From: Pararhodobacter zhoushanensis
GTDB lineage: Bacteria; Pseudomonadota; Alphaproteobacteria; Rhodobacterales; Rhodobacteraceae
Direction: 5' to 3'
Assembly: GCF_003990445.1 (NCBI RefSeq)
Contig: NZ_REEZ01000001.1
Coordinates: 748,358-812,357 of the forward strand
DNA: 64,000 nt
The position numbers were made by a program, and so were the translations under genes. A model generated the notes under the pieces. That model worked only from the letters and a program-made list of their open reading frames with translations. It was not told the origin of the DNA and made no database searches. The number at the start of each line of letters is the position of its first letter. Positions within the stretch are counted from its first letter, which is position 1. Positions 1-64,000 of this stretch are shown piece by piece.

Positions 1-1864
1 AGGGCTGTCCTGCCACGGTGGCGTGCTGGACCGAGAGCCAGGGCAGCGTCAGGTCGGCATCCGTGAGCGGGGTCAGCAGGCTGCGGGCCAGTGGGCCGGT
101 GACGATGAAGCATGTGGCGGCGTCGGTGTGGTCTTCGATCTGGCAGCCCGCGGGCAGGCCGCGTTCGAGCACCGAGCGGTCATGCAGTTGCGCCACGGCG
201 GCAGTGATCAGGCCGACCGCGTCGGGGCCCTCGTTCATCACCGTCATCTCGGTCAGGATGCGGCCGCGATGGTCGGGGAAATAGGCCAGCCCGATGCGGC
301 CCGGCGCGGGCATCTTGCCGCTGATCAGCGCCGCGACATGATCGCGCGCGCCCGGCCCGGTGACGCGCAGGCGGGTGAAGCCCGGCAGGTCCAGCACACC
401 GCAGCCATCGCGCACGGCCTCGCATTCCGCCTTGATCCGCTCGGTCCACGGACCGTCACGGCGGAAGGTCTGCGTGGCCTCCCATGACGTGTCGTCGCCG
501 GGCTGCGCGAACCACTCGGCGCGCTCCCAGCCATTGTAGGGCGCCATCTGGCCGCCCAGCGCGACCACGCGCTCGTGCACGGGCGAGCGCTTCTGGTCCG
601 CCCCGGCGGGCCAGCGCGCCATCGGGAAATGGATGCCGTATTCGTGGCCATAGACCTCCATCCCCTTGGCAACGCAGTAATCATGCCCCTCGAACCCGGT
701 AAAGCGGCGCGGATCGCAGGACCACATGTCCCATTCCGTACCGCCTTGGGTCACCCATTCCGCCAGCACCTTGCCTGCGCCCCCGGCCTGACAGATGCCG
801 AAGGTGAAGACGCAGGCCTCGAACGCATTGGGCACGCCGGGCATCGGGCCGATCAGCGGGTTGCCGTCGGGGGTATAGGGGATCGGACCGTTGATCACCT
901 TCTGCAGCTTGGCCTTTTCCAAGAGCGGCACGCGGGCCATGGCGTCGGCCATGTGCCATTCCAGCCGGTCCAGATCATCGGGGTACAGCTGAAAGCTGAA
1001 ATCCTCGGGCATCGGGTCATCGGGCGTGGCCCAATGCGCGCGGCAGGGGTTTTCATAGGGGCCAAGGTTGAAGCCCATTTTCTCTTGCCGCAGGTAATAC
1101 GAGCTGTCCACGTCGCGCAGCAGCGGCAGCTTGCCGCCGGTTTCCTTGGACCACGCTTCCAGTTCAGGGATGGTGTCGAAGAGCAGATACTGGTGGCTCA
1201 TCACCATCATCGGCACCCGGCGCCCGAACAGCGCGCCCACGCGCGCGGCGTAATAGCCCGCTGCGTTCACGACATATTCGCAGCGCACCTCACCCTTGGG
1301 CGTGTCGAGCACCCATTCGCCCTTCTCCCAACGCGCGGCGGTCACCGGGCGGAACCGCTCGATCCGCCCACCCAGCTGGCGCGCACCGGCGGCCATCGCC
1401 TGTGTCAGCTGGGCGGGGTCGATGTCGCCGTCATAAGGGTCATAGAGCGCTCCAGTCAGGTCGTGGGTTTCGAGGAACGGATAGCGGCTGCGGATTTCGC
1501 CGGGGCTGAGGATCGACAGATCCATACCCTGCGTGCGGCCCATGCCGACAACCTTGTGGAACTCGCGCAGCCGCTCTTGGCTGTGGCCCAGCCGTACAGA
1601 GCCGGTGACGTGATAGTTCATCGGATAGCCGACAGCATCGCCCAAACCGCGGTAAAGACCGGCCGAATAGCGCTGCATGTTCATGATTGACCATGAGGAC
1701 GAGAAGGTCGGCACATTGCCCGCCGCGTGCCAGGTCGAGCCTGCGGTCAGCTCGTTGCGCTCCAGCAGCAGGCAATCGGTCCAGCCCGCCAGCGCCAGAT
1801 GATAGAGCGCCGAGGCGCCGACGGCCCCTCCCCCGATGATCACGACGCGCGCTGTCTCGACCAT
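1..1864 (-). CDS. FAD-dependent oxidoreductase with GcvT domain, dimethylglycine/sarcosine dehydrogenase-like (3' end outside window)
   Basis: The frame stays open from an ATG at 1864 down to the window edge, giving at least 621 residues without a stop, so the C-terminus is missing. The N-terminus reads MVETARVVIIGGGAVGAS, a DAO-type FAD-binding dinucleotide fold. It is followed by the STWHAAG and PYDGDIDP motifs typical of the dimethylglycine/sarcosine dehydrogenase group. The region after about residue 440 (GGQMAPYNGWERAEWF and LDLPGFTRLRVTGPGA) is the start of a GcvT-type aminomethyltransferase domain. Full-length relatives are about 800 residues. The known family reaction is oxidative N-demethylation, passing the one-carbon unit to tetrahydrofolate. 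The exact substrate (dimethylglycine, sarcosine or another N-methyl compound) cannot be settled here. It is divergent from the gene at 2021 across a palindrome. Confidence 0.85.
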   Translation of the reverse strand, partial: MVETARVVIIGGGAVGASALYHLALAGWTDCLLLERNELTAGSTWHAAGNVPTFSSSWSIMNMQRYSAGLYRGLGDAVGYPMNYHVTGSVRLGHSQERLREFHKVVGMGRTQGMDLSILSPGEIRSRYPFLETHDLTGALYDPYDGDIDPAQLTQAMAAGARQLGGRIERFRPVTAARWEKGEWVLDTPKGEVRCEYVVNAAGYYAARVGALFGRRVPMMVMSHQYLLFDTIPELEAWSKETGGKLPLLRDVDSSYYLRQEKMGFNLGPYENPCRAHWATPDDPMPEDFSFQLYPDDLDRLEWHMADAMARVPLLEKAKLQKVINGPIPYTPDGNPLIGPMPGVPNAFEACVFTFGICQAGGAGKVLAEWVTQGGTEWDMWSCDPRRFTGFEGHDYCVAKGMEVYGHEYGIHFPMARWPAGADQKRSPVHERVVALGGQMAPYNGWERAEWFAQPGDDTSWEATQTFRRDGPWTERIKAECEAVRDGCGVLDLPGFTRLRVTGPGARDHVAALISGKMPAPGRIGLAYFPDHRGRILTEMTVMNEGPDAVGLITAAVAQLHDRSVLERGLPAGCQIEDHTDAATCFIVTGPLARSLLTPLTDADLTLPWLSVQHATVAGQP

Positions 1865-1936
1865 GCCGACCTCCGATCTTCGCCTTCATATGAGCGCAGC
1901 CCGCGCGCGCTGGCAATTCGCATTTTCGCGGCCAAT

Positions 1937-1955
1937 TGATCGGAAATTCCGATCA
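1937..1955. promoter_or_regulatory. Perfect inverted repeat in a divergent promoter region (operator candidate)
   Basis: TGATCGGAA-A-TTCCGATCA is a perfect 9-bp inverted repeat with a 1-base centre. It lies 73 bases before the start at 1864 and 66 bases before the start at 2021. Symmetry and placement suggest a dimeric regulator site serving one or both genes. The regulator is not identifiable in the window. Confidence 0.55.
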
Positions 1956-2020
1956 GCAGGCGTTGCCTTGTCGCGCTGCTCCGAACCCCCTACCTGTTGC
2001 ACGACAACCCTGGAGCCTTC

Positions 2021-2923
2021 ATGCGCAAGACCCTCACCGCCCTCGCCTTGTTAATCGCCTCGCCCGTCGCTGCCCAACCCGTCCTGCTGGCCACGATCGG
2101 CATGATCGGCGACCCGGCCCAGCGCATGGCGGGTGACTGCGTGCAGGTCGAAGTGCTGATCGGGCCGGGTCTGGACCCACACCTCTATCAGGCACGCCCT
2201 TCGGATGTGGCCCTGCTGCGCAGCGCCGATGGCATCGTCGCGCTGGGGCTGGGTCTGGAGGGACGGCTGGGGGCGATTCTGGAGCGCGTCGGGGCGGCGG
2301 TGCTGGGACCCTCGGTTGAGCCCGAACGGTTGCTGCTGCACGGCGACGCACCTGACCCGCATATCTGGATGGACCCGGGGCTATGGGCGACGACCTTCCC
2401 GGCGCTGGCCGAGGTGCTCACCAACCTCGCACCCGATTGTGCCGGGCAAATCGCCTCAGGGCGCGACAGCGAAATCGCCCGGGCCGAGGCGCTGGACATC
2501 TGGGCGCGCGAAACGCTGGCCACCATTCCCGAAGCGCAGCGCGTGCTGCTGACCGCGCATGACGCGTTCCATTATTTCTCGCGCGCCTATGGGCTTGAGA
2601 ACGCAGCGATTCAGGGGATTTCCACGGAATCCGAAGCCTCGATCGCCGACATCGATGCCACCGCGCAGCTGGCCGCCGACCGGCAAGTGCCCGCAGCCTT
2701 TATCGAAACCACCCTCAACCCCCGCGCCATCCGCGCGCTGGTCGAGGCGGCGGCGTCAAAGGGCCATACACTCAGCATCGGCGGCTCGCTCTATTCCGAC
2801 GCGCTGGGCGAAACGGGATCGGGGGCCGACACATGGCCGGGCATGATCGTCGCCAATGTCACCACGATAACCGAAGCGCTCGGCGGCACGGTTCTGCCGC
2901 TTCCCGCCGCTGTCTTGCCTTGA
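2021..2923 (+). CDS. Metal (Zn/Mn) ABC transporter substrate-binding protein, TroA/ZnuA family
   Basis: This 300-residue protein begins with a Sec signal peptide (MRKTLTALALLIASPVAAQ). The ATG at 2021 is preferred over one at 1997 because the signal peptide starts there and TGGAG precedes it. The family places three histidines and an acidic residue around a metal. Candidates seen are His54 (LDPHLYQ), His114 (DPHIWMD), His180 (LLTAHDAFHYF) and Asp260 (SLYSDALG), i.e. the H-H-H-D set of TroA. The His-rich loop of classical ZnuA is absent. Its periplasmic role would be to deliver zinc or manganese to an ABC permease. No ATPase or permease lies beside it, so it is an orphan here or works with distant genes. 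Confidence 0.85.
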   Translation: MRKTLTALALLIASPVAAQPVLLATIGMIGDPAQRMAGDCVQVEVLIGPGLDPHLYQARPSDVALLRSADGIVALGLGLEGRLGAILERVGAAVLGPSVEPERLLLHGDAPDPHIWMDPGLWATTFPALAEVLTNLAPDCAGQIASGRDSEIARAEALDIWARETLATIPEAQRVLLTAHDAFHYFSRAYGLENAAIQGISTESEASIADIDATAQLAADRQVPAAFIETTLNPRAIRALVEAAASKGHTLSIGGSLYSDALGETGSGADTWPGMIVANVTTITEALGGTVLPLPAAVLP

Positions 2924-2964
2924 CCCGCAGGTGCCGGAGGGCTGCCGCCCCCCGGACCCCCTGC

Positions 2965-3095
2965 TTCAAGGGGAGCACGCTCCCCTTGAAAATCCCCGTG
3001 GATATTTAAAAGAGCAAAGAAACCGCGCCTCTTTGCTCTTGAAATATCCTGGGGGGTGAAGGGCCGGAACGGCCCGAGGGGGGCTAGCCCCCCTC
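2965..3095. repeat. Cluster of four palindromes between convergent genes
   Basis: Between the convergent ends at 2923 and 3161 lie four inverted repeats. The first is 2965-2990, a 12-bp perfect stem with an AC loop. The second is 2993-3054, a long imperfect stem pairing CCCC, GGATATTT and AGAGCAAAGA with their complements around a GC-rich loop. The third is 3061-3075 (GGGCCG-GAA-CGGCCC). The fourth is 3076-3095, a perfect 20-bp palindrome centred on CTAG. None ends in a clear T-tract. They could act as a bidirectional transcription block or be a dispersed intergenic repeat. The style resembles intergenic palindromes I recall from Rhodobacteraceae genomes. Confidence 0.7.
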
Positions 3096-3160
3096 TCTGT
3101 TGCGCGCGGAACGCGCGGGCGGCGGGCGGGGGCTCGATGCCCCTGACCGCCGCCACCCGC

Positions 3161-4858
3161 TCACCCGATCACTTCGAATTTATCGACGTCGACCATGCCA
3201 AAATCGGTGATCTTGAGATGGGGAATGACCGGCAGCGCGACGAAGGCGAGTTGCAGGAAAGGCTCCTCCAGCTCGACACCCAGCGACCGGGCGGCTTCGC
3301 GCAGAGCCACCAGCCGGTCACGCACAAACTCGAAGGGTTCCAACGACATCAGCCCGGCCACCGGCAGCGCGAGTTCGGCCAGCACGCGCCCGCCCTCGAC
3401 CACAACAAACCCGCCCTCGATCTCGCCCAGCCGCTGCGCGGCCAGCGCCATATCGGCGTAATCGCAGCCGACCACCGCTATATTGTGGTGATCGTGGCAG
3501 ACCGTCGAGGCAATCGCCCCGCGTTTCAGCGCAAAGCCGCGCACGAAGCCATTGGCGATGTTGCCGTTCTTGCCGTGCCGCTCGATCACCGTGATCCGCG
3601 CCAGATCCTGCGACGGATCAGGGCGTTTGTCCCCATCCGTCGCCGGGATCTGCAGGCGCAGGTGTTCGGTCAGGATCTTGCCGGGCCAGATGCCGATGAC
3701 CGGGGTTTCGGGGTTGTTGCCAGCGTAGCGGAAGCTCTCGGGCGTCAGCGGCGGTACATGGACCGAGGCGCGTGCCACAGGCTCGATCACCTCACGCGCC
3801 GCGAAGGCTGCATCGTCGGCCAGCACGCCGCCGCAGAACACCATCGTCGCGCGGCATTGCGCGGCATCGTCCAGCACCACGATATCGGCGCGCTTGCCCG
3901 GGGCGATCTGACCGCGATCCTTCAGACCGAACGCCTCGGCTGCGCTCAGCGACGCCGCGCGGTAGACCGACAGCGAGTCGCGGCCCTTTTCGATCAGGCG
4001 GCGGATCATGTAGTCCAGATGCCCGTGTTCGGCGATGTCCAGCGGGTTCCGGTCATCGGTACACAGGCACATATAGGCCGAGGTCACGGGTGTCAGCACC
4101 TCGGCCAGCGCCTCAAGATCCTTGGAAACCGAGCCTTCGCGGATCAGCACCCGCAGCCCCTTTTGCAGCTTCTCGGTCGCCTCGGCAGCCGAGGTCGCCT
4201 CATGTTCCGTGCGGATCCCCGCCGTGACATAGGCGTTCAAATCGCGCCCTGACAACAGCGGCGCGTGGCCGTCGATATGACGCCCCTCGAACCCCTTGAG
4301 CTTTTCCATGCAGCCCGGATCGCGGAAGATCACGCCGGGATAGTTCATGAATTCGGCCAGCCCGATGACGCGCGGATGATCGGCCAGCGGCAACAGATCC
4401 GCCGCCGTCAGCACCGCGCCCGAGGTCTCCATGTGCGTGGACGGCACACACGAGGACAGGTTAACCCGAATGTCCATCACCGTGCGGGTGCTGGCGTTCA
4501 GGAAATACTCAATGCCGGTCAGCCCGGCGACATTGGCGATCTCGTGCGGGTCGCAGATCGCCGTGGTCACGCCGCGCGGCAGCACGCAGCGGTCAAACTC
4601 ATAGGGCGTGATGCAGGACGATTCGATATGCAGATGCGTGTCGATGAACCCCGGCACCAGCAGCTTGCCCGAGACGTCAATCTCGCGCTTGCCGCTGTAG
4701 TCGGCCCCGATCCCCACGATCCGGTCACCGCAGATCGCGACATCGCCCGCGATCTTCGCGCCGGTGACCATATCCCAGACCACGCCGCCCTTGAGCACCA
4801 GATCGGCAGGCTCGTCGCCCCTGCCCTGCGCGATGCGGGTCTCAAGCATCGCCATCAA
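3161..4858 (-). CDS. ade: Adenine deaminase
   Basis: This 565-residue amidohydrolase has the length and motifs of bacterial adenine deaminase (adenine to hypoxanthine plus ammonia, purine salvage, cytoplasm). The metal-binding region reads [20 protein letters not shown], followed by [16 protein letters not shown] and a C-terminal adenine-deaminase domain with [12 protein letters not shown]. It overlaps the end of the upstream dehydrogenase gene by 17 bases if the ATG at 4858 is used. ATGs at 4855 and 4849 are alternatives. The overlap implies co-transcription with that gene. Confidence 0.95.
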
Positions 4859-5723
4859 CCCGACGCAGGCGCGCGATCAGCGACGAGGTATCCCAGCGCC
4901 CGCCGCCCATGTTTTGTACGTCCTTGTAGAACTGATCGACCATGGCCGTCATCGGCAGCGGCGCGCCGATTTCGTCGCCGGTTTGCAGGCAGATGCCCAG
5001 ATCCTTGCGCATCCAGTCAACGGCGAAGCCATAGTCGAACTTGCCGTCCAGCATGGTGGCGTGGCGGTTGACCATCTGCCAGCTGCCCGCCGCGCCGCCC
5101 TGAATGACCTCGACCACTGCCTTGCCATCCATCCCGGCCTTTTCGCCAAAGCGCAGCGCCTCGGCCAGACCCTGCACCAGACCCGCGATGCAAATCTGGT
5201 TCATCATCTTGGCGATCTGCCCCGAGCCCGACTCGCCCAGCCGCTTCACCGTGCGCCCGTAGGCCTGCATCACCGGCTCGGCGGCGGCATAGTCGCCCTC
5301 GGCCCCGCCGCACATCACCGACAGCACGCCATTCTCGGCCCCCGCTTGCCCGCCCGACACCGGCGCGTCGACAAAGCCCAGACCGGCCTCACGTGCCTCG
5401 GCGTTCAGCTCGCGGGTGATCTTGGCTGACACGGTTGTGTGATCGACAAAGATCGCGCCCGCCTGCATCCCTGCGAACGCCCCGTCCTCGCCCCGGCAGA
5501 CCGAGGCCAGATCGGCGTCATTGCCCACGCAGCACAGCACGAATTCAGCGCCTTGCGCGGCCTCGCGCGGAGTCGGCGCAGCCTTGCCGCCCTGCTCGGC
5601 GGCCCATTTCTCTGCCTTGGCGGCGGTGCGGTTATACACCGTTACCTCATGCCCGGCCTTTGCCAGATGCCCCGCCATGGGATAGCCCATGACCCCCAAG
5701 CCCAGAAATGCCACCTTGGCCAT
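4842..5723 (-). CDS. NAD(P)-dependent beta-hydroxyacid dehydrogenase (3-hydroxyisobutyrate dehydrogenase / tartronate semialdehyde reductase family)
   Basis: This is a 293-residue beta-hydroxyacid dehydrogenase. The N-terminal nucleotide motif is [21 protein letters not shown]. The substrate-loop signature is [18 protein letters not shown]. The catalytic lysine lies in [10 protein letters not shown]. The family interconverts 3-hydroxyisobutyrate, tartronate semialdehyde/glycerate and similar pairs. Motifs alone do not separate these. It is the first gene of a two-gene unit with adenine deaminase, which hints at purine or glyoxylate-derived metabolism, but that link is inference. Confidence 0.9.
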
Positions 5724-5822
5724 GTCCGTCCCCTTACTGCCGCTGGTTTGAATTGCGCTCGCGCGCCCAAGATCATAGGAAACGAACCTGGTTCCGAGGT
5801 CAACACAACGAGGCCGCCCCCC

Positions 5823-8312
5823 ATGATCACCCTGTTCCGCTGGCTGCTGCGCATCGCGACCGCACTCGTCGTGCTGTCCGTCGTGGTGGTGGTCGGGGTG
5901 TATTATTTCCTGTCGCGCTCACTGCCCGATTATGACGCCGACTGGCGCGTGCGGGGCGTCTCAGGCACCGTCGAGATTGCCCGTAACACCTGGGCCGTGC
6001 CGCATATTTTCGCTGATAACGACGCGGATGTGTTCTTTGGGCTGGGCTTTGCACATGCGCAGGACCGCCTGTGGCAGATGACGCTGATGCGCCGCACGGT
6101 GCAGGGCCGGTTGAGCGAGATTTTCGGCGAGCGCACGATCCGCACGGACGAGCTGATGCGTCGGCTGGATCTGTACGGGCTGGCGCAGGAATCGGTCAGC
6201 GCACAGGACGACGACACGCTGGCGGCGCTCGATGCCTATGCGCGCGGTGTGAACGCGTGGATCAATCTGGTCAATGACCGGGCTTTGGGCCGGGGTGCGC
6301 CGGAATATTTCTTGTTCCCCGGTGAGATCGGGTTGTGGCAACCCGCTGATTCCATTGCGATGATCAAGCTGATGGCGGTGCAACTGTCGGGTCATCTGGA
6401 AAATGAGGTGCAACACGCGCGCCTCTCCGCCCTGATCGGCGAGGAACGCACCAATGATCTGATGCCGATCGACGACGGTTCGGGCCTTGCCGCCCTGCCC
6501 GATTTCGCCAGCCTGTTCCCGACGCTGACCGATACGCAACTGGCCATGGCCCCGTCGGTCCCCGGACAGGCACCGGGGGAGGATTTTTCGCCTTTCACGT
6601 CGTCTGCCATGGCGGGGGCCTCGAACGTCTGGGCAGCGGGACCGCAGCGCGCGGCGAATGGCGGCACGCTGCTGGCCAATGACCCGCATCTGGGCTTCAC
6701 CGCACCGACAATCTGGTATCTGGCGCGGCTTGAGCTGAGCACGGGCGCGGTCACCGGCGGCACCATCCCCGGCATCCCGGCAGTGCTGGTCGGCCGGTCC
6801 GAGGCTTTGGGCTGGGCGTTGACCTCGAGCTACATGGACGATCAGGATCTTTTCCTTGAGGAACTGGACCCCGACACCACCCAGCGCTATCGCACGCCGA
6901 CCGGCTGGGCCGAATTCGAAACCCGTCGCTCAATCATTCAGGTCGCCGACAGCGACCCGGTGACGATCACCCTGCGCTGGTCCGAGAATGGCCCGATCCT
7001 GCCCGGTTCGCATTACTCACTGGCCGCGATCACCCCGCCCGGTCAGGTCGCCGCGCTGAGCTGGACGGCGCTGACCGGCGATGACACCTCGATGAGCGCG
7101 GCGATCGGCATCATGCGCTCGCAGTCGGTGGATGAAGCGCTGGACGCAGGCGAGATGTATGTCGCGCCGTCGCAGAACCTGACGCTGATCGACCACGACC
7201 ATATCGCCATGCAGATGATCGGCCGCATGCCCCGCCGCAATGCGCTGCATCCGACGCAAGGGCGCATGCCCGCCCCCGGTGCCGACCCTAACGCGCGCTG
7301 GGAGGGGACGTTCCCCTATGCCTCGAACCCGCGGTTTGTCGATCCGCTGACCGGCCTGCTGGGCAATACCAACAACAAGCCGCTCGACCGCCCCTTCCCG
7401 CTGCATGTCAGCTTTGACTGGGGCGATACCACGCGCATTCAGCGCTGGGTGCGGCTGATGCGCCAACGCTCGGTCCACACGCGCGAAAGCTTCATCGAGG
7501 CGCAGCTCGATACCGTCAGTCAGGCCGCGCGCACACTGCTGCCGCTGGTCGGGGCGGAACTGTGGTTCCAGGACACGCCCGCCAACCCCGGCACGCCCGA
7601 GGCGCAGCGCCAGCTGGCGCTGCAACTGCTGGCCGACTGGAACGGCGAGATGTCCGAGCATCTGCCCGAGCCGCTGATCTACGCCGCCTGGATGCGCGAG
7701 TTGCAGTTCCGCCTGATCCGCGACGAGCTTGGCCCCTCGACCGACATGTTCACCCATATGGAGCCCGAGTTCATCGAGCGCGTGTTCCGCAACACCGACG
7801 GCGCAGGCGTCTGGTGCGACGTGGTGCAGTCGGCGGTGGTGGAAAGCTGCGTCGACATCGCGCGCACGGCGCTGGATGCGGCACTGTTGGAGCTGGAACA
7901 GGCCTATGGCCCGGCGATTGAAAGCTGGCGCTGGGGCGATGCGCATCAGGCGACGCATGACCATCCGGTGCTGGGCGACGTGCCGATCCTGCGCCATTTC
8001 GTCAACATCCGCCAATCGACCAGCGGGGGCGACAACACGCTGATGCGCGGACTGACGCGCGGCGGCCCTCCGGGCGCACGCGAGCCGTATCTGAACGTGC
8101 ATGGCGCAGGCTATCGCGGGGTCTATGACATGGGCGACCCTGAGGCGAGCGTGTTCATCATCTCGACCGGCGAGTCGGGCCACCCGCTGAGCCGGCATTA
8201 CGATGACCTTGGCGTGCTCTGGCGGCGTGGCGAGTATATCCCGATGACCCTGGACCCCGATCTGGCCCGCGCCGGGGGTGTCGGGGTGACCCGCCTTGAA
8301 CCCCGGCCCTGA
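5823..8312 (+). CDS. Penicillin acylase family (S45) amidohydrolase, membrane-anchored
   Basis: This protein of 829 residues starts at the ATG at 5823. An in-frame upstream extension is rejected because residues 3-30 form an N-terminal transmembrane or signal-anchor segment (LLRIATALVVLSVVVVVGVYYFL). The family is autocatalytically cleaved to expose an N-terminal Ser, Cys or Thr nucleophile. Here the site is Ser267 in GASNVWAAG. Motifs near NDPHLGF and LLGNTNNKP also fit penicillin G acylase-like Ntn hydrolases. Bacterial members hydrolyse N-acyl amides, including N-acyl homoserine lactones in some cases. The substrate is not predictable here. It is divergent from the dehydrogenase gene at 5723. 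Confidence 0.9.
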   Translation: MITLFRWLLRIATALVVLSVVVVVGVYYFLSRSLPDYDADWRVRGVSGTVEIARNTWAVPHIFADNDADVFFGLGFAHAQDRLWQMTLMRRTVQGRLSEIFGERTIRTDELMRRLDLYGLAQESVSAQDDDTLAALDAYARGVNAWINLVNDRALGRGAPEYFLFPGEIGLWQPADSIAMIKLMAVQLSGHLENEVQHARLSALIGEERTNDLMPIDDGSGLAALPDFASLFPTLTDTQLAMAPSVPGQAPGEDFSPFTSSAMAGASNVWAAGPQRAANGGTLLANDPHLGFTAPTIWYLARLELSTGAVTGGTIPGIPAVLVGRSEALGWALTSSYMDDQDLFLEELDPDTTQRYRTPTGWAEFETRRSIIQVADSDPVTITLRWSENGPILPGSHYSLAAITPPGQVAALSWTALTGDDTSMSAAIGIMRSQSVDEALDAGEMYVAPSQNLTLIDHDHIAMQMIGRMPRRNALHPTQGRMPAPGADPNARWEGTFPYASNPRFVDPLTGLLGNTNNKPLDRPFPLHVSFDWGDTTRIQRWVRLMRQRSVHTRESFIEAQLDTVSQAARTLLPLVGAELWFQDTPANPGTPEAQRQLALQLLADWNGEMSEHLPEPLIYAAWMRELQFRLIRDELGPSTDMFTHMEPEFIERVFRNTDGAGVWCDVVQSAVVESCVDIARTALDAALLELEQAYGPAIESWRWGDAHQATHDHPVLGDVPILRHFVNIRQSTSGGDNTLMRGLTRGGPPGAREPYLNVHGAGYRGVYDMGDPEASVFIISTGESGHPLSRHYDDLGVLWRRGEYIPMTLDPDLARAGGVGVTRLEPRP

Positions 8313-8349
8313 GCGCGCCATATTGACCGCCAAGGCAGAAAGAACCGCA

Positions 8350-9222
8350 ATGATCTATGAGACGCCCACCGAATGGTCCGACGCCGCGCATAAACGTGTG
8401 GTGCTGTTCGGCATGTCCGGTCTGGGCAAGACGCGGATCTCGGCTATTCTGCGCGATGGCGGGTGGTTCCACTACTCGGTCGATTACCGCATCGGCACGC
8501 GCTACATGGGCGAGGCGATCACCGACAATTTCAAGCGCGAGGCGATGAAGGTTCCGCTGCTGCGTGAGCTGCTGTTGTCGGATTCCGTCTATATCGGCTC
8601 GAACATCACCTTTGATAACCTGTCGCCGCTGAGCACCTATCTGGGCAAGCCCGGCGACCCGGCCAAGGGTGGGTTGCCCTTCGACGAATACCGCCGCCGT
8701 CAGGGCGAGCACCGCGAGGCCGAGATAGCGGCGCTGATGGACACGCCCAAGTTCGTGACGCGGGCGCAAGAGCTGTATGGCTACGACAATTTCGTCTGCG
8801 ACTCGGGCGGTTCCATCTGCGAGGTGGTGAACCCTGACAGCCGCGTGGACCCGGTGCTAAGCGTGCTCTCGCGCCACCTGCTGCTGGTCTGGATCGAAGG
8901 CTCGGACGAGCACATGCAGGCGCTGATCGAGCGTTTCGACCGCGCGCCCAAGCCGATGTATTATCGGCCAGAATTCCTGCTCGAATGCTGGAACGCCTAT
9001 CTGGCGGAAACCGGGCGAATGCCCGGGGCGGTGGACCCTGACGCCTTTGTGCGCTGGACCTACGCCCGTGCGCTGGCACATCGCCAGCCCCGCTACGAGG
9101 CGATGGCACGCAACTGGGGTCTGACGGTCGCCGCCGACGATATCGCCCGCGTTCAGACCCCCGATGACTTCAGGGAGCTGATCGTCGAGGCCCTAGCCAA
9201 GCGCGCCTCACGGGCGGCCTGA
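8350..9222 (+). CDS. Unrecognised P-loop ATPase encoded upstream of metA
   Basis: This 290-residue protein has a Walker A motif GMSGLGKT at residues 21-28 and a candidate hydrophobic strand ending in acid ([15 protein letters not shown]). The body contains a kinase-like [12 protein letters not shown] segment. I do not recognise a characterised family. I believe similar ATPases sit beside metA in other Rhodobacterales. The ATG at 8350 is chosen because an AAGG-type site precedes it and upstream codons overlap nothing meaningful. It starts 37 bases after the acylase stop and ends 38 bases before metA, so read-through of the three genes is likely. Confidence 0.75.
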
Positions 9223-9260
9223 CGGCCCCCGATCCCGCACCCAATCGACGGATTTATCCG

Positions 9261-10190
9261 ATGCCTATCACCCTGCCCGAAAACCTGCCCGCCTATTCCG
9301 TCCTCTCGCGTGAGGGCGTCATGGTCATGGACGACAGCCGCGCCGCCATTCAGGACATCCGCCCGCTGACCATCGGGTTGCTCAACCTGATGCCGAAAAA
9401 GATCCAGACCGAGAACCAGTTCGCCCGGCTGATCGGCGCGACACCGTTGCAGATCAATCTCAAACTGATCCGCATGACCGAGCATCTGACCAAGAACACC
9501 GCCGCAGAGCATATGGAAGAGTTCTACCGTCCCTTTCAGGACGTGAAGGACGAAAAGCTGGACGGGCTGATCATCACCGGCGCGCCCATCGAACACCTGC
9601 CGTTCGAGGAGGTGACCTACTGGGATGAGCTGCGCGAGGTCTTTGAGTGGACGCAGACCAACGTGCATTCCACCTTCGGCGTGTGCTGGGGTGGCATGGC
9701 GATGATCAACTACTTCCACGGCGTGCCCAAGCATATCCTGAGCGACAAGGCCTTCGGCTGCTTCCGCCACCGTAACCTCGCGCCTGCCTCGCCCTATCTG
9801 CGCGGCTTCTCGGATGATGTGCTGATCCCGGTCAGCCGCTGGACCGAGATGCGCGCGCCCGAGGTCGACGCGGTGCCCGGCCTGACCACGCTCTTGGGCT
9901 CGAACGAGGTTGGCCCCTGTCTGGTCGAAGACCCGGCGCATCGCGCGCTCTATATCTTCAACCATTTCGAGTATGACTCGGGCACGCTCAAGGAAGAATA
10001 CGACCGTGACGCGCAGTCGGGCAAACCGATCACGGTGCCGGTCAACTACTATCCCGGCGACGATCCGACCCAGCAGCCGATGAACCGCTGGCGCAGCCAT
10101 GCGCATCTGCTCTACGGCAACTGGATCAACGAAATCTACCAGACCACGCCTTACGACACCGCCAAGATCGGCGCGTCATCGGCGAGTTAA
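9261..10190 (+). CDS. metA: Homoserine O-acyltransferase MetA, predicted acetyl-CoA specific
   Basis: This 309-residue protein aligns colinearly with E. coli MetA. It shows NLMPKK, a nucleophile at Cys142 (FGVCWGG), and His235 and Glu237 (FNHFEYD), completing the acyl-transfer centre. It activates homoserine in methionine biosynthesis. At the position corresponding to E. coli Gly111 it has Glu111 ([13 protein letters not shown]). In characterised MetA proteins Glu at this site goes with acetyl-CoA use and Gly with succinyl-CoA use. I therefore predict homoserine O-acetyltransferase activity despite the usual 'succinyltransferase' label. No SAM riboswitch-like leader is visible, because the gap to the preceding ORF is only 38 bases. 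Confidence 0.95.
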
Positions 10191-10207
10191 CCGCCGCCCA
10201 TGCAACG

Positions 10208-10250
10208 AAAAAGCCCCGGTCAGCCGACAGGCCGTCCGGGGTTTTTTATT
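10208..10250. terminator. Bidirectional rho-independent terminator between metA and hpt
   Basis: AAAAAGCCCCGG at 10208-10219 pairs with CCGGGGTTTTTT after an internal loop. It has a T-tract on the plus strand and an A-tract at the other end, so it can end both metA (+) and the convergent hpt gene (-). Confidence 0.85.
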
Positions 10251-10277
10251 GGTTTTCGATCACATCCGGCGCCCGGC

Positions 10278-10673
10278 TCAGGACGCCTTCTTGTTCACCG
10301 TCGATGACAGCGCCGCAATCAGCCGGGCAACCAGACCCAGATGGCGCAGCGCCTGTTTCGGGGCGTCGGCAATCGGCCCCAGCGCTTCGTCGACTTCACG
10401 GGCACGCTGGCCCAGGTCATCAAGGCCAAAGTTCCCCGCAGTACCCGCGATCCGGTGCGCGATATAGACAACGTCGCGCAGATCCTCGGCAGAACCGGCA
10501 CCGCGAAGCAAGGCGTAGAACGCGCCCTCAAGCCGCTTGTGATACTCGCCCAAAGCAATCTGATAGCGCGGGCGCAGTTCTTCGATCGCTGCCTCAACAG
10601 CGTCTTGCGGGCTGACGAGAGGGATGTCGCGGGGCGACTCCCAGGTTGTTTGGGTGGAGTTTGAGTTGTGCAT
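10278..10673 (-). CDS. Histidine phosphotransfer (Hpt) domain protein
   Basis: This 131-residue protein consists almost entirely of an Hpt four-helix domain. The phosphorylatable histidine is His73 in IAHRIAGTAGNFG, the classic HxxxGxxxxxG context. The first 25 residues are polar and probably disordered. It would shuttle phosphoryl groups between receiver domains in the cytoplasm. It is 4 bases downstream of the response-regulator gene that ends at 10678, so the two are co-transcribed and probably partners. Confidence 0.9.
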   Translation of the reverse strand: MHNSNSTQTTWESPRDIPLVSPQDAVEAAIEELRPRYQIALGEYHKRLEGAFYALLRGAGSAEDLRDVVYIAHRIAGTAGNFGLDDLGQRAREVDEALGPIADAPKQALRHLGLVARLIAALSSTVNKKAS

Positions 10674-10677
10674 TTTT

Positions 10678-11679
10678 TTATTTCACAAAGAGACTCGCCA
10701 AGCCAAGGCCCGGCGTGCGTGCAGAGACATAAGCGCCTTCATTGCGCGCCAACAGGGTGCGCTCCAGCTTTTCCAAAGCCATATCCAGAGCCTTCTCGAC
10801 CGAGCCGCCCGAAAAGAGCACCCCGATACGCACCGGCTCGCCACAACGGTATTGCAACAAGGCGCGGCCATCGAACCCCTGGGTTGCGCCCATCTTGTTG
10901 AGCGCCTCCGAAGCCTGACGTTCCACCATGGACGGCGTGATCGCATTTGCGTGCTGCACGGTGATCAGGAACGATCCGCTCCCCGCATAGGAAACGAAAT
11001 ACTCACGGTCACCCAGAGCGGCACACAGGCTCTCGGCCACATCGACGAGCAGGAAGTAGTAATCCGACGCCGAGAGCGTGCGGTAGTACCCTTCCAGACC
11101 GGTGACATGCACCGCAAAAACCGAGGTCGAGAACAGACCCGAGCGCGACAGCTGCCGCAGGTAGTTCTCCATGTTCAGCCGCCCGATGACACTGGGAACG
11201 CCAAAAATCGTCACGGGATCGGTGAAGGGGACGCGAAAGTCATTCTCCATCTTGTCGCGCAGATCCTGGATCTCGAACGCGGCGCTTTTCGCACGGGCGC
11301 TGTCACGCACCAGACGATCAGCCATCTTGATCCGCGTGCTCAGTTCCAGCGGGTCAAACGGCTTGGTGACGTAATCCGTCGCCCCGGCGTTGAACGCGCG
11401 CTGGATATAGCTGCGCTCGGTCATGGCGGTCACCATGAGGATGGGCGCGCTTTCATACTCACGGCGCTTGCGCACCCACGAACACAGGTCGATGCCATCC
11501 ATCTCTGGCATCTGAATATCAAACATGAAACAATCGTAGGGCGTTGTCGCCTCTTCGATCTTCTTCATCGCGGCCTTGGCGGAAGGTGCAAGATCAACGT
11601 CCGTATACCCAGACGCCCGCAAGCCGGAGAACAAAATCTCCAGAACCATTTCGTCGTCATCGACGGCAAGAATCTTCAT
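10678..11679 (-). CDS. Response regulator: receiver plus degenerate GGDEF-like domain (paralogue 1)
   Basis: This 333-residue protein starts at the ATG of MKILAVDDDE. Residues 1-120 are a CheY-type receiver with the acidic pair Asp7/Asp8/Asp9, phosphoacceptor Asp54 (FDIQMPEMDG), Thr (MVTAM) and Lys (VTKPFDP). Residues about 170-330 follow the GGDEF fold plan: a DPVT start, a two-helix stretch, SYAGSGSFLIT where RxGGDEF would be, and VRIGVLFSGG with a final helix like the SIG.A..AD region. The active-site and metal residues are absent, so cyclic-di-GMP synthesis is unlikely. It is paralogous to the gene at 14049 and co-transcribed with hpt. Confidence 0.85.
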   Translation of the reverse strand: MKILAVDDDEMVLEILFSGLRASGYTDVDLAPSAKAAMKKIEEATTPYDCFMFDIQMPEMDGIDLCSWVRKRREYESAPILMVTAMTERSYIQRAFNAGATDYVTKPFDPLELSTRIKMADRLVRDSARAKSAAFEIQDLRDKMENDFRVPFTDPVTIFGVPSVIGRLNMENYLRQLSRSGLFSTSVFAVHVTGLEGYYRTLSASDYYFLLVDVAESLCAALGDREYFVSYAGSGSFLITVQHANAITPSMVERQASEALNKMGATQGFDGRALLQYRCGEPVRIGVLFSGGSVEKALDMALEKLERTLLARNEGAYVSARTPGLGLASLFVK

Positions 11680-12152
11680 GTCACTGCCTACCTTCGTTTG
11701 GATCTCACACAGCGACACCGACAGATGGTTGGCACCGCATCGGGCATGAGCCCCTGTTCATCGTTAACAATTTGTCCAAGGAACGCGGCAGGAATGTGAC
11801 CATACAGCGGTCTTTCCATGCTCGAATTAGCGGTAACAAATCGCCCTGATCAGCGGCTGCAAGCATCGTGCACGAAGGGTCGGCAAGGGCGCAGAATCTT
11901 GCGCCCAATCGGAAGTCGGCCCTAAATCTGCCTACTTGCTGTGACATGCTCCTTGCGCAACCCGTTGCGCTGGCGACCCTTTCGCGCCAAGCTTGCGGCG
12001 AGAATGCACATGCAAGGGAAACGCGATCACACGCCGTGAACCCGCGCAGACACAACGGCACTGCGACAAGATGGCGAAAATAAGCCCGTTGCAAAATGCC
12101 AAGATACACTGGTGGGCTCGGCCAAGCTGGCGCTCAAGACGTAGGAGAGTTC
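11680..12152. other. Divergent intergenic region between response regulator and histidine kinase
   Basis: This 473-base stretch separates two divergent signalling genes. I see no convincing gene in it. A hairpin with 7-bp arms (GGGCGCA / TGCGCCC) lies at 11887-11906. A GTAGGAG ribosome-binding site at the right end serves the kinase start at 12153. It presumably carries promoters in both directions, but no clear -35/-10 pair stands out. Confidence 0.6.
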
Positions 12153-14024
12153 ATGGACGCCCAATATGCCGACGACGCCTTTCAGACCCTCGGCATTTGC
12201 CTGCTGACCATTGATGCCGGCGGAACGATCGACAAATGCACCCCTGAAGCGGCGCAGTTGTTCGGCTATACGCGTGACGAAATGCGTGGTCTGCCTTTGG
12301 CCAGACTTCTCCCCGATATAGCCCTCGAACGCGCGCGCAGCGTGATAAGCCGGGTGATTGACGACGCGTCGGCCAGCGGGGTTTTAGGCCGGCGCAAGGA
12401 CGGAATCGAACTCAACCTGCAATACTTCATCAAACGGGTGAAAAATCCGGTCGGACCCTCGCATTTCACGCTGGTTGTGCATGATATTGGCGATGCAGCC
12501 GAGCCGTTGAAAAAGCTGCATCATGACCTGATGCTGTCCGACCTTGCAATCCGGGGGGCGGGCATTGGGGTTGTCGAATTCTTCCCCGACTCGATGGTTG
12601 TTTCGACGTCTTCGATTGCGCAGGATATTCTTGAACTCAAGGCGACCGATCCGGCCGAGATGCGTCAGGAATGGCGGTCGCGGGTGCATCCCGACGATCT
12701 GGAAATTGCCCTGTCGCCCACCAAGATCCTGATGACCTCGAATCTGGATCAGGCGTCGTGCGAGTATCGCTTTCTCACCCCCGACGGTCGATCATGGCGC
12801 TGGATCCGCGCCGGGTTGTTCGTGACGGAACGCAAACCGGGCGGAACGCCGCGCATCGTGGCCAGCACGCTGATCGACGTAACCGAACGAAAACGCCACG
12901 AACTTGCACTCGTGCGCAGCAACGAGCAATTCCGTCTTGCCTTTGATAACGCCCCCATCGGCAAGGCCATCGTTAATCTGGATGGAACGATTCATTCTGT
13001 TAATACAGCGTTCTGTTCGCTTTACGGTTACAGCGAAACCATGTTGGTGGACAAGGAATTCAACTCGTTCCTGCTTCATGAAGATGTCGATAGCGACGTG
13101 GACCAATTGGTGCTGCTCAAGGCCGGTGAAATTCCCTCCTACCGGATCGAAAAGCGATTGATCCGCGGCGATGGCGCCATTGTCTGGGGATTGATGAGCG
13201 TCGCTCTGATCAAGGCAATGAATGGCGACCCTGAGGCTTTTATCGTTCAGATCGTCGACGTAACAGAGCACCGCCGCCTGATCGAATTGAAGAACGAATT
13301 TGTCGCGACTGTAAGTCACGAGCTTCGCACGCCTCTTACCTCCATCGTCGGGGCTCTTTCGCTTTTAACATCGTTCACCGACGAGAATTACTCGGACCAG
13401 ACACAGCGCCTTCTGTATATTGCCCAACAGAATGGAAACCGTCTGCGCGCCCTGATCGATGATATTCTGGATTTCGAAAAGTATTCTTCGGGACAAGTGA
13501 CCTTTACCCTGACCGAAACCCCGATCCTGCCTTTGATCGAGGATGCAGTCATGGCGAATACGCCTATTGCCGAGAAGTACGATGTCACCTGCAATGTCAT
13601 TAGCCTGAGCCGCCGTCTGAACGGCTATACCGATCAGAAGCGCTTTCATCAGATCATGGCGAACCTGCTGTCCAACGCGACGAAATTCGCCAACAAGGGC
13701 AGCGTCGTGGATATCATGGTGGAACGAACCGGCGATTTTGTCCGCGTCGCGGTGAAGAATCAGGGCGTCGGCATCTCGGATGCCTTCCGCAAGCGTATCT
13801 TCAAACCCTTCTCGCAGGCCGAGCAGTCGGCCACCCGCAGCCGCGGCGGGACAGGGCTGGGGTTGAGCATCGTCAAACAGATCGTCGAGCAGTCGGGCGG
13901 CGAGGTTGGCTATGACAGCGTGCCCAACGGTTTCACGACCTTTTGGTTCACCATTCCGACAAAGCGCCCGGCCCCTCGGACCAGCACTGTGCGCGATGAA
14001 ACGATTTACGAAAGCGGTAGCTGA
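12153..14024 (+). CDS. PAS-containing sensor histidine kinase
   Basis: This 623-residue kinase is probably soluble, with no transmembrane segment visible. Three PAS regions lie at about 8-112, 130-245 (ending in the PAC-like TLIDVTERK) and 255-372 (ending IVDVTEH). The HisKA helix carries His389 in ATVSHELRTPLTS. The ATPase domain shows the N-box NLLSNATKFA and the G2 box GGTGLGLSIV. The G1 box reads NQGVGIS, with Asn where Asp is usual. There is no attached receiver or Hpt domain, so phosphotransfer must go to separate proteins; the adjacent regulators and Hpt are the obvious candidates. The ATG at 12153 follows GTAGGAGAG closely. Confidence 0.92.
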   Translation: MDAQYADDAFQTLGICLLTIDAGGTIDKCTPEAAQLFGYTRDEMRGLPLARLLPDIALERARSVISRVIDDASASGVLGRRKDGIELNLQYFIKRVKNPVGPSHFTLVVHDIGDAAEPLKKLHHDLMLSDLAIRGAGIGVVEFFPDSMVVSTSSIAQDILELKATDPAEMRQEWRSRVHPDDLEIALSPTKILMTSNLDQASCEYRFLTPDGRSWRWIRAGLFVTERKPGGTPRIVASTLIDVTERKRHELALVRSNEQFRLAFDNAPIGKAIVNLDGTIHSVNTAFCSLYGYSETMLVDKEFNSFLLHEDVDSDVDQLVLLKAGEIPSYRIEKRLIRGDGAIVWGLMSVALIKAMNGDPEAFIVQIVDVTEHRRLIELKNEFVATVSHELRTPLTSIVGALSLLTSFTDENYSDQTQRLLYIAQQNGNRLRALIDDILDFEKYSSGQVTFTLTETPILPLIEDAVMANTPIAEKYDVTCNVISLSRRLNGYTDQKRFHQIMANLLSNATKFANKGSVVDIMVERTGDFVRVAVKNQGVGISDAFRKRIFKPFSQAEQSATRSRGGTGLGLSIVKQIVEQSGGEVGYDSVPNGFTTFWFTIPTKRPAPRTSTVRDETIYESGS

Positions 14025-14048
14025 TCAGAAGGCCAAGGGCAGCGCGGG

Positions 14049-14987
14049 TTAGTCCGACGCTGCCCGCTTGCTCATGCGGCTCTCGGCACGCGCTACGGCG
14101 CGATCAAAGGTCTTGCTGATTCGACGCGCCTTGCCCGGATTGGGACGGATCGGGTTGCCAATGGTGACGATGGCATCAAGCTGCGTGCCATCGACATACT
14201 TGAGACCTTTCTTGTCGATCAACAGCTGCAAGGTCCGTTCAAGGCCCGCCGAAGGCTCCATCGACTCTTTGTAGAACATCACCAGGAAAACGCCGTTACC
14301 AGAGTAGGCCAGTGCGCCCTCAAACTCGCGAAACACGGCGCTGAGGGCGGCGGCGATGGTGGCAATCAGTTGCTGGAACTCGGCCGGCGACGCCTTTTCA
14401 TAGATCTCTTCGATGTCGTTGATCTTGGCCGCAACAACCTGCGCCGTGCCCAGACCAGAGTCCGACAGCTGCAGGATATAGTTGCCCAAGGCCGTGTATT
14501 CGATCAGCCCCGGCACGCCTTCGATCGGAATTTCGCGCTCGAGCGGGATCGCAGGGGTGTTGCTGGCCAGCGTCACCGTATCGTGGGTCAAAGCCTGAAC
14601 GCTGCGGCGGGCCGCGACCAGTTCAGCGATCACACGCAGCCGCGCGCCCAGTTCGGTCACGTCGAGCGGCTTGGTCAGATAGTCCGTCGCCCCAGCCTTA
14701 AACGCCCCGTCCACATAGCTTTTTTCGCGCATCGCGGTCAGCATGATGATCGGCGTCTTGCTATAGGCCGGCATCGCCCGGATGCGGCCACACAGCTCGA
14801 TACCGTCCATCTCGGGCATGCTGATGTCCAACAGTATGCAGTCATAACCGTTTGAGGATTCGTTCAACAGCGCAAGCGCTTCGGGGCCGGATGCGGCCTT
14901 GGTCACATTGGGAAAGCCCACCTTCGCGGTGAACAAGCCCAAAAGCTCAAGAATAAATGCGTCATCATCGACGGCCAGAATCTTCAT
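14049..14987 (-). CDS. Response regulator: receiver plus degenerate GGDEF-like domain (paralogue 2)
   Basis: This 312-residue protein has the same plan as the gene at 10678 and begins with the same MKILAVDDD. The receiver has Asp54 (LLDISMPEMDG), LTAM and LTKPLD motifs. The C-terminal domain has AYSGNGVFLVMF where a GGDEF loop would be and a later IVTIGNPI strand followed by an AVARAES helix, again a GGDEF-like fold without catalytic residues. The start at 14987 is supported by a CGGAG site. It is convergent with the histidine kinase gene, 24 bases apart, and is probably a target of it. Confidence 0.85.
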   Translation of the reverse strand: MKILAVDDDAFILELLGLFTAKVGFPNVTKAASGPEALALLNESSNGYDCILLDISMPEMDGIELCGRIRAMPAYSKTPIIMLTAMREKSYVDGAFKAGATDYLTKPLDVTELGARLRVIAELVAARRSVQALTHDTVTLASNTPAIPLEREIPIEGVPGLIEYTALGNYILQLSDSGLGTAQVVAAKINDIEEIYEKASPAEFQQLIATIAAALSAVFREFEGALAYSGNGVFLVMFYKESMEPSAGLERTLQLLIDKKGLKYVDGTQLDAIVTIGNPIRPNPGKARRISKTFDRAVARAESRMSKRAASD

Positions 14988-15153
14988 AGAACGCTCCGTG
15001 ACGCCGGACTTGTCACCTCTGAGTTGCAAACAATACGCTACCAAGTCTTTCTAGCTGATTCTCACAGATGTGGAACCATGACAATATGTAGAATTCCATC
15101 CCCGCGAAACCGCGCGCAATGTAAACAAATCGTCACCAATTGGCTCAAGTAAT

Positions 15154-15170
15154 GGTTATCGTCGATAACC
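15154..15170. promoter_or_regulatory. Inverted repeat upstream of response regulator 2
   Basis: GGTTATC-GTC-GATAACC is a perfect 7-bp inverted repeat. It lies 23 bases past the stop of the stand-alone receiver gene and about 167 bases before the start at 14987. It may be an operator for the latter or a weak terminator for the former. No T-tract follows it. Confidence 0.4.
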
Positions 15171-15192
15171 AGAAAACAATCGGCGTTCAGGA

Positions 15193-15576
15193 TCAAACAG
15201 CCGTGGATGACAGTATATTGGCAATGTCAGCCGAAAGCGCAATCGGGTCGAAAGGCTTTATCACAATCCCCGCCGCCCCGATATCGCGCAGCCGGTTGAC
15301 CACCTCTTCCTGAGTCTTGGCGGTCATGAAAATGACCGGAACCTGTTTGCACTTGGGCAGACTGCGCAGCTGCTCCAGGGTTTCCTGTCCCGACAGCCGC
15401 GGCATCAGCACATCAAGCAGAATCAGATCTGGTGAGATTTCTTCCGCTTTGGCGATCGCCTCGTTGCCATCCGAGAATTGGAACACCTCATGGCCGCCGA
15501 TGGCCTCCAAAGCGATCTTGGAGATGTCCAGAATATCGTGGTCGTCTTCAACCTGCAAAATCCGCAAACGTGTCAT
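15193..15576 (-). CDS. Single-domain response regulator (CheY-like)
   Basis: This 127-residue stand-alone receiver has the acidic residues Glu10, Asp11 and Asp12 (LQVEDDHD), phosphoacceptor Asp55 (LLDVLMPRLSG), Thr in IFMTAK and Lys in VIKPFDP. It has no output domain. The start at 15576 is preferred over in-frame codons further upstream because GGATCAG precedes it and the receiver fold starts directly after it. It completes a five-gene signalling island and could act as an intermediate receiver in a phosphorelay with the Hpt protein. Confidence 0.9.
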   Translation of the reverse strand: MTRLRILQVEDDHDILDISKIALEAIGGHEVFQFSDGNEAIAKAEEISPDLILLDVLMPRLSGQETLEQLRSLPKCKQVPVIFMTAKTQEEVVNRLRDIGAAGIVIKPFDPIALSADIANILSSTAV

Positions 15577-15703
15577 GAACTGATCCTTTCGGACGCTGTA
15601 CCGTCTTGGTCCTATAGGGGTATGAAGTTGACCACGCAAGCAGCCGAGAACAAGGCCGAAGTCCACGAAACACCGTAAAATGCGGGGTTTTCGGCCTCGG
15701 CGG

Positions 15704-16549
15704 TCACAAATCGACGCGATTCTCCGCCAGTCCGGCGACACCCGCCGGCAGCGAAAAGACACATCCCTGGTCGGCGTCAGGATTGTCGAGCCCGTCATAG
15801 GCACTGGTGACGAACAGCGTCGCCAGATCAGCGCCACCGAAAGCCGGGCAACTGCTGTGCAGCCCGGCAACCGCAATCGAGCGGTCAAAGCTGCCGTCCG
15901 GCAGAAACCGCTCCACGCAGCCTGCCCCCCAATGTGCGTTCCAGATCCCGCCCTCGGAATCGCACACCGCGCCGTCGGGGTAGCGGCCCTTGGGGGCAAG
16001 ATCGACAAACGGTGCCGCCGCGCCCCTCGGCCAGCCCTGCGCATCCAGCGCCACGCGAAACAGACGCTGGGCGTCGGTATCGGAGAAATAGGCCAGCGTG
16101 CCGTCCGGCGAGAAACACAGCGCATTGGGGATGGTCATTGACGCAAAGAGCTTGCGCAACTCGCCTCGATAATAGCGATAGAGCGCGCCCATGCCGGGCT
16201 GCGCCCCCTTGCCCATCGTGCCGATCCAGAACCCGCCCTGCCGGTCGGCGCGCCCGTCGTTCGAGCGGGTGAGCGGGTTGTCAGCCTCAAGCGGGATCAC
16301 CAGCATGCGGTTGCCCGATGTCAGATCGAAACGCCACAACCCGGTCTCGGACGCGATCAGGAGCGTGTCACGGTCCACCCAACCGGCTGCCGAGACCATG
16401 TCATCAAACCGCCACTCCAGTGGCTTGGCACCGTCACGCGAGAGCAGTCGCTTACCCAGAATGTCGAACCAGAAGAGCTGACCGCGTTCGGGGTGCCACA
16501 AGGGCCCTTCCCCCAACGCGCAGCGCCGTGTGTCATAGACCGTGCTCAT
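15704..16549 (-). CDS. SMP-30/gluconolactonase family sugar lactonase
   Basis: This 281-residue beta-propeller lactonase shows the metal-site motifs GEGPLWHPERG near the start, SNDGRADRQGGFWIG mid-protein, IPNALCFSPDG and YPDGAVCDSEGG. In this setting it would hydrolyse L-arabino- and D-galactono-lactone made by the 1-dehydrogenase encoded at 21536. Its ATG overlaps the dgoA stop by four bases (ATGA), so it is the last gene of the sugar operon. It corresponds in role to AraB of the Azospirillum arabinose pathway. Confidence 0.9.
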   Translation of the reverse strand: MSTVYDTRRCALGEGPLWHPERGQLFWFDILGKRLLSRDGAKPLEWRFDDMVSAAGWVDRDTLLIASETGLWRFDLTSGNRMLVIPLEADNPLTRSNDGRADRQGGFWIGTMGKGAQPGMGALYRYYRGELRKLFASMTIPNALCFSPDGTLAYFSDTDAQRLFRVALDAQGWPRGAAAPFVDLAPKGRYPDGAVCDSEGGIWNAHWGAGCVERFLPDGSFDRSIAVAGLHSSCPAFGGADLATLFVTSAYDGLDNPDADQGCVFSLPAGVAGLAENRVDL

Positions 16550-17151
16550 GGGAACACCGCGTCATAGGCCTGCACGATGGCGCGGGCTCGGGTGGCGACC
16601 GTGGCGGCATCATCGCCGGGCCGGTAGAGTGCGGTGCCGATGCCAAAGCCGTCCGCCCCCGCGGCTTTCCATTGGGCGAAGTTTTCCGCCCCGGCCCCGC
16701 CGACCGCCAGCACCTGTGTCCCCGCAGGCAGCACGGCGCGGATCGCCTTCAACCCGGCGGGACCGATCAGCGAGCCGGGGAACAGTTTCAACCCGTCAGC
16801 CCCCGCCCGCAGCGCGGCAAAGCACTCGCTGGGGGTCATCACGCCGGGATACGAGCGCATTCCCGCTGCCTTTGTGGCGCGGATCACCTCGGGGTTGGTG
16901 TCAGGTGACACGACCAGCCGCCCGCCCGCCGCCTGCACCGCCGCGACATCCTCAGGGGTCAGCACGGTGCCCGCGCCGATCAGCGCGCGTTCGCCAAAGC
17001 GGGTGGCCAGCAGCGCGACCGAGCGCAGCGCCTCGGGCGAATTGAGCGGCACCTCGATGATCTCGATCCCGGCGTCGAGCAGTTCCCCGGCGATCCCCTC
17101 GACCGCGTCGGGGGTGACGCCGCGCAGAATGGCGACGATCTTTCGGCTCAT
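16546..17151 (-). CDS. dgoA: 2-dehydro-3-deoxy-6-phosphogalactonate aldolase
   Basis: This 201-residue class I aldolase of the KDPG/KDPGal family has catalytic Glu33 (GIEIIEVPLNSP), the YPGVMTPSE loop and Schiff-base Lys122 (LKLFPGSLIGP). VPLNSP is the form I associate with the galactonate enzyme. It cleaves KDPGal to pyruvate and glyceraldehyde-3-phosphate. It overlaps dgoK upstream and the lactonase gene downstream by four bases each, so translational coupling is likely. Confidence 0.93.
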   Translation of the reverse strand: MSRKIVAILRGVTPDAVEGIAGELLDAGIEIIEVPLNSPEALRSVALLATRFGERALIGAGTVLTPEDVAAVQAAGGRLVVSPDTNPEVIRATKAAGMRSYPGVMTPSECFAALRAGADGLKLFPGSLIGPAGLKAIRAVLPAGTQVLAVGGAGAENFAQWKAAGADGFGIGTALYRPGDDAATVATRARAIVQAYDAVFP

Positions 17152-18050
17152 GTGTTGTCCCTCCCAAATCTGCGGGCCGCGATCAGCCCCCCCAGTGCCA
17201 GCGCTGCACCGTCTTGCTGGCGCACCGCACAGCCCGCGTTGGCAAGTGCCTGGACATAAGCGCTCGCCAGTGCCGCATCGCCGATCACGGTGACCGGGGC
17301 GTCCTGCCAATACTGGCGCATCGCCGCCAGTTCCGCGCCGATCAGCAGCCCGGACAGCCGCGCGAGCGCGGCCCCCGCGCACACGGGATGCAGCAACGAG
17401 GCGGCGCGGATGCCAAACAAGGCCCCGCTCAGCCCCTGTGGTTCGGCGAGGGCTTCGGCGGCGGCCGCCGCGAACGCATCCGCGTCCCACTCCCCGTCCA
17501 AAGAGTGACGCAGCACCGACTGCTGGCCGAGCAGCGCGAACATCTCGCCGGTCATCGCCGTGCTGAACCTCTGGACCGAGCCGCCCGCGACCCGCACCCA
17601 TTTGGCATGCGTTCCGGGCAGGCACATCGTCCCGTCATAGCCCGGATCAGCGGCAATAAAGCCCGCGATCTGGGTTTCTTCGCCGCGCATCACATCCGCC
17701 GGATCGCGCTGACACAGCCCCGGCAGGATACGCACCGACAAAAGCGGATCGTGGGTAGGCGCGGTCACACCGAGACTGCCCGCAGGCGCACAGGGCACAG
17801 CGGCATAAGGCGCTTCAACCCACCCCTGCCGCGCGCCCGCCATCCCGCAGATCAGCACCTCAAGCCGCTGGCCCGCCCCGCGCCATGGCGCAATCAGCGC
17901 GGCCAGCACGGGTTCGAACCCCTCTGCCGTCAGCCCGCCCATGCCCTGATCCGACGCGGCGCTGGCAATCACCCGGTCCTGCGCGTCCATCGCCCAGACC
18001 CGCAAGCGCGAGGTGCCCCAATCCGCTGCGATCCAGTCAGCGCTGGCCAT
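17148..18050 (-). CDS. dgoK: 2-dehydro-3-deoxygalactonokinase
   Basis: This 300-residue sugar kinase of the DgoK family has the N-terminal WIAADWGTSRLRVW phosphate-binding region, GMAGARQGW, and MCLPGTHAKWV. It phosphorylates 2-dehydro-3-deoxygalactonate for DgoA, whose gene directly follows and overlaps by four bases. It commits the hexose branch of the shared oxidative sugar pathway. Confidence 0.93.
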   Translation of the reverse strand: MASADWIAADWGTSRLRVWAMDAQDRVIASAASDQGMGGLTAEGFEPVLAALIAPWRGAGQRLEVLICGMAGARQGWVEAPYAAVPCAPAGSLGVTAPTHDPLLSVRILPGLCQRDPADVMRGEETQIAGFIAADPGYDGTMCLPGTHAKWVRVAGGSVQRFSTAMTGEMFALLGQQSVLRHSLDGEWDADAFAAAAAEALAEPQGLSGALFGIRAASLLHPVCAGAALARLSGLLIGAELAAMRQYWQDAPVTVIGDAALASAYVQALANAGCAVRQQDGAALALGGLIAARRFGRDNT

Positions 18051-18053
18051 GGC

Positions 18054-19592
18054 TCACTCCAGATCCTGTGGCAGCAGCGCGGCGGGCAGGTTCTGGTAGC
18101 ACACCGGTCGCAGGAACCGCCGGATCGCCAGCGTACCGACCGAGGTTGCGCCGAAATTGGTGCTGGCCGGGTACGGCCCGCCGTGCACCATTGCGTCGCA
18201 GACCTCCACGCCGGTGGGATAGCCGTTAACCAGCAGCCGCCCCGCCTTGCGCTCGAGGATCGGCATCAGGCCCAACGCCAGATCGGTGTCGGCCTCGTCC
18301 ATATGCAGCGTGCAGGTCAGCTGGCCCTGCAACGAACGGGCAACGGCGCGCATCTCCTCCAGATCCGCGACCTGCACGATCAGACCCAGCGGACCGAAGA
18401 CCTCATGCCCCAGCGCTTCATTCGCCAGCCAGTCGGCACCGGTGGTCATAAAGAGATAGGGCGTCGCGTTGCGACGGTCGCAGACCGAGGTCAGCACCGC
18501 CTGTACCCCCGCCGAGCCCGCGATCTGGTCGCGGCCCTTGCGGTAGGCGTTCGCGATGCCGTCGGTGAGCATGGTCTGCGCGGCGGCCCCGTCCAGTGAG
18601 GCGGTGGCCTTGGCGATAAAGGCTTCGGTGTCCGGGCCTCTGAGCGTCACGACCACGCCGGGATTGGTGCAGAACTGCCCCGCGCCCATGGTCAGCGACC
18701 CGGTCCAGCCCGCCGCGATCTGCGCGCCGCGCGCGGCCAGCGCGGCGGGGAGCAGGAACATCGGGTTCACGCTGCCCAGCTCGCCAAAGAACGGGATCGG
18801 GTTGGGCCGCGCTGCGCACAGATCAAACAGCGCCCGCCCCGCACCCAGTGAGCCGGTAAAGCCGACCGCGGTGATCAGCGGATGCCGCACCAGCGCGCCG
18901 CCGACCTCAATACTGCCACCGTGCACGACTGAAACCGTACCGGGATGCACGCCGCATCGGGTGATCGCCGCAAGGATCGCCTCGGCGACCAGTTCGGTGG
19001 TGGCGGGATGCGCCTCGTGCCCTTTGACGACCACCGGACAGCCCGCGGCAAGGGCCGAGGCCGTGTCGCCCCCGGCGGTCGAGAACGCGAGCGGGAAGTT
19101 CGACGCACCGAACACCGCGACCGGGCCGACAGGGCGTTCGATCATCCGCAGTTCGGGGCGTGGGGCGGGCTGGCGGTCGGGCAAGGCGGGATCGACGCGC
19201 CGGTCGAGGTAATCGCCCGCGCGGATATGGCTGGCAAAGAGGCGCAACTGGCCGGTGGTGCGCCCGCGCTCGCCCTCAAGCCGGGCGGTGGGCAGGCCGG
19301 TCTCGGCGTTGCCGGTGGCGGTGAGCAGCGCGCCGCGTGCCTCGATTTCCTCGGCAATCGCCTCAAGAAACGCGGCGCGGGTCTCACGCGACGCGTAGCC
19401 ATAGGACCAGAAGGCGTCCTCAGCGGCCTGACAAGCAGCGTCGATCAGCACCGCCGACCCGGCAGAAAACCGATAGGCCGGGCCGGTGGACGGGGCCGAG
19501 GAGAAGGTTGTTTCTGCCCCCACCCACGCTCCCGCGATCAGGTGTTTGCCGTGCGGTTCATAAGTCACGCCCATCCCCCTTACTTCCCCCAC
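18054..19592 (-). CDS. araE: 2-oxoglutarate semialdehyde (2,5-dioxovalerate) dehydrogenase
   Basis: This 512-residue aldehyde dehydrogenase belongs to the KGSADH group. Motifs are VFGASNFPLAFSTAGGDTA (cofactor region), FTGSLGAGRALFDL, GELGSVNP and the nucleophile in GQFCTNPG. It oxidises 2-oxoglutarate semialdehyde to 2-oxoglutarate, the last step of the non-phosphorylating L-arabinose route. The ATG at 19592 overlaps the preceding gene by 13 bases. An internal ATG at 19574 is an alternative start. The symbol follows the Azospirillum pathway naming and rests on context as well as sequence. Confidence 0.88.
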   Translation of the reverse strand: MGEVRGMGVTYEPHGKHLIAGAWVGAETTFSSAPSTGPAYRFSAGSAVLIDAACQAAEDAFWSYGYASRETRAAFLEAIAEEIEARGALLTATGNAETGLPTARLEGERGRTTGQLRLFASHIRAGDYLDRRVDPALPDRQPAPRPELRMIERPVGPVAVFGASNFPLAFSTAGGDTASALAAGCPVVVKGHEAHPATTELVAEAILAAITRCGVHPGTVSVVHGGSIEVGGALVRHPLITAVGFTGSLGAGRALFDLCAARPNPIPFFGELGSVNPMFLLPAALAARGAQIAAGWTGSLTMGAGQFCTNPGVVVTLRGPDTEAFIAKATASLDGAAAQTMLTDGIANAYRKGRDQIAGSAGVQAVLTSVCDRRNATPYLFMTTGADWLANEALGHEVFGPLGLIVQVADLEEMRAVARSLQGQLTCTLHMDEADTDLALGLMPILERKAGRLLVNGYPTGVEVCDAMVHGGPYPASTNFGATSVGTLAIRRFLRPVCYQNLPAALLPQDLE

Positions 19593-20497
19593 CGAAGTGC
19601 AATCAGATCCAGCTCACCCGCCAGTTGCAACAACCGTGTGCGTGTGCGCTCGGACATCGGCTGCAACGGATGGCGCACGGCATCGCTGCCGATCACCCCG
19701 CCCGCCCTCATCACCGTCTTGGCCGCCCGCAACCCGCATTGGCGGTTCTCGTGGTTGATCAGCGGCAGGCACAGCTTCCACTGCGCCAGCGCGCCGTCGG
19801 TATCGCCCGAGCGGTAGCGGGTGACGATGGGACGGATCCTCTCGGGCTGCAGGGCCGAGGTCATCGTGCCCGTCGCGCCCGCGTCAAGATCGGCAAGCAG
19901 GGTTACGGCTTCCTCGCCATCAAACGGCCCGACAATATCGGCGCCCCCGGCGGCGATCAGCGCGGCCAGTTTGTCGGCGGCAAAGGGCGTTTCCATCTTG
20001 AAATAGCTGACATTCTCAATCTCGCGCGCCATGCGGACCAGCAGCGGCACCGACAATGTCACCCCTGACAGCGGCGCGTCCTGCACCATGATCGGGATCG
20101 AAATAGCGTCCGACACCGCCGCGAAATGCTCCCATATCCCCAGCTCTCCCGGCACCAGTCCAACGCCGTGATAGGGCGGCATCATCATCACCATGCTGGC
20201 CCCCATCGCCTGCGCGGCGCGGGCACGCTCGACGACGATGCCGGTGTGGAAATGGCTGATGGTGACGATCACCGGCACGCGCCCGGCGACATGCTCAAGA
20301 CTGACGCGCATCAAAAGCGCGCGTTCGTCATCCGACAGCAGGAACTGTTCCGAGTAGTTCGCGAGGATGCAGATCGCATCGACGCCCTGATCGATCATGC
20401 AATCGAGCACGCGGCGCATGCCCTCTTCATCGACCCGGCCATCGGCGTGGAAGGGGGTTGGCGCGACGGGCAGGATACCTGTTAACGGATGCTTCAT
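19580..20497 (-). CDS. araD: DapA-family dehydratase, probable L-2-keto-3-deoxyarabonate dehydratase
   Basis: This 305-residue TIM-barrel protein of the dihydrodipicolinate synthase family starts at MKHPLTGILPVAPTPFH, with the Schiff-base lysine at Lys167 (SYFKMETP). The ANYSEQFLLSDDER segment and the genes on either side point to L-2-keto-3-deoxyarabonate dehydratase, which makes 2-oxoglutarate semialdehyde for the next enzyme. This is not the araD of the ribulose-phosphate pathway. The start at 20497 overlaps the galM-like stop by four bases and follows AAAGGA. An aldolase activity on the same acid remains possible. Confidence 0.85.
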   Translation of the reverse strand: MKHPLTGILPVAPTPFHADGRVDEEGMRRVLDCMIDQGVDAICILANYSEQFLLSDDERALLMRVSLEHVAGRVPVIVTISHFHTGIVVERARAAQAMGASMVMMMPPYHGVGLVPGELGIWEHFAAVSDAISIPIMVQDAPLSGVTLSVPLLVRMAREIENVSYFKMETPFAADKLAALIAAGGADIVGPFDGEEAVTLLADLDAGATGTMTSALQPERIRPIVTRYRSGDTDGALAQWKLCLPLINHENRQCGLRAAKTVMRAGGVIGSDAVRHPLQPMSERTRTRLLQLAGELDLIALRWGK

Positions 20498-21528
20498 GGT
20501 TTGGTCCTTTCCTGATCCGAACCCGGCCGGCGGGTCACCGCATAGCGCGAAACCTGCGTCCAGCGCGCGCCGGGTCTGAGCGTGATGGGCGGAAAATCGG
20601 GTTGATTGGGGGCGTCGGGCCAAGCTTGCGGCTCGATGGCCAGACCGGCGTGCGGGCGGTACGGCTGGCCGGTGTGCGTGCGCAGCGCACCGGTGTTGAT
20701 ATGCACGCCGTCATAGAGCTGCAGGCCGATGGCGTCGGTGGCAATTTCCAGCGTCACCTCGCCATGGCTCAGCCAGCAAACCGGGCGCAGCGCGGGTGTG
20801 CCCGGCAGGCAAAGGTTATGGTTAAGGGGCGCATCCCCCGCCGCCATGACAGCGCGCTGAGAGCGGAAATCGAAGCGGGTTCCAGCAACCGGTGCCTGAA
20901 CGCCAAGGGGGATTTCGGCGGCATCGGTGGGTAGGTATGTCTCAGCCGCGACCCGCAGGCGATGGTCTGTCAGCCCGTCGGCTGCGCCAAGGGTCCAGTA
21001 GGAATGCGGCGCGAAGTTGCAGAACGTCGGCGCGTCGGTCTGTGCGTCGAGCGACAGGGTCAGCGCGCCCTCGTCATCAAGGCTGTAGCGGGCGGTCAGG
21101 TCGAGCGTGCCGGGAAAGCCGTCCAGCCCGTCGGGCAGCCGGATCGACAGCGCGCAGCTGGTGGCATCGTGGCCGTCAAACCGCCAGTTCGCCTGCCCCG
21201 TGCCGTGCGAGCCTCCGTGCAGCGTGGTGCGCCCCGCCTCGTTGCGATCCAGCGCCAGCACGCGCCCGTCCAGCACCGCACGCCCCCCCGCGATGCGGTT
21301 GGCAACGCGCCCGACGACGGCGCCGAAATAGATCATCTCGTCCAGATAGGGCGTGAAATCGGGGCTGCCGAGAACCATCGCCTCGGCCACGCCTGCGATG
21401 CGAAAATCCTGCACGCTGGCACCCCAGCTCATCACCCAGACGGTTGTGCCGCCATTCTCCAGCCGGACGCGCCAGACCGGGCTGCCATCGGGTGCCGTGC
21501 CAAATTGTTGGATTGTGTCTTGCTGCAT
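20494..21528 (-). CDS. galM: Aldose 1-epimerase (mutarotase)
   Basis: This 344-residue GalM-type protein has motifs YFGAVVGRVANRIAGGRAVLDG, LHGGSHGTGQANW (catalytic His region), NFAPHSYWTLG (second His) and a late acidic residue in AIEPQAWPD. It interconverts the anomers of galactose or arabinose to feed the pyranose 1-dehydrogenase, whose gene ends seven bases upstream. The ATG at 21528 follows GGTGAGGG. Confidence 0.9.
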   Translation of the reverse strand: MQQDTIQQFGTAPDGSPVWRVRLENGGTTVWVMSWGASVQDFRIAGVAEAMVLGSPDFTPYLDEMIYFGAVVGRVANRIAGGRAVLDGRVLALDRNEAGRTTLHGGSHGTGQANWRFDGHDATSCALSIRLPDGLDGFPGTLDLTARYSLDDEGALTLSLDAQTDAPTFCNFAPHSYWTLGAADGLTDHRLRVAAETYLPTDAAEIPLGVQAPVAGTRFDFRSQRAVMAAGDAPLNHNLCLPGTPALRPVCWLSHGEVTLEIATDAIGLQLYDGVHINTGALRTHTGQPYRPHAGLAIEPQAWPDAPNQPDFPPITLRPGARWTQVSRYAVTRRPGSDQERTKP

Positions 21529-21535
21529 CGCACCC

Positions 21536-22465
21536 TCACCAATTGAACGGGTCGGCCGCAACGCGCCGCCCCAGTGCAAGAGCGTCGGCCACCAGCCGCA
21601 TGGGCGCAAGGTCCACATCGCAGCCGCCGCGCTGGATCAACTGGGCGAATTTGGCGTAGAGCCGCGGGTATTCGCCGGCGAGCGCCGGGACATTGGGGTC
21701 CACCAGATCACCCCCGTCCACCGACAGATGCGCCCCGCCCCCGGTCAGGCGCATCAGCCCGGCGTCGGTTTCGGCCTCAATGGTCCAGGTCTGCTCGCCC
21801 TCGTGGCGGAAATCGTAATCCGCGGCGATCTCGGCCCCGCCTGGATGATAAAAGTCGAGCCGTGCGGCAATCGGCGTCTGGCGGTTTTCTGGCACCTCGA
21901 GCACCGCCGACGTGACATGGATCGGCACCGGCAGGATCTCGGTCACGATGGACAGCGCGTTGATGCCGGGGTCAAAAACCCCCATCCCGCCGGGTTCCCA
22001 GATCCAGTCCTGCCCCGGATGCCAACGGCGCACGTCTTCCTTCCACATCACGCGCAGGCTGCGCAGCGCCCGCTCCGCCAGCCAGCTTTTCGCCGCCGCC
22101 ACGCCTGCGGCCTCGCGCGAGTGCCACGTAGCGAACAGCGAAACGCGGTGGGCACGGGCCAGCGCTTCGAGCGCGTGAACCTCGGCCAGCGTCGCGCCCG
22201 GCGGCTTTTCCAGCATCACATGCCGACCGGCAGAAAGCGCTTGCACTGCATACTCAAAGCGCGGCACCGGCGGCAGGCAAAGCGAGACGACGCGAATATC
22301 CGGGCGCTGCGCAAACAGCGTGTCCAGATCCGGGTAGTCCTGCACACCCTCAACCCGCCCGTGACGCGAGACCGTCGCCGCCAGCTCCCAATCCGGGCTG
22401 GTGGCGATGGCGGGCACATGCGCGTCCCGCGCGATCTTGCCGATGCCGATCAGGGCGATGTCCAT
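21536..22465 (-). CDS. araA: L-arabinose / D-galactose 1-dehydrogenase (Gfo/Idh/MocA family)
   Basis: This 309-residue oxidoreductase has IGIGKIARDAHVPAIA at the nucleotide-binding end, MLEKPPGATLAEVHALEAL with the catalytic lysine, FATWHSREA, and WKEDVRRWHPGQDWIWEPG followed by GVFDPGINALSIVT. Length and motifs match, from memory, the Azospirillum brasilense L-arabinose 1-dehydrogenase, which also accepts D-galactose. Its product is the lactone hydrolysed by the enzyme at 15704. Start and upstream stop overlap as TGATG. This araA is unrelated to L-arabinose isomerase. Confidence 0.92.
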   Translation of the reverse strand: MDIALIGIGKIARDAHVPAIATSPDWELAATVSRHGRVEGVQDYPDLDTLFAQRPDIRVVSLCLPPVPRFEYAVQALSAGRHVMLEKPPGATLAEVHALEALARAHRVSLFATWHSREAAGVAAAKSWLAERALRSLRVMWKEDVRRWHPGQDWIWEPGGMGVFDPGINALSIVTEILPVPIHVTSAVLEVPENRQTPIAARLDFYHPGGAEIAADYDFRHEGEQTWTIEAETDAGLMRLTGGGAHLSVDGGDLVDPNVPALAGEYPRLYAKFAQLIQRGGCDVDLAPMRLVADALALGRRVAADPFNW

Positions 22466-24207
22466 CAATGCGAATCCTTTCCGACCGGCGAACCCCGGCA
22501 ACCCTTGAGGAAATCCAGATCCGCCCCGGTATCCGCCCCCTCGACATGCGCCTGATGCAGCCACGCATAGCCGCTCTCGGGGCGCTCGTGGTTGGGCCGC
22601 CACGCGGCCAGCCGTTCGGCCAGTTCCGCGTCGGAAATATCCAGATGCAGGCTGCGCCCCGGCACATCCAGCGCGATCATATCACCGTCGCGCACCACGG
22701 CCAGTGGCCCGCCCGCCGCCGCTTCGGGCGCGGTGTGTAGCACCACGGTGCCATAGGCGGTGCCCGACATGCGCGCGTCGGAAATGCGTACCATATCGGT
22801 GATGCCCTTTTTCAGCACCTTGGAGGGCAGGCCCATATTGCCGACCTCGGACATGCCCGGATAGCCCTTTGGTCCGCAATTCTTGAGCACCATCACGCAG
22901 GTTTCGTCGATGTCCAGATCGGGGTCTTCGATGCGCGCCTTGTAGTCGTCGATGTCCTCGAACACGACCGCCCTGCCCCGGTGCACCAGCAAATGTTTCG
23001 ACGCCGCCGACGGCTTCAGCACCGCGCCGCGCGGGGCCAGATTGCCCTTGAGCACCGCGATGCCCCCCTGCGCCGCCAGCGCCTGATCCAGCGGCCGGAT
23101 CACATCGTCGTTGTGGTTGATGACGTCCTTGACCTCATCCCAGATGCTTTGCCCGGATACGGTCAGCGCGTCCTTGTGCAACTGCCCGCCCTCGCCCAGA
23201 CGTTTGAGCACCACGGGCAGGCCACCGGCATAAAAGAACTCTTCCATCAGGTACTTGCCCGATGGCATCAGATTGACGATCGTTGCCACATCGCGCCCGC
23301 AGCGGTCCCAGTCATCCAAGGTCAGGTCGATGCCGACCCGGCCCGCGATGGCCAGCAGATGGATCACCGCATTGGTCGACCCGCCAATCGCGCCATTGGT
23401 GCGGATCGCGTTCTCGAAGGCCTGTTTGGTCAGGATGTCGGACGGTTTCAGGTCATCCTTGACCATCTGCACGATGCGCCGCCCCGACAGTTGCGCCATG
23501 ACGCGGCGGCGGCTGTCGACGGCCGGGATCGCGGCGTTGCCCGAGAGGGCCATGCCCAGCGCCTCGGCCATCGAAGCCATGGTGCTGGCCGTGCCCATCG
23601 TGTTGCAGGTGCCCGAGGAACGGGACATCGACGCCTCGGCCTCGAGAAATTCCTCCTGCGTCATCTCGCCTGCCTTCACGGCTTCCGAGAATTTCCACAG
23701 ATGCGTGCCCGATCCGACCCGCTCACCGCGGAAATACCCGTTCAGCATGGGCCCGCCAGTCACCACGATGGAGGGCAGATCCGTCGAGGCCGCCGCCATC
23801 AGCAGGCTGGGCGTGGTCTTGTCGCAGCCGACCAGCAAAACGGCGCCGTCGATAGGCTGGCCGCGCATCTGTTCCTCGATGCTGAGCGCAGCCAGATTGC
23901 GGAACATCATCGCCGTCGGGCGAAACGTGTTTTCCGAGGCCGAGAAGACCGGCACTTCGACCGGAAATCCTCCGGCCTCCCACACGCCGGCCTTAACCTT
24001 TTCCGCCAGTTCGCGCAGATGCCCGTTGCAGGGCGTCAGGTCCGACCAGGTGTTCAGAATGCCGATGATCGGGCGGCCGTCGAACAGGTCGTGCGGGTGG
24101 CCCTGGTTCTTCATCCAGCCGCGGTGATAGATCGTGTCGCGTGAGGTGCCGCCGTACCATTCCTGGCTGCGCAGCTTTCTTGGCCATGATGCTGGTTGAA
24201 ACGTCAT
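22465..24207 (-). CDS. araC: L-arabonate dehydratase (IlvD/EDD family)
   Basis: This 580-residue iron-sulfur dehydratase starts at MTFQPASWPRKLRSQEWYGG. The cluster cysteines are in TPCNGH, LVGCDKTTP and SSGTCNTMGTAST. The ending DLDFLKGCRGSPVGKDSH and much of the body match, from memory, the rhizobial L-arabinonate dehydratase, which also uses D-galactonate and D-fuconate. It makes the 2-keto-3-deoxy acid at which the pentose and hexose branches divide. It lies 28 bases after the transporter permease gene. This araC is not the AraC regulator. Confidence 0.94.
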   Translation of the reverse strand: MTFQPASWPRKLRSQEWYGGTSRDTIYHRGWMKNQGHPHDLFDGRPIIGILNTWSDLTPCNGHLRELAEKVKAGVWEAGGFPVEVPVFSASENTFRPTAMMFRNLAALSIEEQMRGQPIDGAVLLVGCDKTTPSLLMAAASTDLPSIVVTGGPMLNGYFRGERVGSGTHLWKFSEAVKAGEMTQEEFLEAEASMSRSSGTCNTMGTASTMASMAEALGMALSGNAAIPAVDSRRRVMAQLSGRRIVQMVKDDLKPSDILTKQAFENAIRTNGAIGGSTNAVIHLLAIAGRVGIDLTLDDWDRCGRDVATIVNLMPSGKYLMEEFFYAGGLPVVLKRLGEGGQLHKDALTVSGQSIWDEVKDVINHNDDVIRPLDQALAAQGGIAVLKGNLAPRGAVLKPSAASKHLLVHRGRAVVFEDIDDYKARIEDPDLDIDETCVMVLKNCGPKGYPGMSEVGNMGLPSKVLKKGITDMVRISDARMSGTAYGTVVLHTAPEAAAGGPLAVVRDGDMIALDVPGRSLHLDISDAELAERLAAWRPNHERPESGYAWLHQAHVEGADTGADLDFLKGCRGSPVGKDSH

Positions 24208-24235
24208 CTTGATCCCCTTGGAAAAGCGGCTGCGC

Positions 24236-25438
24236 TCAGCTCTGCTTGCCCTTGTTGTAAACATCGAAACAGACAGCGGCGAGCAGGACCAAGCCCTTGA
24301 TAACCTGCTGATAATCAATGCCGATGCCCATGATCGACATGCCGTTGTTCATCACCCCCATGATGAAGGCACCGACCACCGCCCCGACGATCTTGCCGAC
24401 CCCGCCGGACATTGACGCCCCGCCGATGAACACCGCCGCGATCACGTCCAGCTCGACGGCGAAGCCCGCCTTGGGCGTCGCCGAGTTCAGCCGGGCGGCG
24501 TAGATCAGCCCGGCCAGCGCGGCCAGCATCCCCATGTTGACGAAGGCCAGAAAGGTCAGGCGCTCGGTCTTGATCCCCGAGAGTTTGGCGGCTTTCTGGT
24601 TACCGCCCAGCGCATAGATGCGCCGTCCGATCACGGTATTCTCGGTCAGAAAGGCGTAGATCACCGTCAGCACGGCCATCGAGATCAGCACATTGGGCAG
24701 ACCCCGGAAGGTGGCGAGCTTGTAGGCCACGAACACCAGCGCCCCGGCAACGATGGTGACGCGGGCGACGAAGAAGGCGGTCGGCTCAGTCTCCATGCCG
24801 TATTGCTGCTTGCGGAAACGGGCGCGCAGGCTGAGCCAGACGATGGTGCCCGCCGCGATGATCCCCGCAGAAACGGCGGTGCCGTTGGGCGTGGGACGCT
24901 CGAACCCGAAGATGTCGGGCACAAAACCGGTCGACAGCGCCTGAAAATTGCTGGGGAACGGGCCGACGGACTGGCCTTCGAGCAGCCAGAGCGACAGGCC
25001 CCGGAACACCAGCATCCCGGCCAGCGTGACGATGAAGGACGGGATCTTCCAATAGGCGACCCAATAGCCCTGCGCGGCACCGATAAACAGGCCAACGACC
25101 AGACAGGCGGGCATGGCGATATAGATCGGCCAGTGCCACTGCACGACCATCACCGCCGCCACCGCCCCGATGAACCCCATGACGGACCCCACCGACAAGT
25201 CGATGTTGCCCGAGACGATGACCACCAGCATGCCGAGCGCCATCACGATGATATAGCTGTTTTGCAAGAACAGGTTGGTGATGTTGATCGGCCGCAACAG
25301 CGTGCCATCGGTGACCACCTGAAAGAACAGCATGATCGCGATCAGCGCGAACAGCAGGCCGTAGTCGCGCACATGGGTCTTCAGGTAATGGCCGAAGTTC
25401 TTTTGCACCCGCACGGTGCCGGTTTCAGCCGATTGCAT
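24236..25438 (-). CDS. gguB: Multiple-sugar ABC transporter permease, GguB/XylH type
   Basis: This 400-residue inner-membrane protein is of the BPD_transp_2 (ribose/xylose/galactose) family. Many hydrophobic segments are visible, for example YGLLFALIAIMLFFQVV and IVMALGMLVVIVSGNIDLSVGSVMGF, plus the cytoplasmic loop GGNQKAAKLSGI. It works with the ATPase encoded just upstream, whose gene it overlaps by 14 bases, and the ChvE-like binding protein. Confidence 0.93.
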   Translation of the reverse strand: MQSAETGTVRVQKNFGHYLKTHVRDYGLLFALIAIMLFFQVVTDGTLLRPINITNLFLQNSYIIVMALGMLVVIVSGNIDLSVGSVMGFIGAVAAVMVVQWHWPIYIAMPACLVVGLFIGAAQGYWVAYWKIPSFIVTLAGMLVFRGLSLWLLEGQSVGPFPSNFQALSTGFVPDIFGFERPTPNGTAVSAGIIAAGTIVWLSLRARFRKQQYGMETEPTAFFVARVTIVAGALVFVAYKLATFRGLPNVLISMAVLTVIYAFLTENTVIGRRIYALGGNQKAAKLSGIKTERLTFLAFVNMGMLAALAGLIYAARLNSATPKAGFAVELDVIAAVFIGGASMSGGVGKIVGAVVGAFIMGVMNNGMSIMGIGIDYQQVIKGLVLLAAVCFDVYNKGKQS

Positions 25439-26969
25439 GGCTGTTCTCCTGTGTGTTCACGATGAGCGACATGATGCGCTCCTGGCTGGCCTCGGCGGCG
25501 GACAACTCGCCGACCAGCGCCCCCTCATTCATGACGTAGATCCGGTCGCACATGCCCAGCAGTTCGGGCATTTCGGACGAGATCATCACCACCCCTTTGC
25601 CGTCGCGGCTCAGGTCGTTGATAATTCCGTAAATCTCGAATTTCGCACCGACATCAATGCCGCGCGTCGGCTCGTCGAGGATCAGCACCTCAGGCCCGGC
25701 GAACAGCCATTTTGACAGCACGACCTTTTGCTGGTTGCCGCCCGACAGGTTCACCACATGCTGAAACACGCTGGGCGTGCGGATGTTCATCGCCGCCCGG
25801 TAGCGTTCAGCCACGCGGGTTTCCTCGGCCATGTTCAGCACCCCGGCGCTGGAAACGGCGGGCAGATTGGCCAGGGTGATGTTGCGCTCGATGGTCTCAT
25901 CCAGCACCAGCCCCAGGCTTTTGCGGTCCTCGGTGACATAGGCCAGCCCGGCGGCAATCGCCCCGGTCACCGTCGAGACATTGACCGGCTGACCATGCAG
26001 CTGCACGTCGCCGGAAATGTTGCGCCCGTAAGACCGGCCAAAGAGGCTCATCGCCAGTTCGGTACGCCCCGAACCCATCAGCCCCGCGATCCCCACCACT
26101 TCCCCGGCGCGGACGTTGAAGCTCACGTTGCGGATGACCTGACGATCGGCATGGTCAGGGTGCCAGACGTTCCAGTTGCTGACCTCAAGCAGCATCTCAC
26201 CTGCCCGCGGCTCGCGCTCAGGGTAGCGGTTGGCCATATCCCGGCCGACCATGTCGCGCACAATCTGGGCTTCGCTGACCGCCTGAGTGGTGGCGTCCAG
26301 TGTCGAGACAGTCGAGCCGTCGCGGATCACGGTGATCGTATCGGCCACCCGGCGGATTTCGTTCAGCTTGTGGCTGATGATGATCTGCGTGACGCCCTGC
26401 GCTTTCAGCTCCAGCATCAGGTCCAGCAGTGCCTGACTGTCGGATTCACTGAGCGCGGCGGTCGGTTCGTCGAGGATCAGCAGGCGGACCTCTTTGGACA
26501 GCGCCTTGGCAATCTCGACCAGCTGCTGCTTGCCGACGCCCAGCGTATCCACCAGCGTGGTCGGCGGCTCGGTCAGACCGACTTTCCTGAGCAGGGCTTC
26601 GGTGCGCTTGTTGGTTTCATGCCAGTTGATGACCCCGCCGCGCGCCAGTTCGTTGCCCAGATACAGGTTCTCGGCAATCGACAAGAGCGGCACCAGCGCC
26701 AGCTCCTGATGGATGATGATAATCCCGCGCGCCTCGCTGTCCGCGGTCGAGCGAAACTGCGCCAGCGCGCCGTCGTAATGGATCTCGCCGTCATAGCTGC
26801 CTGCGGGATAGACCCCCGACAGCACCTTCATCAGCGTTGATTTCCCCGCGCCGTTCTCCCCGACCAGCGCGTGAATTTCCCCCTGCCGCACCGACAGGGT
26901 CACCCTATCCAGCGCCTTGACGCCCGGAAATGTCTTGGTGATCGACCGCATCTCAAGCAGCGCAGGCAT
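25425..26969 (-). CDS. gguA: Multiple-sugar ABC transporter ATP-binding protein, GguA type
   Basis: This 514-residue protein has two fused ABC domains. The first has Walker A GENGAGKST, LDEPTAALSES and a complete switch region. The second has the degenerate Walker A GLMGSGRTE, signature LSGGNQQKV and LDEPTRGIDVG. This is the standard plan of monosaccharide importer ATPases. The ATG at 26969 follows GGAGGACGAGC. It is separated from the binding-protein gene by a strong hairpin, suggesting lower expression than that gene. Confidence 0.94.
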   Translation of the reverse strand: MPALLEMRSITKTFPGVKALDRVTLSVRQGEIHALVGENGAGKSTLMKVLSGVYPAGSYDGEIHYDGALAQFRSTADSEARGIIIIHQELALVPLLSIAENLYLGNELARGGVINWHETNKRTEALLRKVGLTEPPTTLVDTLGVGKQQLVEIAKALSKEVRLLILDEPTAALSESDSQALLDLMLELKAQGVTQIIISHKLNEIRRVADTITVIRDGSTVSTLDATTQAVSEAQIVRDMVGRDMANRYPEREPRAGEMLLEVSNWNVWHPDHADRQVIRNVSFNVRAGEVVGIAGLMGSGRTELAMSLFGRSYGRNISGDVQLHGQPVNVSTVTGAIAAGLAYVTEDRKSLGLVLDETIERNITLANLPAVSSAGVLNMAEETRVAERYRAAMNIRTPSVFQHVVNLSGGNQQKVVLSKWLFAGPEVLILDEPTRGIDVGAKFEIYGIINDLSRDGKGVVMISSEMPELLGMCDRIYVMNEGALVGELSAAEASQERIMSLIVNTQENSHAIG

Positions 26970-26991
26970 GCTCGTCCTCCATAGATGCAAC

Positions 26992-27025
26992 GGATCCGCC
27001 CGCATCCGGTGACACGGGCGGATCC
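26992..27025 (-). promoter_or_regulatory. Hairpin between binding-protein and ATPase genes
   Basis: GGATCCGCCCG and CGGGCGGATCC form an 11-bp perfect stem with a 12-base loop, located 24 bases past the chvE-like stop. There is no T-tract. Such hairpins commonly stabilise the 5' mRNA so that the binding protein is made in excess over the ATPase and permease. Confidence 0.65.
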
Positions 27026-27049
27026 TTGGGCCAAAGCCTTGCTTTTGCG

Positions 27050-28099
27050 TCAGTTCAGCTGGTCGGCGGTGTAATAGCCCGAGCCGACAAGCACCTCTTC
27101 CCAGTTCGACGCATCGACCGACACCGGCGAGAGCAGGTACGAGGGCACCACCAGCACGCCGTTGTCATAGGTCGAGGTATCGTTGATCTCGGGCTCGGTG
27201 CCGTTGATCAGCGCTTCGACCATCCCGACGGTCACGCGGGCCAGTTCGCGGGTGTCCTTGAACACGGTCGAGTACTGCTCACCGGCGATGATCGACTTGA
27301 CCGAGGGGATCTCGGCGTCCTGCCCCGAGACGATCGGCATCGGCAGATCGCCCGAGCCGTAGCCGACACCACGCAGCGACGACAGGATACCGATGGACAG
27401 CCCATCGTAAGGGCTGAGCACGCCATGCACCTGATTTTCGGTGTAATACGCCGACAGGATGTTATCCATCCGCGACTGCGCCACCGCACCGTCCCAGCGC
27501 AGCGTACCGACGGTTTCCATGCCTTCCTGACCGGAAGCGACATTGATCGTGCCCGCGTCGATCAGCGGTTGCAGCACCGACATGGCGCCGTTGTAGAAGA
27601 AATAGGCGTTGTTATCGTCCGGCGAGCCGCCGAAAAGTTCGACGTTATACGGGCCGTCGCCAAAACGCTCGTGCAGGCCCTCGACCAGCGAAGTGGCCTG
27701 CAGCACACCGACCTGAAAGTTGTCGAAGGTCGCGTAGTAGTCCACATGCCCGCTGTCGCGGATCAGGCGGTCATAGGCAATGACATGGATGCCCGAGGCC
27801 GCGGCGTTTTCCAGCGCGTTGGACAGGGTGGTGCCGTCGATAGCGGCGATCACCAGCACGTCCACGCCGCGCGTGATCATGTTCTCGATCTGCGCCAGCT
27901 GGTTGGGAATGTCATCTTCGGCATATTGCAGGTCGGTGTCATAGCCGGCGGCCTCGAACAACTCGACCATCGAGCGTCCGTCCGAAATCCAGCGAGACGA
28001 TGATTGGGTCGGCATGGCGATGCCGATGGTGGTGGCATAGGCGCCGCTTGTCAGCACAAGCGACGTCGCCACCGACGCCAGAAGCGCGGTGAATTTCAT
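27050..28099 (-). CDS. chvE: Periplasmic sugar-binding protein, ChvE/XylF-like
   Basis: This 349-residue protein has a signal peptide ([22 protein letters not shown]) and then [17 protein letters not shown], the form typical of ChvE-type multiple monosaccharide binding proteins. Peripla_BP-family motifs include [12 protein letters not shown] and [11 protein letters not shown]. It captures arabinose, galactose or similar aldoses for GguAB. GGGGAGGAAAAC precedes the ATG. It is divergent from a GbpR-like LysR gene, the arrangement known for chvE/gbpR in Agrobacterium. Any role in virulence sensing as in Agrobacterium is not implied. Confidence 0.9.
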
Positions 28100-28231
28100 G
28101 TTTTCCTCCCCAAAGGCGCGCCCGCAGCAAAAAGCGTGGCGGTACGCGAACTCCGTTTCCCCGGGTCTTGTGACCCCGCGACTGTGATAGCTCCCGGTTG
28201 TATGCGTGTAAAATTTGATTATTGCTCATCT

Positions 28232-28251
28232 GCATATCATTTGTGATATGC
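28232..28251. promoter_or_regulatory. LysR-type operator candidate between chvE-like and gbpR-like genes
   Basis: GCATATCA-TTTG-TGATATGC is a perfect 8-bp inverted repeat with a 4-base spacer. It ends 8 bases before the regulator's ATG at 28260 and lies 132 bases before the binding-protein start. This position fits autoregulation plus activation of the sugar operon by the adjacent LysR-family protein. Confidence 0.7.
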
Positions 28252-28259
28252 TCTGCGGC

Positions 28260-29177
28260 ATGACCCTTGCTCATCGCCTGAAACCCGCGCATCTGCGCCT
28301 GATCCTGAAGATCGCCGAAACCGGCAAATTGCAGACGGCCGCCACCAGTCTGGCCATGTCGCAACCCGCCGCCTCGCGCATGCTGTCCGAGATCGAAACC
28401 CTTGCCGACGCCGAACTCTTCGAGCGTCACGCCAAGGGCATGACCCCCACCTTGGCCGGCGCCGCCTTTGTCCGCCATGCGCGGGTGATCGTGCAGGGCT
28501 TTGACCGCCTTGACCTTGAGGTGTCAGACCTGAAAAGCGGGCGCGGCGGGATGGTGCGCATTGGCTCGGTGACCGGGCCGGTTGCGGGATCGCTGGTGCC
28601 CGCGATCCGTCAGGTGAAAACCCGTGCGCCGACCATCGAGATCACCATCGAGGTCGCGCCCTCGGTCTCGCTGGTGCGGGGGCTGGTGGAGGGAAACTTC
28701 GACTTCATCATTGCCCGCCTGCCCCCCGATGCCGACAGCCGCGACTTCCGCGTCTACCCGGCCCGCGACGAGGTGGTCACCTTGGTGGTGCGACAAGATC
28801 ACCCGATGGCGGGCCGCCAGAACGTCAGCCTGAGCGACCTGACCGGCTATGAATGGGTGATTCAGGAACGCGGTTCGCCCATCCGCCGCGCGGTGGACGG
28901 GGCGTTCCACGCCAACCGGCTGGCGATGCCGCCGCATATCACCAACAGCTCGTCCTTGCTGGTGGCGCTGGCGATTCTGGAGAAATCCGACGCCATCTCG
29001 CCGCAGTCCCGGGAGGTTGCGCAGCTGCTCACCCGCGACGGGCTGAACGCCCGGCTGAGCATGCTGGATATCGATCAGGATATCTTTGTCGCGCCCTTTT
29101 TCCTGATCCAGCTTGAGGGTCGCAAACTGTCACGGATCGCTGAAATCGTGCTGGAAACCCTGCTGCGCGAAATCTGA
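28260..29177 (+). CDS. gbpR: LysR-family regulator, GbpR/GguR-like
   Basis: This 305-residue protein has an N-terminal winged helix (LRLILKIAETGKLQTAATSLAMSQPAASRML) and a LysR substrate-binding domain (VRIGSVTGPVAGSLVPAIRQ onward). Its position divergent from the chvE-ggu-ara-dgo operon and its style match GbpR/GguR regulators of galactose and arabinose use. The likely inducer is a pathway intermediate such as a 2-keto-3-deoxy acid, by analogy. An ATG at 28248 is an alternative start but would begin inside the palindrome. Confidence 0.85.
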   Translation: MTLAHRLKPAHLRLILKIAETGKLQTAATSLAMSQPAASRMLSEIETLADAELFERHAKGMTPTLAGAAFVRHARVIVQGFDRLDLEVSDLKSGRGGMVRIGSVTGPVAGSLVPAIRQVKTRAPTIEITIEVAPSVSLVRGLVEGNFDFIIARLPPDADSRDFRVYPARDEVVTLVVRQDHPMAGRQNVSLSDLTGYEWVIQERGSPIRRAVDGAFHANRLAMPPHITNSSSLLVALAILEKSDAISPQSREVAQLLTRDGLNARLSMLDIDQDIFVAPFFLIQLEGRKLSRIAEIVLETLLREI

Positions 29178-29194
29178 CCGGCGGGCCACGCCCG

Positions 29195-29220
29195 CGCGAA
29201 ACGGGCAAACGGGTTTCGCG
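29195..29220 (+). terminator. Hairpin after gbpR-like gene
   Basis: CGCGAAAC and GTTTCGCG form an 8-bp perfect stem 18 bases past the stop at 29177. Further pairing is possible between GCCA and TGGC outside it. No T-tract follows, so it is at best a weak or factor-assisted terminator. Confidence 0.4.
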
Positions 29221-29253
29221 TGGCGATTGTCTCGCAACGGCCCAAGCGCAGCC

Positions 29254-29282
29254 TTGACAGCTGTTTTCTATCAGTTTTATCC
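29254..29282 (+). promoter_or_regulatory. Sigma-70-type promoter for the GT61-like gene
   Basis: TTGACA at 29254-29259, a 17-base spacer and TTATCC at 29277-29282 give a near-consensus -35 and a weaker -10. TTTTAT at 29275 is an alternative -10 with a shorter spacer. The remaining 120 or so bases to the start at 29406 would be a 5' leader. Confidence 0.55.
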
Positions 29283-29405
29283 TTGAGCGTCTTCAGTTGC
29301 ACAGAATGGCTGACCCATAAGGACCGCTTGGCCCGCTTGGGTATGTTGGCCGTCGATTAACCCGTAACGGCTTTTACTCTTCCGTTGCCTGAAAAGGAGA
29401 AAGCC

Positions 29406-31391
29406 GTGAGCCCTTCGGAAAGCGACACCGCCGCGCGGCAAGTACCCGCCACGCGCAGGCTGGCCCCGCTTCAGTCGTTTCAGAATGTCCTCGCCGGCCC
29501 CTCGCCCAACCGCATGACGCCCGGTGTCCATTGGCCCGATTTCGAGAACCAGACCCATGCGCGCCTGTGGCGTGGCAGTCGGCGTGTGTGTACCCTGCCC
29601 GAGATCCAGCATGACGGCAGCACGCGGATCACCGAGCCGGGCCTGTTCGTGTCGATGTATGACAATCACTTTGGTCACATGGTCGCCGAAACCATCCCGC
29701 GCATCCCGCAATCACTGGCGGAAGCCCCGGATCTGCCCTTGTATTTCAGCGCGCGCGCGGGGTTTGGACTGGCCAACGTCAGCCCGATGTTTCGCAGTGT
29801 TCTGGGCTGGCTGAACGTCCCTCTGGACCAGATCCGGTTCATCGGCCACCCCACCGAGTTTCGCGACCTGACGATCGCGATGCAGGCCGAACACCTTGAC
29901 GGACCGCCGACCGCCGAAGAATACCTGCCTTTGCTCGAGGCGCGCATTGCCGGACAACTCGACATGCCGCGTCCCGAAGGGATCGCTTTTGTCAGCCGCG
30001 CCGCGCTTGCACCGGAAAAGGGTCGTCACGCCGGAGAGCGCTATCTGGCCGACTGCCTCGACGGTCTTGGGGTGCGTGTCGTGTATCCCGAGAACCTGAC
30101 TCTGCACGAGCAGATGAAGGCCTATGCTTCGGCAAAATACCTTGTGTTTTCTGAAGGTTCCGCACTTCATGGCCGCCAGCTGCTGGGGCGGATCGATCAG
30201 CATATCTCAATCCTGCGTCGTCGCCTGCGCAGCACCATTGCACAGCACCAGATCGCCCCGCGCAGCGCGTCGCTCACCTATGTCGGCAGTTTTGGCGGCT
30301 CTCTGCTGACGACCGACGAGGACGGGCGAAAAATCGATCATTCGATGATGTCGTTTTATGCCGTCGCGCCGGTGATTGAGCATTTCGAAAGCCTCGGCGT
30401 GCCGCTGAGGACTGTATGGGACTGGGCGGCATACAACCGCGCGCGTGATGCCGATGTCATGGCCTGGGTCGGGGCGATGTACGACCCGAAGGTCTTTAGC
30501 TGGCTCAAGCCCCACAACACCGACGCCTACCTCCTCGACCAGTTGGAACCGCTGGGTCTGGGTCATCTGCGCACACCGATCCATGCGCTGATCCGTCTGA
30601 TGCGCCCCGAAGGCACCCCGGCTTCGCCCCCCGCAACAAAGGCGCAGCCCGCTGCCGCGCCGGGGACAACCGACTTTGCCATTCGCGGAGAGGCAGGCGT
30701 AGATATCTTCACCCGGCTGGAGGACGTGGGCGCAAATCGCCCGCGCTATCTGTGCCTTGCGACGGTTGTCGACATCGGGGGCGTCGCCAGCGTGCAGATG
30801 CACGAACCGACGCACAGGCGCGATGCGCGCGACCTGGCCCGTCTGGCCAAAGCCTTTGCGCAGGACGCGGCGCTGAGCCAAAGCTTTTCACTGACCGACG
30901 CCTCTGCCTGGCCCCGCGCCGGGCACGGCGAAAGCGGGAACAGCCTGTTGCAATACGCGGCGTTCTTTCTGGCATGGCAAGAAGCGGACGCCGCGTCACA
31001 ACACTTCCTGGAGCAGCTCAACCGGGTGATTGCAAGCCTGTCCAATCATCCGGGTGCCCTGTCTGCCCCCGTGGCTCTGCTCTATAATTTCAACCGGATA
31101 AGCGTGGGCGTACAGGTCGCGCGCCGGGTGACTGCGGTGCTGTCGCAATGGATCGCGATGCAGCAATGGCCCGCCGGTACGCGCGACAGCACGGGTCACG
31201 CGATGCGCCTGCTGGGCGATCTGTGCACACGCGGTGCCGAGCCTGAGCTGGCGCTGTCGTGCTACGAGATCGCGCTGCACGCCGGCGACAACGGGTTCCG
31301 CCGCCGCAAGGCGTATGAGGCCGCGCGCGCCTTGGGAGACAGGCCCAAGATGGAGCTGCATCTTGGGGCGCTCAAGCGGTTCGAGGCCTGA
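29406..31391 (+). CDS. Glycosyltransferase family 61 (DUF563)-like protein with C-terminal extension
   Basis: This 661-residue protein starts at the GTG at 29406, which follows AAGGAGAAAGCC; a TTG at 29385 is less likely. Residues about 60-350 resemble GT61/DUF563: NHFGHMVAETIPRI near the start, AYASAKYLVFSEGSALHG where these enzymes bind donor, and a GRIDQHISIL segment. The Ala/Pro-rich linker at about 408-430 joins a C-terminal half of unknown type, with a helical LALSCYEIALHAGDNGFRRR stretch that looks like a TPR-type repeat. No signal peptide is seen. It may decorate a surface polysaccharide. It ends four bases from a convergent gene. Confidence 0.75.
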   Translation: MSPSESDTAARQVPATRRLAPLQSFQNVLAGPSPNRMTPGVHWPDFENQTHARLWRGSRRVCTLPEIQHDGSTRITEPGLFVSMYDNHFGHMVAETIPRIPQSLAEAPDLPLYFSARAGFGLANVSPMFRSVLGWLNVPLDQIRFIGHPTEFRDLTIAMQAEHLDGPPTAEEYLPLLEARIAGQLDMPRPEGIAFVSRAALAPEKGRHAGERYLADCLDGLGVRVVYPENLTLHEQMKAYASAKYLVFSEGSALHGRQLLGRIDQHISILRRRLRSTIAQHQIAPRSASLTYVGSFGGSLLTTDEDGRKIDHSMMSFYAVAPVIEHFESLGVPLRTVWDWAAYNRARDADVMAWVGAMYDPKVFSWLKPHNTDAYLLDQLEPLGLGHLRTPIHALIRLMRPEGTPASPPATKAQPAAAPGTTDFAIRGEAGVDIFTRLEDVGANRPRYLCLATVVDIGGVASVQMHEPTHRRDARDLARLAKAFAQDAALSQSFSLTDASAWPRAGHGESGNSLLQYAAFFLAWQEADAASQHFLEQLNRVIASLSNHPGALSAPVALLYNFNRISVGVQVARRVTAVLSQWIAMQQWPAGTRDSTGHAMRLLGDLCTRGAEPELALSCYEIALHAGDNGFRRRKAYEAARALGDRPKMELHLGALKRFEA

Positions 31392-31395
31392 CGCC

Positions 31396-32742
31396 TCAGC
31401 CGCCTGCCCGTGCGCGGGCCTGGCGGGCCTGTTCGGGCAAACCGACCTGCTCATAGACCTGCGCCAGCAGCCGGTTGAGCGGGATGCCGTCCGGGTCATA
31501 GGTGCGGCGCATTTCAAGCACCTGCTGCGCGGTTGACGCCTCGCCTGCCTTGATCAGCGCATCAAGGTGGATCTGGTCAAAGAAGTCCCGCTGTGCGTGC
31601 GAGCCGCCGATTTCCTGTAGCCGCGGCAACGCGCGCCCCAGTTCACGCGCCGCCGTGACCGCGTCACCCGCCGCATGGGCCATGATGCCCGTCGCTGCCG
31701 GGAGCGCTACATCCGCCCAGGCCGCCTGATCATGGGCCGTTGTGGCGGCGCGGTTGCGGATTGCCTCCATCAGCGTCTCAGCCTCGGGCCGACCCGCGCG
31801 CGCCAGCGCATAGAGGTACTGCAACGTCAGGAACGGTGACACCGTGTCCGCCCCCCGCGCCGCGATCCGGTCCGCGACATCGGCCCAACGATCCCCGACG
31901 TCGATCCCGGCAAACTCCATACGCGCCAGCAGCGAGGCCGCGCCGATCTGGTCCTGCGAGTAGTCTTTCTCACAGGCCCAGACATGTGCGTCATAGGTCG
32001 CCAGCACGTCATCCTGCCGGTCGCGGCTGATGTAGAACAGCGCCAGATGCCACCAGTTATGCGTGTGCATGAAGGAATTGAGGCCCTGCCACGTCGGCGC
32101 AACCTCTTCCAGAAAGGCGATCCCCTCATCCACCCGCGCTTGCGTCAGCATCACGTGCGCCAGCGCGTGATGCGCCCACGGGTCGGTCGGTTCGATGGCG
32201 ATGGCGCAGCGGGCCGAGGCCTCGGCGTCGGCCATCAGGTGACATTGCTCATAGCCAAAGGCGATCATGCCATGGACATAGGGCATCTGGGCGCAGGCGG
32301 GCAGCGCGTGCAGGGCCATGCGCAGCATCCCCGTGGCATCGCCCAGATTGAACAGGTGGTACTGCCCCAGCTTGATGATCGCCAGATCGGTCGGGTATTC
32401 GCGCGCGATGGCCTCGCAGCGGCGGATGGTTTCGGGAATGTCGCCCGCCACCCACGCCGCCAGCACCTGCGCATTGGCCTTTTCGCGCGGCGTTCCCGCC
32501 GCTTTCAGCGCGCGCTCCAGATAGGGCGCGGCAAGCGCCGGAGCCGCGGGCGATTCAAGGAACATCCACAAAAAGCCAGTATAGGTGTTGCCCAGACAGC
32601 TGCCCGGATGGTCCTCGATCAGGCCCATGAGGGTCACTGCCTGCGTCTGATAGGCCAGAACGCCCTGCAGGAAATCGTTGATCGCCGCGACAAGTGCGGG
32701 GGCGGTGTCGGTGATCTCGTTGCCAAGCTGGTCGCGGGTCAT
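31396..32742 (-). CDS. TTC38-like tetratricopeptide-repeat protein
   Basis: This 448-residue protein is all-helical by appearance, with TPR-like stretches (EASARCAIAIEPTDPWAHHALAHVMLTQ and QVLEMRRTYDPDGIPLNRLLAQVYEQ, cited in part) and the invariant-looking MHTHNWWHLALFYI motif characteristic of the TTC38 family. The function of that family is unknown. It is the last gene of the ten-gene operon, and its ATG overlaps the hydrolase stop by four bases (ATGA), so it is probably needed with those enzymes. Confidence 0.8.
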   Translation of the reverse strand: MTRDQLGNEITDTAPALVAAINDFLQGVLAYQTQAVTLMGLIEDHPGSCLGNTYTGFLWMFLESPAAPALAAPYLERALKAAGTPREKANAQVLAAWVAGDIPETIRRCEAIAREYPTDLAIIKLGQYHLFNLGDATGMLRMALHALPACAQMPYVHGMIAFGYEQCHLMADAEASARCAIAIEPTDPWAHHALAHVMLTQARVDEGIAFLEEVAPTWQGLNSFMHTHNWWHLALFYISRDRQDDVLATYDAHVWACEKDYSQDQIGAASLLARMEFAGIDVGDRWADVADRIAARGADTVSPFLTLQYLYALARAGRPEAETLMEAIRNRAATTAHDQAAWADVALPAATGIMAHAAGDAVTAARELGRALPRLQEIGGSHAQRDFFDQIHLDALIKAGEASTAQQVLEMRRTYDPDGIPLNRLLAQVYEQVGLPEQARQARARAGG

Positions 32743-33542
32743 TGCGCGGTCTCCGTCAGAAACGGGAGCAGCGCCGCGAGCGTCGCGGCGGGCGCGTCCC
32801 AGTGGATTGAATGCCCGGCCTCGGGGATCGTGGCGATGGTCAGATCGGCAATCGGGGCAAGGGCTGCCCGCGCCGCCGCCTCGGGGATCAGCAGATCGCT
32901 GCCCGCCAGAACCGAGAGCGTCGGGCAGCGCACCAGCGCGGGCAGTTCGCTGGCGTCGGTCTTGTGCAACGCGGCGACCTGTGCGGCCATGGCGGCGGGG
33001 GATTGCGCGTGCGGATAGGCCAGCGACTGCGCGATGGCGGCGTCCAGTTGACCGGGGACATCGAAGAACCGGGGGTGGAACAGCCACGGCAGGAACGCCC
33101 GCAGCCAGAGGTCAGGCGCTTGGCCCTCGGCCCGCAGGCGCAGCATCAGATCAAAAAGTGCGACGTTGCGCCCCGCCGAGACCGGCGCGCTGGCCAGCAA
33201 GCCCAGGCGTGCCACCGTTTCCGGGGCCGTTGCCGCCATCCGCAGCGCGATCATCCCGCCCAGCGAATGCCCGACCACCGCCACCGGGCCAAGATCCAGA
33301 TGCGCGGCCAGCGCCAGCGCGTCATCCGCCCAATGCTCCAGCGACAGCGGCGCGTCCTGCGGCGTGGTGCGCCCGGTGCTGCGGTTGTCGGGGCGGATGA
33401 CGGTGAAGTGCTCGGCCAGCGGCGCGACCAGCGGACCCCAACTGGCGCTGTCACTGGCGGTCCCGGCGATCAGCATCAGGGGTGGGCCGCTGCCGTCGAT
33501 CTCGTAATGCAGGGTGACGTCGGACAGCGCGAGCGTGGGCAT
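32739..33542 (-). CDS. Alpha/beta-fold hydrolase
   Basis: This 267-residue alpha/beta hydrolase has the oxyanion region GPPLMLIAGTASDSASW, the nucleophile elbow GHSLGGM, an acid candidate in GSDLLIP and the catalytic His in GHSIHWD. The family includes lactonases, esterases and 3-oxoadipate enol-lactonase-like enzymes. It is start-stop coupled to the P1 hydrolase gene upstream (TGATG) and the TPR gene downstream. Confidence 0.88.
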   Translation of the reverse strand: MPTLALSDVTLHYEIDGSGPPLMLIAGTASDSASWGPLVAPLAEHFTVIRPDNRSTGRTTPQDAPLSLEHWADDALALAAHLDLGPVAVVGHSLGGMIALRMAATAPETVARLGLLASAPVSAGRNVALFDLMLRLRAEGQAPDLWLRAFLPWLFHPRFFDVPGQLDAAIAQSLAYPHAQSPAAMAAQVAALHKTDASELPALVRCPTLSVLAGSDLLIPEAAARAALAPIADLTIATIPEAGHSIHWDAPAATLAALLPFLTETAQ

Positions 33543-34564
33543 CAGGACCTCCGGTAACAGGGCAGCAGATCGCCCGGGGCGGGTGTCGCCTCATACACCG
33601 CACGGGCGATGGCGCGGCTCAGGCACAGGGCAGCGGCGTGTCCGATGTCGGCCAGTTCGAAATCCGTCGGCGTGGTGCCCGTGGCGGTCGACAGCGCAAA
33701 GACCAGATCGCCGTCGCCGGGCGTATGCGCGGGCACAATGGCGCGGGCTATGCCGTCATGCGCGGCGACGCTCAGGCGGTGGCATTGCGCCTTGGTCAGC
33801 GCGCGGTCGGTGGCGACGATAGCGATGGTGGTATTGGTCAGGGGCGGCGCGGTCATGGTGCCGAAAAGCGCGTCCTTTTTGGCCGAGACCAGCGGGCCGC
33901 AGTATCCGCCCTCGGGATCCGGCCCCGCACCGCCAAACTCGCCGTCCAGTTCAAAGGGAGCCGCCCAGAAGTGCCGCTCGCCCGGCGTGGTGACGCTTCC
34001 CACCGGGTTCACCGCGACCAGCGCGCCAACCGTGGTGCCATCCTCAAGCACCAGCGACGCCGAGCCAAGGCCCCCCTTCTGCATCGCCGCCAGCGCACCC
34101 GTTCCGGCACCGGCAGTGCCCAGATCGAACGCCTGCCCGGCCGCTGCCAGCGCCGCGCGACCCAGAGCGCGGTAGGGGTTCTCGTCCCAGTCCTTGTCAC
34201 CGTCGTTGAGCAGATCGAACAGGATCGCGCCGGGCACCAGCGGGATCACCGCCCGGCCGACCTGCACGCCACGCCCGGCGGCCCGCAGCCCGTCCATCAC
34301 GCCCGAGCAGGCATCGAGCCCAAAGGCCGAGCCGCCCGACAACACCAGCGCATCCACCGCCACGGCGGATTTGTCGGGGGCCAGCAGATCCGTCTCGCGC
34401 GTGCCCGGTGCGCCGCCCATGACATGCACCCCGGCCACGAACGGCGCGTCGCCGGTCAGCACGGTGACGCCTGATTTCAGCCCCGCATCCTGCGCATTGC
34501 CGACCCGCAGACCCGCCACATCGGTGATCAGGTTGCGCGGTCCGGGCTTATATGCAGCGGCCAC
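33542..34564 (-). CDS. P1-family (S58/DmpA) aminopeptidase or amidohydrolase
   Basis: This 340-residue protein starts at a GTG at 34564 preceded by GGAGGTTGAC; an ATG at 34585 is the alternative. Motifs ITDVAGLRVGNA, ALVLSGGSAFGLDA, GAILFDL and the self-processing region near LTNTTIAIVATD match the DmpA / L-aminopeptidase-D-esterase / nylon-oligomer hydrolase family. These Ntn-type enzymes cleave amide bonds, some in beta-peptides or cyclic or linear amides. This is the clearest clue that the operon handles an amide-like substrate. The gene overlaps the end of the SDR gene. Confidence 0.88.
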   Translation of the reverse strand: MAAAYKPGPRNLITDVAGLRVGNAQDAGLKSGVTVLTGDAPFVAGVHVMGGAPGTRETDLLAPDKSAVAVDALVLSGGSAFGLDACSGVMDGLRAAGRGVQVGRAVIPLVPGAILFDLLNDGDKDWDENPYRALGRAALAAAGQAFDLGTAGAGTGALAAMQKGGLGSASLVLEDGTTVGALVAVNPVGSVTTPGERHFWAAPFELDGEFGGAGPDPEGGYCGPLVSAKKDALFGTMTAPPLTNTTIAIVATDRALTKAQCHRLSVAAHDGIARAIVPAHTPGDGDLVFALSTATGTTPTDFELADIGHAAALCLSRAIARAVYEATPAPGDLLPCYRRS

Positions 34565-35285
34565 CGTCAACCTCCATCGCCACACCGGTGATCATCGACG
34601 CCTCGTCCGAGCATAGGAAACACGCGGCGTTGCCCATGTCCTCGGCGGTCGAGAACCGGCCCAGCGGGATGGTGGACAGGAATTTCGCGCGGATTTCCGG
34701 CGTGTCCTGCCCCATGAAGGACTTGAGCAGCGGGGTCTCTCCGGCCACCGGGTTCAGCGCATTGACCCGGATGCCGAAGGGCGCAAGTTCAACGGCCAGC
34801 GAGCGCGTGGCGGTGATCACCCAGCCTTTGGACGCGTTGTACCAGCTCAGGTTCGGGCGCGGCGAGACGCCAGCGGTCGAGGCGATGTTCAGGATATTGC
34901 CCGAACGACGCTCTTTGAACCCCGGCACAAAAACCTGCGTCATCAGGTAGATGGCCTTCATGTTGACCGCGACGATGCGGTCAAAGTCAGCCTCGCTCAC
35001 GGCATCGGTGGGCGTCGGCAAATGCGTGACGCCCGCGTTGTTGACGACGATATCCACCGGCCCGATCGCCAGCGCCGCATCGCGCATCGCTTCAACACTG
35101 GCGCGGTCGGCGACGTTGCAGGTCTGCGCCGTGCCGCCGATCTCTTTCGCCACCTCTGCCGCCGCGTCGCCGTTGATGTCGGCGACGATGACATGCGCGC
35201 CCTCAGCCGCGAATTTGCGCGCGATCCCGGCACCAAAGCCCGAGCCTGCGCCGGTCACGATCGCGATTTTGCCCTGAAGTCTCAT
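34548..35285 (-). CDS. Short-chain dehydrogenase/reductase
   Basis: This 245-residue classical SDR has TGAGSGFGAGIA (cofactor), NNAGVTH, the catalytic Ser in IASTAG and the YNASK motif. The Asp in VADING suggests NAD preference. It would oxidise or reduce a hydroxyl/keto intermediate. The start at 35285 lies just inside the preceding gene's end region, and a more upstream ATG at 35297 would overlap that gene. Confidence 0.88.
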   Translation of the reverse strand: MRLQGKIAIVTGAGSGFGAGIARKFAAEGAHVIVADINGDAAAEVAKEIGGTAQTCNVADRASVEAMRDAALAIGPVDIVVNNAGVTHLPTPTDAVSEADFDRIVAVNMKAIYLMTQVFVPGFKERRSGNILNIASTAGVSPRPNLSWYNASKGWVITATRSLAVELAPFGIRVNALNPVAGETPLLKSFMGQDTPEIRAKFLSTIPLGRFSTAEDMGNAACFLCSDEASMITGVAMEVDGGRCI

Positions 35286-35289
35286 CTTA

Positions 35290-36738
35290 TCACCCATGCC
35301 ATGCTGCGACTGTCTTGAGTTGCGAGAACCCGTAGAGCGCCTCGAAGCCTTTTTCGCGCCCGTGACCGGATTTTCCAACCCCGCCGAAGGGCAGTTCCAC
35401 ACCGCCCCCGGCACCGTAATTGTTCAAGAACACCTGCCCCGCGTGCAGCGCCTTGGCCAACCGCATCTGCCGCGCACCGTCGCGGGTCCAGACGGCGGCG
35501 ACCAGCCCGTAGTCGGTGGAATTGGCGATCCGCAGGGCTTCGGCCTCGTCCTCGAACGGGATCAGCACCTGCACGGGGCCAAAGATTTCCTGCTGGGCCA
35601 GCGCGTGATCCGAGGGCACCTCGGCAAACAGCGTCGGGCGGACGTAGTGGCCGGCGTTCCCGGCCTCAGGCGTCAGCACGCCCTCGGCGGCGATGGTCAG
35701 GTCGGCACCCTTGGCCAGATAGCCTTGCACGATGTCCTTCTGGCGGGCCGAGATCAGCGGACCGACCTTGGGGTCCGACAGCGCCGGACCGACGGTCAGC
35801 GCGCCATACGCCTGCGCCATCCGCTCGCGCACCGCGTCATAAACCCCGCGCTGCACCAGAATGCGCGACGAGGCCGAGCAGGTCTGCCCGGCGTTCTGGA
35901 TGCCCGCGTTGACCAGAAACGGCAGCGCGCGGTCCAGATCGGCGTCGTCAAACACGATCTGCGGCGACTTGCCGCCCAGTTCCAGCGTCACCGGCACGAC
36001 GTTCTTCGCCGCTGCGGTCTGGATCAGTGACCCAACCCCGACCGAGCCGGTAAACGACACATGCTGGATGCGCGGATGCCCGGCCAGTGCCGCCCCCGCC
36101 TCGGCCCCCAGCCCGGTCACCACATTGAGCGCCCCGGCGGGCAGCCCGGCATCGAGCGCCAGTTGCGCGAAGGCCAGCGCGGTCAGGCAGGCCTCTTCGG
36201 CGGGTTTGAGCACGCAGGCATTGCCCATCGCCAGCGCCGCCCCGACCGAGCGCCCGATGATCTGCATCGGGTAGTTCCACGGGATGATATGGCCGGTCAC
36301 GCCATGCGGTTCGCGCAGGGTGTAGACGGTGTAGCCGTCCAGATAGGGGATCGTCTCGCCCATGATCTTGTCGGCGGCCCCGCCGTAGAATTCCATGTAG
36401 CGCGCGAGTGCCACCGCATCGGCGCGGGCCTGCGTCAGCGGTTTGCCGACATCGCGGGCCTCCAGCTGCGCCAGTTCCTCGGTCCTGGTCAGGATCAGCT
36501 GACCCAGCCGGGTCAGGATGCGCCCGCGCTCCAGCGCCGTCATCCGGCCCCAGTCGCCCGCGCGAGCGGCGTGGGCGGCATCGACAGCCGCGTCGATCTC
36601 GCCGGCGCTGCCGCGGGCGATCTCGGTCAGGGTTTCGCCGGTCGAAGGGTCGCTCAATGTCAGGCGTTCAGCGCCCTGCGTCCAGTGCCCGCCGATCAAA
36701 TGACAGGCAACGGGAATTGCGAAGGATTCAAGAGGCAT
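35290..36738 (-). CDS. NAD(P)-dependent aldehyde dehydrogenase
   Basis: This 482-residue aldehyde dehydrogenase has IIPWNYPMQI (cofactor), FTGSVGVG, general base Glu in LELGGKSP, the nucleophile Cys in GQTCSASSR and a late EIFGPV. It is near betaine/aminoaldehyde dehydrogenases in style. Its substrate is not resolved. It overlaps the transporter ATPase gene upstream by 11 bases. Confidence 0.9.
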   Translation of the reverse strand: MPLESFAIPVACHLIGGHWTQGAERLTLSDPSTGETLTEIARGSAGEIDAAVDAAHAARAGDWGRMTALERGRILTRLGQLILTRTEELAQLEARDVGKPLTQARADAVALARYMEFYGGAADKIMGETIPYLDGYTVYTLREPHGVTGHIIPWNYPMQIIGRSVGAALAMGNACVLKPAEEACLTALAFAQLALDAGLPAGALNVVTGLGAEAGAALAGHPRIQHVSFTGSVGVGSLIQTAAAKNVVPVTLELGGKSPQIVFDDADLDRALPFLVNAGIQNAGQTCSASSRILVQRGVYDAVRERMAQAYGALTVGPALSDPKVGPLISARQKDIVQGYLAKGADLTIAAEGVLTPEAGNAGHYVRPTLFAEVPSDHALAQQEIFGPVQVLIPFEDEAEALRIANSTDYGLVAAVWTRDGARQMRLAKALHAGQVFLNNYGAGGGVELPFGGVGKSGHGREKGFEALYGFSQLKTVAAWHG

Positions 36739-38332
36739 CGGCGTTCTTCTTCATGTCAGGGAGTTGCGGGGCTGCGGCCAGAAGCGTGCGCGTGTAGGGG
36801 TGTTGCGGGTCGGAGAAGACCTGCTCGGTCGGGCCTTGTTCAACGATCTCACCGGCCTGCATGACCATCACCCGGTCGGTGATCGTGCGCACGACGCTCA
36901 GATCGTGGCTGATGAACAGATAGCTCAGCGGGCGTTTGCGGCACAGCTCGGCCAGCAGATCCAGCACCTGCGCGCGCACGGACACGTCCAGCGCCGAGAC
37001 CGCCTCGTCAAACACGATCAGCGCCGGATCGTTGATCAGCGCGCGGGCGATGGCGATGCGCTGGCGCTGCCCGCCCGAGAATTCGTGAATGTATTTGTCG
37101 GCATCCGCCGGCGTCAGCCCCACATCCGTCAACGCCTGCGCGATCTTCTGCGTGCGGGCCTCGCCGGTGGGCGGGTCGCTCAGCAGATGGAACGGCTCGG
37201 TGATCAGGCGACGGACGCGGTGGCGCGGGTTGAAGCTGCCGTAGGGGTCCTGGAACACCACCTGCATCTGCCGGCGCACGTCCAGATTGGCGCGGCTGTC
37301 GGTCCAGACCGGCGCACCGCCCAACGTGATCGAGCCCGATTGCACCGGCTCCAGCCCCAGAATGGCGCGCGTCAGGGTGGATTTGCCGCAACCGGATTCA
37401 CCGACCAGCCCCAGCCGCTCGCCCCGGTTCAGGGTGAAGGACACGTTCCTGACCGCCTGCATTTCCGGGCGCGGCCCGAACACCCCCTTGCGCGGCTGGC
37501 GGTAGCTGCGCACGACGTTCTTCACCTCAAGCAACGCTTGCGGCGGGGGCGCGACGGGCAAGGTGACCTTGTGGGCCGAGGCCGCAAACAGCGCCTTGGT
37601 ATAGGGGTGCTGCATGGCGCGGAACAGGTCCGCTGTCTTGCCGGTCTCGACCACCCGCCCGTGCTGCATCACCACGATGCGGTCGGCCATATCGGCCACC
37701 ACCGCAAGGTCATGGGTGATCATCAGCAGGCCCATGCCGAACTCTTGCGTCAGATCCTTGAGCAGGTCGAGGATATGCGCTTGCGTGGTCACATCCAGCG
37801 CGGTGGTCGGCTCATCCGCGATCAACAGCTTGGGCCGCAGGGCGATGGCCATGGCGATCACCACCCGCTGCCGCTGGCCGCCCGACAACTCGTGCGGGTA
37901 GCGGCCCAGCGGGAATCGGTCCTCGGGCAGGCCGACACGGTTAAGCATCGCGCGGGCCTGTGCCAGCGCGTCGTCCTTGGAGACGCCCTCGTGGATGCGG
38001 ATCGTCTCGGCGACTTGCGCGCCGATGGTCTGCACCGGGTTCAGCGCGGTCATCGGTTCCTGAAACACCATGCCGATCTGCCGCCCGCGCACCTTGCACA
38101 TCTCGGCCTCGGACAGCGCCAGCAGATCGGTGCCCTCCAGCAAGATCCGCCCGGTGGTTGTCGCGCGGGCGGGCAGCAGGCCCATCGTGGCGAAAGCGGT
38201 CATCGACTTGCCCGAGCCGCTTTCGCCGGTGATGGCGACGATCTCGCCGGGCGCGACGGTCAGCGACACATCGTGCAGAATCGGATAGGTGCCGATCGAC
38301 AGGGTCAGGTCTTGGATCGAAAGAAGGCTCAT
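36728..38332 (-). CDS. Dipeptide/oligopeptide ABC transporter, fused ATPase (DppD-DppF type)
   Basis: This 534-residue protein carries two complete ABC domains. The first has Walker [10 protein letters not shown], signature LSGGQRQRV and a DEPTTALD Walker B. The second has [18 protein letters not shown] and [17 protein letters not shown] stretch closes the first and QHPYTRTL the second, as in Dpp/Opp ATPases that are normally separate proteins. It powers import through the DppB/DppC-like permeases encoded upstream. Confidence 0.93.
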
Positions 38333-39146
38333 GTCCGGGCCACCTGCAAACGGGGGTCGAGCAGGTCGCGCAACCCGTCGCCCATCAGGTTCAGTCCCAG
38401 CACCATGAACACGATCGCCAGCCCCGGCATCAGCGCGACATGCGGCGCGATGCTGGCGAGGGTCTGCGCGTCAGCCAGCATCCGGCCCCAGCTGGCAGTC
38501 GGCGGCTGCGCGCCAAGGCCGATGTAGCTGAGCGCGGCCTCGGCCAGAATGCCCAGTGAAAACTGGATGGTGCCCTGTACGATCATCAGATTGGCGATGT
38601 TGGGCAGGATATGCTCGACCGAAATGCGCGTCGCCGACTTGCCCGACACCCGCGCCGCAAGAATGAAATCGCGCGACCACAGGCTGAGCGCCGCGCCGCG
38701 CGTCAGGCGGGCAAAGACAGGGATGTTGAAAATCCCGATCGCGACAATCGCGTTCATCGCGCTTGCGCCAAAAACAGCGGTGATCAGGATGGCGATGACC
38801 AGCGAGGGGAAGGCAAAGATCAGGTCGTTGCCGCGCATGATCAGCTCGTCCAGCAGCGACCCGCGCCGCGCGGCTGCCAGCAGCCCCAGCGGCACGCCCA
38901 GCCCCATGCCGATACCGACGGCCAGCAAGGCCACGGCAATCGAGGTGCGCGCGCCCATCATGATCATCGACAGGATATCGCGGCCCAGTTGGTCGGTGCC
39001 CAGCCAATGCGTCAGGCTCGGGGTCTGCAGGCGCGAGGGGATCGAGAGGGTCTGGATGTCGTAGGGGGTCCAGACAAAGGACAGCAACGCCGCCCCCAGA
39101 AACAGGACGGACAGGAAGGTGCCCAAAATCAGGCTGCGTGGCAGGG

Positions 39147-39150
<4 letters not shown>
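38329..39150 (-). CDS. Dipeptide/oligopeptide ABC transporter permease, DppC-like
   Basis: This 273-residue inner-membrane permease has the DppC N-terminal segment and HWLGTDQLGRDILS, the EAA-type loop (ARVSGKSATRISVEHILPN) and a C-terminal LNLMGDGLRDLLDPR motif. It overlaps both neighbouring transporter genes by four bases. Confidence 0.93.
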
Positions 39151-40094
<944 letters not shown>

Positions 40095-40171
40095 CGCCGG
40101 GCAGCTCCAGAGGTGTCAGGCAGGGGGAACGGTGCGGGACGGCAAAGGCGCTGCGCGCCCTGCCCCGGAGG

Positions 40172-40201
40172 GACGACGCCCGGATCGCTCCGGGCGCCGT
40201 C
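40172..40201 (-). promoter_or_regulatory. Hairpin between binding-protein and permease genes
   Basis: Arms at 40172-40184 and 40189-40201 pair over 13 positions with one mismatch around a TCGC loop. It lies in the only sizeable gap (114 bases) of the operon. No T-tract is present. It probably protects the binding-protein mRNA and lowers read-through. Confidence 0.65.
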
Positions 40202-40208
40202 TGTCAAC

Positions 40209-41684
40209 TCACGGCCAGCTGACGCCGGTCAGGTCGATGGCGGCGGTCGGCTGGTTCAGCCACAGCCCTTCGATGCCTGCACGGGCGACCGTCGGCACGG
40301 CCAGCTCGAACAGGAAGCCTACCACGTAGTCCTCGGCGATCATCGTCTGCGCTTGAGCCAGCAGGTTTGAGCGTTCCTCGGGATCGGTGGTCGAGGTCAG
40401 CGTCGTCATCAGCGCCTGAAAGTCCGGGTTGTCGTACTGGAAATAGTACTCGGGGTTGGCGTAGATGCCGATGTCCATCGGTTCGGTATGGCTGACGATG
40501 GTCATGCCGAAGTCATAGCCGCGGAAGGTGTTCTCCAGCCACTGCGCCCATTCCTGGTTCTCGATTTCAGCGTTGATGCCGACCGCACGCAACTGGGACG
40601 CGATGATCTCACCACCGCGACGGGCGTAAGAGGGCGGCGGCAGCTTGAGCGTGGTGGTAAACCCATCGGGGAAGCCGGCCTCGGCCAGCAGTTCGCGCGA
40701 ACGGTCGGGATCATAAGCCGACAGCGCGGTCAGATCGACGTAGTCGGGGTTATGCGGCGCGAAATGCGTGCCGATCGGCGTGCCGATGCCATACATCGCC
40801 CCGTCGATGACCGCCTGACGGTCGATGGCATGCGCCACGGCCTCGCGCACCAGCACGTTGTCGAACGGTGCCTGCGCGTTGTTCATCGCCAGAATCGTCT
40901 CGCCCTCGGTGTTGCCGACCAGCACCTGGAACCGCGGATCCGCTTCGAACTGCGGCAGGTTTTCGGGGGCCGGGAAGCCGACGAAGACATCGACATCTTC
41001 GGCCATCATCGCCGCAAAGGCAGCGGTCGGGTCCGAGATGAAGCGGAAGGTCGCGGATTCCAGCGCGGCGGGCGTGCCCCAGTAGTTGGGGTTGCGCACG
41101 ATGTCGATGTGATCGCCCTGCACCCAGTTGTCGAACATGAACGCGCCGGTGCCGATGGGATGCGTCGCCGCATCAGCGATGCTCTCGGGTGCCACGATCA
41201 CCGCGTCACCCCAGGCGAGGTTGAACAGCATCGCGCCATTGGGCTCACCCAGCGTGATCTGCACCGTCAGCGGATCAACCACCGTTACGTCGGTGATCCC
41301 GGCGAACAGGGCCTTTTGTGCGTTGGTGCTGTCTTCGGCCCGGGCGCGGTCAAGGCTGAACTTCACATCCTCAGCGTCCATGGTCGAGCCGTCGTGGAAG
41401 GTCACGCCCGACCGCAGGTGGAAGGTGTAGACCAACCCGTCGTCGGAAATCTCCCAGCTCTCGGCCAGACCGGGAACCACCGAGCCATCCGACATGAAGC
41501 GCGTGAGCCCTTCAAAGATGTTCGAATACACGACCGAGTCGACGGCCTGCGCAGCCCCGGCGGTCGGATCAAGGTTTGGCGGCTCAAGCTGCATCGCCAC
41601 GCGGATATTGGTCTGGTCGGCCGCCGCAGCGGTCGCGAACAGGGCCGTTGAACTGGCCAGGATAAGCGCCGTCAGATGTTTCAT
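40209..41684 (-). CDS. Peptide/solute ABC transporter substrate-binding protein (SBP family 5)
   Basis: This 491-residue periplasmic protein has a Sec signal peptide ending in ATAAAADQ and no lipobox. Family-5 motifs include LEPPNLDPTAG, LAESWEISDDGLVYTFHLR and VTFHDGSTMDAEDVKFSLDRA. It binds the operon's substrate, which in this family can be peptides, opines or other amides. Its start overlaps the M20 gene's stop by one base (TGATG). Confidence 0.92.
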   Translation of the reverse strand: MKHLTALILASSTALFATAAAADQTNIRVAMQLEPPNLDPTAGAAQAVDSVVYSNIFEGLTRFMSDGSVVPGLAESWEISDDGLVYTFHLRSGVTFHDGSTMDAEDVKFSLDRARAEDSTNAQKALFAGITDVTVVDPLTVQITLGEPNGAMLFNLAWGDAVIVAPESIADAATHPIGTGAFMFDNWVQGDHIDIVRNPNYWGTPAALESATFRFISDPTAAFAAMMAEDVDVFVGFPAPENLPQFEADPRFQVLVGNTEGETILAMNNAQAPFDNVLVREAVAHAIDRQAVIDGAMYGIGTPIGTHFAPHNPDYVDLTALSAYDPDRSRELLAEAGFPDGFTTTLKLPPPSYARRGGEIIASQLRAVGINAEIENQEWAQWLENTFRGYDFGMTIVSHTEPMDIGIYANPEYYFQYDNPDFQALMTTLTSTTDPEERSNLLAQAQTMIAEDYVVGFLFELAVPTVARAGIEGLWLNQPTAAIDLTGVSWP

Positions 41685-42994
41685 CAGTTGGTCTCCCCGT
41701 TTGTAGTATCAGGCAGAAGCAGCGACACGAGGCTTTGAGCCATGACCGCCGCACTGTCCATCATATCGTCAACGCCGACATATTCGTCTGGTTTGTGCGC
41801 AAGTTCCAGCAGTCCCGGCCCATACGCAACGCAGTTTTTCAGTTTGCCGATACGATCGATGTGCTTTTGGTCGTAACTCCCGGGGGACGCTACGAATTCT
41901 GCGGTCTTGCCCATCACCGATTCAATGGCTGCGGCCACGGTGCGCGCAATCGGCGCGTCACGGTCGGTCATCGAGGGGATGACATGGTTCAGCTCTTTCA
42001 TCGCATAGTCAAAGTTCGGCCGGTCGCGTTTCAGCCCGTCCAGCAGATCGGTGATCTCGGCCTGAACGCTGTCGCGGGTTTCTTCGACAAGATAGCGCCG
42101 GTCGATCACGATCCGGCAGCTGTCAGGTACGCAATGCGAGGGAAGCGCGGTCGAGCCGGGCTGTTGCTCGGGCTGGCCACCGTGGATCGAGTTGATGTTC
42201 ATCGTTGACGAGCGCGCACCTTCGGGCACCACGGGCATATCGGTGCGCCGCGCTGCCATCGCCGGGAAAAGCCTGTCTTCGAACACGTCGAGCACCGCGC
42301 CCATGTGGCGCACGGCGCAGTCGCCCAGGAACGGCATCGAGCCATGGGCGATCTCGCCGAAGGTTTCGATCTCGGCCCACCAGCCTCCACGGTGGCCCAA
42401 ACAGACGCGATCCTTTTGAAGCGGCTCGGGGATGATCACGTGCTGGACCCGCTCAGGCGAGAAGAACCCCTTCTCGGCCAGATAGGCCACGCCGCCATAG
42501 CCGCCCGATTCCTCGTCGGCCGTGCCCGAAATCTCGATCGCGCCCGCGAAATCGGGGAAGATTTCCAAAAACGCCTCGACCGCGACGATCGAAGCAGCCA
42601 GCCCGCCCTTCATGTCGCAAGCGCCCCGGCCATAGATCTTGCCGTCGCGCAGCAAGCCGCCGAACGGGTCCACCGTCCAGCCTGCGCCCACATCCACCAC
42701 GTCGATATGGCTGGTGAAATGCACGCAATCGCCGGGCATCTTCCCTTCGCGCCGCGACACGACGTTCCAGCGCGGGTAGGCGTCGCAGTCGCCCGGCGTG
42801 CCATAGGCCCGGATCAGCTGCGTCTCGAACCCCATGCGGCGCAGGCGACGGTCGAGATACTCGCAGATATCGCGATAATTCTCGCCCGGCGGGTTCAGCG
42901 TCGGAATGCGGATCAGATCCTGCGTCAGGGCGATCAGGTCGTCGCGCCGCGCATGAAGGGCTTCGGTCAGGGCGGCGTGCTGCGTTTGGGGCAT
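41684..42994 (-). CDS. M20-family deacylase (ArgE/DapE-like)
   Basis: This 436-residue metallohydrolase has metal ligands in HFTSHIDVVDVG and GRGACDMKGG and a general base in GTADEESGG. ArgE/DapE-type enzymes remove an N-acyl group or split a peptide bond using two zinc ions. The ATG at 42994 has GGAG nine bases upstream; an upstream ATG at 43009 is possible. It is the first gene of the operon that runs to 31396 and starts next to a palindromic operator. Confidence 0.9.
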   Translation of the reverse strand: MPQTQHAALTEALHARRDDLIALTQDLIRIPTLNPPGENYRDICEYLDRRLRRMGFETQLIRAYGTPGDCDAYPRWNVVSRREGKMPGDCVHFTSHIDVVDVGAGWTVDPFGGLLRDGKIYGRGACDMKGGLAASIVAVEAFLEIFPDFAGAIEISGTADEESGGYGGVAYLAEKGFFSPERVQHVIIPEPLQKDRVCLGHRGGWWAEIETFGEIAHGSMPFLGDCAVRHMGAVLDVFEDRLFPAMAARRTDMPVVPEGARSSTMNINSIHGGQPEQQPGSTALPSHCVPDSCRIVIDRRYLVEETRDSVQAEITDLLDGLKRDRPNFDYAMKELNHVIPSMTDRDAPIARTVAAAIESVMGKTAEFVASPGSYDQKHIDRIGKLKNCVAYGPGLLELAHKPDEYVGVDDMMDSAAVMAQSLVSLLLPDTTNGETN

Positions 42995-43032
42995 GACAGG
43001 GTTCTCCATCCGCGCAGATTGGCGCGAGACAA

Positions 43033-43060
43033 ATACGGTATCAATACCGTATGAATACGG
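43033..43060. promoter_or_regulatory. Operator-like repeat between the M20 operon and the PAS-LuxR gene
   Basis: ATACGGTAT-CA-ATACCGTAT (43033-43052) is a perfect 9-bp inverted repeat. A third related half-site, ATACGGC, follows at 43055. It lies 39 bases before the operon start at 42994 and just before the regulator's ATG at 43062, so the PAS-LuxR protein is the natural candidate to bind it. Confidence 0.7.
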
Positions 43061-43061
43061 C

Positions 43062-43616
43062 ATGGATACCCCGCCCCCCGATCTCGCCCGCCTCGCCTAT
43101 GATTCTGCCCCCACCGGCATCGTGCTGACCGAACAGCGCGTGATCCGCACCTGCAACGCGACCTTCGCCCAACTGCTGGGTTACCAGGTGGACGAGCTGG
43201 TCGGGCAATCGTTCCGTGTCCTCTATGGGTCGGATGAAGAATTCGAGGATATTCGCGACATCGGCCTGATCCTGTTGCAGCAGACCGGGCAATACATTGA
43301 TGAACGGCTGGTGCGGCACCGGGCGGGGCATGGCATCTGGTGCCGGTTTCGCGCCCGCACGCTGGTGCCGCAGGCACCGCTGGAACGCGTGGTGATGAGC
43401 TTTGCACCGATCAACGACGCCGAGCCGATCACCCTGTCCAAACGCGAACGTCAGGTGCTGGAGCTGATGAACCGCCGCCTGACCAGCAAGGAGATCGCCA
43501 AACAACTGGGCCTGAGCCCGCGCACCATCGACGATGTGCGCAGCCGGTTGATCAAACGATTCGGCGTGCGCCGCGCGCAGGATCTGCTGGGTCGGTTAAG
43601 CGGGCGTCAGGGCTGA
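43062..43616 (+). CDS. PAS-domain LuxR-type transcriptional regulator
   Basis: This 184-residue protein has an N-terminal PAS domain at about residues 10-115 (APTGIVLTEQRVIRTCNATF, LLGYQVDELVG). A GerE/LuxR helix-turn-helix at about 124-184 reads LSKRERQVLELM and then LTSKEIAKQLGLSPRTIDDV. With no receiver, it presumably senses a small molecule or redox signal through PAS. It is divergent from the ten-gene operon and ends 28 bases from the convergent acyl-CoA dehydrogenase gene. Confidence 0.88.
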   Translation: MDTPPPDLARLAYDSAPTGIVLTEQRVIRTCNATFAQLLGYQVDELVGQSFRVLYGSDEEFEDIRDIGLILLQQTGQYIDERLVRHRAGHGIWCRFRARTLVPQAPLERVVMSFAPINDAEPITLSKRERQVLELMNRRLTSKEIAKQLGLSPRTIDDVRSRLIKRFGVRRAQDLLGRLSGRQG

Positions 43617-43644
43617 GCATGGGGCCGCCGCCGCTGGCTGGACA

Positions 43645-44805
43645 CTATGCCGTGTGTCGCCGCTTGCGCATCTGCTTGACGATGTTCAGCTGATGGATCT
43701 GGCTGGTTCCTTCGTACAGTCGGAACAGCCGGACATCGCGGTAGTACCGCTCGATGGTCGACGCATTGGCGACATAGCCCGCGCCGCCGAACACCTGCAC
43801 GCAGCGGTCCGCGATGCGCCCACACGCTTCCGAGGCGAAGTACTTGCAGATCGACGCCTCGAGCGCGATATCCTTGCCGTCATCGCGCGCCCGCGCGGTC
43901 TGCAGGATCAGCGCGCGCGCCGCTTCGATCTCGGTCTGACAATCGGCGAGCAGCGCGGCGACAAGCTGGAAGTCGATGATCGCCTGCCCCGACTGACGGC
44001 GCGTTTCGGCGTGGTCCATCGCCAGATCCAGCATGCGGATCGCGGGGCCAGTGCACAGCGCCGCCAGATGGACGCGCTGCTTGTTGAGCACCTTCATCGC
44101 GGTGCGAAACCCCTGCCCTTCCAGCCCGCCGATGACAGCGCTGGCGGGTACACGGACGTCTTCAAGCAGCACCTCGCCCACCGGCGAGCCGCGCTGCCCC
44201 ATCATCGTGTAGGGCGCGGAGGTGGACAGGCCCGGCTCTCCCCGCTCAACCAGAAACGCCGAAACGCCGCGCGCGCCCTTGCTGTCGGGATCGGTGCGGG
44301 CGAAGACGGTGAACAGGCCCGCAATCGGCGCGTTGGTGATATAGCATTTGCGGCCGTTGAGGATGTAGTCATCGCCATCCCTGCGGGCCGAGGTGGTGAG
44401 CGAACTGGCATCGGACCCGGCGTCCGGTTCCGTCAGCGCGAACGAGCCGGTGATTTCGCCGCGCGCCAGTCGCGGCAGGTAGTCGGCCTTTTGCGCCTCG
44501 GTCCCATCGGCAACCAGCGCTTCCGAACCGATGCCGGTGTTGGTGCCGACCCGCGCGCGAAAGGCCACCGCGCATTGCGACAACTCCATCGCGCCCAGCA
44601 CCAACTCCTCGGTGGTGAACCCTGCCCCGCCATAGGCCTGCGGGATCGACCAGCCGAAAAAGCCGCGCGCGGCCATGTCGGCGACGATCTCGGCGGGAAC
44701 CTCGTCGGTTTCGGCCACGCGGTCCTCGGCCGGATGTGCCACCGCGCGCACCCAGTCGTGGACATCGCCCAGAAGAGCGTCGAGCCGGTTCTGATCGCGG
44801 ATCAT
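43645..44805 (-). CDS. Acyl-CoA dehydrogenase
   Basis: This 386-residue FAD enzyme has FALTEPDAGSDASSL, KCYITNAP and a complete C-terminal catalytic motif RLYEGTSQIHQLNI, whose Glu is the base that removes the alpha proton. It is the last gene of the twelve-gene operon and has a full active site, unlike the pair encoded at 51736-53925. Confidence 0.93.
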   Translation of the reverse strand: MIRDQNRLDALLGDVHDWVRAVAHPAEDRVAETDEVPAEIVADMAARGFFGWSIPQAYGGAGFTTEELVLGAMELSQCAVAFRARVGTNTGIGSEALVADGTEAQKADYLPRLARGEITGSFALTEPDAGSDASSLTTSARRDGDDYILNGRKCYITNAPIAGLFTVFARTDPDSKGARGVSAFLVERGEPGLSTSAPYTMMGQRGSPVGEVLLEDVRVPASAVIGGLEGQGFRTAMKVLNKQRVHLAALCTGPAIRMLDLAMDHAETRRQSGQAIIDFQLVAALLADCQTEIEAARALILQTARARDDGKDIALEASICKYFASEACGRIADRCVQVFGGAGYVANASTIERYYRDVRLFRLYEGTSQIHQLNIVKQMRKRRHTA

Positions 44806-44808
44806 CGC

Positions 44809-45609
44809 TTAATCCCGTCCTGTCTTGCTGAAATCCGGGCGGCGTTTTTCAAGGAACGCAGCCAGCCCCTCGCCCGCCTCACGGCCATAGCGCGCGGCGT
44901 TGATGCCCCGGCCCTCGATATCGACCTGCTGGGCCAAGGCGTTCTGCGGCGCGCTGGCGAGTTGGGATTTGATCGTTTCAATCGCCGCACTGGCCCCGGC
45001 GGCGAGCGCCTCGGCCAATTCCAAGGCCGCAGAGAGCGCGCCGCCCGCGTCGGCCACCACATTGACCACACCGGCGGCGTGCAACCGCTCGGCACTCACC
45101 GGGCGACCCAGCATGCACAGCTCGGATGCCAGCTGGCGCGGCAAGGCCTCGCGCAGGAAATGGGTGGTGCCGCCGTCCGGCGTCAGCCCGATCTTCACGT
45201 AAGCGACGGTGAATTTCGCCCCGGCCGAGGCGGTAACCATGTCACACGACAGCGCCACCGCGACACCGAGGCCCGCCGCCCCACCCTCGACCGCCGCGAT
45301 CAGCGGCGTCGGGCAGGCACGGATCGCCAAGATCATCGCCGCCAGCGCGTCGGTGTTGCGACTGACCTCGGACAGCGGCAACTGGCGGCTTTCCTGCAGC
45401 GCGGCGACATTGCCGCCCGAGGAAAAGAACCCCTGCGCCCCGGTCAGGACGATGGCGCGCACCGCCCTGTCCTTTCCTGCGTCGATCACGGCGGCGGTCA
45501 GCGCCTCATACTGCGGGCGGCTGATCGAGTTGCGCGAACTGGGGCCATCCATGGTCAGGATACGGACCGCGCCGCGCGTCTCGATACGGATTTCGGTGGT
45601 GCTTGTCAT
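44809..45609 (-). CDS. Crotonase-family enoyl-CoA hydratase/isomerase (PaaG-like)
   Basis: This 266-residue crotonase has the oxyanion hole in FSSGGNVAAL and GGAAGLGVAVALSCD. The two glutamates of classic hydratases are not in place. An Asp in GLTPDGG is retained, as in PaaG-like isomerases. It may therefore isomerise rather than hydrate. The start at 45609 follows GAGGGCAAC. Confidence 0.87.
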   Translation of the reverse strand: MTSTTEIRIETRGAVRILTMDGPSSRNSISRPQYEALTAAVIDAGKDRAVRAIVLTGAQGFFSSGGNVAALQESRQLPLSEVSRNTDALAAMILAIRACPTPLIAAVEGGAAGLGVAVALSCDMVTASAGAKFTVAYVKIGLTPDGGTTHFLREALPRQLASELCMLGRPVSAERLHAAGVVNVVADAGGALSAALELAEALAAGASAAIETIKSQLASAPQNALAQQVDIEGRGINAARYGREAGEGLAAFLEKRRPDFSKTGRD

Positions 45610-45619
45610 GTTGCCCTCG

Positions 45620-46828
45620 TCACACGATGCCATTGGCGCGCAGACCGGCGACCTGCTCGGCGGTCAGGCCAAGATCTCGGAAGATCGCCTCATTATCCGC
45701 GCCCAGCGACTTGGCCGCCCAGCGGATCTTGCCCGGATTGCGCGTCAGGCGCGGTACCACGTTCTGCATCCGGACGGTGCCGAAATCCTCATCCGCCACC
45801 GGGGTGATCGCCTCGCGGTCCTGCATCTGGGCGTCGGCAAAGATCTGCTCGACCGAATAGATCGGCCCGATGGCCCCGTTCTCGCGGGTAAAATCGGCCA
45901 GCACCTGCTCCAGCGTGTGGCTCTCCATATAGGCGCGAAACACGCCATCCAGCTCCTCGCGATAGCGCATGCGGTCGCGGTTGGTCTTGAAGCGGGGATC
46001 GTCGATCAGATCGCTGCGCCCAATGGCGCGCATGTTGGCCGCCGACATGGAGTCGGTCGAGCCGGTCACGGTGACATACCGCCCGTCACCCGTGCGAAAC
46101 ACATTCGCCGGGGCGGTGTACTGGTTGTTGTTGCCGTCGCGCTCGCGCACCTGACCCAGTTGATCGTATTCAATTGCCAGATTTTCCAGCAGCCGGAAGG
46201 TCGCCTCGGTCAGCGCAAGGTCGATCTCCTCACCCTGCGTGCCATTGCGCGCGATGCCCAGCAGCGCGGCGCAGATCGAGAACGCGCCGAACAGACCGCC
46301 GATGGCGTCGGCAATCGGATAGCCCGGATGCACCGGATCGCCGTCCTTGGTGCCGGTGATATGGGTCAGCCCGCCCATCGCCTCGAAGATCCGGGCAAAG
46401 CCGCCCTGTTTCGACGTGGGCCCGGTCTGGCCGAAGGCCGAGACGCGCAGGATCACCAGCCTGGGGTTGATCTGCCACAGCGTCTCGCGGTCCAGCCCCC
46501 ATTTCGCCAAGGTGCCGGGGCGGAAGTTTTCCACCAGAACATCGCTCTGCGCGATGATCTGCTTGATGACTGCCAGCCCCTCGGGCTGGCGCAGATCCAG
46601 CGTGCCATAGCGTTTGCCGCGGTTGGTGACTTTCCACCACAGCGGCTTGTTGTCGCGAAACGGCGGGAAATTGCGCAGCCCGTCGCCGCGACCGGGGATC
46701 TCCAGCTTGGTGACATCCGCGCCGAAATCGGCCAGCAGCGAGGCGGCGAAGGGGGCCGCGATGATCGTCGCAATGTCGAGAACCTTGAGCCCGGCAAGCG
46801 GGCCGAACGGGGCGTCGGGAGCGGTCAT
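45620..46828 (-). CDS. CoA-transferase family III (CaiB/BaiF)
   Basis: This 402-residue protein has the family motifs GLKVLDIATIIAAPFAAS, GADVTKLEIPGRGD, NRGKRYGTLDLR, LVENFRPGTLAKWG and the Asp region PIADAIGGLFGAF. Class III enzymes move CoA between acids via an aspartyl-CoA mixed intermediate. Here it may activate the transported acid using CoA from a later intermediate. It overlaps the lactonase gene by four bases. Confidence 0.92.
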   Translation of the reverse strand: MTAPDAPFGPLAGLKVLDIATIIAAPFAASLLADFGADVTKLEIPGRGDGLRNFPPFRDNKPLWWKVTNRGKRYGTLDLRQPEGLAVIKQIIAQSDVLVENFRPGTLAKWGLDRETLWQINPRLVILRVSAFGQTGPTSKQGGFARIFEAMGGLTHITGTKDGDPVHPGYPIADAIGGLFGAFSICAALLGIARNGTQGEEIDLALTEATFRLLENLAIEYDQLGQVRERDGNNNQYTAPANVFRTGDGRYVTVTGSTDSMSAANMRAIGRSDLIDDPRFKTNRDRMRYREELDGVFRAYMESHTLEQVLADFTRENGAIGPIYSVEQIFADAQMQDREAITPVADEDFGTVRMQNVVPRLTRNPGKIRWAAKSLGADNEAIFRDLGLTAEQVAGLRANGIV

Positions 46829-47742
46829 AGGGAAATCCTTGCTGGAAAGCGCGTCTCCGGGATGCCGGTCGCGCCAGTGCCGTCGATGGCGAACAGGTGC
46901 CCGCCGTCGGGATGCTTTGACACCGCACGCCCGGTGCCGGAATCGCGGATCGAGGTCACGAACAGCGTGCCGCTGTCCGCGCCGCCGAAGGCCAGGCTTG
47001 AGGGCAGATCGACAGGGGCTTTGAAGCGGTGCAACAACCGTCCGTCCGGCGCAAAGCAGCCGATCTCGGCGCTGTGGATCATCGCGGCCCACAGGTTGCC
47101 GTCGCGGTCCACGGTCTGCCCGTCGACACCCGAACCCAACGGTGCCGTATCGGCCAGCACGCGTGGTTCCGACGCCTCGCCGCTGGCAGGGTCATAGTCA
47201 CAGGCATAGGTTTTGCGCGCGGGCGTGTCGGTGAAATAGAGCGTCGCGCCATCGGGGCTGAAACAGACGCCGTTGCCGATGCGGATGCCGCTGGCAAGGA
47301 TACGCTGCCGCCCGTCCGCGCTGAGCTGATGCACGGCCCCCAGCGGCGCGCCCGAGCGCCCCATCCCGACGCAAAGGAACCGCCCTTGCCGGTCGGTTGC
47401 CCCATCGTTCAGCCGCATCGCGGGATCGGCCCCGGCAAGGGTCAGCAGGATCTGCGCCGCCCCGGCAGTCGGATCGACCAGCAAGAATGCATGATCGCGC
47501 GCCACCAGAAGCTGCCCGGCTTCGGCCAGCGCCAGCGACCCGATATGCCCGCCGATCCGCACAGCCTCGGCTTCGGGCCGGGTCGGATGGTGGCAGCGGA
47601 TCTCGCCCGCCACCCCGTCGATCCACCACAGGCACCCGCCCTCGGCGTCCCACACCGGGCTCTCGCCCAGCGCGGCGGGGCGCTCAGACAGGCGGGTGGC
47701 GGTCAGGCTATCCGCAAGCCGCTTTTGCGCCTGCTCAGGCAT
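46825..47742 (-). CDS. SMP-30/gluconolactonase-family lactonase (second copy)
   Basis: This 305-residue beta-propeller has LGESPVWDAEGG, MRLNDGATDRQGRF, IGNGVCFSPDG and GVDGQTVDRDGN at the metal-site positions. It is only distantly like the sugar lactonase at 15704. In this operon it may open a lactone formed from a cyclic compound; that is inference. It overlaps tctA by eight bases. Confidence 0.88.
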   Translation of the reverse strand: MPEQAQKRLADSLTATRLSERPAALGESPVWDAEGGCLWWIDGVAGEIRCHHPTRPEAEAVRIGGHIGSLALAEAGQLLVARDHAFLLVDPTAGAAQILLTLAGADPAMRLNDGATDRQGRFLCVGMGRSGAPLGAVHQLSADGRQRILASGIRIGNGVCFSPDGATLYFTDTPARKTYACDYDPASGEASEPRVLADTAPLGSGVDGQTVDRDGNLWAAMIHSAEIGCFAPDGRLLHRFKAPVDLPSSLAFGGADSGTLFVTSIRDSGTGRAVSKHPDGGHLFAIDGTGATGIPETRFPARISL

Positions 47743-49252
47743 TCCTGACCTCACGGCGGGCGCGCATCTTGCCCCGGATATTCGCCGCGACCGCAACGAG
47801 GATGATTGCGATCAGGATCGTCATGATCGTCCCGGCAATCGGGCGTTCAAAGAACGTGCCCAGATCACCATTGGCGACGATCAGCGAGCGGCGGAAGAAC
47901 TGCTCGATCATCGGTCCAAGCACAAAGCCCAGCAGCAACGGCGCCACCTCGAATTTCAGCGCCTTCATGCCCACGCCGAGGAAGCCGAAGGCGACCAGAA
48001 TGGCGATGTCCATGACCTGATAATGCACGCTGTAGATGCCGATACAGGTGAAGGCGACGATCACCGGGAACAACAGATTGTAAGGGATCTTCAGCAACTT
48101 GACCCAAAGACCCACCATCGGCAGGTTCAGCACCAGCAGCATGAAGTTGCCGATGATGAAACTGACGATCAGCCCCCAGAACAGATCAGGATTGGACTGG
48201 ATCACGTTCGGCCCCGGAATGATGCCGTGGATCATCATCACGCCCAGCATGATCGCCATCACCGGATCGCCCGGAATGCCCAGGCTCAGCGTCGGGATGA
48301 ACGCCGCCTGAACCGAGGCATTGTTGGCCGCCTCGGGCGCGGCGACGCCTTCGATTGCGCCATGACCGAACTCTTCGGGATGTTTGCTGACTTTGCGCTC
48401 GACCGCGTAGGACACGAAAGTCGCCACCAGCCCGCCGGTGCCCGGCAACGCGCCAAAGAACGAGCCGATGGCCGATCCACGCACCATCGGCAGGGCCGAA
48501 CGGCGCCAGTCCTCGCGCGTGGGCATCATGTCGCGCATGCGGATCTTGCCCTCTTGCACCTTGGGCAGCTCAGAGCGGCCCGCGTTGGCGATGATCTCGG
48601 GCAGGCCGAACAGGCCGATGGCCACGGCGACCAGCGGCAGGCCGTCGTAGAACTCGGTCATGCCAAAGGTGAAGCGCCCGACGCCGCTGTTCAGGTCCAG
48701 CCCGATCAGCCCCAGCGCCAGGCCAAGCGTCACCGACACCAGCGATCGGATCGAGCGCCCGGTGCCGATCACCGCCGCCGCAACCAGCCCCAGCGACATC
48801 AGCGCGACGTATTCCTGCGGCCCGAACTGCAGGGCCACGCGCGCCAGCGGCACCGAAAAGCCGACCAGCAGCACAACGCCGAACATGGTGCCGACAAAGG
48901 AGGCGATGGCCTTCATGAACAACGCAGGTCCGGCACGGCCGGCTTGCGCCATGGGATAGCCTTCGATCCCGGTCACCGCACTGGTGGCCGTGCCCGGCAG
49001 GTTCATCAGGATTGCCGCCGTCGAGCCGCCGAAATCAGCGCCATAATAGATCCCGGCCAGCATGATCAGCCCGAAGGTCGGATCAATGTGGAAGGTGATC
49101 GGCATCAACATGGCCAGCGTGGCCATGATGCCGATGCCGGGCAGCACGCCGACCAGCGTGCCAAGGAACACGCCGATGAAGCAATACATCAGCCCTTCCC
49201 ACGACGCGGCGACGCTCAGCCCCAGCGCAATATCGGAAATAAGCGATGACAT
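47735..49252 (-). CDS. tctA: Tripartite tricarboxylate transporter, large membrane subunit
   Basis: This 505-residue TctA protein has GVLPGIGIMATLAMLMP, FGGSTAAILMNLPGTATSAVT, LIGLDLNSGVGRFTFG and many hydrophobic segments. With TctB and the periplasmic TctC encoded at 57017 it imports a carboxylate, energised by the ion gradient. Confidence 0.94.
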   Translation of the reverse strand: MSSLISDIALGLSVAASWEGLMYCFIGVFLGTLVGVLPGIGIMATLAMLMPITFHIDPTFGLIMLAGIYYGADFGGSTAAILMNLPGTATSAVTGIEGYPMAQAGRAGPALFMKAIASFVGTMFGVVLLVGFSVPLARVALQFGPQEYVALMSLGLVAAAVIGTGRSIRSLVSVTLGLALGLIGLDLNSGVGRFTFGMTEFYDGLPLVAVAIGLFGLPEIIANAGRSELPKVQEGKIRMRDMMPTREDWRRSALPMVRGSAIGSFFGALPGTGGLVATFVSYAVERKVSKHPEEFGHGAIEGVAAPEAANNASVQAAFIPTLSLGIPGDPVMAIMLGVMMIHGIIPGPNVIQSNPDLFWGLIVSFIIGNFMLLVLNLPMVGLWVKLLKIPYNLLFPVIVAFTCIGIYSVHYQVMDIAILVAFGFLGVGMKALKFEVAPLLLGFVLGPMIEQFFRRSLIVANGDLGTFFERPIAGTIMTILIAIILVAVAANIRGKMRARREVRNA

Positions 49253-49253
49253 C

Positions 49254-49700
49254 TCAGTAAGCCCTCATCTGCAAGCCAAGCCCGACGCGGAAAATCAGCA
49301 CGCAGACAACCGCCGTGCAGACCGCAAGGATCAGCGCCAGCGGCCATTTGGTGTTCGGGTTGGCTAGCGCGGCCAGAAACACCGCCGATGTCACCGACAC
49401 CAGCAAACCCAGCGACTCGATGGTCAGCGCGAAGGCCCCGAACGCGGCGGTCAGAAACAGCACACCGCGCACCTGCCCCCGCTCGAGCGAGAACAGCCTT
49501 TCGCTGCGTTGTGCCGTCAGCAGCATGATCACGGCCAGCACCAGCATGGTGCCGCCGATAATGGCGGGAAAATACCCCGGCCCCATGCTGCGCAAGGTGC
49601 CAAGTCGATAACTCATCGACTCGATGACGATGAACAGCCCGATGCCGCCGGTTACGAACGCGGCGATCAGATCCTCCGCCCGGTCCTTCAGATAGTGCAT
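49254..49700 (-). CDS. tctB: Tripartite tricarboxylate transporter, small membrane subunit
   Basis: This 148-residue TctB-family protein has four hydrophobic segments, for example LIAAFVTGGIGLFIVIES, LGTLRSMGPGYFPAIIGG and WPLALILAVCTAVVCVLIF. It lies one base before tctA in the transcript. Confidence 0.92.
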   Translation of the reverse strand: MHYLKDRAEDLIAAFVTGGIGLFIVIESMSYRLGTLRSMGPGYFPAIIGGTMLVLAVIMLLTAQRSERLFSLERGQVRGVLFLTAAFGAFALTIESLGLLVSVTSAVFLAALANPNTKWPLALILAVCTAVVCVLIFRVGLGLQMRAY

Positions 49701-49731
49701 GAACCCCTCCCTAGAGCACGACGCAGTCGTA

Positions 49732-50985
49732 TCAGTGTTGACCGCTGCCTGCGGTCCTGCTGCCAGCCCGGATGGACTGGCCGGTTATAATCCCGGCGCC
49801 AGCTCCCGACAGGAAACGGCACAGGGACGCAAGGTCTGTGGTGTCATCGCCGTCCCAGCGGACGCAGTTGACGCGCAGCCCGGCGGGGGCAAATTCCAGC
49901 GCCAGCGTTCGGGCCAGCATGCCCAGCGCGGCGCTGGTTGCCTGTTCGGCTGGCGTTGTGCCCACCGGGGTCACGAACAGCAGCGAGAACGCAGCAGTGC
50001 GCCCGCTATGCGCGGCGCAGGCCTGCGCCATCTGCCGCGCGGCGGACAGTTGGTCCGATACCGGGGCCAACCCGGCCAGCGCGCGCGCGTCAATGACCGA
50101 GCCAAGCGCGGTCTGCGCGCTCAGACCCTCGGGTCCGTCCAGTGCCGCCTGCCCGTCCAGCAGCGCCAATGGCCCGGCCAAAAGATCGGCCCCGGCCAGC
50201 CCCTGCCCCGCCGCCGGTGCCGTGCCCGCGACCGGCGTGCCAGCCGAGCTGCCGCCATCCACCACCAGCACCCGCCCGGTCAGCGCGCGGCCTGCGGCAC
50301 TGGCGCAAAACGCCACCGCATGGGCGATATCCTCGGGCTCGGCGATCCGCCCCAGCGGTATGGCCCGCGCCACGGCGGCCAGATCGACGCGTCCCTCGGC
50401 CTCAAGCTGTGAGACCAGCGGCGTGCGCGTATACCCCGGCGCGACCGCGCTCACCGAGATCCCCAAGGGCGCGCACTCCTGCGCCATCGCCTTGGTCAGT
50501 GCGGCGATGCCTGCCTTGGTCGCGCTATACGGCCCGCGCAGGGCAAGCGGCCGGTAGGACGCGCCCGAGGCAAGGTTCACGAGGCTGCCGCCTTTGGGCA
50601 AAAGTCCGATCGCCGCGGCGCTCAGCCGCTCGACCGCCGTCAGGTTCAGCGCAATCAGCCGCTCGAAGGCGTCTTGCGGCAGGTCCACCAGACTGCGCCC
50701 GCTGGTGTCGGTCATCCCGGCGTTGTTGACCACGCAATCCAGACGCCCCAATGCCTGCGCCGCGCGTGCGGGCAAGCCGGCAGCAACCACAGGATCGGTC
50801 AGATCCGCGCCAAGGCCCACATGCCCGTCACCCAACAACCGGGCTTGCGCCTGCGCCGCCGCAGCGTCCAGATCGGCCAGCGCGACGCGATAGCCGTCCT
50901 GCGCCAGCCGTCGACAAATCGCCCAGCCGATGCCGCCGGTTGCGCCGGTGACAAGGACGGTGCGGTGCTGCATGGGGGATGTCAT
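49732..50985 (-). CDS. SDR with C-terminal degenerate second SDR-like half
   Basis: This protein has 417 residues where a classical SDR has about 250. Residues 1-255 form a complete SDR: TGATGGIGWAI, NNAGMTD, LASGAS and the catalytic YSATK, closing with VVDGG. Residues about 265-417 look like a second, incomplete SDR: SAALGMLARTLALEFAPAGLRVNCVRW and TGQSIRAGS are recognisable, but the cofactor loop and catalytic Tyr-Lys pair are not. It may be a tandem-fusion protein with an architectural second half. The start at 50985 follows TGAGG. Confidence 0.85.
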   Translation of the reverse strand: MTSPMQHRTVLVTGATGGIGWAICRRLAQDGYRVALADLDAAAAQAQARLLGDGHVGLGADLTDPVVAAGLPARAAQALGRLDCVVNNAGMTDTSGRSLVDLPQDAFERLIALNLTAVERLSAAAIGLLPKGGSLVNLASGASYRPLALRGPYSATKAGIAALTKAMAQECAPLGISVSAVAPGYTRTPLVSQLEAEGRVDLAAVARAIPLGRIAEPEDIAHAVAFCASAAGRALTGRVLVVDGGSSAGTPVAGTAPAAGQGLAGADLLAGPLALLDGQAALDGPEGLSAQTALGSVIDARALAGLAPVSDQLSAARQMAQACAAHSGRTAAFSLLFVTPVGTTPAEQATSAALGMLARTLALEFAPAGLRVNCVRWDGDDTTDLASLCRFLSGAGAGIITGQSIRAGSRTAGSGQH

Positions 50986-50993
50986 GCCCGACC

Positions 50994-51746
50994 TCAGGTG
51001 ATCGCGATGCCGATGCCGCCGTCGGTCGACAGCACCTGCCCGGTGACGAACCCGCTGTCCTCGCCCAGCAGATAGCCGATGGCGCGGGCGATATCCTCGA
51101 CCGTGCCCAGACGGCCCAGCGGGGTCTGCGCGATGCGCTTGGCGTCGCGCTCGGCGTTGCGGTGCTTGGCGGTGCCTTCGGTGGGAATGGCGGACGGGGC
51201 CACGGCATTGACGCGGATCCCCTTGGGGCCGAGCTCAACGGCAGCCGCGCGGGTCATCCCCATCACACCCGATTTGATCGCGCTGTAGACCAGCGAGTTC
51301 GGGGCCGAACGGAACCCGGCCGCCGAGGCCACGTTGACGATAGCGCCGCCGCGCTCGGCGTCCATCACCGCCGCTGCGGCCTGAATCGCCCAGATGATCC
51401 CGGTGAAGCCGACGTTCAGCATGCGGTCCACGGTTTCCGGGGCGATGTCTGGGATCGCCTGATACCGCACCCAGGCAGCGTTGTTGACCAACCCGTCCAG
51501 ACGCCCGGTTTCCTGCATCACGGTGTCAATGGCCGCACCGATCCCCTCGCGGGTGCCGACGTTCTGCACGACCGCAAAGGCCTGCCCCCCGGCTGCACGG
51601 ATTTCCGCGACGACCTCGGCGGCGAAGTCGTCTTTCAGGTCATTGACGCCAACGGTCCAGCCGCGGGACGCCGCCAGCAGAGCCGTGGCGCGGCCGATGC
51701 CGTGACCGGCACCGGTGATGAGAAGGGATTTTTGCTCAGCGGGCAT
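50994..51746 (-). CDS. Short-chain dehydrogenase/reductase
   Basis: This 250-residue SDR has TGAGHGIGRATAL, the NAD-favouring Asp in VNDLKD, NNAAWVR, the Ser in VASAAGF and YSAIK. It overlaps the acyl-CoA dehydrogenase gene upstream by 11 bases. It may act as a 3-hydroxyacyl-CoA dehydrogenase or on a free alcohol. Confidence 0.9.
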   Translation of the reverse strand: MPAEQKSLLITGAGHGIGRATALLAASRGWTVGVNDLKDDFAAEVVAEIRAAGGQAFAVVQNVGTREGIGAAIDTVMQETGRLDGLVNNAAWVRYQAIPDIAPETVDRMLNVGFTGIIWAIQAAAAVMDAERGGAIVNVASAAGFRSAPNSLVYSAIKSGVMGMTRAAAVELGPKGIRVNAVAPSAIPTEGTAKHRNAERDAKRIAQTPLGRLGTVEDIARAIGYLLGEDSGFVTGQVLSTDGGIGIAIT

Positions 51747-52737
51747 CGGCGATGTCTCCATACCATTCGTTGTCTGTGGACCCGAGCACCGCATCCGCGA
51801 TCTCGTCGAGGCGCTCTCGCGCGGCCCCTTGATGCGCCAGTGCGCGCATCCGGCGCAGGTGCCGGTGCAGCGGCACATCCCAGGTGAACCCCATGCCGCC
51901 CAGCACCTGAATGGCGCTTTCCGCGACCGAAGGTCCGGCCTGCGCCGCCCAGCACCACAGCGCGTCACGCGCCATCCCGGCCCCTTCGCGCGGGGCGGTC
52001 AGCGCCCGCGCCAGCCCGCTGCGCAGGGTCTCGGCGACCACGGCGTCGCGCGACATCCGGTGCCGAAGCGCCTGATTTGCCGACAAAAGCTTGCCGAACT
52101 GCACCCGGTCCTGCGCATAGTCCGACGCCAGGCCAAGGCAGGCCGACACAGACCCCAGAACCACCGCCGTGCGCAGGAATTGCGCCTCGGCCTTCAGGGT
52201 GGCCACCAGGGCCGCGCTCAGCACGATGCCTTGCGGCGGTGCGGACAGGCGCAGTGTCGCTTCGGGCACATCAAGGTCGAATTCCGGTGCTGCGTCGACG
52301 CTGACCTGATCGTCGGTTGCAACCAGCACCGCGCGGCCATCCGCCAAGAATACCAGCACCTGCGCCGCCTCGTGCGCCAGCGGCGCACGACCGACGACGC
52401 CGTCGTCACCGAAGCCCGCCCAGGCGATGCTGGCGATCACGCTGCCCTCGCACAGTGCCGTCGCCATGTCGGGCGCTACACCGGCCAGCGCGCGGGCCAG
52501 CACCATCGTCTCGATCAGCGGATAGGCCAGCAGGCCCTTGCCCGCAGCGCTGGCAATCGGCACGCCAAAACGCATCGACAGGCCAAGCCCGCCGCAGTCG
52601 TCGGGCGCCAGAACGCCCAGCAGCCCGGCCTCGGCCAACAGCTGCGCGCGCTCGGCGGTTGTGCCCGCCTTGGCGCAGGCCTCGACGGCCATGAGGGCCG
52701 TCGCCTCGAAATCCGCGGGTTTTAGGTCATCATACAT
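51736..52737 (-). CDS. Acyl-CoA dehydrogenase, short partner subunit (heteromeric type candidate)
   Basis: This protein has 333 residues, shorter than a usual acyl-CoA dehydrogenase and with low similarity in the middle domain. The C-terminal part has DYAQDRVQFGKLLSANQALRH and GGMGFTWDVPLHRHLRRM. The latter resembles the GFTWE segment that provides the catalytic acid in heteromeric steroid-type dehydrogenases, here with Asp. It sits 3 bases from the next dehydrogenase gene, whose own catalytic Glu is missing, which supports a joint alpha2beta2 enzyme by inference. Confidence 0.82.
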   Translation of the reverse strand: MYDDLKPADFEATALMAVEACAKAGTTAERAQLLAEAGLLGVLAPDDCGGLGLSMRFGVPIASAAGKGLLAYPLIETMVLARALAGVAPDMATALCEGSVIASIAWAGFGDDGVVGRAPLAHEAAQVLVFLADGRAVLVATDDQVSVDAAPEFDLDVPEATLRLSAPPQGIVLSAALVATLKAEAQFLRTAVVLGSVSACLGLASDYAQDRVQFGKLLSANQALRHRMSRDAVVAETLRSGLARALTAPREGAGMARDALWCWAAQAGPSVAESAIQVLGGMGFTWDVPLHRHLRRMRALAHQGAARERLDEIADAVLGSTDNEWYGDIADAR

Positions 52738-52740
52738 GGA

Positions 52741-53925
52741 TCAGGCCACCTTCTTGAGATGGAGGATGCGGTTGGCAATGATGTCGAGCTGGATCTCGGT
52801 CGTGCCGGCGTAGATCGTCTCGGCCCGGCTTGACAGGTAGGCCTCCTGCATCCGCGCCTGCACGTCGCGCAGCGGGCCGTCGACCCCCGGCGCAAAGCGC
52901 GAGACGATGTCAAAGGCCAGACGCGTGAAGCGCTGATGCGCCTCGGACCAGAAGAATTTGGGGAAACTGCCGCGCGGGCCGATTTCCTCACCGGCCAGCA
53001 GGCTGTCGACCAGCGTTTCGACATGGCCCTTGAGCAGCTCGATCTCGGTGCGGATCTCGGCCAGCTCGCGGGCGTGGGATTTCAGGACCGCATAGGCAGC
53101 CTTGTCGCTGCGACAGACCGCAACCAGATGCTCAAGCTCGCTTTGAAAGCGCCAGGGCCGGTACATGCGGTTCGTGGCGCGCTCAATGGACAAGACACGC
53201 GTTGCCGCCGCCCAGCCTTCATCCGGCGTGCCCAGCATGTTCGCCTCATCGACGATCACATCGGAAAAGAACACTTCGCAGAACGAGCGCGCGCCATCAA
53301 TCGAGCGGATCTCGCGCACGCTGACGCCGGGGCTGTCCATCGGCACGGCGAACATGACCAGACCGCGATGACGATCCTGCACGCTGCCGGTGCGCGCCAG
53401 CAGCAGGCAGCGCTGCGACTTGGAGGCACCCGAGGTCCAGATCTTCTGCCCATTAACGCGCCAGCCGTCCGCCGTGGCTTCAGCCTTGGTGCGCAGCGCG
53501 GCCAGATCCGAGCCCGCGCCGGGTTCGGAAAAGCCCTGACACCAGATGGTCTGCATGTTCAGGATCTCGGGCAGGTACTCGGCCTGCTGCGCCGGCGTCC
53601 CGACGGCCATGATGATCGGCCCGGCCAGTTCCTTGCCGATGGAGTTGACCGAATTGGGCACCGGCGCGCGCCCGATCTCGCGGTTTGCCTCAAGATGTTC
53701 GCGCAGGGTCAGCCCGTGGCCGCCATAGGCCTTGGGCCAGGTGATCCCGGCCAGTCCGGCCTTGTGCATCTCGGCCTCGAACGCGACCCGCTCGGCCAGC
53801 GATGCAGGCTCGCTCAACGCGCGGTCGGTGCGCAGGGCGTCGGTGAGGTTGTCGTGCAGCCAGGCACGGGCACGGGCCGCATAGGCGCCGGGCGTGAAAG
53901 CGTCCGCTGGGGCTGTGGGCGTCAT
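52741..53925 (-). CDS. Acyl-CoA dehydrogenase lacking the usual catalytic Glu
   Basis: This 394-residue acyl-CoA dehydrogenase has WPKAYGGHGLTLREH, GFSEPGAGSDLAALRT, GQKIWTSGA and the C-terminal ETIYAGTTEIQLDIIANRIL. The YEGT motif normally holds the catalytic Glu at the A of YAGT, so this subunit probably needs its neighbour for catalysis, as in FadE-type heteromers. Its gene overlaps that of the ligase by four bases. Confidence 0.88.
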   Translation of the reverse strand: MTPTAPADAFTPGAYAARARAWLHDNLTDALRTDRALSEPASLAERVAFEAEMHKAGLAGITWPKAYGGHGLTLREHLEANREIGRAPVPNSVNSIGKELAGPIIMAVGTPAQQAEYLPEILNMQTIWCQGFSEPGAGSDLAALRTKAEATADGWRVNGQKIWTSGASKSQRCLLLARTGSVQDRHRGLVMFAVPMDSPGVSVREIRSIDGARSFCEVFFSDVIVDEANMLGTPDEGWAAATRVLSIERATNRMYRPWRFQSELEHLVAVCRSDKAAYAVLKSHARELAEIRTEIELLKGHVETLVDSLLAGEEIGPRGSFPKFFWSEAHQRFTRLAFDIVSRFAPGVDGPLRDVQARMQEAYLSSRAETIYAGTTEIQLDIIANRILHLKKVA

Positions 53926-56057
53926 TGGGCGGCCTCTTGCTGGGCGGTCTGGTGCGGGATGATCAGCGCGTCGAGCGCAAGCACGCCCTGCCCGTCATCC
54001 CGGACCAGCACGGGATTGATGTCGATTTCGGCCACGTCCTGCGCGTGGCGCACGGCAAAGCGCGACAGCGCGGCGATGGCCGTGCAGAGCGCGGCCTTGT
54101 CAGCCGGGGCGCGGCCGCGCGCACCATCGAGCAGCGGATAGGCGCGCAGTTCGCGCAGCATCTCGGCCGCCTCGGCTTCGGTCACCGGAGCCAGCCGCAG
54201 GGCCGTGTCCTTGAAGATTTCGGCAAACACCCCGCCCAGACCGACCATGACCGCCGGGCCAAAGATCGGATCGGTCACGGTGCCAAGGATCATCTCGGTC
54301 CCGCCGTTGATCATTGGCGCGACCAGCACGCCGTCGAACGCGGCGTCGGGCGCGTGGCGCGCCACGGCGTCGCGGATGCGCGTGTAGGCGGAAGCAGCGC
54401 CTGAGGGGTCAATGCCCAGCTCGACCCCGCCGATATCGCTTTTGTGCTGGATGTCTGGCGACAGAACCTTCATCGCGACCAGCCCGCCGATCCTGCTGGC
54501 AGCGTCCGTCGCGTCGCTGGCCGAGGTGACGGTGATCTCATTCGCGAAGGTCAGGCCCGCGTCGGTCAGCACCGCCTTAGCCGATGCCTCGTTGCGCGTG
54601 GCACCGGCGGGCAGCGGGGCCGCAGGAATGGACGGCAGCGCGGTCGCCCCCGCCGCGCGGATCGCCTCGACCTTGGCAAGGGCGGCGATCCCGCCCATCG
54701 CGGCGTCGATGGTCGGAAAACAGGCGATGCCGAAGCTGCGCAGCTCGGCGATGGCGTCGCTGGGGCCGGACAGGCAGGCGACCAGCGTCTTGCCCGGATG
54801 GCGGGCCGTGACCCGTGACAGCGCTTGGGTAAAGACCGTGCGCAGACGGGGAATTTCCATGCCCAGCGCCAGCATCAGACAGACCGTGCTGTTTGCCTCA
54901 TCCGCCAGCGCGGCATCGACCAGCTTTTCCAGAATGTCGGGACTGGCGGACATCTGCGCCGTCGCATCGACCGGGTTCGCCGTTGCCGCCAAAGGCAAAG
55001 CCGCCCGGATGCGCGCCTGCGTGGCGGCGGTCAACGGGTTCACGCCCACGCCGTGTTGCGCCGCCGCATCGGCCATCATGATGCCGAACCCGCCCGAGGC
55101 AGCGATCATCGCCGCCGACGGGGCCGTGCCGACGCTGCGCGTCCCGATAGCTTCGACCGCAGCGCCGACCTGCACCAGTTCTTCAAGCGAGCGCACCCGC
55201 ACCGCGCCGTGACGCAGGAACACCGCGTCAAACACCCGGTCGCTGCCCGCCAGCCCGCCGGTATGCGACTGCGCCGCTTTCTGGCCCGCCTCGGAAGTGC
55301 CGATCTTGAGCACGATCACCGGCTTGCCCGCATCCCGCGCGCGGTCAAGCGCCCGCGTCAGGCGCGGGGCATCGCGGCAGGTTTCGATACAGCACAGGAT
55401 GACGCTGGTTTCCTCGTCGGTCGCCAGCCATTCAAGCGCATCGGCGGCTTGCAGATCGGCCTCGTTCCCCGTCGCGATGAACCGCGCAAGGCCCGCACCG
55501 CTGTCCTTGAGCTGGCGCAGGGCCGCGCTGCCGATATTGCCGCTTTGCGAGACGATGGAGACGCCGCCGGTCTTGGGCATCTCGTTTTCCAGCGCGACCG
55601 AGAAGGTGCCGATGGCCCGCTCGCGCACGCTGAGCGCGCCAAGGCAGTTCGGCCCCAGAATGCGCATACCCGTCTCGCGGGCGAGCGCCGTCAGACGGTC
55701 CTGCCGCGCCGCACCCTCGGGGCCGCTTTCCGCAAACCCGGCGCTCAGCACGATAGCCGCCCCTGCCCCTTTGGCGGCTGCTGCCTCAAGTGCTGCGACA
55801 GCGCCCGCGCCGGGGACAGCAACCAGCACAAGGTCGGGCACGCCGGGCAGGTCATCGACCGACGCAAAGGCAGGCAGGCCCTGCACGACATCCGCTTTGG
55901 GATTGATCGGCCAGATCGCCCCGGCATAGCCGTATTTGAGCAGCATGTGCATCGGACGGCCGCCGGTCTTCGTCGGCTCGGAGGATGCGCCGACAATGGC
56001 GATGGAGCGCGGCGAGAACAGCGCGTTCAGGCCCTTTGCGGGCGACGTCATGTCCAT
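53922..56057 (-). CDS. NDP-forming acyl-CoA synthetase (acetate-CoA ligase family, fused alpha-beta)
   Basis: This protein of 711 residues starts at the ATG at 56057; 56051 is also possible. The N-terminal CoA-binding domain has AIVGASSEPTKTGGRP and PINPKADVVQG. The central CoA-ligase-like domain contains the phosphorylated His region QSHTGGLAGSD. The C-terminal ATP-grasp domain begins at about residue 480 with AVLTDAGLTFANE and has HKSDIGGVELGI and VAEIDINPVLV. The family makes acyl-CoA with ADP release in the cytoplasm. The name 'acetate-CoA ligase' is only a family label, because many members activate other acids. It probably activates the acid imported by TctABC. Confidence 0.9.
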   Translation of the reverse strand: MDMTSPAKGLNALFSPRSIAIVGASSEPTKTGGRPMHMLLKYGYAGAIWPINPKADVVQGLPAFASVDDLPGVPDLVLVAVPGAGAVAALEAAAAKGAGAAIVLSAGFAESGPEGAARQDRLTALARETGMRILGPNCLGALSVRERAIGTFSVALENEMPKTGGVSIVSQSGNIGSAALRQLKDSGAGLARFIATGNEADLQAADALEWLATDEETSVILCCIETCRDAPRLTRALDRARDAGKPVIVLKIGTSEAGQKAAQSHTGGLAGSDRVFDAVFLRHGAVRVRSLEELVQVGAAVEAIGTRSVGTAPSAAMIAASGGFGIMMADAAAQHGVGVNPLTAATQARIRAALPLAATANPVDATAQMSASPDILEKLVDAALADEANSTVCLMLALGMEIPRLRTVFTQALSRVTARHPGKTLVACLSGPSDAIAELRSFGIACFPTIDAAMGGIAALAKVEAIRAAGATALPSIPAAPLPAGATRNEASAKAVLTDAGLTFANEITVTSASDATDAASRIGGLVAMKVLSPDIQHKSDIGGVELGIDPSGAASAYTRIRDAVARHAPDAAFDGVLVAPMINGGTEMILGTVTDPIFGPAVMVGLGGVFAEIFKDTALRLAPVTEAEAAEMLRELRAYPLLDGARGRAPADKAALCTAIAALSRFAVRHAQDVAEIDINPVLVRDDGQGVLALDALIIPHQTAQQEAAQ

Positions 56058-56058
56058 C

Positions 56059-56832
56059 TCAGCGCCCCTTGAACACCGGATCGCGCTTTTCAAGAAAGGC
56101 CATGCGGGCTTCCTTGGCATCCTCGGTCTTGGACAGCGCCATCGTGTAGTTCTGCTCAAGCCGATAGGCGTCGCGCTGGGGCATGTTCTCGACCATATTC
56201 GCGGCCTGCTTGGCGTAGGTGATCGCCAGCGGCGCCTTCTGGGCGATTTCCTGCGCCAGTTCCATCGCGGTGGGCAAAAGCGCCTCGGGCGTGGTGACCT
56301 TTTCAATCACCGAGCGGGCGAGCAACTCGTCAGCGGTCAGGCGCACACCGGAAAAGAACATCCGGCGGGTGGTCGAGCGCCCGAACAGCGAATGCAGCAT
56401 CGACGCGCCCCCGGCGAGGCCGACGTTGATCTCGGGCATGCCGAACACAGCGTTGTCCGAAGCATAGAAGATGTCGCACGAGGCCATCAGCCCCAGACCC
56501 GCACCCAGCGCCGGGCCGTTGACCGCAGCGATCACCGGCTTGGCGCATTCGCGGATGGCATTGCCGGTTTCGCGGGTGATTCGGTTGTGTTCGAGAAAGT
56601 CGCCGGGCTTGTCGGCGTCCGGGCGATCCTTGAGATCGGCCCCGGCGCAGAACATCTTGCCGCTGCCGGTCAGGACCGCGCAACGCACGTCATCGCTTTG
56701 GGAAATCGCGTCGAAGACCTCGACCAGTTCATAGCGGGTGGCCCGGTCCAATGCGTTCACCGGCGGCCGGTCAAGCGTCACAAGCGCCACCATGCCCTGC
56801 AGCTCTACGCGCACATTCTTCTTGTCAAACAC
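56059..56832 (-). CDS. Enoyl-CoA hydratase/isomerase-family protein
   Basis: This 257-residue crotonase is the first gene of the operon. Its oxyanion-hole region is FCAGADLKDR and GPALGAGLGLMASCD. One catalytic Glu is seen in GMPEINVGLAGG (the Glu164 equivalent in rat hydratase). The second Glu is replaced by Gly, as in several dehydratase-type crotonases. A TetR-type operator lies 25 bases before its ATG. Confidence 0.9.
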   Translation of the reverse strand: MFDKKNVRVELQGMVALVTLDRPPVNALDRATRYELVEVFDAISQSDDVRCAVLTGSGKMFCAGADLKDRPDADKPGDFLEHNRITRETGNAIRECAKPVIAAVNGPALGAGLGLMASCDIFYASDNAVFGMPEINVGLAGGASMLHSLFGRSTTRRMFFSGVRLTADELLARSVIEKVTTPEALLPTAMELAQEIAQKAPLAITYAKQAANMVENMPQRDAYRLEQNYTMALSKTEDAKEARMAFLEKRDPVFKGR

Positions 56833-56856
56833 GGTCGATTCCCCCTCCGAAGCGCC

Positions 56857-56872
56857 CTGACCGATCGGTCAG
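56857..56872. promoter_or_regulatory. TetR-type operator before the twelve-gene operon
   Basis: CTGACCGATCGGTCAG is a perfect 16-bp palindrome 25 bases before the crotonase ATG at 56832. The same TGACCG/CGGTCA core occurs before tctC (56939) and before tetR (58739). Confidence 0.8.
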
Positions 56873-56934
56873 TCAGCCTCACGCTAGCAAGAGTTGCCAC
56901 AGCCCACAATGACTTTTTGCCGGAAAATCCCCCC

Positions 56935-56964
56935 TTGACTGACCGGTCGGTCAGTGCCTAGGCT
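56935..56964 (+). promoter_or_regulatory. tctC promoter with TetR-type operator in the spacer
   Basis: TTGACT at 56935-56940 and TAGGCT at 56959-56964 (18-base spacer) form a plausible promoter. The near-palindrome CTGACCGGTCGGTCAG at 56939-56954 fills the spacer, so bound repressor would block RNA polymerase. Confidence 0.7.
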
Positions 56965-57016
56965 GAAGACACGCATGGCTTTGCCGGCCGCGCGACGTTC
57001 AGGGAGGAACAGCACC

Positions 57017-57994
57017 ATGATGACGATGAACCGCAGGGGTGTGCTTGCCGCAGCAGGGCTTGCACTGACCACCGCACTGACACCGGTCGCAACATTCGCG
57101 CAATCGGGTGCGCCGATCACCCTTATCGTGCCCTATGGCGGCGGCGGGCTGATCGACGGGCTGGTGCGCGAGATCGCCGATTCGATGTCGCAAACCCTTG
57201 GCCAGCCGGTGCTTGTCGAGAACAAGCCGGGTGCCAATGGCATCATCGGCGCCACCCTTGCGGCCCATGCCGCGCCCGATGGCCTGACCTATTTCGTCGG
57301 CGCAACCGGCCCGCTGTCGCTGAACGTGCTGCTGCGCGACGGCCTTGATTACAGCATGGACAGCTTTGCGCCGGTCGGCACGATGATGAGCGGACCGCTG
57401 ACGATCTCTGTCCCCGCGTCGATGGGCGGCGAGGATATCGACGGTCTGGTGGCCTATGCCCACGAGCGCGGCACGCCGCTGCGCTACGCAACGCTGGGAC
57501 CGGGCAGCGTGACCCATCTGTTCGGCATGGTCTTGCAGGACCGGTTGGGCGTCGACATGGTTGACGTCGCCTATGACAACAACCCCTCGGCGATTACCGA
57601 CCTGATCGGCGGGCAGAATGACCTGAACTTCTCGACGCCGATCTCGCTGGTCGCGCATCAGGAGTCGGGCGATCTGGTGATGCTGGCGATTTCCTCGCCC
57701 GAGCGCCACCCGCGCTTCCCCGACCTGCCGACCACGACCGAGCTTGGCTACCCTGAGCTGGTGTCTTCGTTCTGGTTCGGCCTTCTGGCCCCGACCGGCA
57801 CGCCCGACAGCGACATCACCCGTGTCAGCGAAGCGCTGCAAACCGCGTTGAACAGCGCGGATCTGCAAGAACGCATGAACAACGTCGGCATGACGCCCGA
57901 AGTTGGCGGCGCCGATGCGATGCAGGCTCAACTGGACTGGGACATGGACTTCTGGGGGGGCGTGATTACCCGGAACAACATCCGTCTCGAGTAA
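57017..57994 (+). CDS. tctC: Tripartite tricarboxylate transporter periplasmic binding protein
   Basis: This 325-residue Bug/TctC protein has a signal peptide with an RR pair (MNRRGVLAAAGLALTTALTP) ending near FAQS. It then shows LIVPYGGGGLIDGLVRE, VENKPGANGIIGA and PTTTELGYPELV. GGGAGGAA precedes the ATG. It supplies the substrate to TctAB, whose genes are about 7.8 kb away in the divergent operon. The substrate is presumably a carboxylate and not necessarily a tricarboxylate. Confidence 0.93.
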   Translation: MMTMNRRGVLAAAGLALTTALTPVATFAQSGAPITLIVPYGGGGLIDGLVREIADSMSQTLGQPVLVENKPGANGIIGATLAAHAAPDGLTYFVGATGPLSLNVLLRDGLDYSMDSFAPVGTMMSGPLTISVPASMGGEDIDGLVAYAHERGTPLRYATLGPGSVTHLFGMVLQDRLGVDMVDVAYDNNPSAITDLIGGQNDLNFSTPISLVAHQESGDLVMLAISSPERHPRFPDLPTTTELGYPELVSSFWFGLLAPTGTPDSDITRVSEALQTALNSADLQERMNNVGMTPEVGGADAMQAQLDWDMDFWGGVITRNNIRLE

Positions 57995-58015
57995 GCCTCA
58001 GGTTTACGCCGACGC

Positions 58016-58044
58016 AAAGGCCCCGTCGCAAGACGGGGCCTTTT
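58016..58044. terminator. Bidirectional terminator between tctC and tetR
   Basis: AAAGGCCCCGTC-GCAA-GACGGGGCCTTTT is a 12-bp perfect stem with a four-base loop and a T-tract (A-tract on the other strand). It separates convergent genes. Confidence 0.88.
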
Positions 58045-58068
58045 GCCATGCGCTTGAGCTGCGAACAC

Positions 58069-58692
58069 TCAGCTTTTCAGTCCGTTCAGGATAATATCGG
58101 CGTACTGGCTGACGATGTCTTCAGCGCTCAGGCTTTTCGCCGGGTCGAACCAGCGCTGCATCCAGTTGATGCCTGACAGGATCAAACGCCCCGCCGCCGC
58201 CGGATCGACCTCGCGGAACTCCCCCGAGTCGACGCCTTCGCGGATCAGATCGCGCAACCGTTGCTCGAACAGCCGCCGACGGGCGACGCGGCGCGCCATG
58301 CGGTGGCGGTCAGGATCGGTCCAGAAGGCCGTACTGGCGGCGATCCACGACGAGCGATGATCGGCAAAGAACGTGGCGGCAGCGGTCATGAAGGCAAGGA
58401 TCTTCTCCGACGCCGTGCCGGTTTCAGGGATGCGGGCTTCGACAAACTCATACAGATTGCGCGTCGAGTTGAACGAAATCCGCGCGTAGATTTCGTCCTT
58501 GCTGACAAAATGATGGTACAGCAGCGCTTTTGACACGCCCGCCGCCATCGCGATGTCGCGCATCGACGTGCCTTCATAGCCTTTTTCGGCAAAGATCCGG
58601 GTGCCGACTTCGAGCAACTCCTGCACCCGCGCGCTGCCCTCATCCGTCCCCGAATCGGCACTGTCGTCTGCCCGGCTGTCTTGCTCATTCAT
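58069..58692 (-). CDS. TetR-family transcriptional regulator
   Basis: This 207-residue regulator has the TetR helix-turn-helix GTSMRDIAMAAGVSKALLYHHFVSKDEIY at about residues 40-68 (cited by its ends GTSMRD and KDEIY). It follows a polar, acidic N-terminal tail. The C-terminal ligand domain is unassigned. The palindrome 47 bases before its start matches those before tctC and the operon, so it probably represses all three units until an acyl-CoA or related inducer appears. Confidence 0.9.
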   Translation of the reverse strand: MNEQDSRADDSADSGTDEGSARVQELLEVGTRIFAEKGYEGTSMRDIAMAAGVSKALLYHHFVSKDEIYARISFNSTRNLYEFVEARIPETGTASEKILAFMTAAATFFADHRSSWIAASTAFWTDPDRHRMARRVARRRLFEQRLRDLIREGVDSGEFREVDPAAAGRLILSGINWMQRWFDPAKSLSAEDIVSQYADIILNGLKS

Positions 58693-58738
58693 CGTTGTTG
58701 CCCCGAAGCCGTCTGCGTTACCGCAAAGTGACGGCCCC

Positions 58739-58752
58739 TGACCGATCGGTCA
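58739..58752. promoter_or_regulatory. TetR-type operator before tetR
   Basis: TGACCGATCGGTCA is a perfect 14-bp palindrome upstream of the tetR start at 58692. It has the same core as the sites at 56857 and 56939 and indicates autoregulation. It overlaps the stop region of the LysR gene. Confidence 0.78.
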
Positions 58753-59682
58753 AGGCCTGCGCCCCGGCAAACTGCCCTCTCGCAGGGCGCGCCCCCAATG
58801 TGCGACGACAAAATCGATATAAAGCCGCAGTTTGGCGGGAATAAACGGCGCTTCGGGATAGGTGACAAAGATCCCTTCCTCAAACGTCGCGTTGGTCACC
58901 CGCATGTCCGGCAGAACGACCACCAGCGCACCCGACGCGATCTGATCGGCAACCGTGTAGTCATCGAGCAACGCGATGCCCTGCCCTGCGAGCGCCATGT
59001 TCAGCAGCACCAATCCGTTGTTGGAACTGAACACGGTGGGGATCGCAAGTTCATGCTCGGTTTCGCCGTCGCGGAACCGCCAATAGACCCGTTCGTGACT
59101 GGTCCAGTAGGTCAGACAGTCATGCGCTGACAAGTCTTGCGGGCAGGTAATGGCGGGCGTGCGCGCCAGATACGCGGGCGAGGCCACCAGAATACGCTGG
59201 CTCAGAAACAAACGCCGCCGCACCAATCCTTGCTCGGCAGGCGGTGCGATGCGGAAATCAAGGTCGAACCCGTCCTCACGCAGGCGTACCGGCTGCTCGG
59301 ACAGATGCAGATCGACCACCAGATCGGGATAGAGTTGCGAGAACGACGGTTGCAGCCGTGACAGCACCGACACCCCGAACATCGTGCGCGAATGCACCCG
59401 CAGTATGCCGCGCGGGGATTCATTCTGATCGCTGGCCGCATTCTCTGCCGCCTTGACCGACGCCAGAATGTCGCTGGCATCCCGGTGATAGCGCTGCCCG
59501 GCCTCGGTCAGGGTCAGCGCGCGGGTCGAACGGTGGATCAGCGTGACGCCCAGACTGGCCTCAAGCTCGTTCACATGGCGCGAGACGCTGGCCGGGGACA
59601 GGCCATAAAGCCGCCCGGCAGCAGAGAAGCTGCCGCTTTCGGCGGTCGCCACCAAGAGTTCCATCGCCCGCAGCTTGTCCAT
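58750..59682 (-). CDS. LysR-family transcriptional regulator
   Basis: This 310-residue LysR protein has the winged helix MELLVATAESGSFSAAGRLYGLSPASVSRHVNEL at the start (cited by its ends) and a substrate-binding domain. ATG at 59682 follows AAAAGG. A GTG at 59688 is less likely. It is divergent from the flavin monooxygenase pair and probably controls it. Confidence 0.88.
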   Translation of the reverse strand: MDKLRAMELLVATAESGSFSAAGRLYGLSPASVSRHVNELEASLGVTLIHRSTRALTLTEAGQRYHRDASDILASVKAAENAASDQNESPRGILRVHSRTMFGVSVLSRLQPSFSQLYPDLVVDLHLSEQPVRLREDGFDLDFRIAPPAEQGLVRRRLFLSQRILVASPAYLARTPAITCPQDLSAHDCLTYWTSHERVYWRFRDGETEHELAIPTVFSSNNGLVLLNMALAGQGIALLDDYTVADQIASGALVVVLPDMRVTNATFEEGIFVTYPEAPFIPAKLRLYIDFVVAHWGRALREGSLPGRRP

Positions 59683-59789
59683 TACCACCTTTTCATTTCT
59701 TGCAAAGCTGAGCTGCGAAACTGCCCGGTTATCACCAAAATTGCAATAACCTACACTGGAGGCAGATGTTCTGACGGGAGGAAAATACC

Positions 59790-60863
59790 ATGGACTTCGG
59801 CGCCTTCATTCTTGCGCAGCAGCGCGGCTACCATCAGTCTTCGCATCAGGTGATCGCGAATGCTGTCGAGCAAACGGTCATGGCTGAAAAGGCCGGTTTT
59901 TCAAACGCCTGGTACGCTGAACACCATTTCAACAACTACTCGCTGTCGCCCTCGCCGCTGATGATGGTGGCGCATTGCGCCGGCAAGACCAGCACGATCC
60001 GCCTTGGTTCGGCGGTCTGTATCCTGCCGCTCTACCACGCCCCGCGCTTTCTGGCCGAGGTCGGCTTTGTCGACACGCTGTCGAACGGCCGTCTGGAGTT
60101 GGGCATCGGCGTTGGCTATCAGGATTTCGAGTTCCAGCGCTTTGATACCAATCTGGCCGATGCCGGGAAAATCTTTGAGGAATACCTCGAAGTCATCCCC
60201 AAGGCGCTGACGCAAAAGATCTTTGAGCACCACAGCGAGTATCTCAACATCCCGCCCAGCTCGATCGCGACCCGGCCCATGCAAGACCCGATGCCGCCGC
60301 TGTGGATCACCACCGGCAACCCCAAGATCCGCGCCCATGCCTTCCGCGAAGGCTACAACATGTTTGTGACCGCCCTGCTCAACGGCATGGACTCGGTGCG
60401 TCATGTCCGCGGGCAGCTGGATCAGGCGATCGAGGAGTCTGGCACCGACGGCAGCAAGTCCCGCATCGGCTTTTTGCGCTGCGGCTATGCCAGCGACAAT
60501 GATGCCGAGATCGACTCGTATCTGGAGAACGCCATCTTCCAGCGCCGCCTGTCGTTCAGCCTGAAGAACCGCACCCAGACCACCGACGACGGCTACATGA
60601 TGAAAGAGGTCCCCTCTGAGGGTGATCCGACCATCGAAGACCTGCGCCGCAACCTGCCGGTCGGCAGCGTGAACCGGGTAATCGAGCGGCTGATCGAGGA
60701 AATCGAAGTGCTGCGCCCCGACCATATCGCGTTGCAGACCCAGCTGGGTGACTTTGATCAGAAGACCATGCTCAAGCAGATGGAGCTCTGGGGCGACACG
60801 ATCATCCCGGCGGTTCAGAAAGCGGTCGGCAGCACGACCAAAGTCTCCGCGGCGGCCGAGTAA
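59790..60863 (+). CDS. LLM-class flavin-dependent monooxygenase (bacterial luciferase family)
   Basis: This 357-residue LLM protein has MDFGAFILAQQRG, AEKAGFSNAWYAEHHFNNYS, GSAVCILPLYHAPRFLAEVGFVD and GRLELGIGVGYQDFEFQRF. The family oxidises substrates with FMNH2 from a partner reductase, including Baeyer-Villiger, sulfonate and aldehyde reactions. The reductase gene follows four bases downstream. GGGAGGAAAATACC precedes the ATG. Confidence 0.9.
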   Translation: MDFGAFILAQQRGYHQSSHQVIANAVEQTVMAEKAGFSNAWYAEHHFNNYSLSPSPLMMVAHCAGKTSTIRLGSAVCILPLYHAPRFLAEVGFVDTLSNGRLELGIGVGYQDFEFQRFDTNLADAGKIFEEYLEVIPKALTQKIFEHHSEYLNIPPSSIATRPMQDPMPPLWITTGNPKIRAHAFREGYNMFVTALLNGMDSVRHVRGQLDQAIEESGTDGSKSRIGFLRCGYASDNDAEIDSYLENAIFQRRLSFSLKNRTQTTDDGYMMKEVPSEGDPTIEDLRRNLPVGSVNRVIERLIEEIEVLRPDHIALQTQLGDFDQKTMLKQMELWGDTIIPAVQKAVGSTTKVSAAAE

Positions 60864-60867
60864 GACC

Positions 60868-61665
60868 ATGCGGATCGTTCTCACCGCCGGAGCGGCACCT
60901 CGCCTCGAAAGTGCCGAGGACTTCAAGCGCTTCTCGATTGCGCTTGATGGCACGCTGACCGCAAACCGCAGCGCAGCCGTCGCCCCGGTGGCTGAGCTCG
61001 ATGACGCAGATCACGCCTGGGTTCGGCCGGATGCGATCAGGGCCATCTCGCCCTTCGCCGGCCAGCCCGACTGGGAGAACGGCTTTGCCGCCATGCTCGG
61101 CTTTGCCGTCAAGCACGGCTGGGTTGATGCCCAGGGCCGTATCCGCGCGCATATCGACGAGATCGAGGCACTACCCCCGGTCGATGCCGACGCGTTCCGA
61201 CAAGCCATGCGGCGCTTTGCGTCGGGTGTGTGCATCGTGGCAGCAGGCAGCGGTGAGGCGCGCTGCGGGATGACGGTTTCGGCCTTTTCATCCGTCTCGG
61301 CCGAGCCGCCCATCGTGCTGGTCTGCCTGAACCGGCGCGCCGCCGCCCATGCCTGCGTCACCAGCGCGCCGAGTTTCAGCATCAACATCCTGCGCGCCGA
61401 TCAGACCGAGGAAGCGATGCTCTTCGCCGGGCAGCGGGTCCGCCATGGGGCTGCGCGCTTCGATGAAGACTGGGAGGCCGGGGACCACAGCGCCCCGGTC
61501 CTAAAGACCGCGCTGCAAAGCCTGATCTGCACCAGCCTCGCCCAGCACGAGGCCGGCAGCCACACGGTGCTGATCGGTCGCGTTGTGTCGGTGACGGCAG
61601 GATCGCCCGACGCGGCGCTGGTCAATTATGACGGCGCGCTGGGCCGGTTCGACCGCGCTTCCTGA
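60868..61665 (+). CDS. Flavin reductase with extra N-terminal region
   Basis: This 265-residue protein has a flavin-reductase-like, FMN-binding domain from about residue 105 on (FRQAMRRFASGVCIVAA, TVSAFSSVSAEPPIVLVCLN, PSFSINIL). The first 100 residues are not part of the usual domain. They are acidic and contain WVRPDAIRAISPF and WENGFAAMLGFA, and I do not recognise them. It should supply reduced flavin to the adjacent LLM enzyme. The ATG at 60868 is four bases after that gene. Confidence 0.85.
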   Translation: MRIVLTAGAAPRLESAEDFKRFSIALDGTLTANRSAAVAPVAELDDADHAWVRPDAIRAISPFAGQPDWENGFAAMLGFAVKHGWVDAQGRIRAHIDEIEALPPVDADAFRQAMRRFASGVCIVAAGSGEARCGMTVSAFSSVSAEPPIVLVCLNRRAAAHACVTSAPSFSINILRADQTEEAMLFAGQRVRHGAARFDEDWEAGDHSAPVLKTALQSLICTSLAQHEAGSHTVLIGRVVSVTAGSPDAALVNYDGALGRFDRAS

Positions 61666-61669
61666 CCGC

Positions 61670-62191
61670 TCAGTCCTTGCCGATCCGGTACACCGGATCA
61701 CCGGGCCACGCTGTGCCAACCGGCTGGCGCGGCCCGAAGCGTTCAGCCTCGGAGCCCTGCGGCACCGGCTGCGGGTCCACCCAGTCATAGACTACGGTCC
61801 TGCGCGCCACCCGCCATTCACCGTCGCGCTGCTCGAACAGGTCGCAATAGCGCCCGCTCATCATCACCTGCCGCACCACGCCATCCGGGCCAGCGCCGCG
61901 TTGCAGCGCCAGAAAATAGCTCTCGACCTCGGCGCTATATGCGTCGCGGAACGTGATCAGGATGTTCGTCACATGGTGCACATTGCGCGGCTCACGCGCC
62001 CAGGCGCCCCGGACCCTTTCGTAAAACTCCGATACCGGCCCCGCGGTCGCGCCGTGGCTGTCATAGGCGTCCGGCCAGTACGAGGACAGGAGCGCGGCCT
62101 CATCAGCCCGGTCAATGCCGCGCGCATAGCGGTAGAGGCAGTCCTTGATCGCCTCACGCGACAGGTATTCGTCCAGACCGGCTATGCTCAT
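61670..62191 (-). CDS. SnoaL/NTF2-like domain protein
   Basis: This 173-residue protein is of the SnoaL_4 / ring-hydroxylating-dioxygenase-small-subunit-like fold, with LSREAIKDCLYRYARGIDRADEA and NVHHVTNILITF and a C-terminal EWRVARRTVVYDWV strand. The fold includes isomerases, dehydratases and epoxide hydrolases, so a step on the monooxygenase product is plausible. It is convergent with the flavin reductase gene, with four bases between stops. Confidence 0.78.
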   Translation of the reverse strand: MSIAGLDEYLSREAIKDCLYRYARGIDRADEAALLSSYWPDAYDSHGATAGPVSEFYERVRGAWAREPRNVHHVTNILITFRDAYSAEVESYFLALQRGAGPDGVVRQVMMSGRYCDLFEQRDGEWRVARRTVVYDWVDPQPVPQGSEAERFGPRQPVGTAWPGDPVYRIGKD

Positions 62192-62500
62192 GTCTCTGCT
62201 CCGTTTCCCGGGATGACTGAGGTGACGGCCAGTGGTTGCAGTCCCACCAGAAGCAAGCGTCACCGAATGCGCCGTTTATGCCGCAACGGCACTACGGTTG
62301 CCAGCACCCGGGCGTACACAGGGCGGTAAGGAAGCGCGTTTCGGGGGCCCATGTGACCCGAGCACGTCCAGCCAGCCCGCCGGGTTCTGGCTGTCAGCAC
62401 CGGTGTCGGCGGCGGCGCTGCGCTGTCTGATCAACGAATAGCGCAACAGCCCTTAATCGCCCGATGAACGGGCGATGGAAAAGACACTGATTACAGAGAA
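62192..62500. other. Intergenic region upstream of the SnoaL-like gene
   Basis: This 309-base gap contains no gene I can support. A short open frame at 62232-62441 has no ribosome-binding site and no recognisable domain. An 8-bp perfect hairpin lies at 62456-62476 near the tRNA 3' end. Confidence 0.6.
62456..62476 (-). terminator. Possible terminator after tRNA-Pro
   Basis: ATCGCCCG-ATGAA-CGGGCGAT has a perfect 8-bp stem 25 bases downstream of the tRNA 3' end on the minus strand. Only TTAA follows, not a T-tract, so the call is tentative. Confidence 0.4.
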
Positions 62501-62577
62501 TGGTCGGGGCGATAGGATTCGAACCTACGACCTACGGTACCCAAAACCGTCGCGCTACCAAGCTGCGCCACGCCCCG
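62501..62577 (-). tRNA. tRNA-Pro (anticodon UGG)
   Basis: On the minus strand this is a full 77-base cloverleaf including encoded CCA. The acceptor CGGGGCG pairs with CGCCCCG. The D-arm is GCGCAGCTTGGTAGCGC. The anticodon arm is ACGGT-TTTGGGT-ACCGT with anticodon TGG. The T-arm contains GGTTCGAATCC. Confidence 0.97.
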
Positions 62578-62620
62578 ACAGGTGCCTCTTAGACCAGCTT
62601 TGCGCGGCTGGAAAGAGCGA

Positions 62621-63097
62621 TTAATCGCAAGGCCATGCTGCCGTGTCCTGCGCGATCGCCGGGTGGCGCAGAACGGCACCCTCTTCGATGTTCAGACGCT
62701 CGGCCATGCCGCCGTTGATTTCCAGAACATACTGGATGCCAAAGCCGCCATCGATGCCCGTGCGGTCCAGCGGGATCGCGTTGGCATGCACCGTTTGCAC
62801 CACGCCTTCGGCGTCCAGAAACAGCATATCCAGCGGGATCAGGGTGTTTTCCATCCAGAAAACCGCCCGCTGAGGGGCGTCGAAGACAAAAAGCATGCCC
62901 GAGAAGCGCGGCATCGACTCGCGGTGCATCAGGCCCAGTGCGCGCTCGTTCTCGGTATCAGCCACTTCAACGGTGAAGGCTGCCTGCCCGAAGTCGCCGC
63001 GCAGTTGCACATGATCTTCGGAACAGGCGCTGGCCGAGGCTTGGCCCGCCCCAATAACCAAAGCCAAAACAACGCCGACAAACCCGTTCCGCACCAT
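62621..63097 (-). CDS. DUF192 family secreted protein
   Basis: This 158-residue protein has a signal peptide (MVRNGFVGVVLALVIGAGQASA). DUF192 motifs follow: NERALGLMHRESMPRFSGMLFVFD, FWMENTLIPLDMLFLD and GGMAERLNI. The family is conserved and uncharacterised. The gene lies seven bases downstream of the cold-shock gene. Confidence 0.93.
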   Translation of the reverse strand: MVRNGFVGVVLALVIGAGQASASACSEDHVQLRGDFGQAAFTVEVADTENERALGLMHRESMPRFSGMLFVFDAPQRAVFWMENTLIPLDMLFLDAEGVVQTVHANAIPLDRTGIDGGFGIQYVLEINGGMAERLNIEEGAVLRHPAIAQDTAAWPCD

Positions 63098-63103
63098 AAA
63101 CCC

Positions 63104-63634
63104 TTAACCCTTGTTGTGCAGCGCAGTTTCCCACGATGCGATGGCAACTGCCATGCGGCCACGCTCGCCTTCAACGATGCGCAAGCCCACGGCCTCGCCC
63201 GGTTGTAACTCGGCAAAGCCGGATTTGCGCAGCACTTCCATGTGAATAAACACATCGTCGGGCAAACCAAAGCAGTTGGCAAAGCCAAACCCCTTGATCT
63301 TGTCGAACCATTTGATGCGCGCAGGCTCAAGCGGAAGATCGGCAATCGCCGGGTCTTCGGCCTCGTGAACATCGTCGGTTTCGACGATGGTGTCAGGCGG
63401 CGGCGTGATTTCAAAGACTTCGACCGCCTGAAGACCGCGTTGGGTCTGCTGGACGCTCACTTCGATGCCGGCGCGGTCACAGACCGAACTCTGGCCAAAA
63501 TTGCGTAAGGCGTTGACGTGCAGAAGGATGTCGGGACCGCCCGCTTCTGCAACGATAAAGCCAAAGCCCTTCGTGGGGTCGAACCATTTGACACTCCCGC
63601 GCACTCGCGGAAGGCCCCGTTCTATCTCGACCAT
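63104..63634 (-). CDS. Cold-shock-domain protein with two domains
   Basis: This 176-residue protein has two cold-shock domains. The first, at about 11-75, has GSVKWFDPTKGFGFIVAE and an LLHVNAL motif. The second, at about 105-170, has RIKWFDKIKGFGF and VFIHMEVLRKSG. The two are joined by an acidic linker. It binds nucleic acid. Two-domain forms are common in this group of bacteria. Confidence 0.93.
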   Translation of the reverse strand: MVEIERGLPRVRGSVKWFDPTKGFGFIVAEAGGPDILLHVNALRNFGQSSVCDRAGIEVSVQQTQRGLQAVEVFEITPPPDTIVETDDVHEAEDPAIADLPLEPARIKWFDKIKGFGFANCFGLPDDVFIHMEVLRKSGFAELQPGEAVGLRIVEGERGRMAVAIASWETALHNKG

Positions 63635-63728
63635 TTATATTCCCAACCATTAACATCGCCAACCTTGCAGCAGCATCTTCGCATTTTGCAGCAATGGCAA
63701 GAGGCGGGCGTTTCACGAAGCGTGAAAT

Positions 63729-64000
63729 TCAGGGGTTCAGGCGGGAAATGACCCAAGGCTCGGCATCATTTAGACGTGTAAACCGGAAGCGATCATGCAA
63801 CCGGAAGGCGCCGTCCGCCCAAAACTCGATCTCGACCGGCGTGATCCGAAACCCACCCCAAAACGGGGGACGCGGCGGGTTGGTGCCGTAACGTAAAGAC
63901 ATCTTGGCAACCTCGGCCATCAAGGCCCCGCGCGAGGCAAGCGGTTGGGATTGTTGAGAAGCCCAGGCCCCAAGGCGCGACTGTAGCGAACGGCTGGTGT
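63729..64000 (-). CDS. pdxH: Pyridoxamine 5'-phosphate oxidase, C-terminal part (5' end outside window)
   Basis: The frame enters from the right edge and ends at 63729. The visible 90 residues include [17 protein letters not shown] and [18 protein letters not shown]. The ending carries [11 protein letters not shown] and SRLNP, diagnostic for PdxH. The enzyme makes pyridoxal phosphate from the pyridoxine or pyridoxamine phosphates using FMN. Confidence 0.93.

Follow-up and report, generated by a model that had tools for sequence, protein, structure and literature searches.

A cluster in the window, a 64,000-nucleotide stretch of Pararhodobacter zhoushanensis DNA, may encode a mobile, two-stage route for the catabolism of a ring-bearing carboxylic acid via a cyclic ketone and ring opening, a tentative reading to which we give close to an even chance. 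Synthetase, dehydrogenase, monooxygenase-family, and lactonase-family genes are co-located in it. In the scheme that we infer, including its substrate, its lyase and Baeyer–Villiger activities, and the order of its steps, the acid would be imported by TctABC in the first stage (the TetR regulon) and converted to its CoA ester by ACS. The ester would be desaturated by an ACAD2/ACAD3 heteromer and hydrated by ECH2, probably with retro-aldol cleavage to a cyclic ketone and acetyl-CoA, while the SDRs would adjust ring hydroxyl and keto groups. In the second, LysR-linked stage, LLM, supplied with FMNH2 by FR, would insert oxygen in a Baeyer–Villiger-type reaction, SGL would open the resulting lactone, and an alcohol oxidase would produce a diacid. 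After a second CoA activation by CoAT, adipate-type β-oxidation would follow via ACAD1, a hydratase/3-hydroxyacyl-CoA dehydrogenase, and a 3-oxoadipyl-CoA thiolase. The first-pass annotation had placed the monooxygenase first, followed by lactone formation, lactonase, CoA activation, and β-oxidation. These steps are kept as the second stage, but that order is probably incomplete, because the cluster has two CoA-activating enzymes and its genes fall into two modules in two related loci (W074 and G137).

Twelve same-strand ORFs on the minus strand (43645–56832) form an operon with gene junctions of −4 to +31 bases (Table 1); the starts of ECH1, CoAT, SGL, SDR2, and ACS were trimmed, and their junction lengths are approximate. 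Pfam bears out the twelve genes with the enzyme families first assigned to them, i.e., among others, three ACADs, two crotonases, and two SDRs. It also finds the LLM/flavin-reductase pair and the SnoaL-like gene said to adjoin the operon, the latter just beyond the interval originally annotated (43645..61665). With TctA, TctB, and TctC all present (Pfam), the tripartite tricarboxylate transporter is complete, and gene families and synteny support the proposal that the genes form a single catabolic unit served by a TctABC importer. Eleven other loci were read: seven alphaproteobacterial (G153, G192, G092, G137, Sulfitobacter W027 and W074, and Pseudosulfitobacter H46) and four from Variovorax.

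Table 1. Features of the cluster and its edge, in window coordinates.
Feature	Position	Strand	Evidence
ACAD1, complete acyl-CoA dehydrogenase	43645..44805	-	Pfam N, M, and C domains; YEGT motif present
ECH1, crotonase of oxepin-CoA hydrolase (alternative) type	44809..45609	-	NF046063, 313.7 bits vs. cutoff 300
CoAT, class III CoA-transferase	45620..46822	-	Pfam
SGL, SMP-30/gluconolactonase-type lactonase	46825..47736	-	PF08450, 4e-63; PDB regucalcin and related
TctA	47735..49252	-	PF01970, 2e-154
TctB	49254..49700	-	PF07331, 7e-19
SDR1, SDR with second, degenerate SDR half	49732..50985	-	Pfam match 9-246 of 417 aa
SDR2, short-chain dehydrogenase	50994..51737	-	Pfam
ACAD2, putative second subunit of two-gene acyl-CoA dehydrogenase	51736..52737	-	Pfam, C-terminal ACAD domain only
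ACAD3, putative catalytic subunit of two-gene acyl-CoA dehydrogenase	52741..53925	-	PDB best 4x28_A and Tcur3483
ACS, NDP-forming acyl-CoA synthetase	53922..56060	-	CoA_binding_2, Succ_CoA_lig, ATP-grasp_5
ECH2, crotonase with one of two hydratase glutamates	56059..56832	-	PRK06495, 394 bits vs. cutoff 296
TetR-type operator 1 (predicted)	56858..56871		TGACCGATCGGTCA; conserved position
TetR-type operator 2 (predicted)	56940..56953		TGACCGGTCGGTCA; conserved position
TctC, periplasmic binding protein	56954..57994	+	PF03401, 4e-45
TetR-family regulator	58069..58692	-	TetR_N and TetR_C_24; PDB best 3vpr
TetR-type operator 3 (predicted), upstream of tetR	58739..58752		TGACCGATCGGTCA
LysR-family regulator, divergent from LLM	58750..59688	-	HTH_1 and LysR_substrate
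LLM, luciferase-like flavin monooxygenase	59790..60863	+	PF00296, 2e-56
FR, flavin reductase	60865..61665	+	PF01613 at residues 115-259 of 266
SnoaL_4/NTF2-like protein, convergent with FR	61670..62263	-	PF13577, 1e-20
tRNA-Pro(TGG), island edge	62501..62577	-	End of blastn colinearity

ACAD2 and ACAD3 are adjacent, diverged ACAD genes for which we propose, on sequence grounds, a complementary two-gene dehydrogenase of the steroid ACAD type, putatively a heteromer. In an alignment of eight sequences, ACAD2 keeps RVQFG and lacks both YEGT and LSIER, ACAD3 has LSIER and lacks RxQFG, and the FAD-contact motif and the putative catalytic base (roles that we take these motifs to have) are divided between the two. 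Among solved structures, their nearest relatives are both partners of Tcur3481–Tcur3483 and of ChsE4–ChsE5. The best PDB match of ACAD2 is Tcur3481, and the top four Foldseek chains for its predicted structure (pLDDT 80.6) are partner subunits of steroid ACADs. In Variovorax PBL-E5, ACAD2-like and ACAD3-like parts are fused in one 2.3-kb gene; of the four Variovorax loci, three lack a match to ACAD2 itself at 1e-8. The pair resembles the steroid systems in its paired subunits, and these give the best PDB matches for both genes; it differs in that ACAD2 is just 24–26% identical and no steroid context is seen here.

A polycyclic or hormone-like substrate (e.g., a steroid fragment, jasmonate, abscisate, or a terpenoid acid) would agree with these steroid relatives, the two-gene ACAD handling a bulky ring that bears a short side chain, and LLM opening the ring system. 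The relatives of LLM and SnoaL on rhizobial plasmids and the legume-root origin of two of the Variovorax point the same way. However, no steroid ring-degradation gene is among the genes annotated or matched, the model for IpdE2, a named steroid subfamily, is not matched (66 bits vs. a cutoff of 450, NCBIfam), and jasmonate breakdown is a plant rather than a bacterial process in the literature among the matches listed. Such a substrate is unlikely, and the ring-bearing acid cleaved to a cyclic ketone is preferred.

For that cleavage, the candidate is ECH2, which has glycine at the first glutamate position of five aligned PDB hydratases and retains PE; the two glutamates are presumably catalytic. 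The first glutamate is also absent from the ECH2 of W027, W074, and Variovorax SPNA7. With this glycine, ECH2 is not of the ordinary two-glutamate enoyl-CoA hydratase type, and a crotonase with a single glutamate could instead catalyze isomerization or simple hydration. ECH1 lacks both hydratase glutamates and has TPDGG (motif alignment). The top NCBIfam model of SDR1 is PRK06484 (524 positions), under its cutoff; the C-terminal half of SDR1 was assigned by eye. For CoAT, the top NCBIfam model is succinate-glutarate CoA-transferase (240 bits vs. a cutoff of 750) and the top PDB matches include YfdE and human succinate-hydroxymethylglutarate transferase; by these matches it appears closest to the dicarboxylate CoA-transferases. 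ACAD1 is proposed to act on a diacid-CoA. The 3-oxoadipyl-CoA thiolase expected at a C6-diacid end lies in the clusters of W027 and W074, where PcaF passes TIGR02430 (676.4 and 667.4, respectively; cutoff 597), and not beside that of the window. No GMC, PcaF, or 3-hydroxyacyl-CoA dehydrogenase adjoins the cluster in the window; a GMC alcohol oxidase is present in some relatives, and thiolases encoded elsewhere in the P. zhoushanensis genome are at most candidates for serving it.

The Pim/Bad alicyclic β-oxidation of Rhodopseudomonas employs an ACAD pair and SDR and crotonase families, all common to the present cluster, and to our knowledge has neither a Baeyer–Villiger enzyme nor a lactonase. 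In a cyclohexanecarboxylate-type β-oxidation of this kind, ACS, the paired ACAD, a hydratase, and an SDR would yield a 2-ketocycloalkane carboxyl-CoA, which a BadI-like crotonase would hydrolyze to a pimelyl-type CoA, with LLM acting elsewhere, e.g., on a ring substituent. The best NCBIfam model of ACAD3 is PimC (189 bits vs. a cutoff of 624), and SDR1 scores with the BadH and ChcB models, but all these scores are far below cutoff, as is PimD, and no PimC, PimD, or BadH equivalog is assigned. In addition, neither ECH1 nor ECH2 has the glutamate pair of a normal hydratase, PcaF in W027 and W074 indicates a C6-diacid end, and the monooxygenase and lactonase, present in nearly all loci, are left unexplained. 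This alternative is likewise improbable, and the two-stage route via a cyclic ketone is retained.

Predicted TetR-type palindromes mark the operon/tctC promoter and the tetR promoter. TGACN6GTCA occurs three times in the window vs. 0.74 expected (3 of 100 shuffles reach three), and all three sites are TGACCGNNCGGTCA, as anticipated from the claim that tctC, on the opposite strand, has the same operator type as the operon. Genome-wide, TGACCGNYCGGTCA is found in five places, three of them within this cluster; the control, a reversed pattern, gives one match per strand in the whole genome. The ECH2 promoter has two sites, each with at most one mismatch, in all eight alphaproteobacterial loci (window included), and a site lies upstream of tetR in six of the eight (five with at most one mismatch, G092 with two). 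TetR has a single other match in its own genome at 1e-12 (25% identical). TctC matches Bug proteins and the terephthalate-binding TBP in the PDB; its true start is probably near 57018. The sites fit a TetR regulon of the twelve-gene operon, tctC, and tetR, with LLM excluded because it has its own divergent LysR gene and the palindrome is absent from all seven LysR/LLM spacers examined. The description of the region as a TetR-governed island can stand for the former three and not for LLM. The LysR gene had been overlooked in the first-pass annotation; its counterparts adjoin LLM in other loci (42–74% identical).

LLM and FR form a two-component set, i.e., a luciferase-family protein and a separate flavin reductase, the latter with an additional N-terminal region of ~110 aa. 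No NCBIfam model attains its cutoff for LLM. In the PDB comparison, LLM is nearer to alkanal monooxygenases (108 bits with 8cbb) than to 3,6-diketocamphane monooxygenase (31 bits), and therefore ring-oxygen insertion is not derivable from its sequence.

Although rare (found in 5 of 295 family genomes), the block keeps its synteny in other genera, and on plasmids as well. Co-occurrence, which had been proposed as a check, is found for LLM, inside the cluster in 10 of the 11 other loci, and much less for the exact twelve-gene order, kept in only two of the seven other alphaproteobacterial loci (G153 and W027); the remaining five retain an eight- or nine-gene core, and the order is rearranged in the four Variovorax. 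The exception, PBL-E5, has no LLM within 36 kb, its place being taken by an FMO-type monooxygenase (66% identical) that H46 and G192 also carry. In these two loci, the FMO-type enzyme (best model Baeyer–Villiger PtlE, under cutoff) stands alongside LLM, as if the two could be interchangeable in their job. W074 and G137 group LLM, FR, CoAT, MFE, and ACAD1 together, with PcaF included in W074 and none in the stretch read of G137, and hold the synthetase, paired ACADs, ECH2, and SDRs as a TetR module. CoAT, ECH1, and ACAD1 are all missing from the stretch read of G192 and of G092. SnoaL counterparts in other loci are 47–76% identical. The placement of LLM, FR, and SnoaL in the catabolic unit, originally a conjecture, is supported by this distribution. 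Two unrelated neighboring operons (a TetR-controlled operon for fatty or aromatic acids beside an independent LysR-LLM-FR unit) would agree with the differing regulators, the TetR site missing upstream of LLM, the rhizobia that carry LLM without the operon, and the related cluster without LLM in PBL-E5, but are very improbable given that LLM recurs in the cluster even where rearranged and interleaved with CoAT, MFE, and ACAD1, and that PBL-E5 carries an FMO instead. The cluster appears to be a compact, mobile set of ~18 genes, and blastn colinearity with G222, G294, and G210 stops at tRNA-Pro(TGG).

The proposed two-stage logic resembles the degradation of cyclohexaneacetic acid by Arthrobacter CA1, reportedly described by Ougham and Trudgill in 1982 and said to proceed from the CoA ester via a cyclohexylidene acyl-CoA and a lyase to cyclohexanone, caprolactone, and adipate. 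The shared elements would be the acyl-CoA ester, α,β-dehydrogenation at the ring carbon, hydration and cleavage to a cyclic ketone, monooxygenation of the ketone to a lactone, and adipate, whereas the substrate of the present cluster is a predicted one. We know of no gene cluster for the CA1 route, and no paper describing the present gene set was found in the literature searched. In the sections available of one Rhodococcus genome study, software lists the enzyme for cyclohexaneacetic acid as “unknown” (PMC4591350). The cluster offers a concrete, testable gene set for alicyclic side-chain acids, which are part of naphthenic and terpenoid acids. The camphor pathway of the Pseudomonas putida CAM plasmid, as outlined in part of one account, involves a CoA ester, the type I enzyme OTEMO, and two-component type II Baeyer–Villiger enzymes whose FMNH2 must be produced separately (PMC6352141). 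The two-component LLM/FR and the CoA ester are similar here, as is the FMO-type monooxygenase of H46, G192, and PBL-E5 (cf. OTEMO). In contrast, the present LLM is closest to enzymes other than the camphor ones, and the cluster combines a paired ACAD and two CoA activations with TctABC and an SMP-30 lactonase.

A broader proposal is decidedly unlikely: that this is the first gene set to take an alicyclic side-chain acid via a cyclic ketone and lactone to adipate, that plasmids and islands have spread it among Variovorax and marine Roseobacteraceae, and that LLM/SnoaL with a double SDR is a set kept beside the nif genes of nitrogen-fixing rhizobia, where in the nodule it would modify a cyclic acid of the plant, perhaps a hormone. 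Relatives of LLM and SnoaL, ~50–60% identical and often linked, are found on rhizobial plasmids. Unlike the present cluster, pNGR234a and pRtrCIAT899b show, over the 17–23 kb read, no match to ACS, ACAD, crotonase, Tct, or lactonase; they carry nif-linked, closely spaced SnoaL (56–58% identical) and LLM (56–59%) genes with the double SDR between. For this LLM/SnoaL/SDR set, present on many rhizobial plasmids, the cluster offers a biochemical hint.

The island in the window is real, and its gene set is both conserved and mobile. It brings known enzyme families together in a combination that is undescribed in the literature searched, where no pathway with this gene set was found, subscription papers being mostly out of reach. 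The gene families assigned to the operon by the first-pass annotation, i.e., crotonases (ECH1 and ECH2), an NDP-forming acyl-CoA synthetase (ACS), acyl-CoA dehydrogenases (ACAD1–3), SDRs, TctAB, an SMP-30-type lactonase (SGL), and a class III CoA-transferase (CoAT), are borne out by family assignments. Its list of regulators was incomplete, as it overlooked the LysR gene beside the luciferase-like flavin monooxygenase (LLM). The junctions within the operon measure −4 to +31 bases, with several starts trimmed by hand. The window cluster itself lacks a thiolase, a hydroxyacyl-CoA dehydrogenase, and a GMC protein; elsewhere, the genome encodes two thiolases resembling the 3-oxoadipyl-CoA thiolase PcaF (71 and 78%), along with six GMC proteins (38–45%). 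The predicted SnoaL structure has a pLDDT of 44, rendering the model unusable.

Features of the window and of the comparison loci (window positions unless a locus or contig is named)
Feature	Position	Strand	Remark
PAS/LuxR-type regulator ORF	42993-43616	+	just downstream of operon; overlaps 5′ end of opposite-strand M20 peptidase ORF
Twelve-gene run	56832 down to 43645	-	head to tail: ECH2, ACS, ACAD3, ACAD2, SDR2, SDR1, TctB, TctA, SGL, CoAT, ECH1, ACAD1
TGACN6GTCA palindromes	56858, 56940, 58739		ECH2/tctC spacer and before tetR
tctC	56954-57994	+	strand opposite to operon
tetR		-	after tctC
LysR gene		-	after tetR
LLM, then flavin reductase		+	after LysR gene
Flavin reductase, N-terminal part	60865-61200		about 110 residues, without Pfam match, precede Flavin_Reduct domain
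SnoaL_4 gene	61670-62263	-	convergent with flavin reductase
tRNA-Pro	62501-62577		beyond SnoaL_4 gene
Sulfitobacter W074 SDR1	L026:34437-36413		658 aa
G192 genes adjoining cluster	L020:15550-19901		more TctC- and TctA-like genes; ORF read as GntR-type regulator
PBL-E5 acyl-CoA dehydrogenase	L096:24525-26855		single gene, ACAD2-like part then ACAD3-like part
Second cluster, own genome (C53)	L093:4473-11020		SGL, ACAD3-like, ACAD2-like, ECH2-like (53%), AMP-binding ligase, crotonase
Palindrome before PcaF-like gene, own genome	C23:130939		about 20 bases before the gene
Same site, in phenylacetate operon promoter, own genome	L063:9440-9453		same form; likewise near paaA in G222
Other extra palindrome, own genome	C9:73725		within long ORFs
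NGR234	L027:4283-9056		nifQ, transporter, P450, SnoaL, double SDR, LLM, nifH
CIAT 899	L036:9742-13228		SnoaL, SDR, LLM

ACAD2 served as the rarest marker; at a cutoff of 1e-20 it is present in 5 of 295 family genomes, including the source genome. Seven other alphaproteobacterial loci were chosen by ACAD2 alone, three of them on plasmid records (W027 and W074 from Sulfitobacter and H46 from Pseudosulfitobacter pseudonitzschiae), where the cluster genes are ~30–84% identical to those of the window. The family genome G153 retains the whole block, i.e., the twelve genes with tctC, tetR, LysR, LLM, flavin reductase (FR), and SnoaL. The W027 plasmid carries the complete set and SnoaL, along with a 3-hydroxyacyl-CoA dehydrogenase, GMC, and PcaF, with IS elements to either side of the cluster. 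G192 and G092 keep the nine genes from ECH2 to SGL as well as tctC, an extra SDR, tetR, LysR, and LLM, within which the G092 contig stops; ACAD1, ECH1, and CoAT were not found in the stretch examined of either. In G137, the eight genes from ECH2 to TctA and tetR are followed by ACAD1, MFE, CoAT, FR, LLM, LysR, and SGL. The twelve-gene order, for which a search of other Rhodobacteraceae had been suggested, is exact in two of the seven loci. The W074 SDR1 has a C-terminal carboxymuconolactone-decarboxylase-like region (CMD, 2e-07).

Two CoA-activating enzymes, together with the gene split in W074 and G137, suggest a pathway in two stages. In the first, the substrate would be imported and converted to a CoA ester, which the paired ACAD2/ACAD3, a proposed two-gene (steroid-type) dehydrogenase, would desaturate beside the ring; hydration and retro-aldol cleavage, both by ECH2, and SDR adjustments would then yield a cyclic ketone. 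In the second, LLM/FR, or an FMO-type monooxygenase (FMO), would insert oxygen to form a lactone for SGL, and the resulting hydroxy acid would be oxidized and passed through CoAT, ACAD1, a hydratase/dehydrogenase, and PcaF-type thiolysis. With a cyclohexane ring, this scheme would correspond to the cyclohexaneacetic acid route reportedly described by Ougham and Trudgill in 1982. In a Rhodococcus genome study, the software gives cyclohexaneacetic acid no enzyme (PMC4591350). The camphor pathway has documented type II Baeyer–Villiger enzymes with a separate FMNH2 supply and, later, a CoA-ester monooxygenase (PMC6352141). Weak points of the model are that the window LLM has closer matches than the camphor enzymes and that a thiolase, a hydroxyacyl-CoA dehydrogenase, and a GMC protein are missing from the window cluster.

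ACS matches occur in 53 plasmid records, seven of which were examined (W027, H46, W074, and four from Variovorax); among the 30 matches listed, the remainder are mostly ~40% identical. The Variovorax plasmids were chosen by an ACS match (4/4) and by SnoaL or LLM (3/4, among the matches listed) and are not an unbiased sample. All four harbor the cluster in rearranged form. SPNA7, PDNC026, and 2u118 encode LLM (47–48%), ECH2 (69–70%), and ACS (51%) as well as LysR, FR, SnoaL, SDRs, and a lactonase. No ACAD2 match was obtained at 1e-8 in these three loci; in SPNA7, a diverged ACAD adjoins the ACAD3-like gene. PBL-E5 is more distant (ECH2 53%, ACS 41%), with no LLM within 36 kb and, in its place, an FMO that shares 66% identity with its H46 counterpart. 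With this biased sample included, LLM, whose membership had been proposed as conjecture, lies within the cluster at 10 of 11 other loci, and SnoaL is found at eight, with none turning up in W074 or G137 and none seen in G092 owing to the contig end. It could be argued that two unrelated operons, one under TetR and a separate LysR–LLM–FR unit, simply lie side by side; this was already improbable and is rendered slightly more so by 2u118 and PBL-E5. The same two loci slightly raise confidence in the two-stage model as a whole, a tentative reading, to just short of an even balance.

The three TGACN6GTCA palindromes are the only ones in the 64-kb window, where 0.74 are expected; three were reached by 3 of 100 shuffles. 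Two sites with at most one mismatch to TGACCGNNCGGTCA occupy the ECH2 promoter in all eight alphaproteobacterial loci, window included. The site before tetR recurs in six of the eight (five with at most one mismatch, G092 with two) and is absent from W074 and G137. One comparison locus (L025) has an extra site inside a gene. No such palindrome occurs in the seven LysR/LLM spacers tested, nor is the site present upstream of ECH2 in SPNA7. From these positions, the operon, tctC, and tetR itself are very probably under TetR control, while LLM more likely responds to LysR.

A palindrome of the same form precedes a PcaF-like gene in the source genome, which is the first gene of a phenylacetate operon and adjoins paaX. 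In G222, a member of the same genus without an ACAD2 match, one lies ~1.3 kb upstream of paaA. Because of this phenylacetate context and its presence in G222, the site is not island-specific, and action of the island TetR in trans on the thiolase was dropped as pathway evidence. A TetR-type regulator may act at the phenylacetate promoter alongside PaaX.

Colinearity with the window stops at tRNA-Pro in three of the six genomes compared (G222 and two other family members, G294 and G210), which places an island edge at this gene. No direct tRNA repeat was found within 40–64 kb, and island insertion marked in this way was rejected. Beyond the family, an ACAD2 search of genome contigs gave one poor actinobacterial match, and a scan of class genomes with the ACAD2 alignment (at most five candidates scored per genome) recovered the source genome only (1/385). 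ECH2 was found in 2 of 398 phylum genomes, the source genome, which also has a paralogue, and G359 (51%), where no further cluster gene occurs in the 16 kb examined. VIA gave no separation of steroid ACAD partners from other ACADs. The second, related cluster of the source genome has an IclR regulator and an SDR nearby, and the 16 kb examined there contains nothing that matches LLM.

By tblastn, LLM matches 111 plasmid records and SnoaL 158, of which 103 and 148, respectively, belong to Rhizobium, Sinorhizobium, or Mesorhizobium; at least 47 SnoaL records therefore give no match to LLM under the limits applied. In 21 rhizobial records shared by the best 60 of 111 (LLM) and the best 60 of 158 (SnoaL), with the NGR234 LLM taken from a separate search, the two matches start 1.0–3.4 kb apart among the matches listed. 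SnoaL, SDR, and LLM lie near nif genes on rhizobial symbiotic plasmids, joined by a P450 in NGR234. As the NGR234 match sits in the nif region, y4wF was dropped as the rhizobial LLM; the gene is presumably y4vJ, for which a literature search returned nothing. Rhizobial and Variovorax branches group together in an LLM tree of 12 sequences, too few for a claim of origin. The substrate of the rhizobial enzymes might, as a guess, be a cyclic plant acid; among the 20 of 54 jasmonate papers listed, no title concerns bacterial breakdown. One S. meliloti plasmid carries LLM, SnoaL, and P450 fragments, with ACC deaminase close by.
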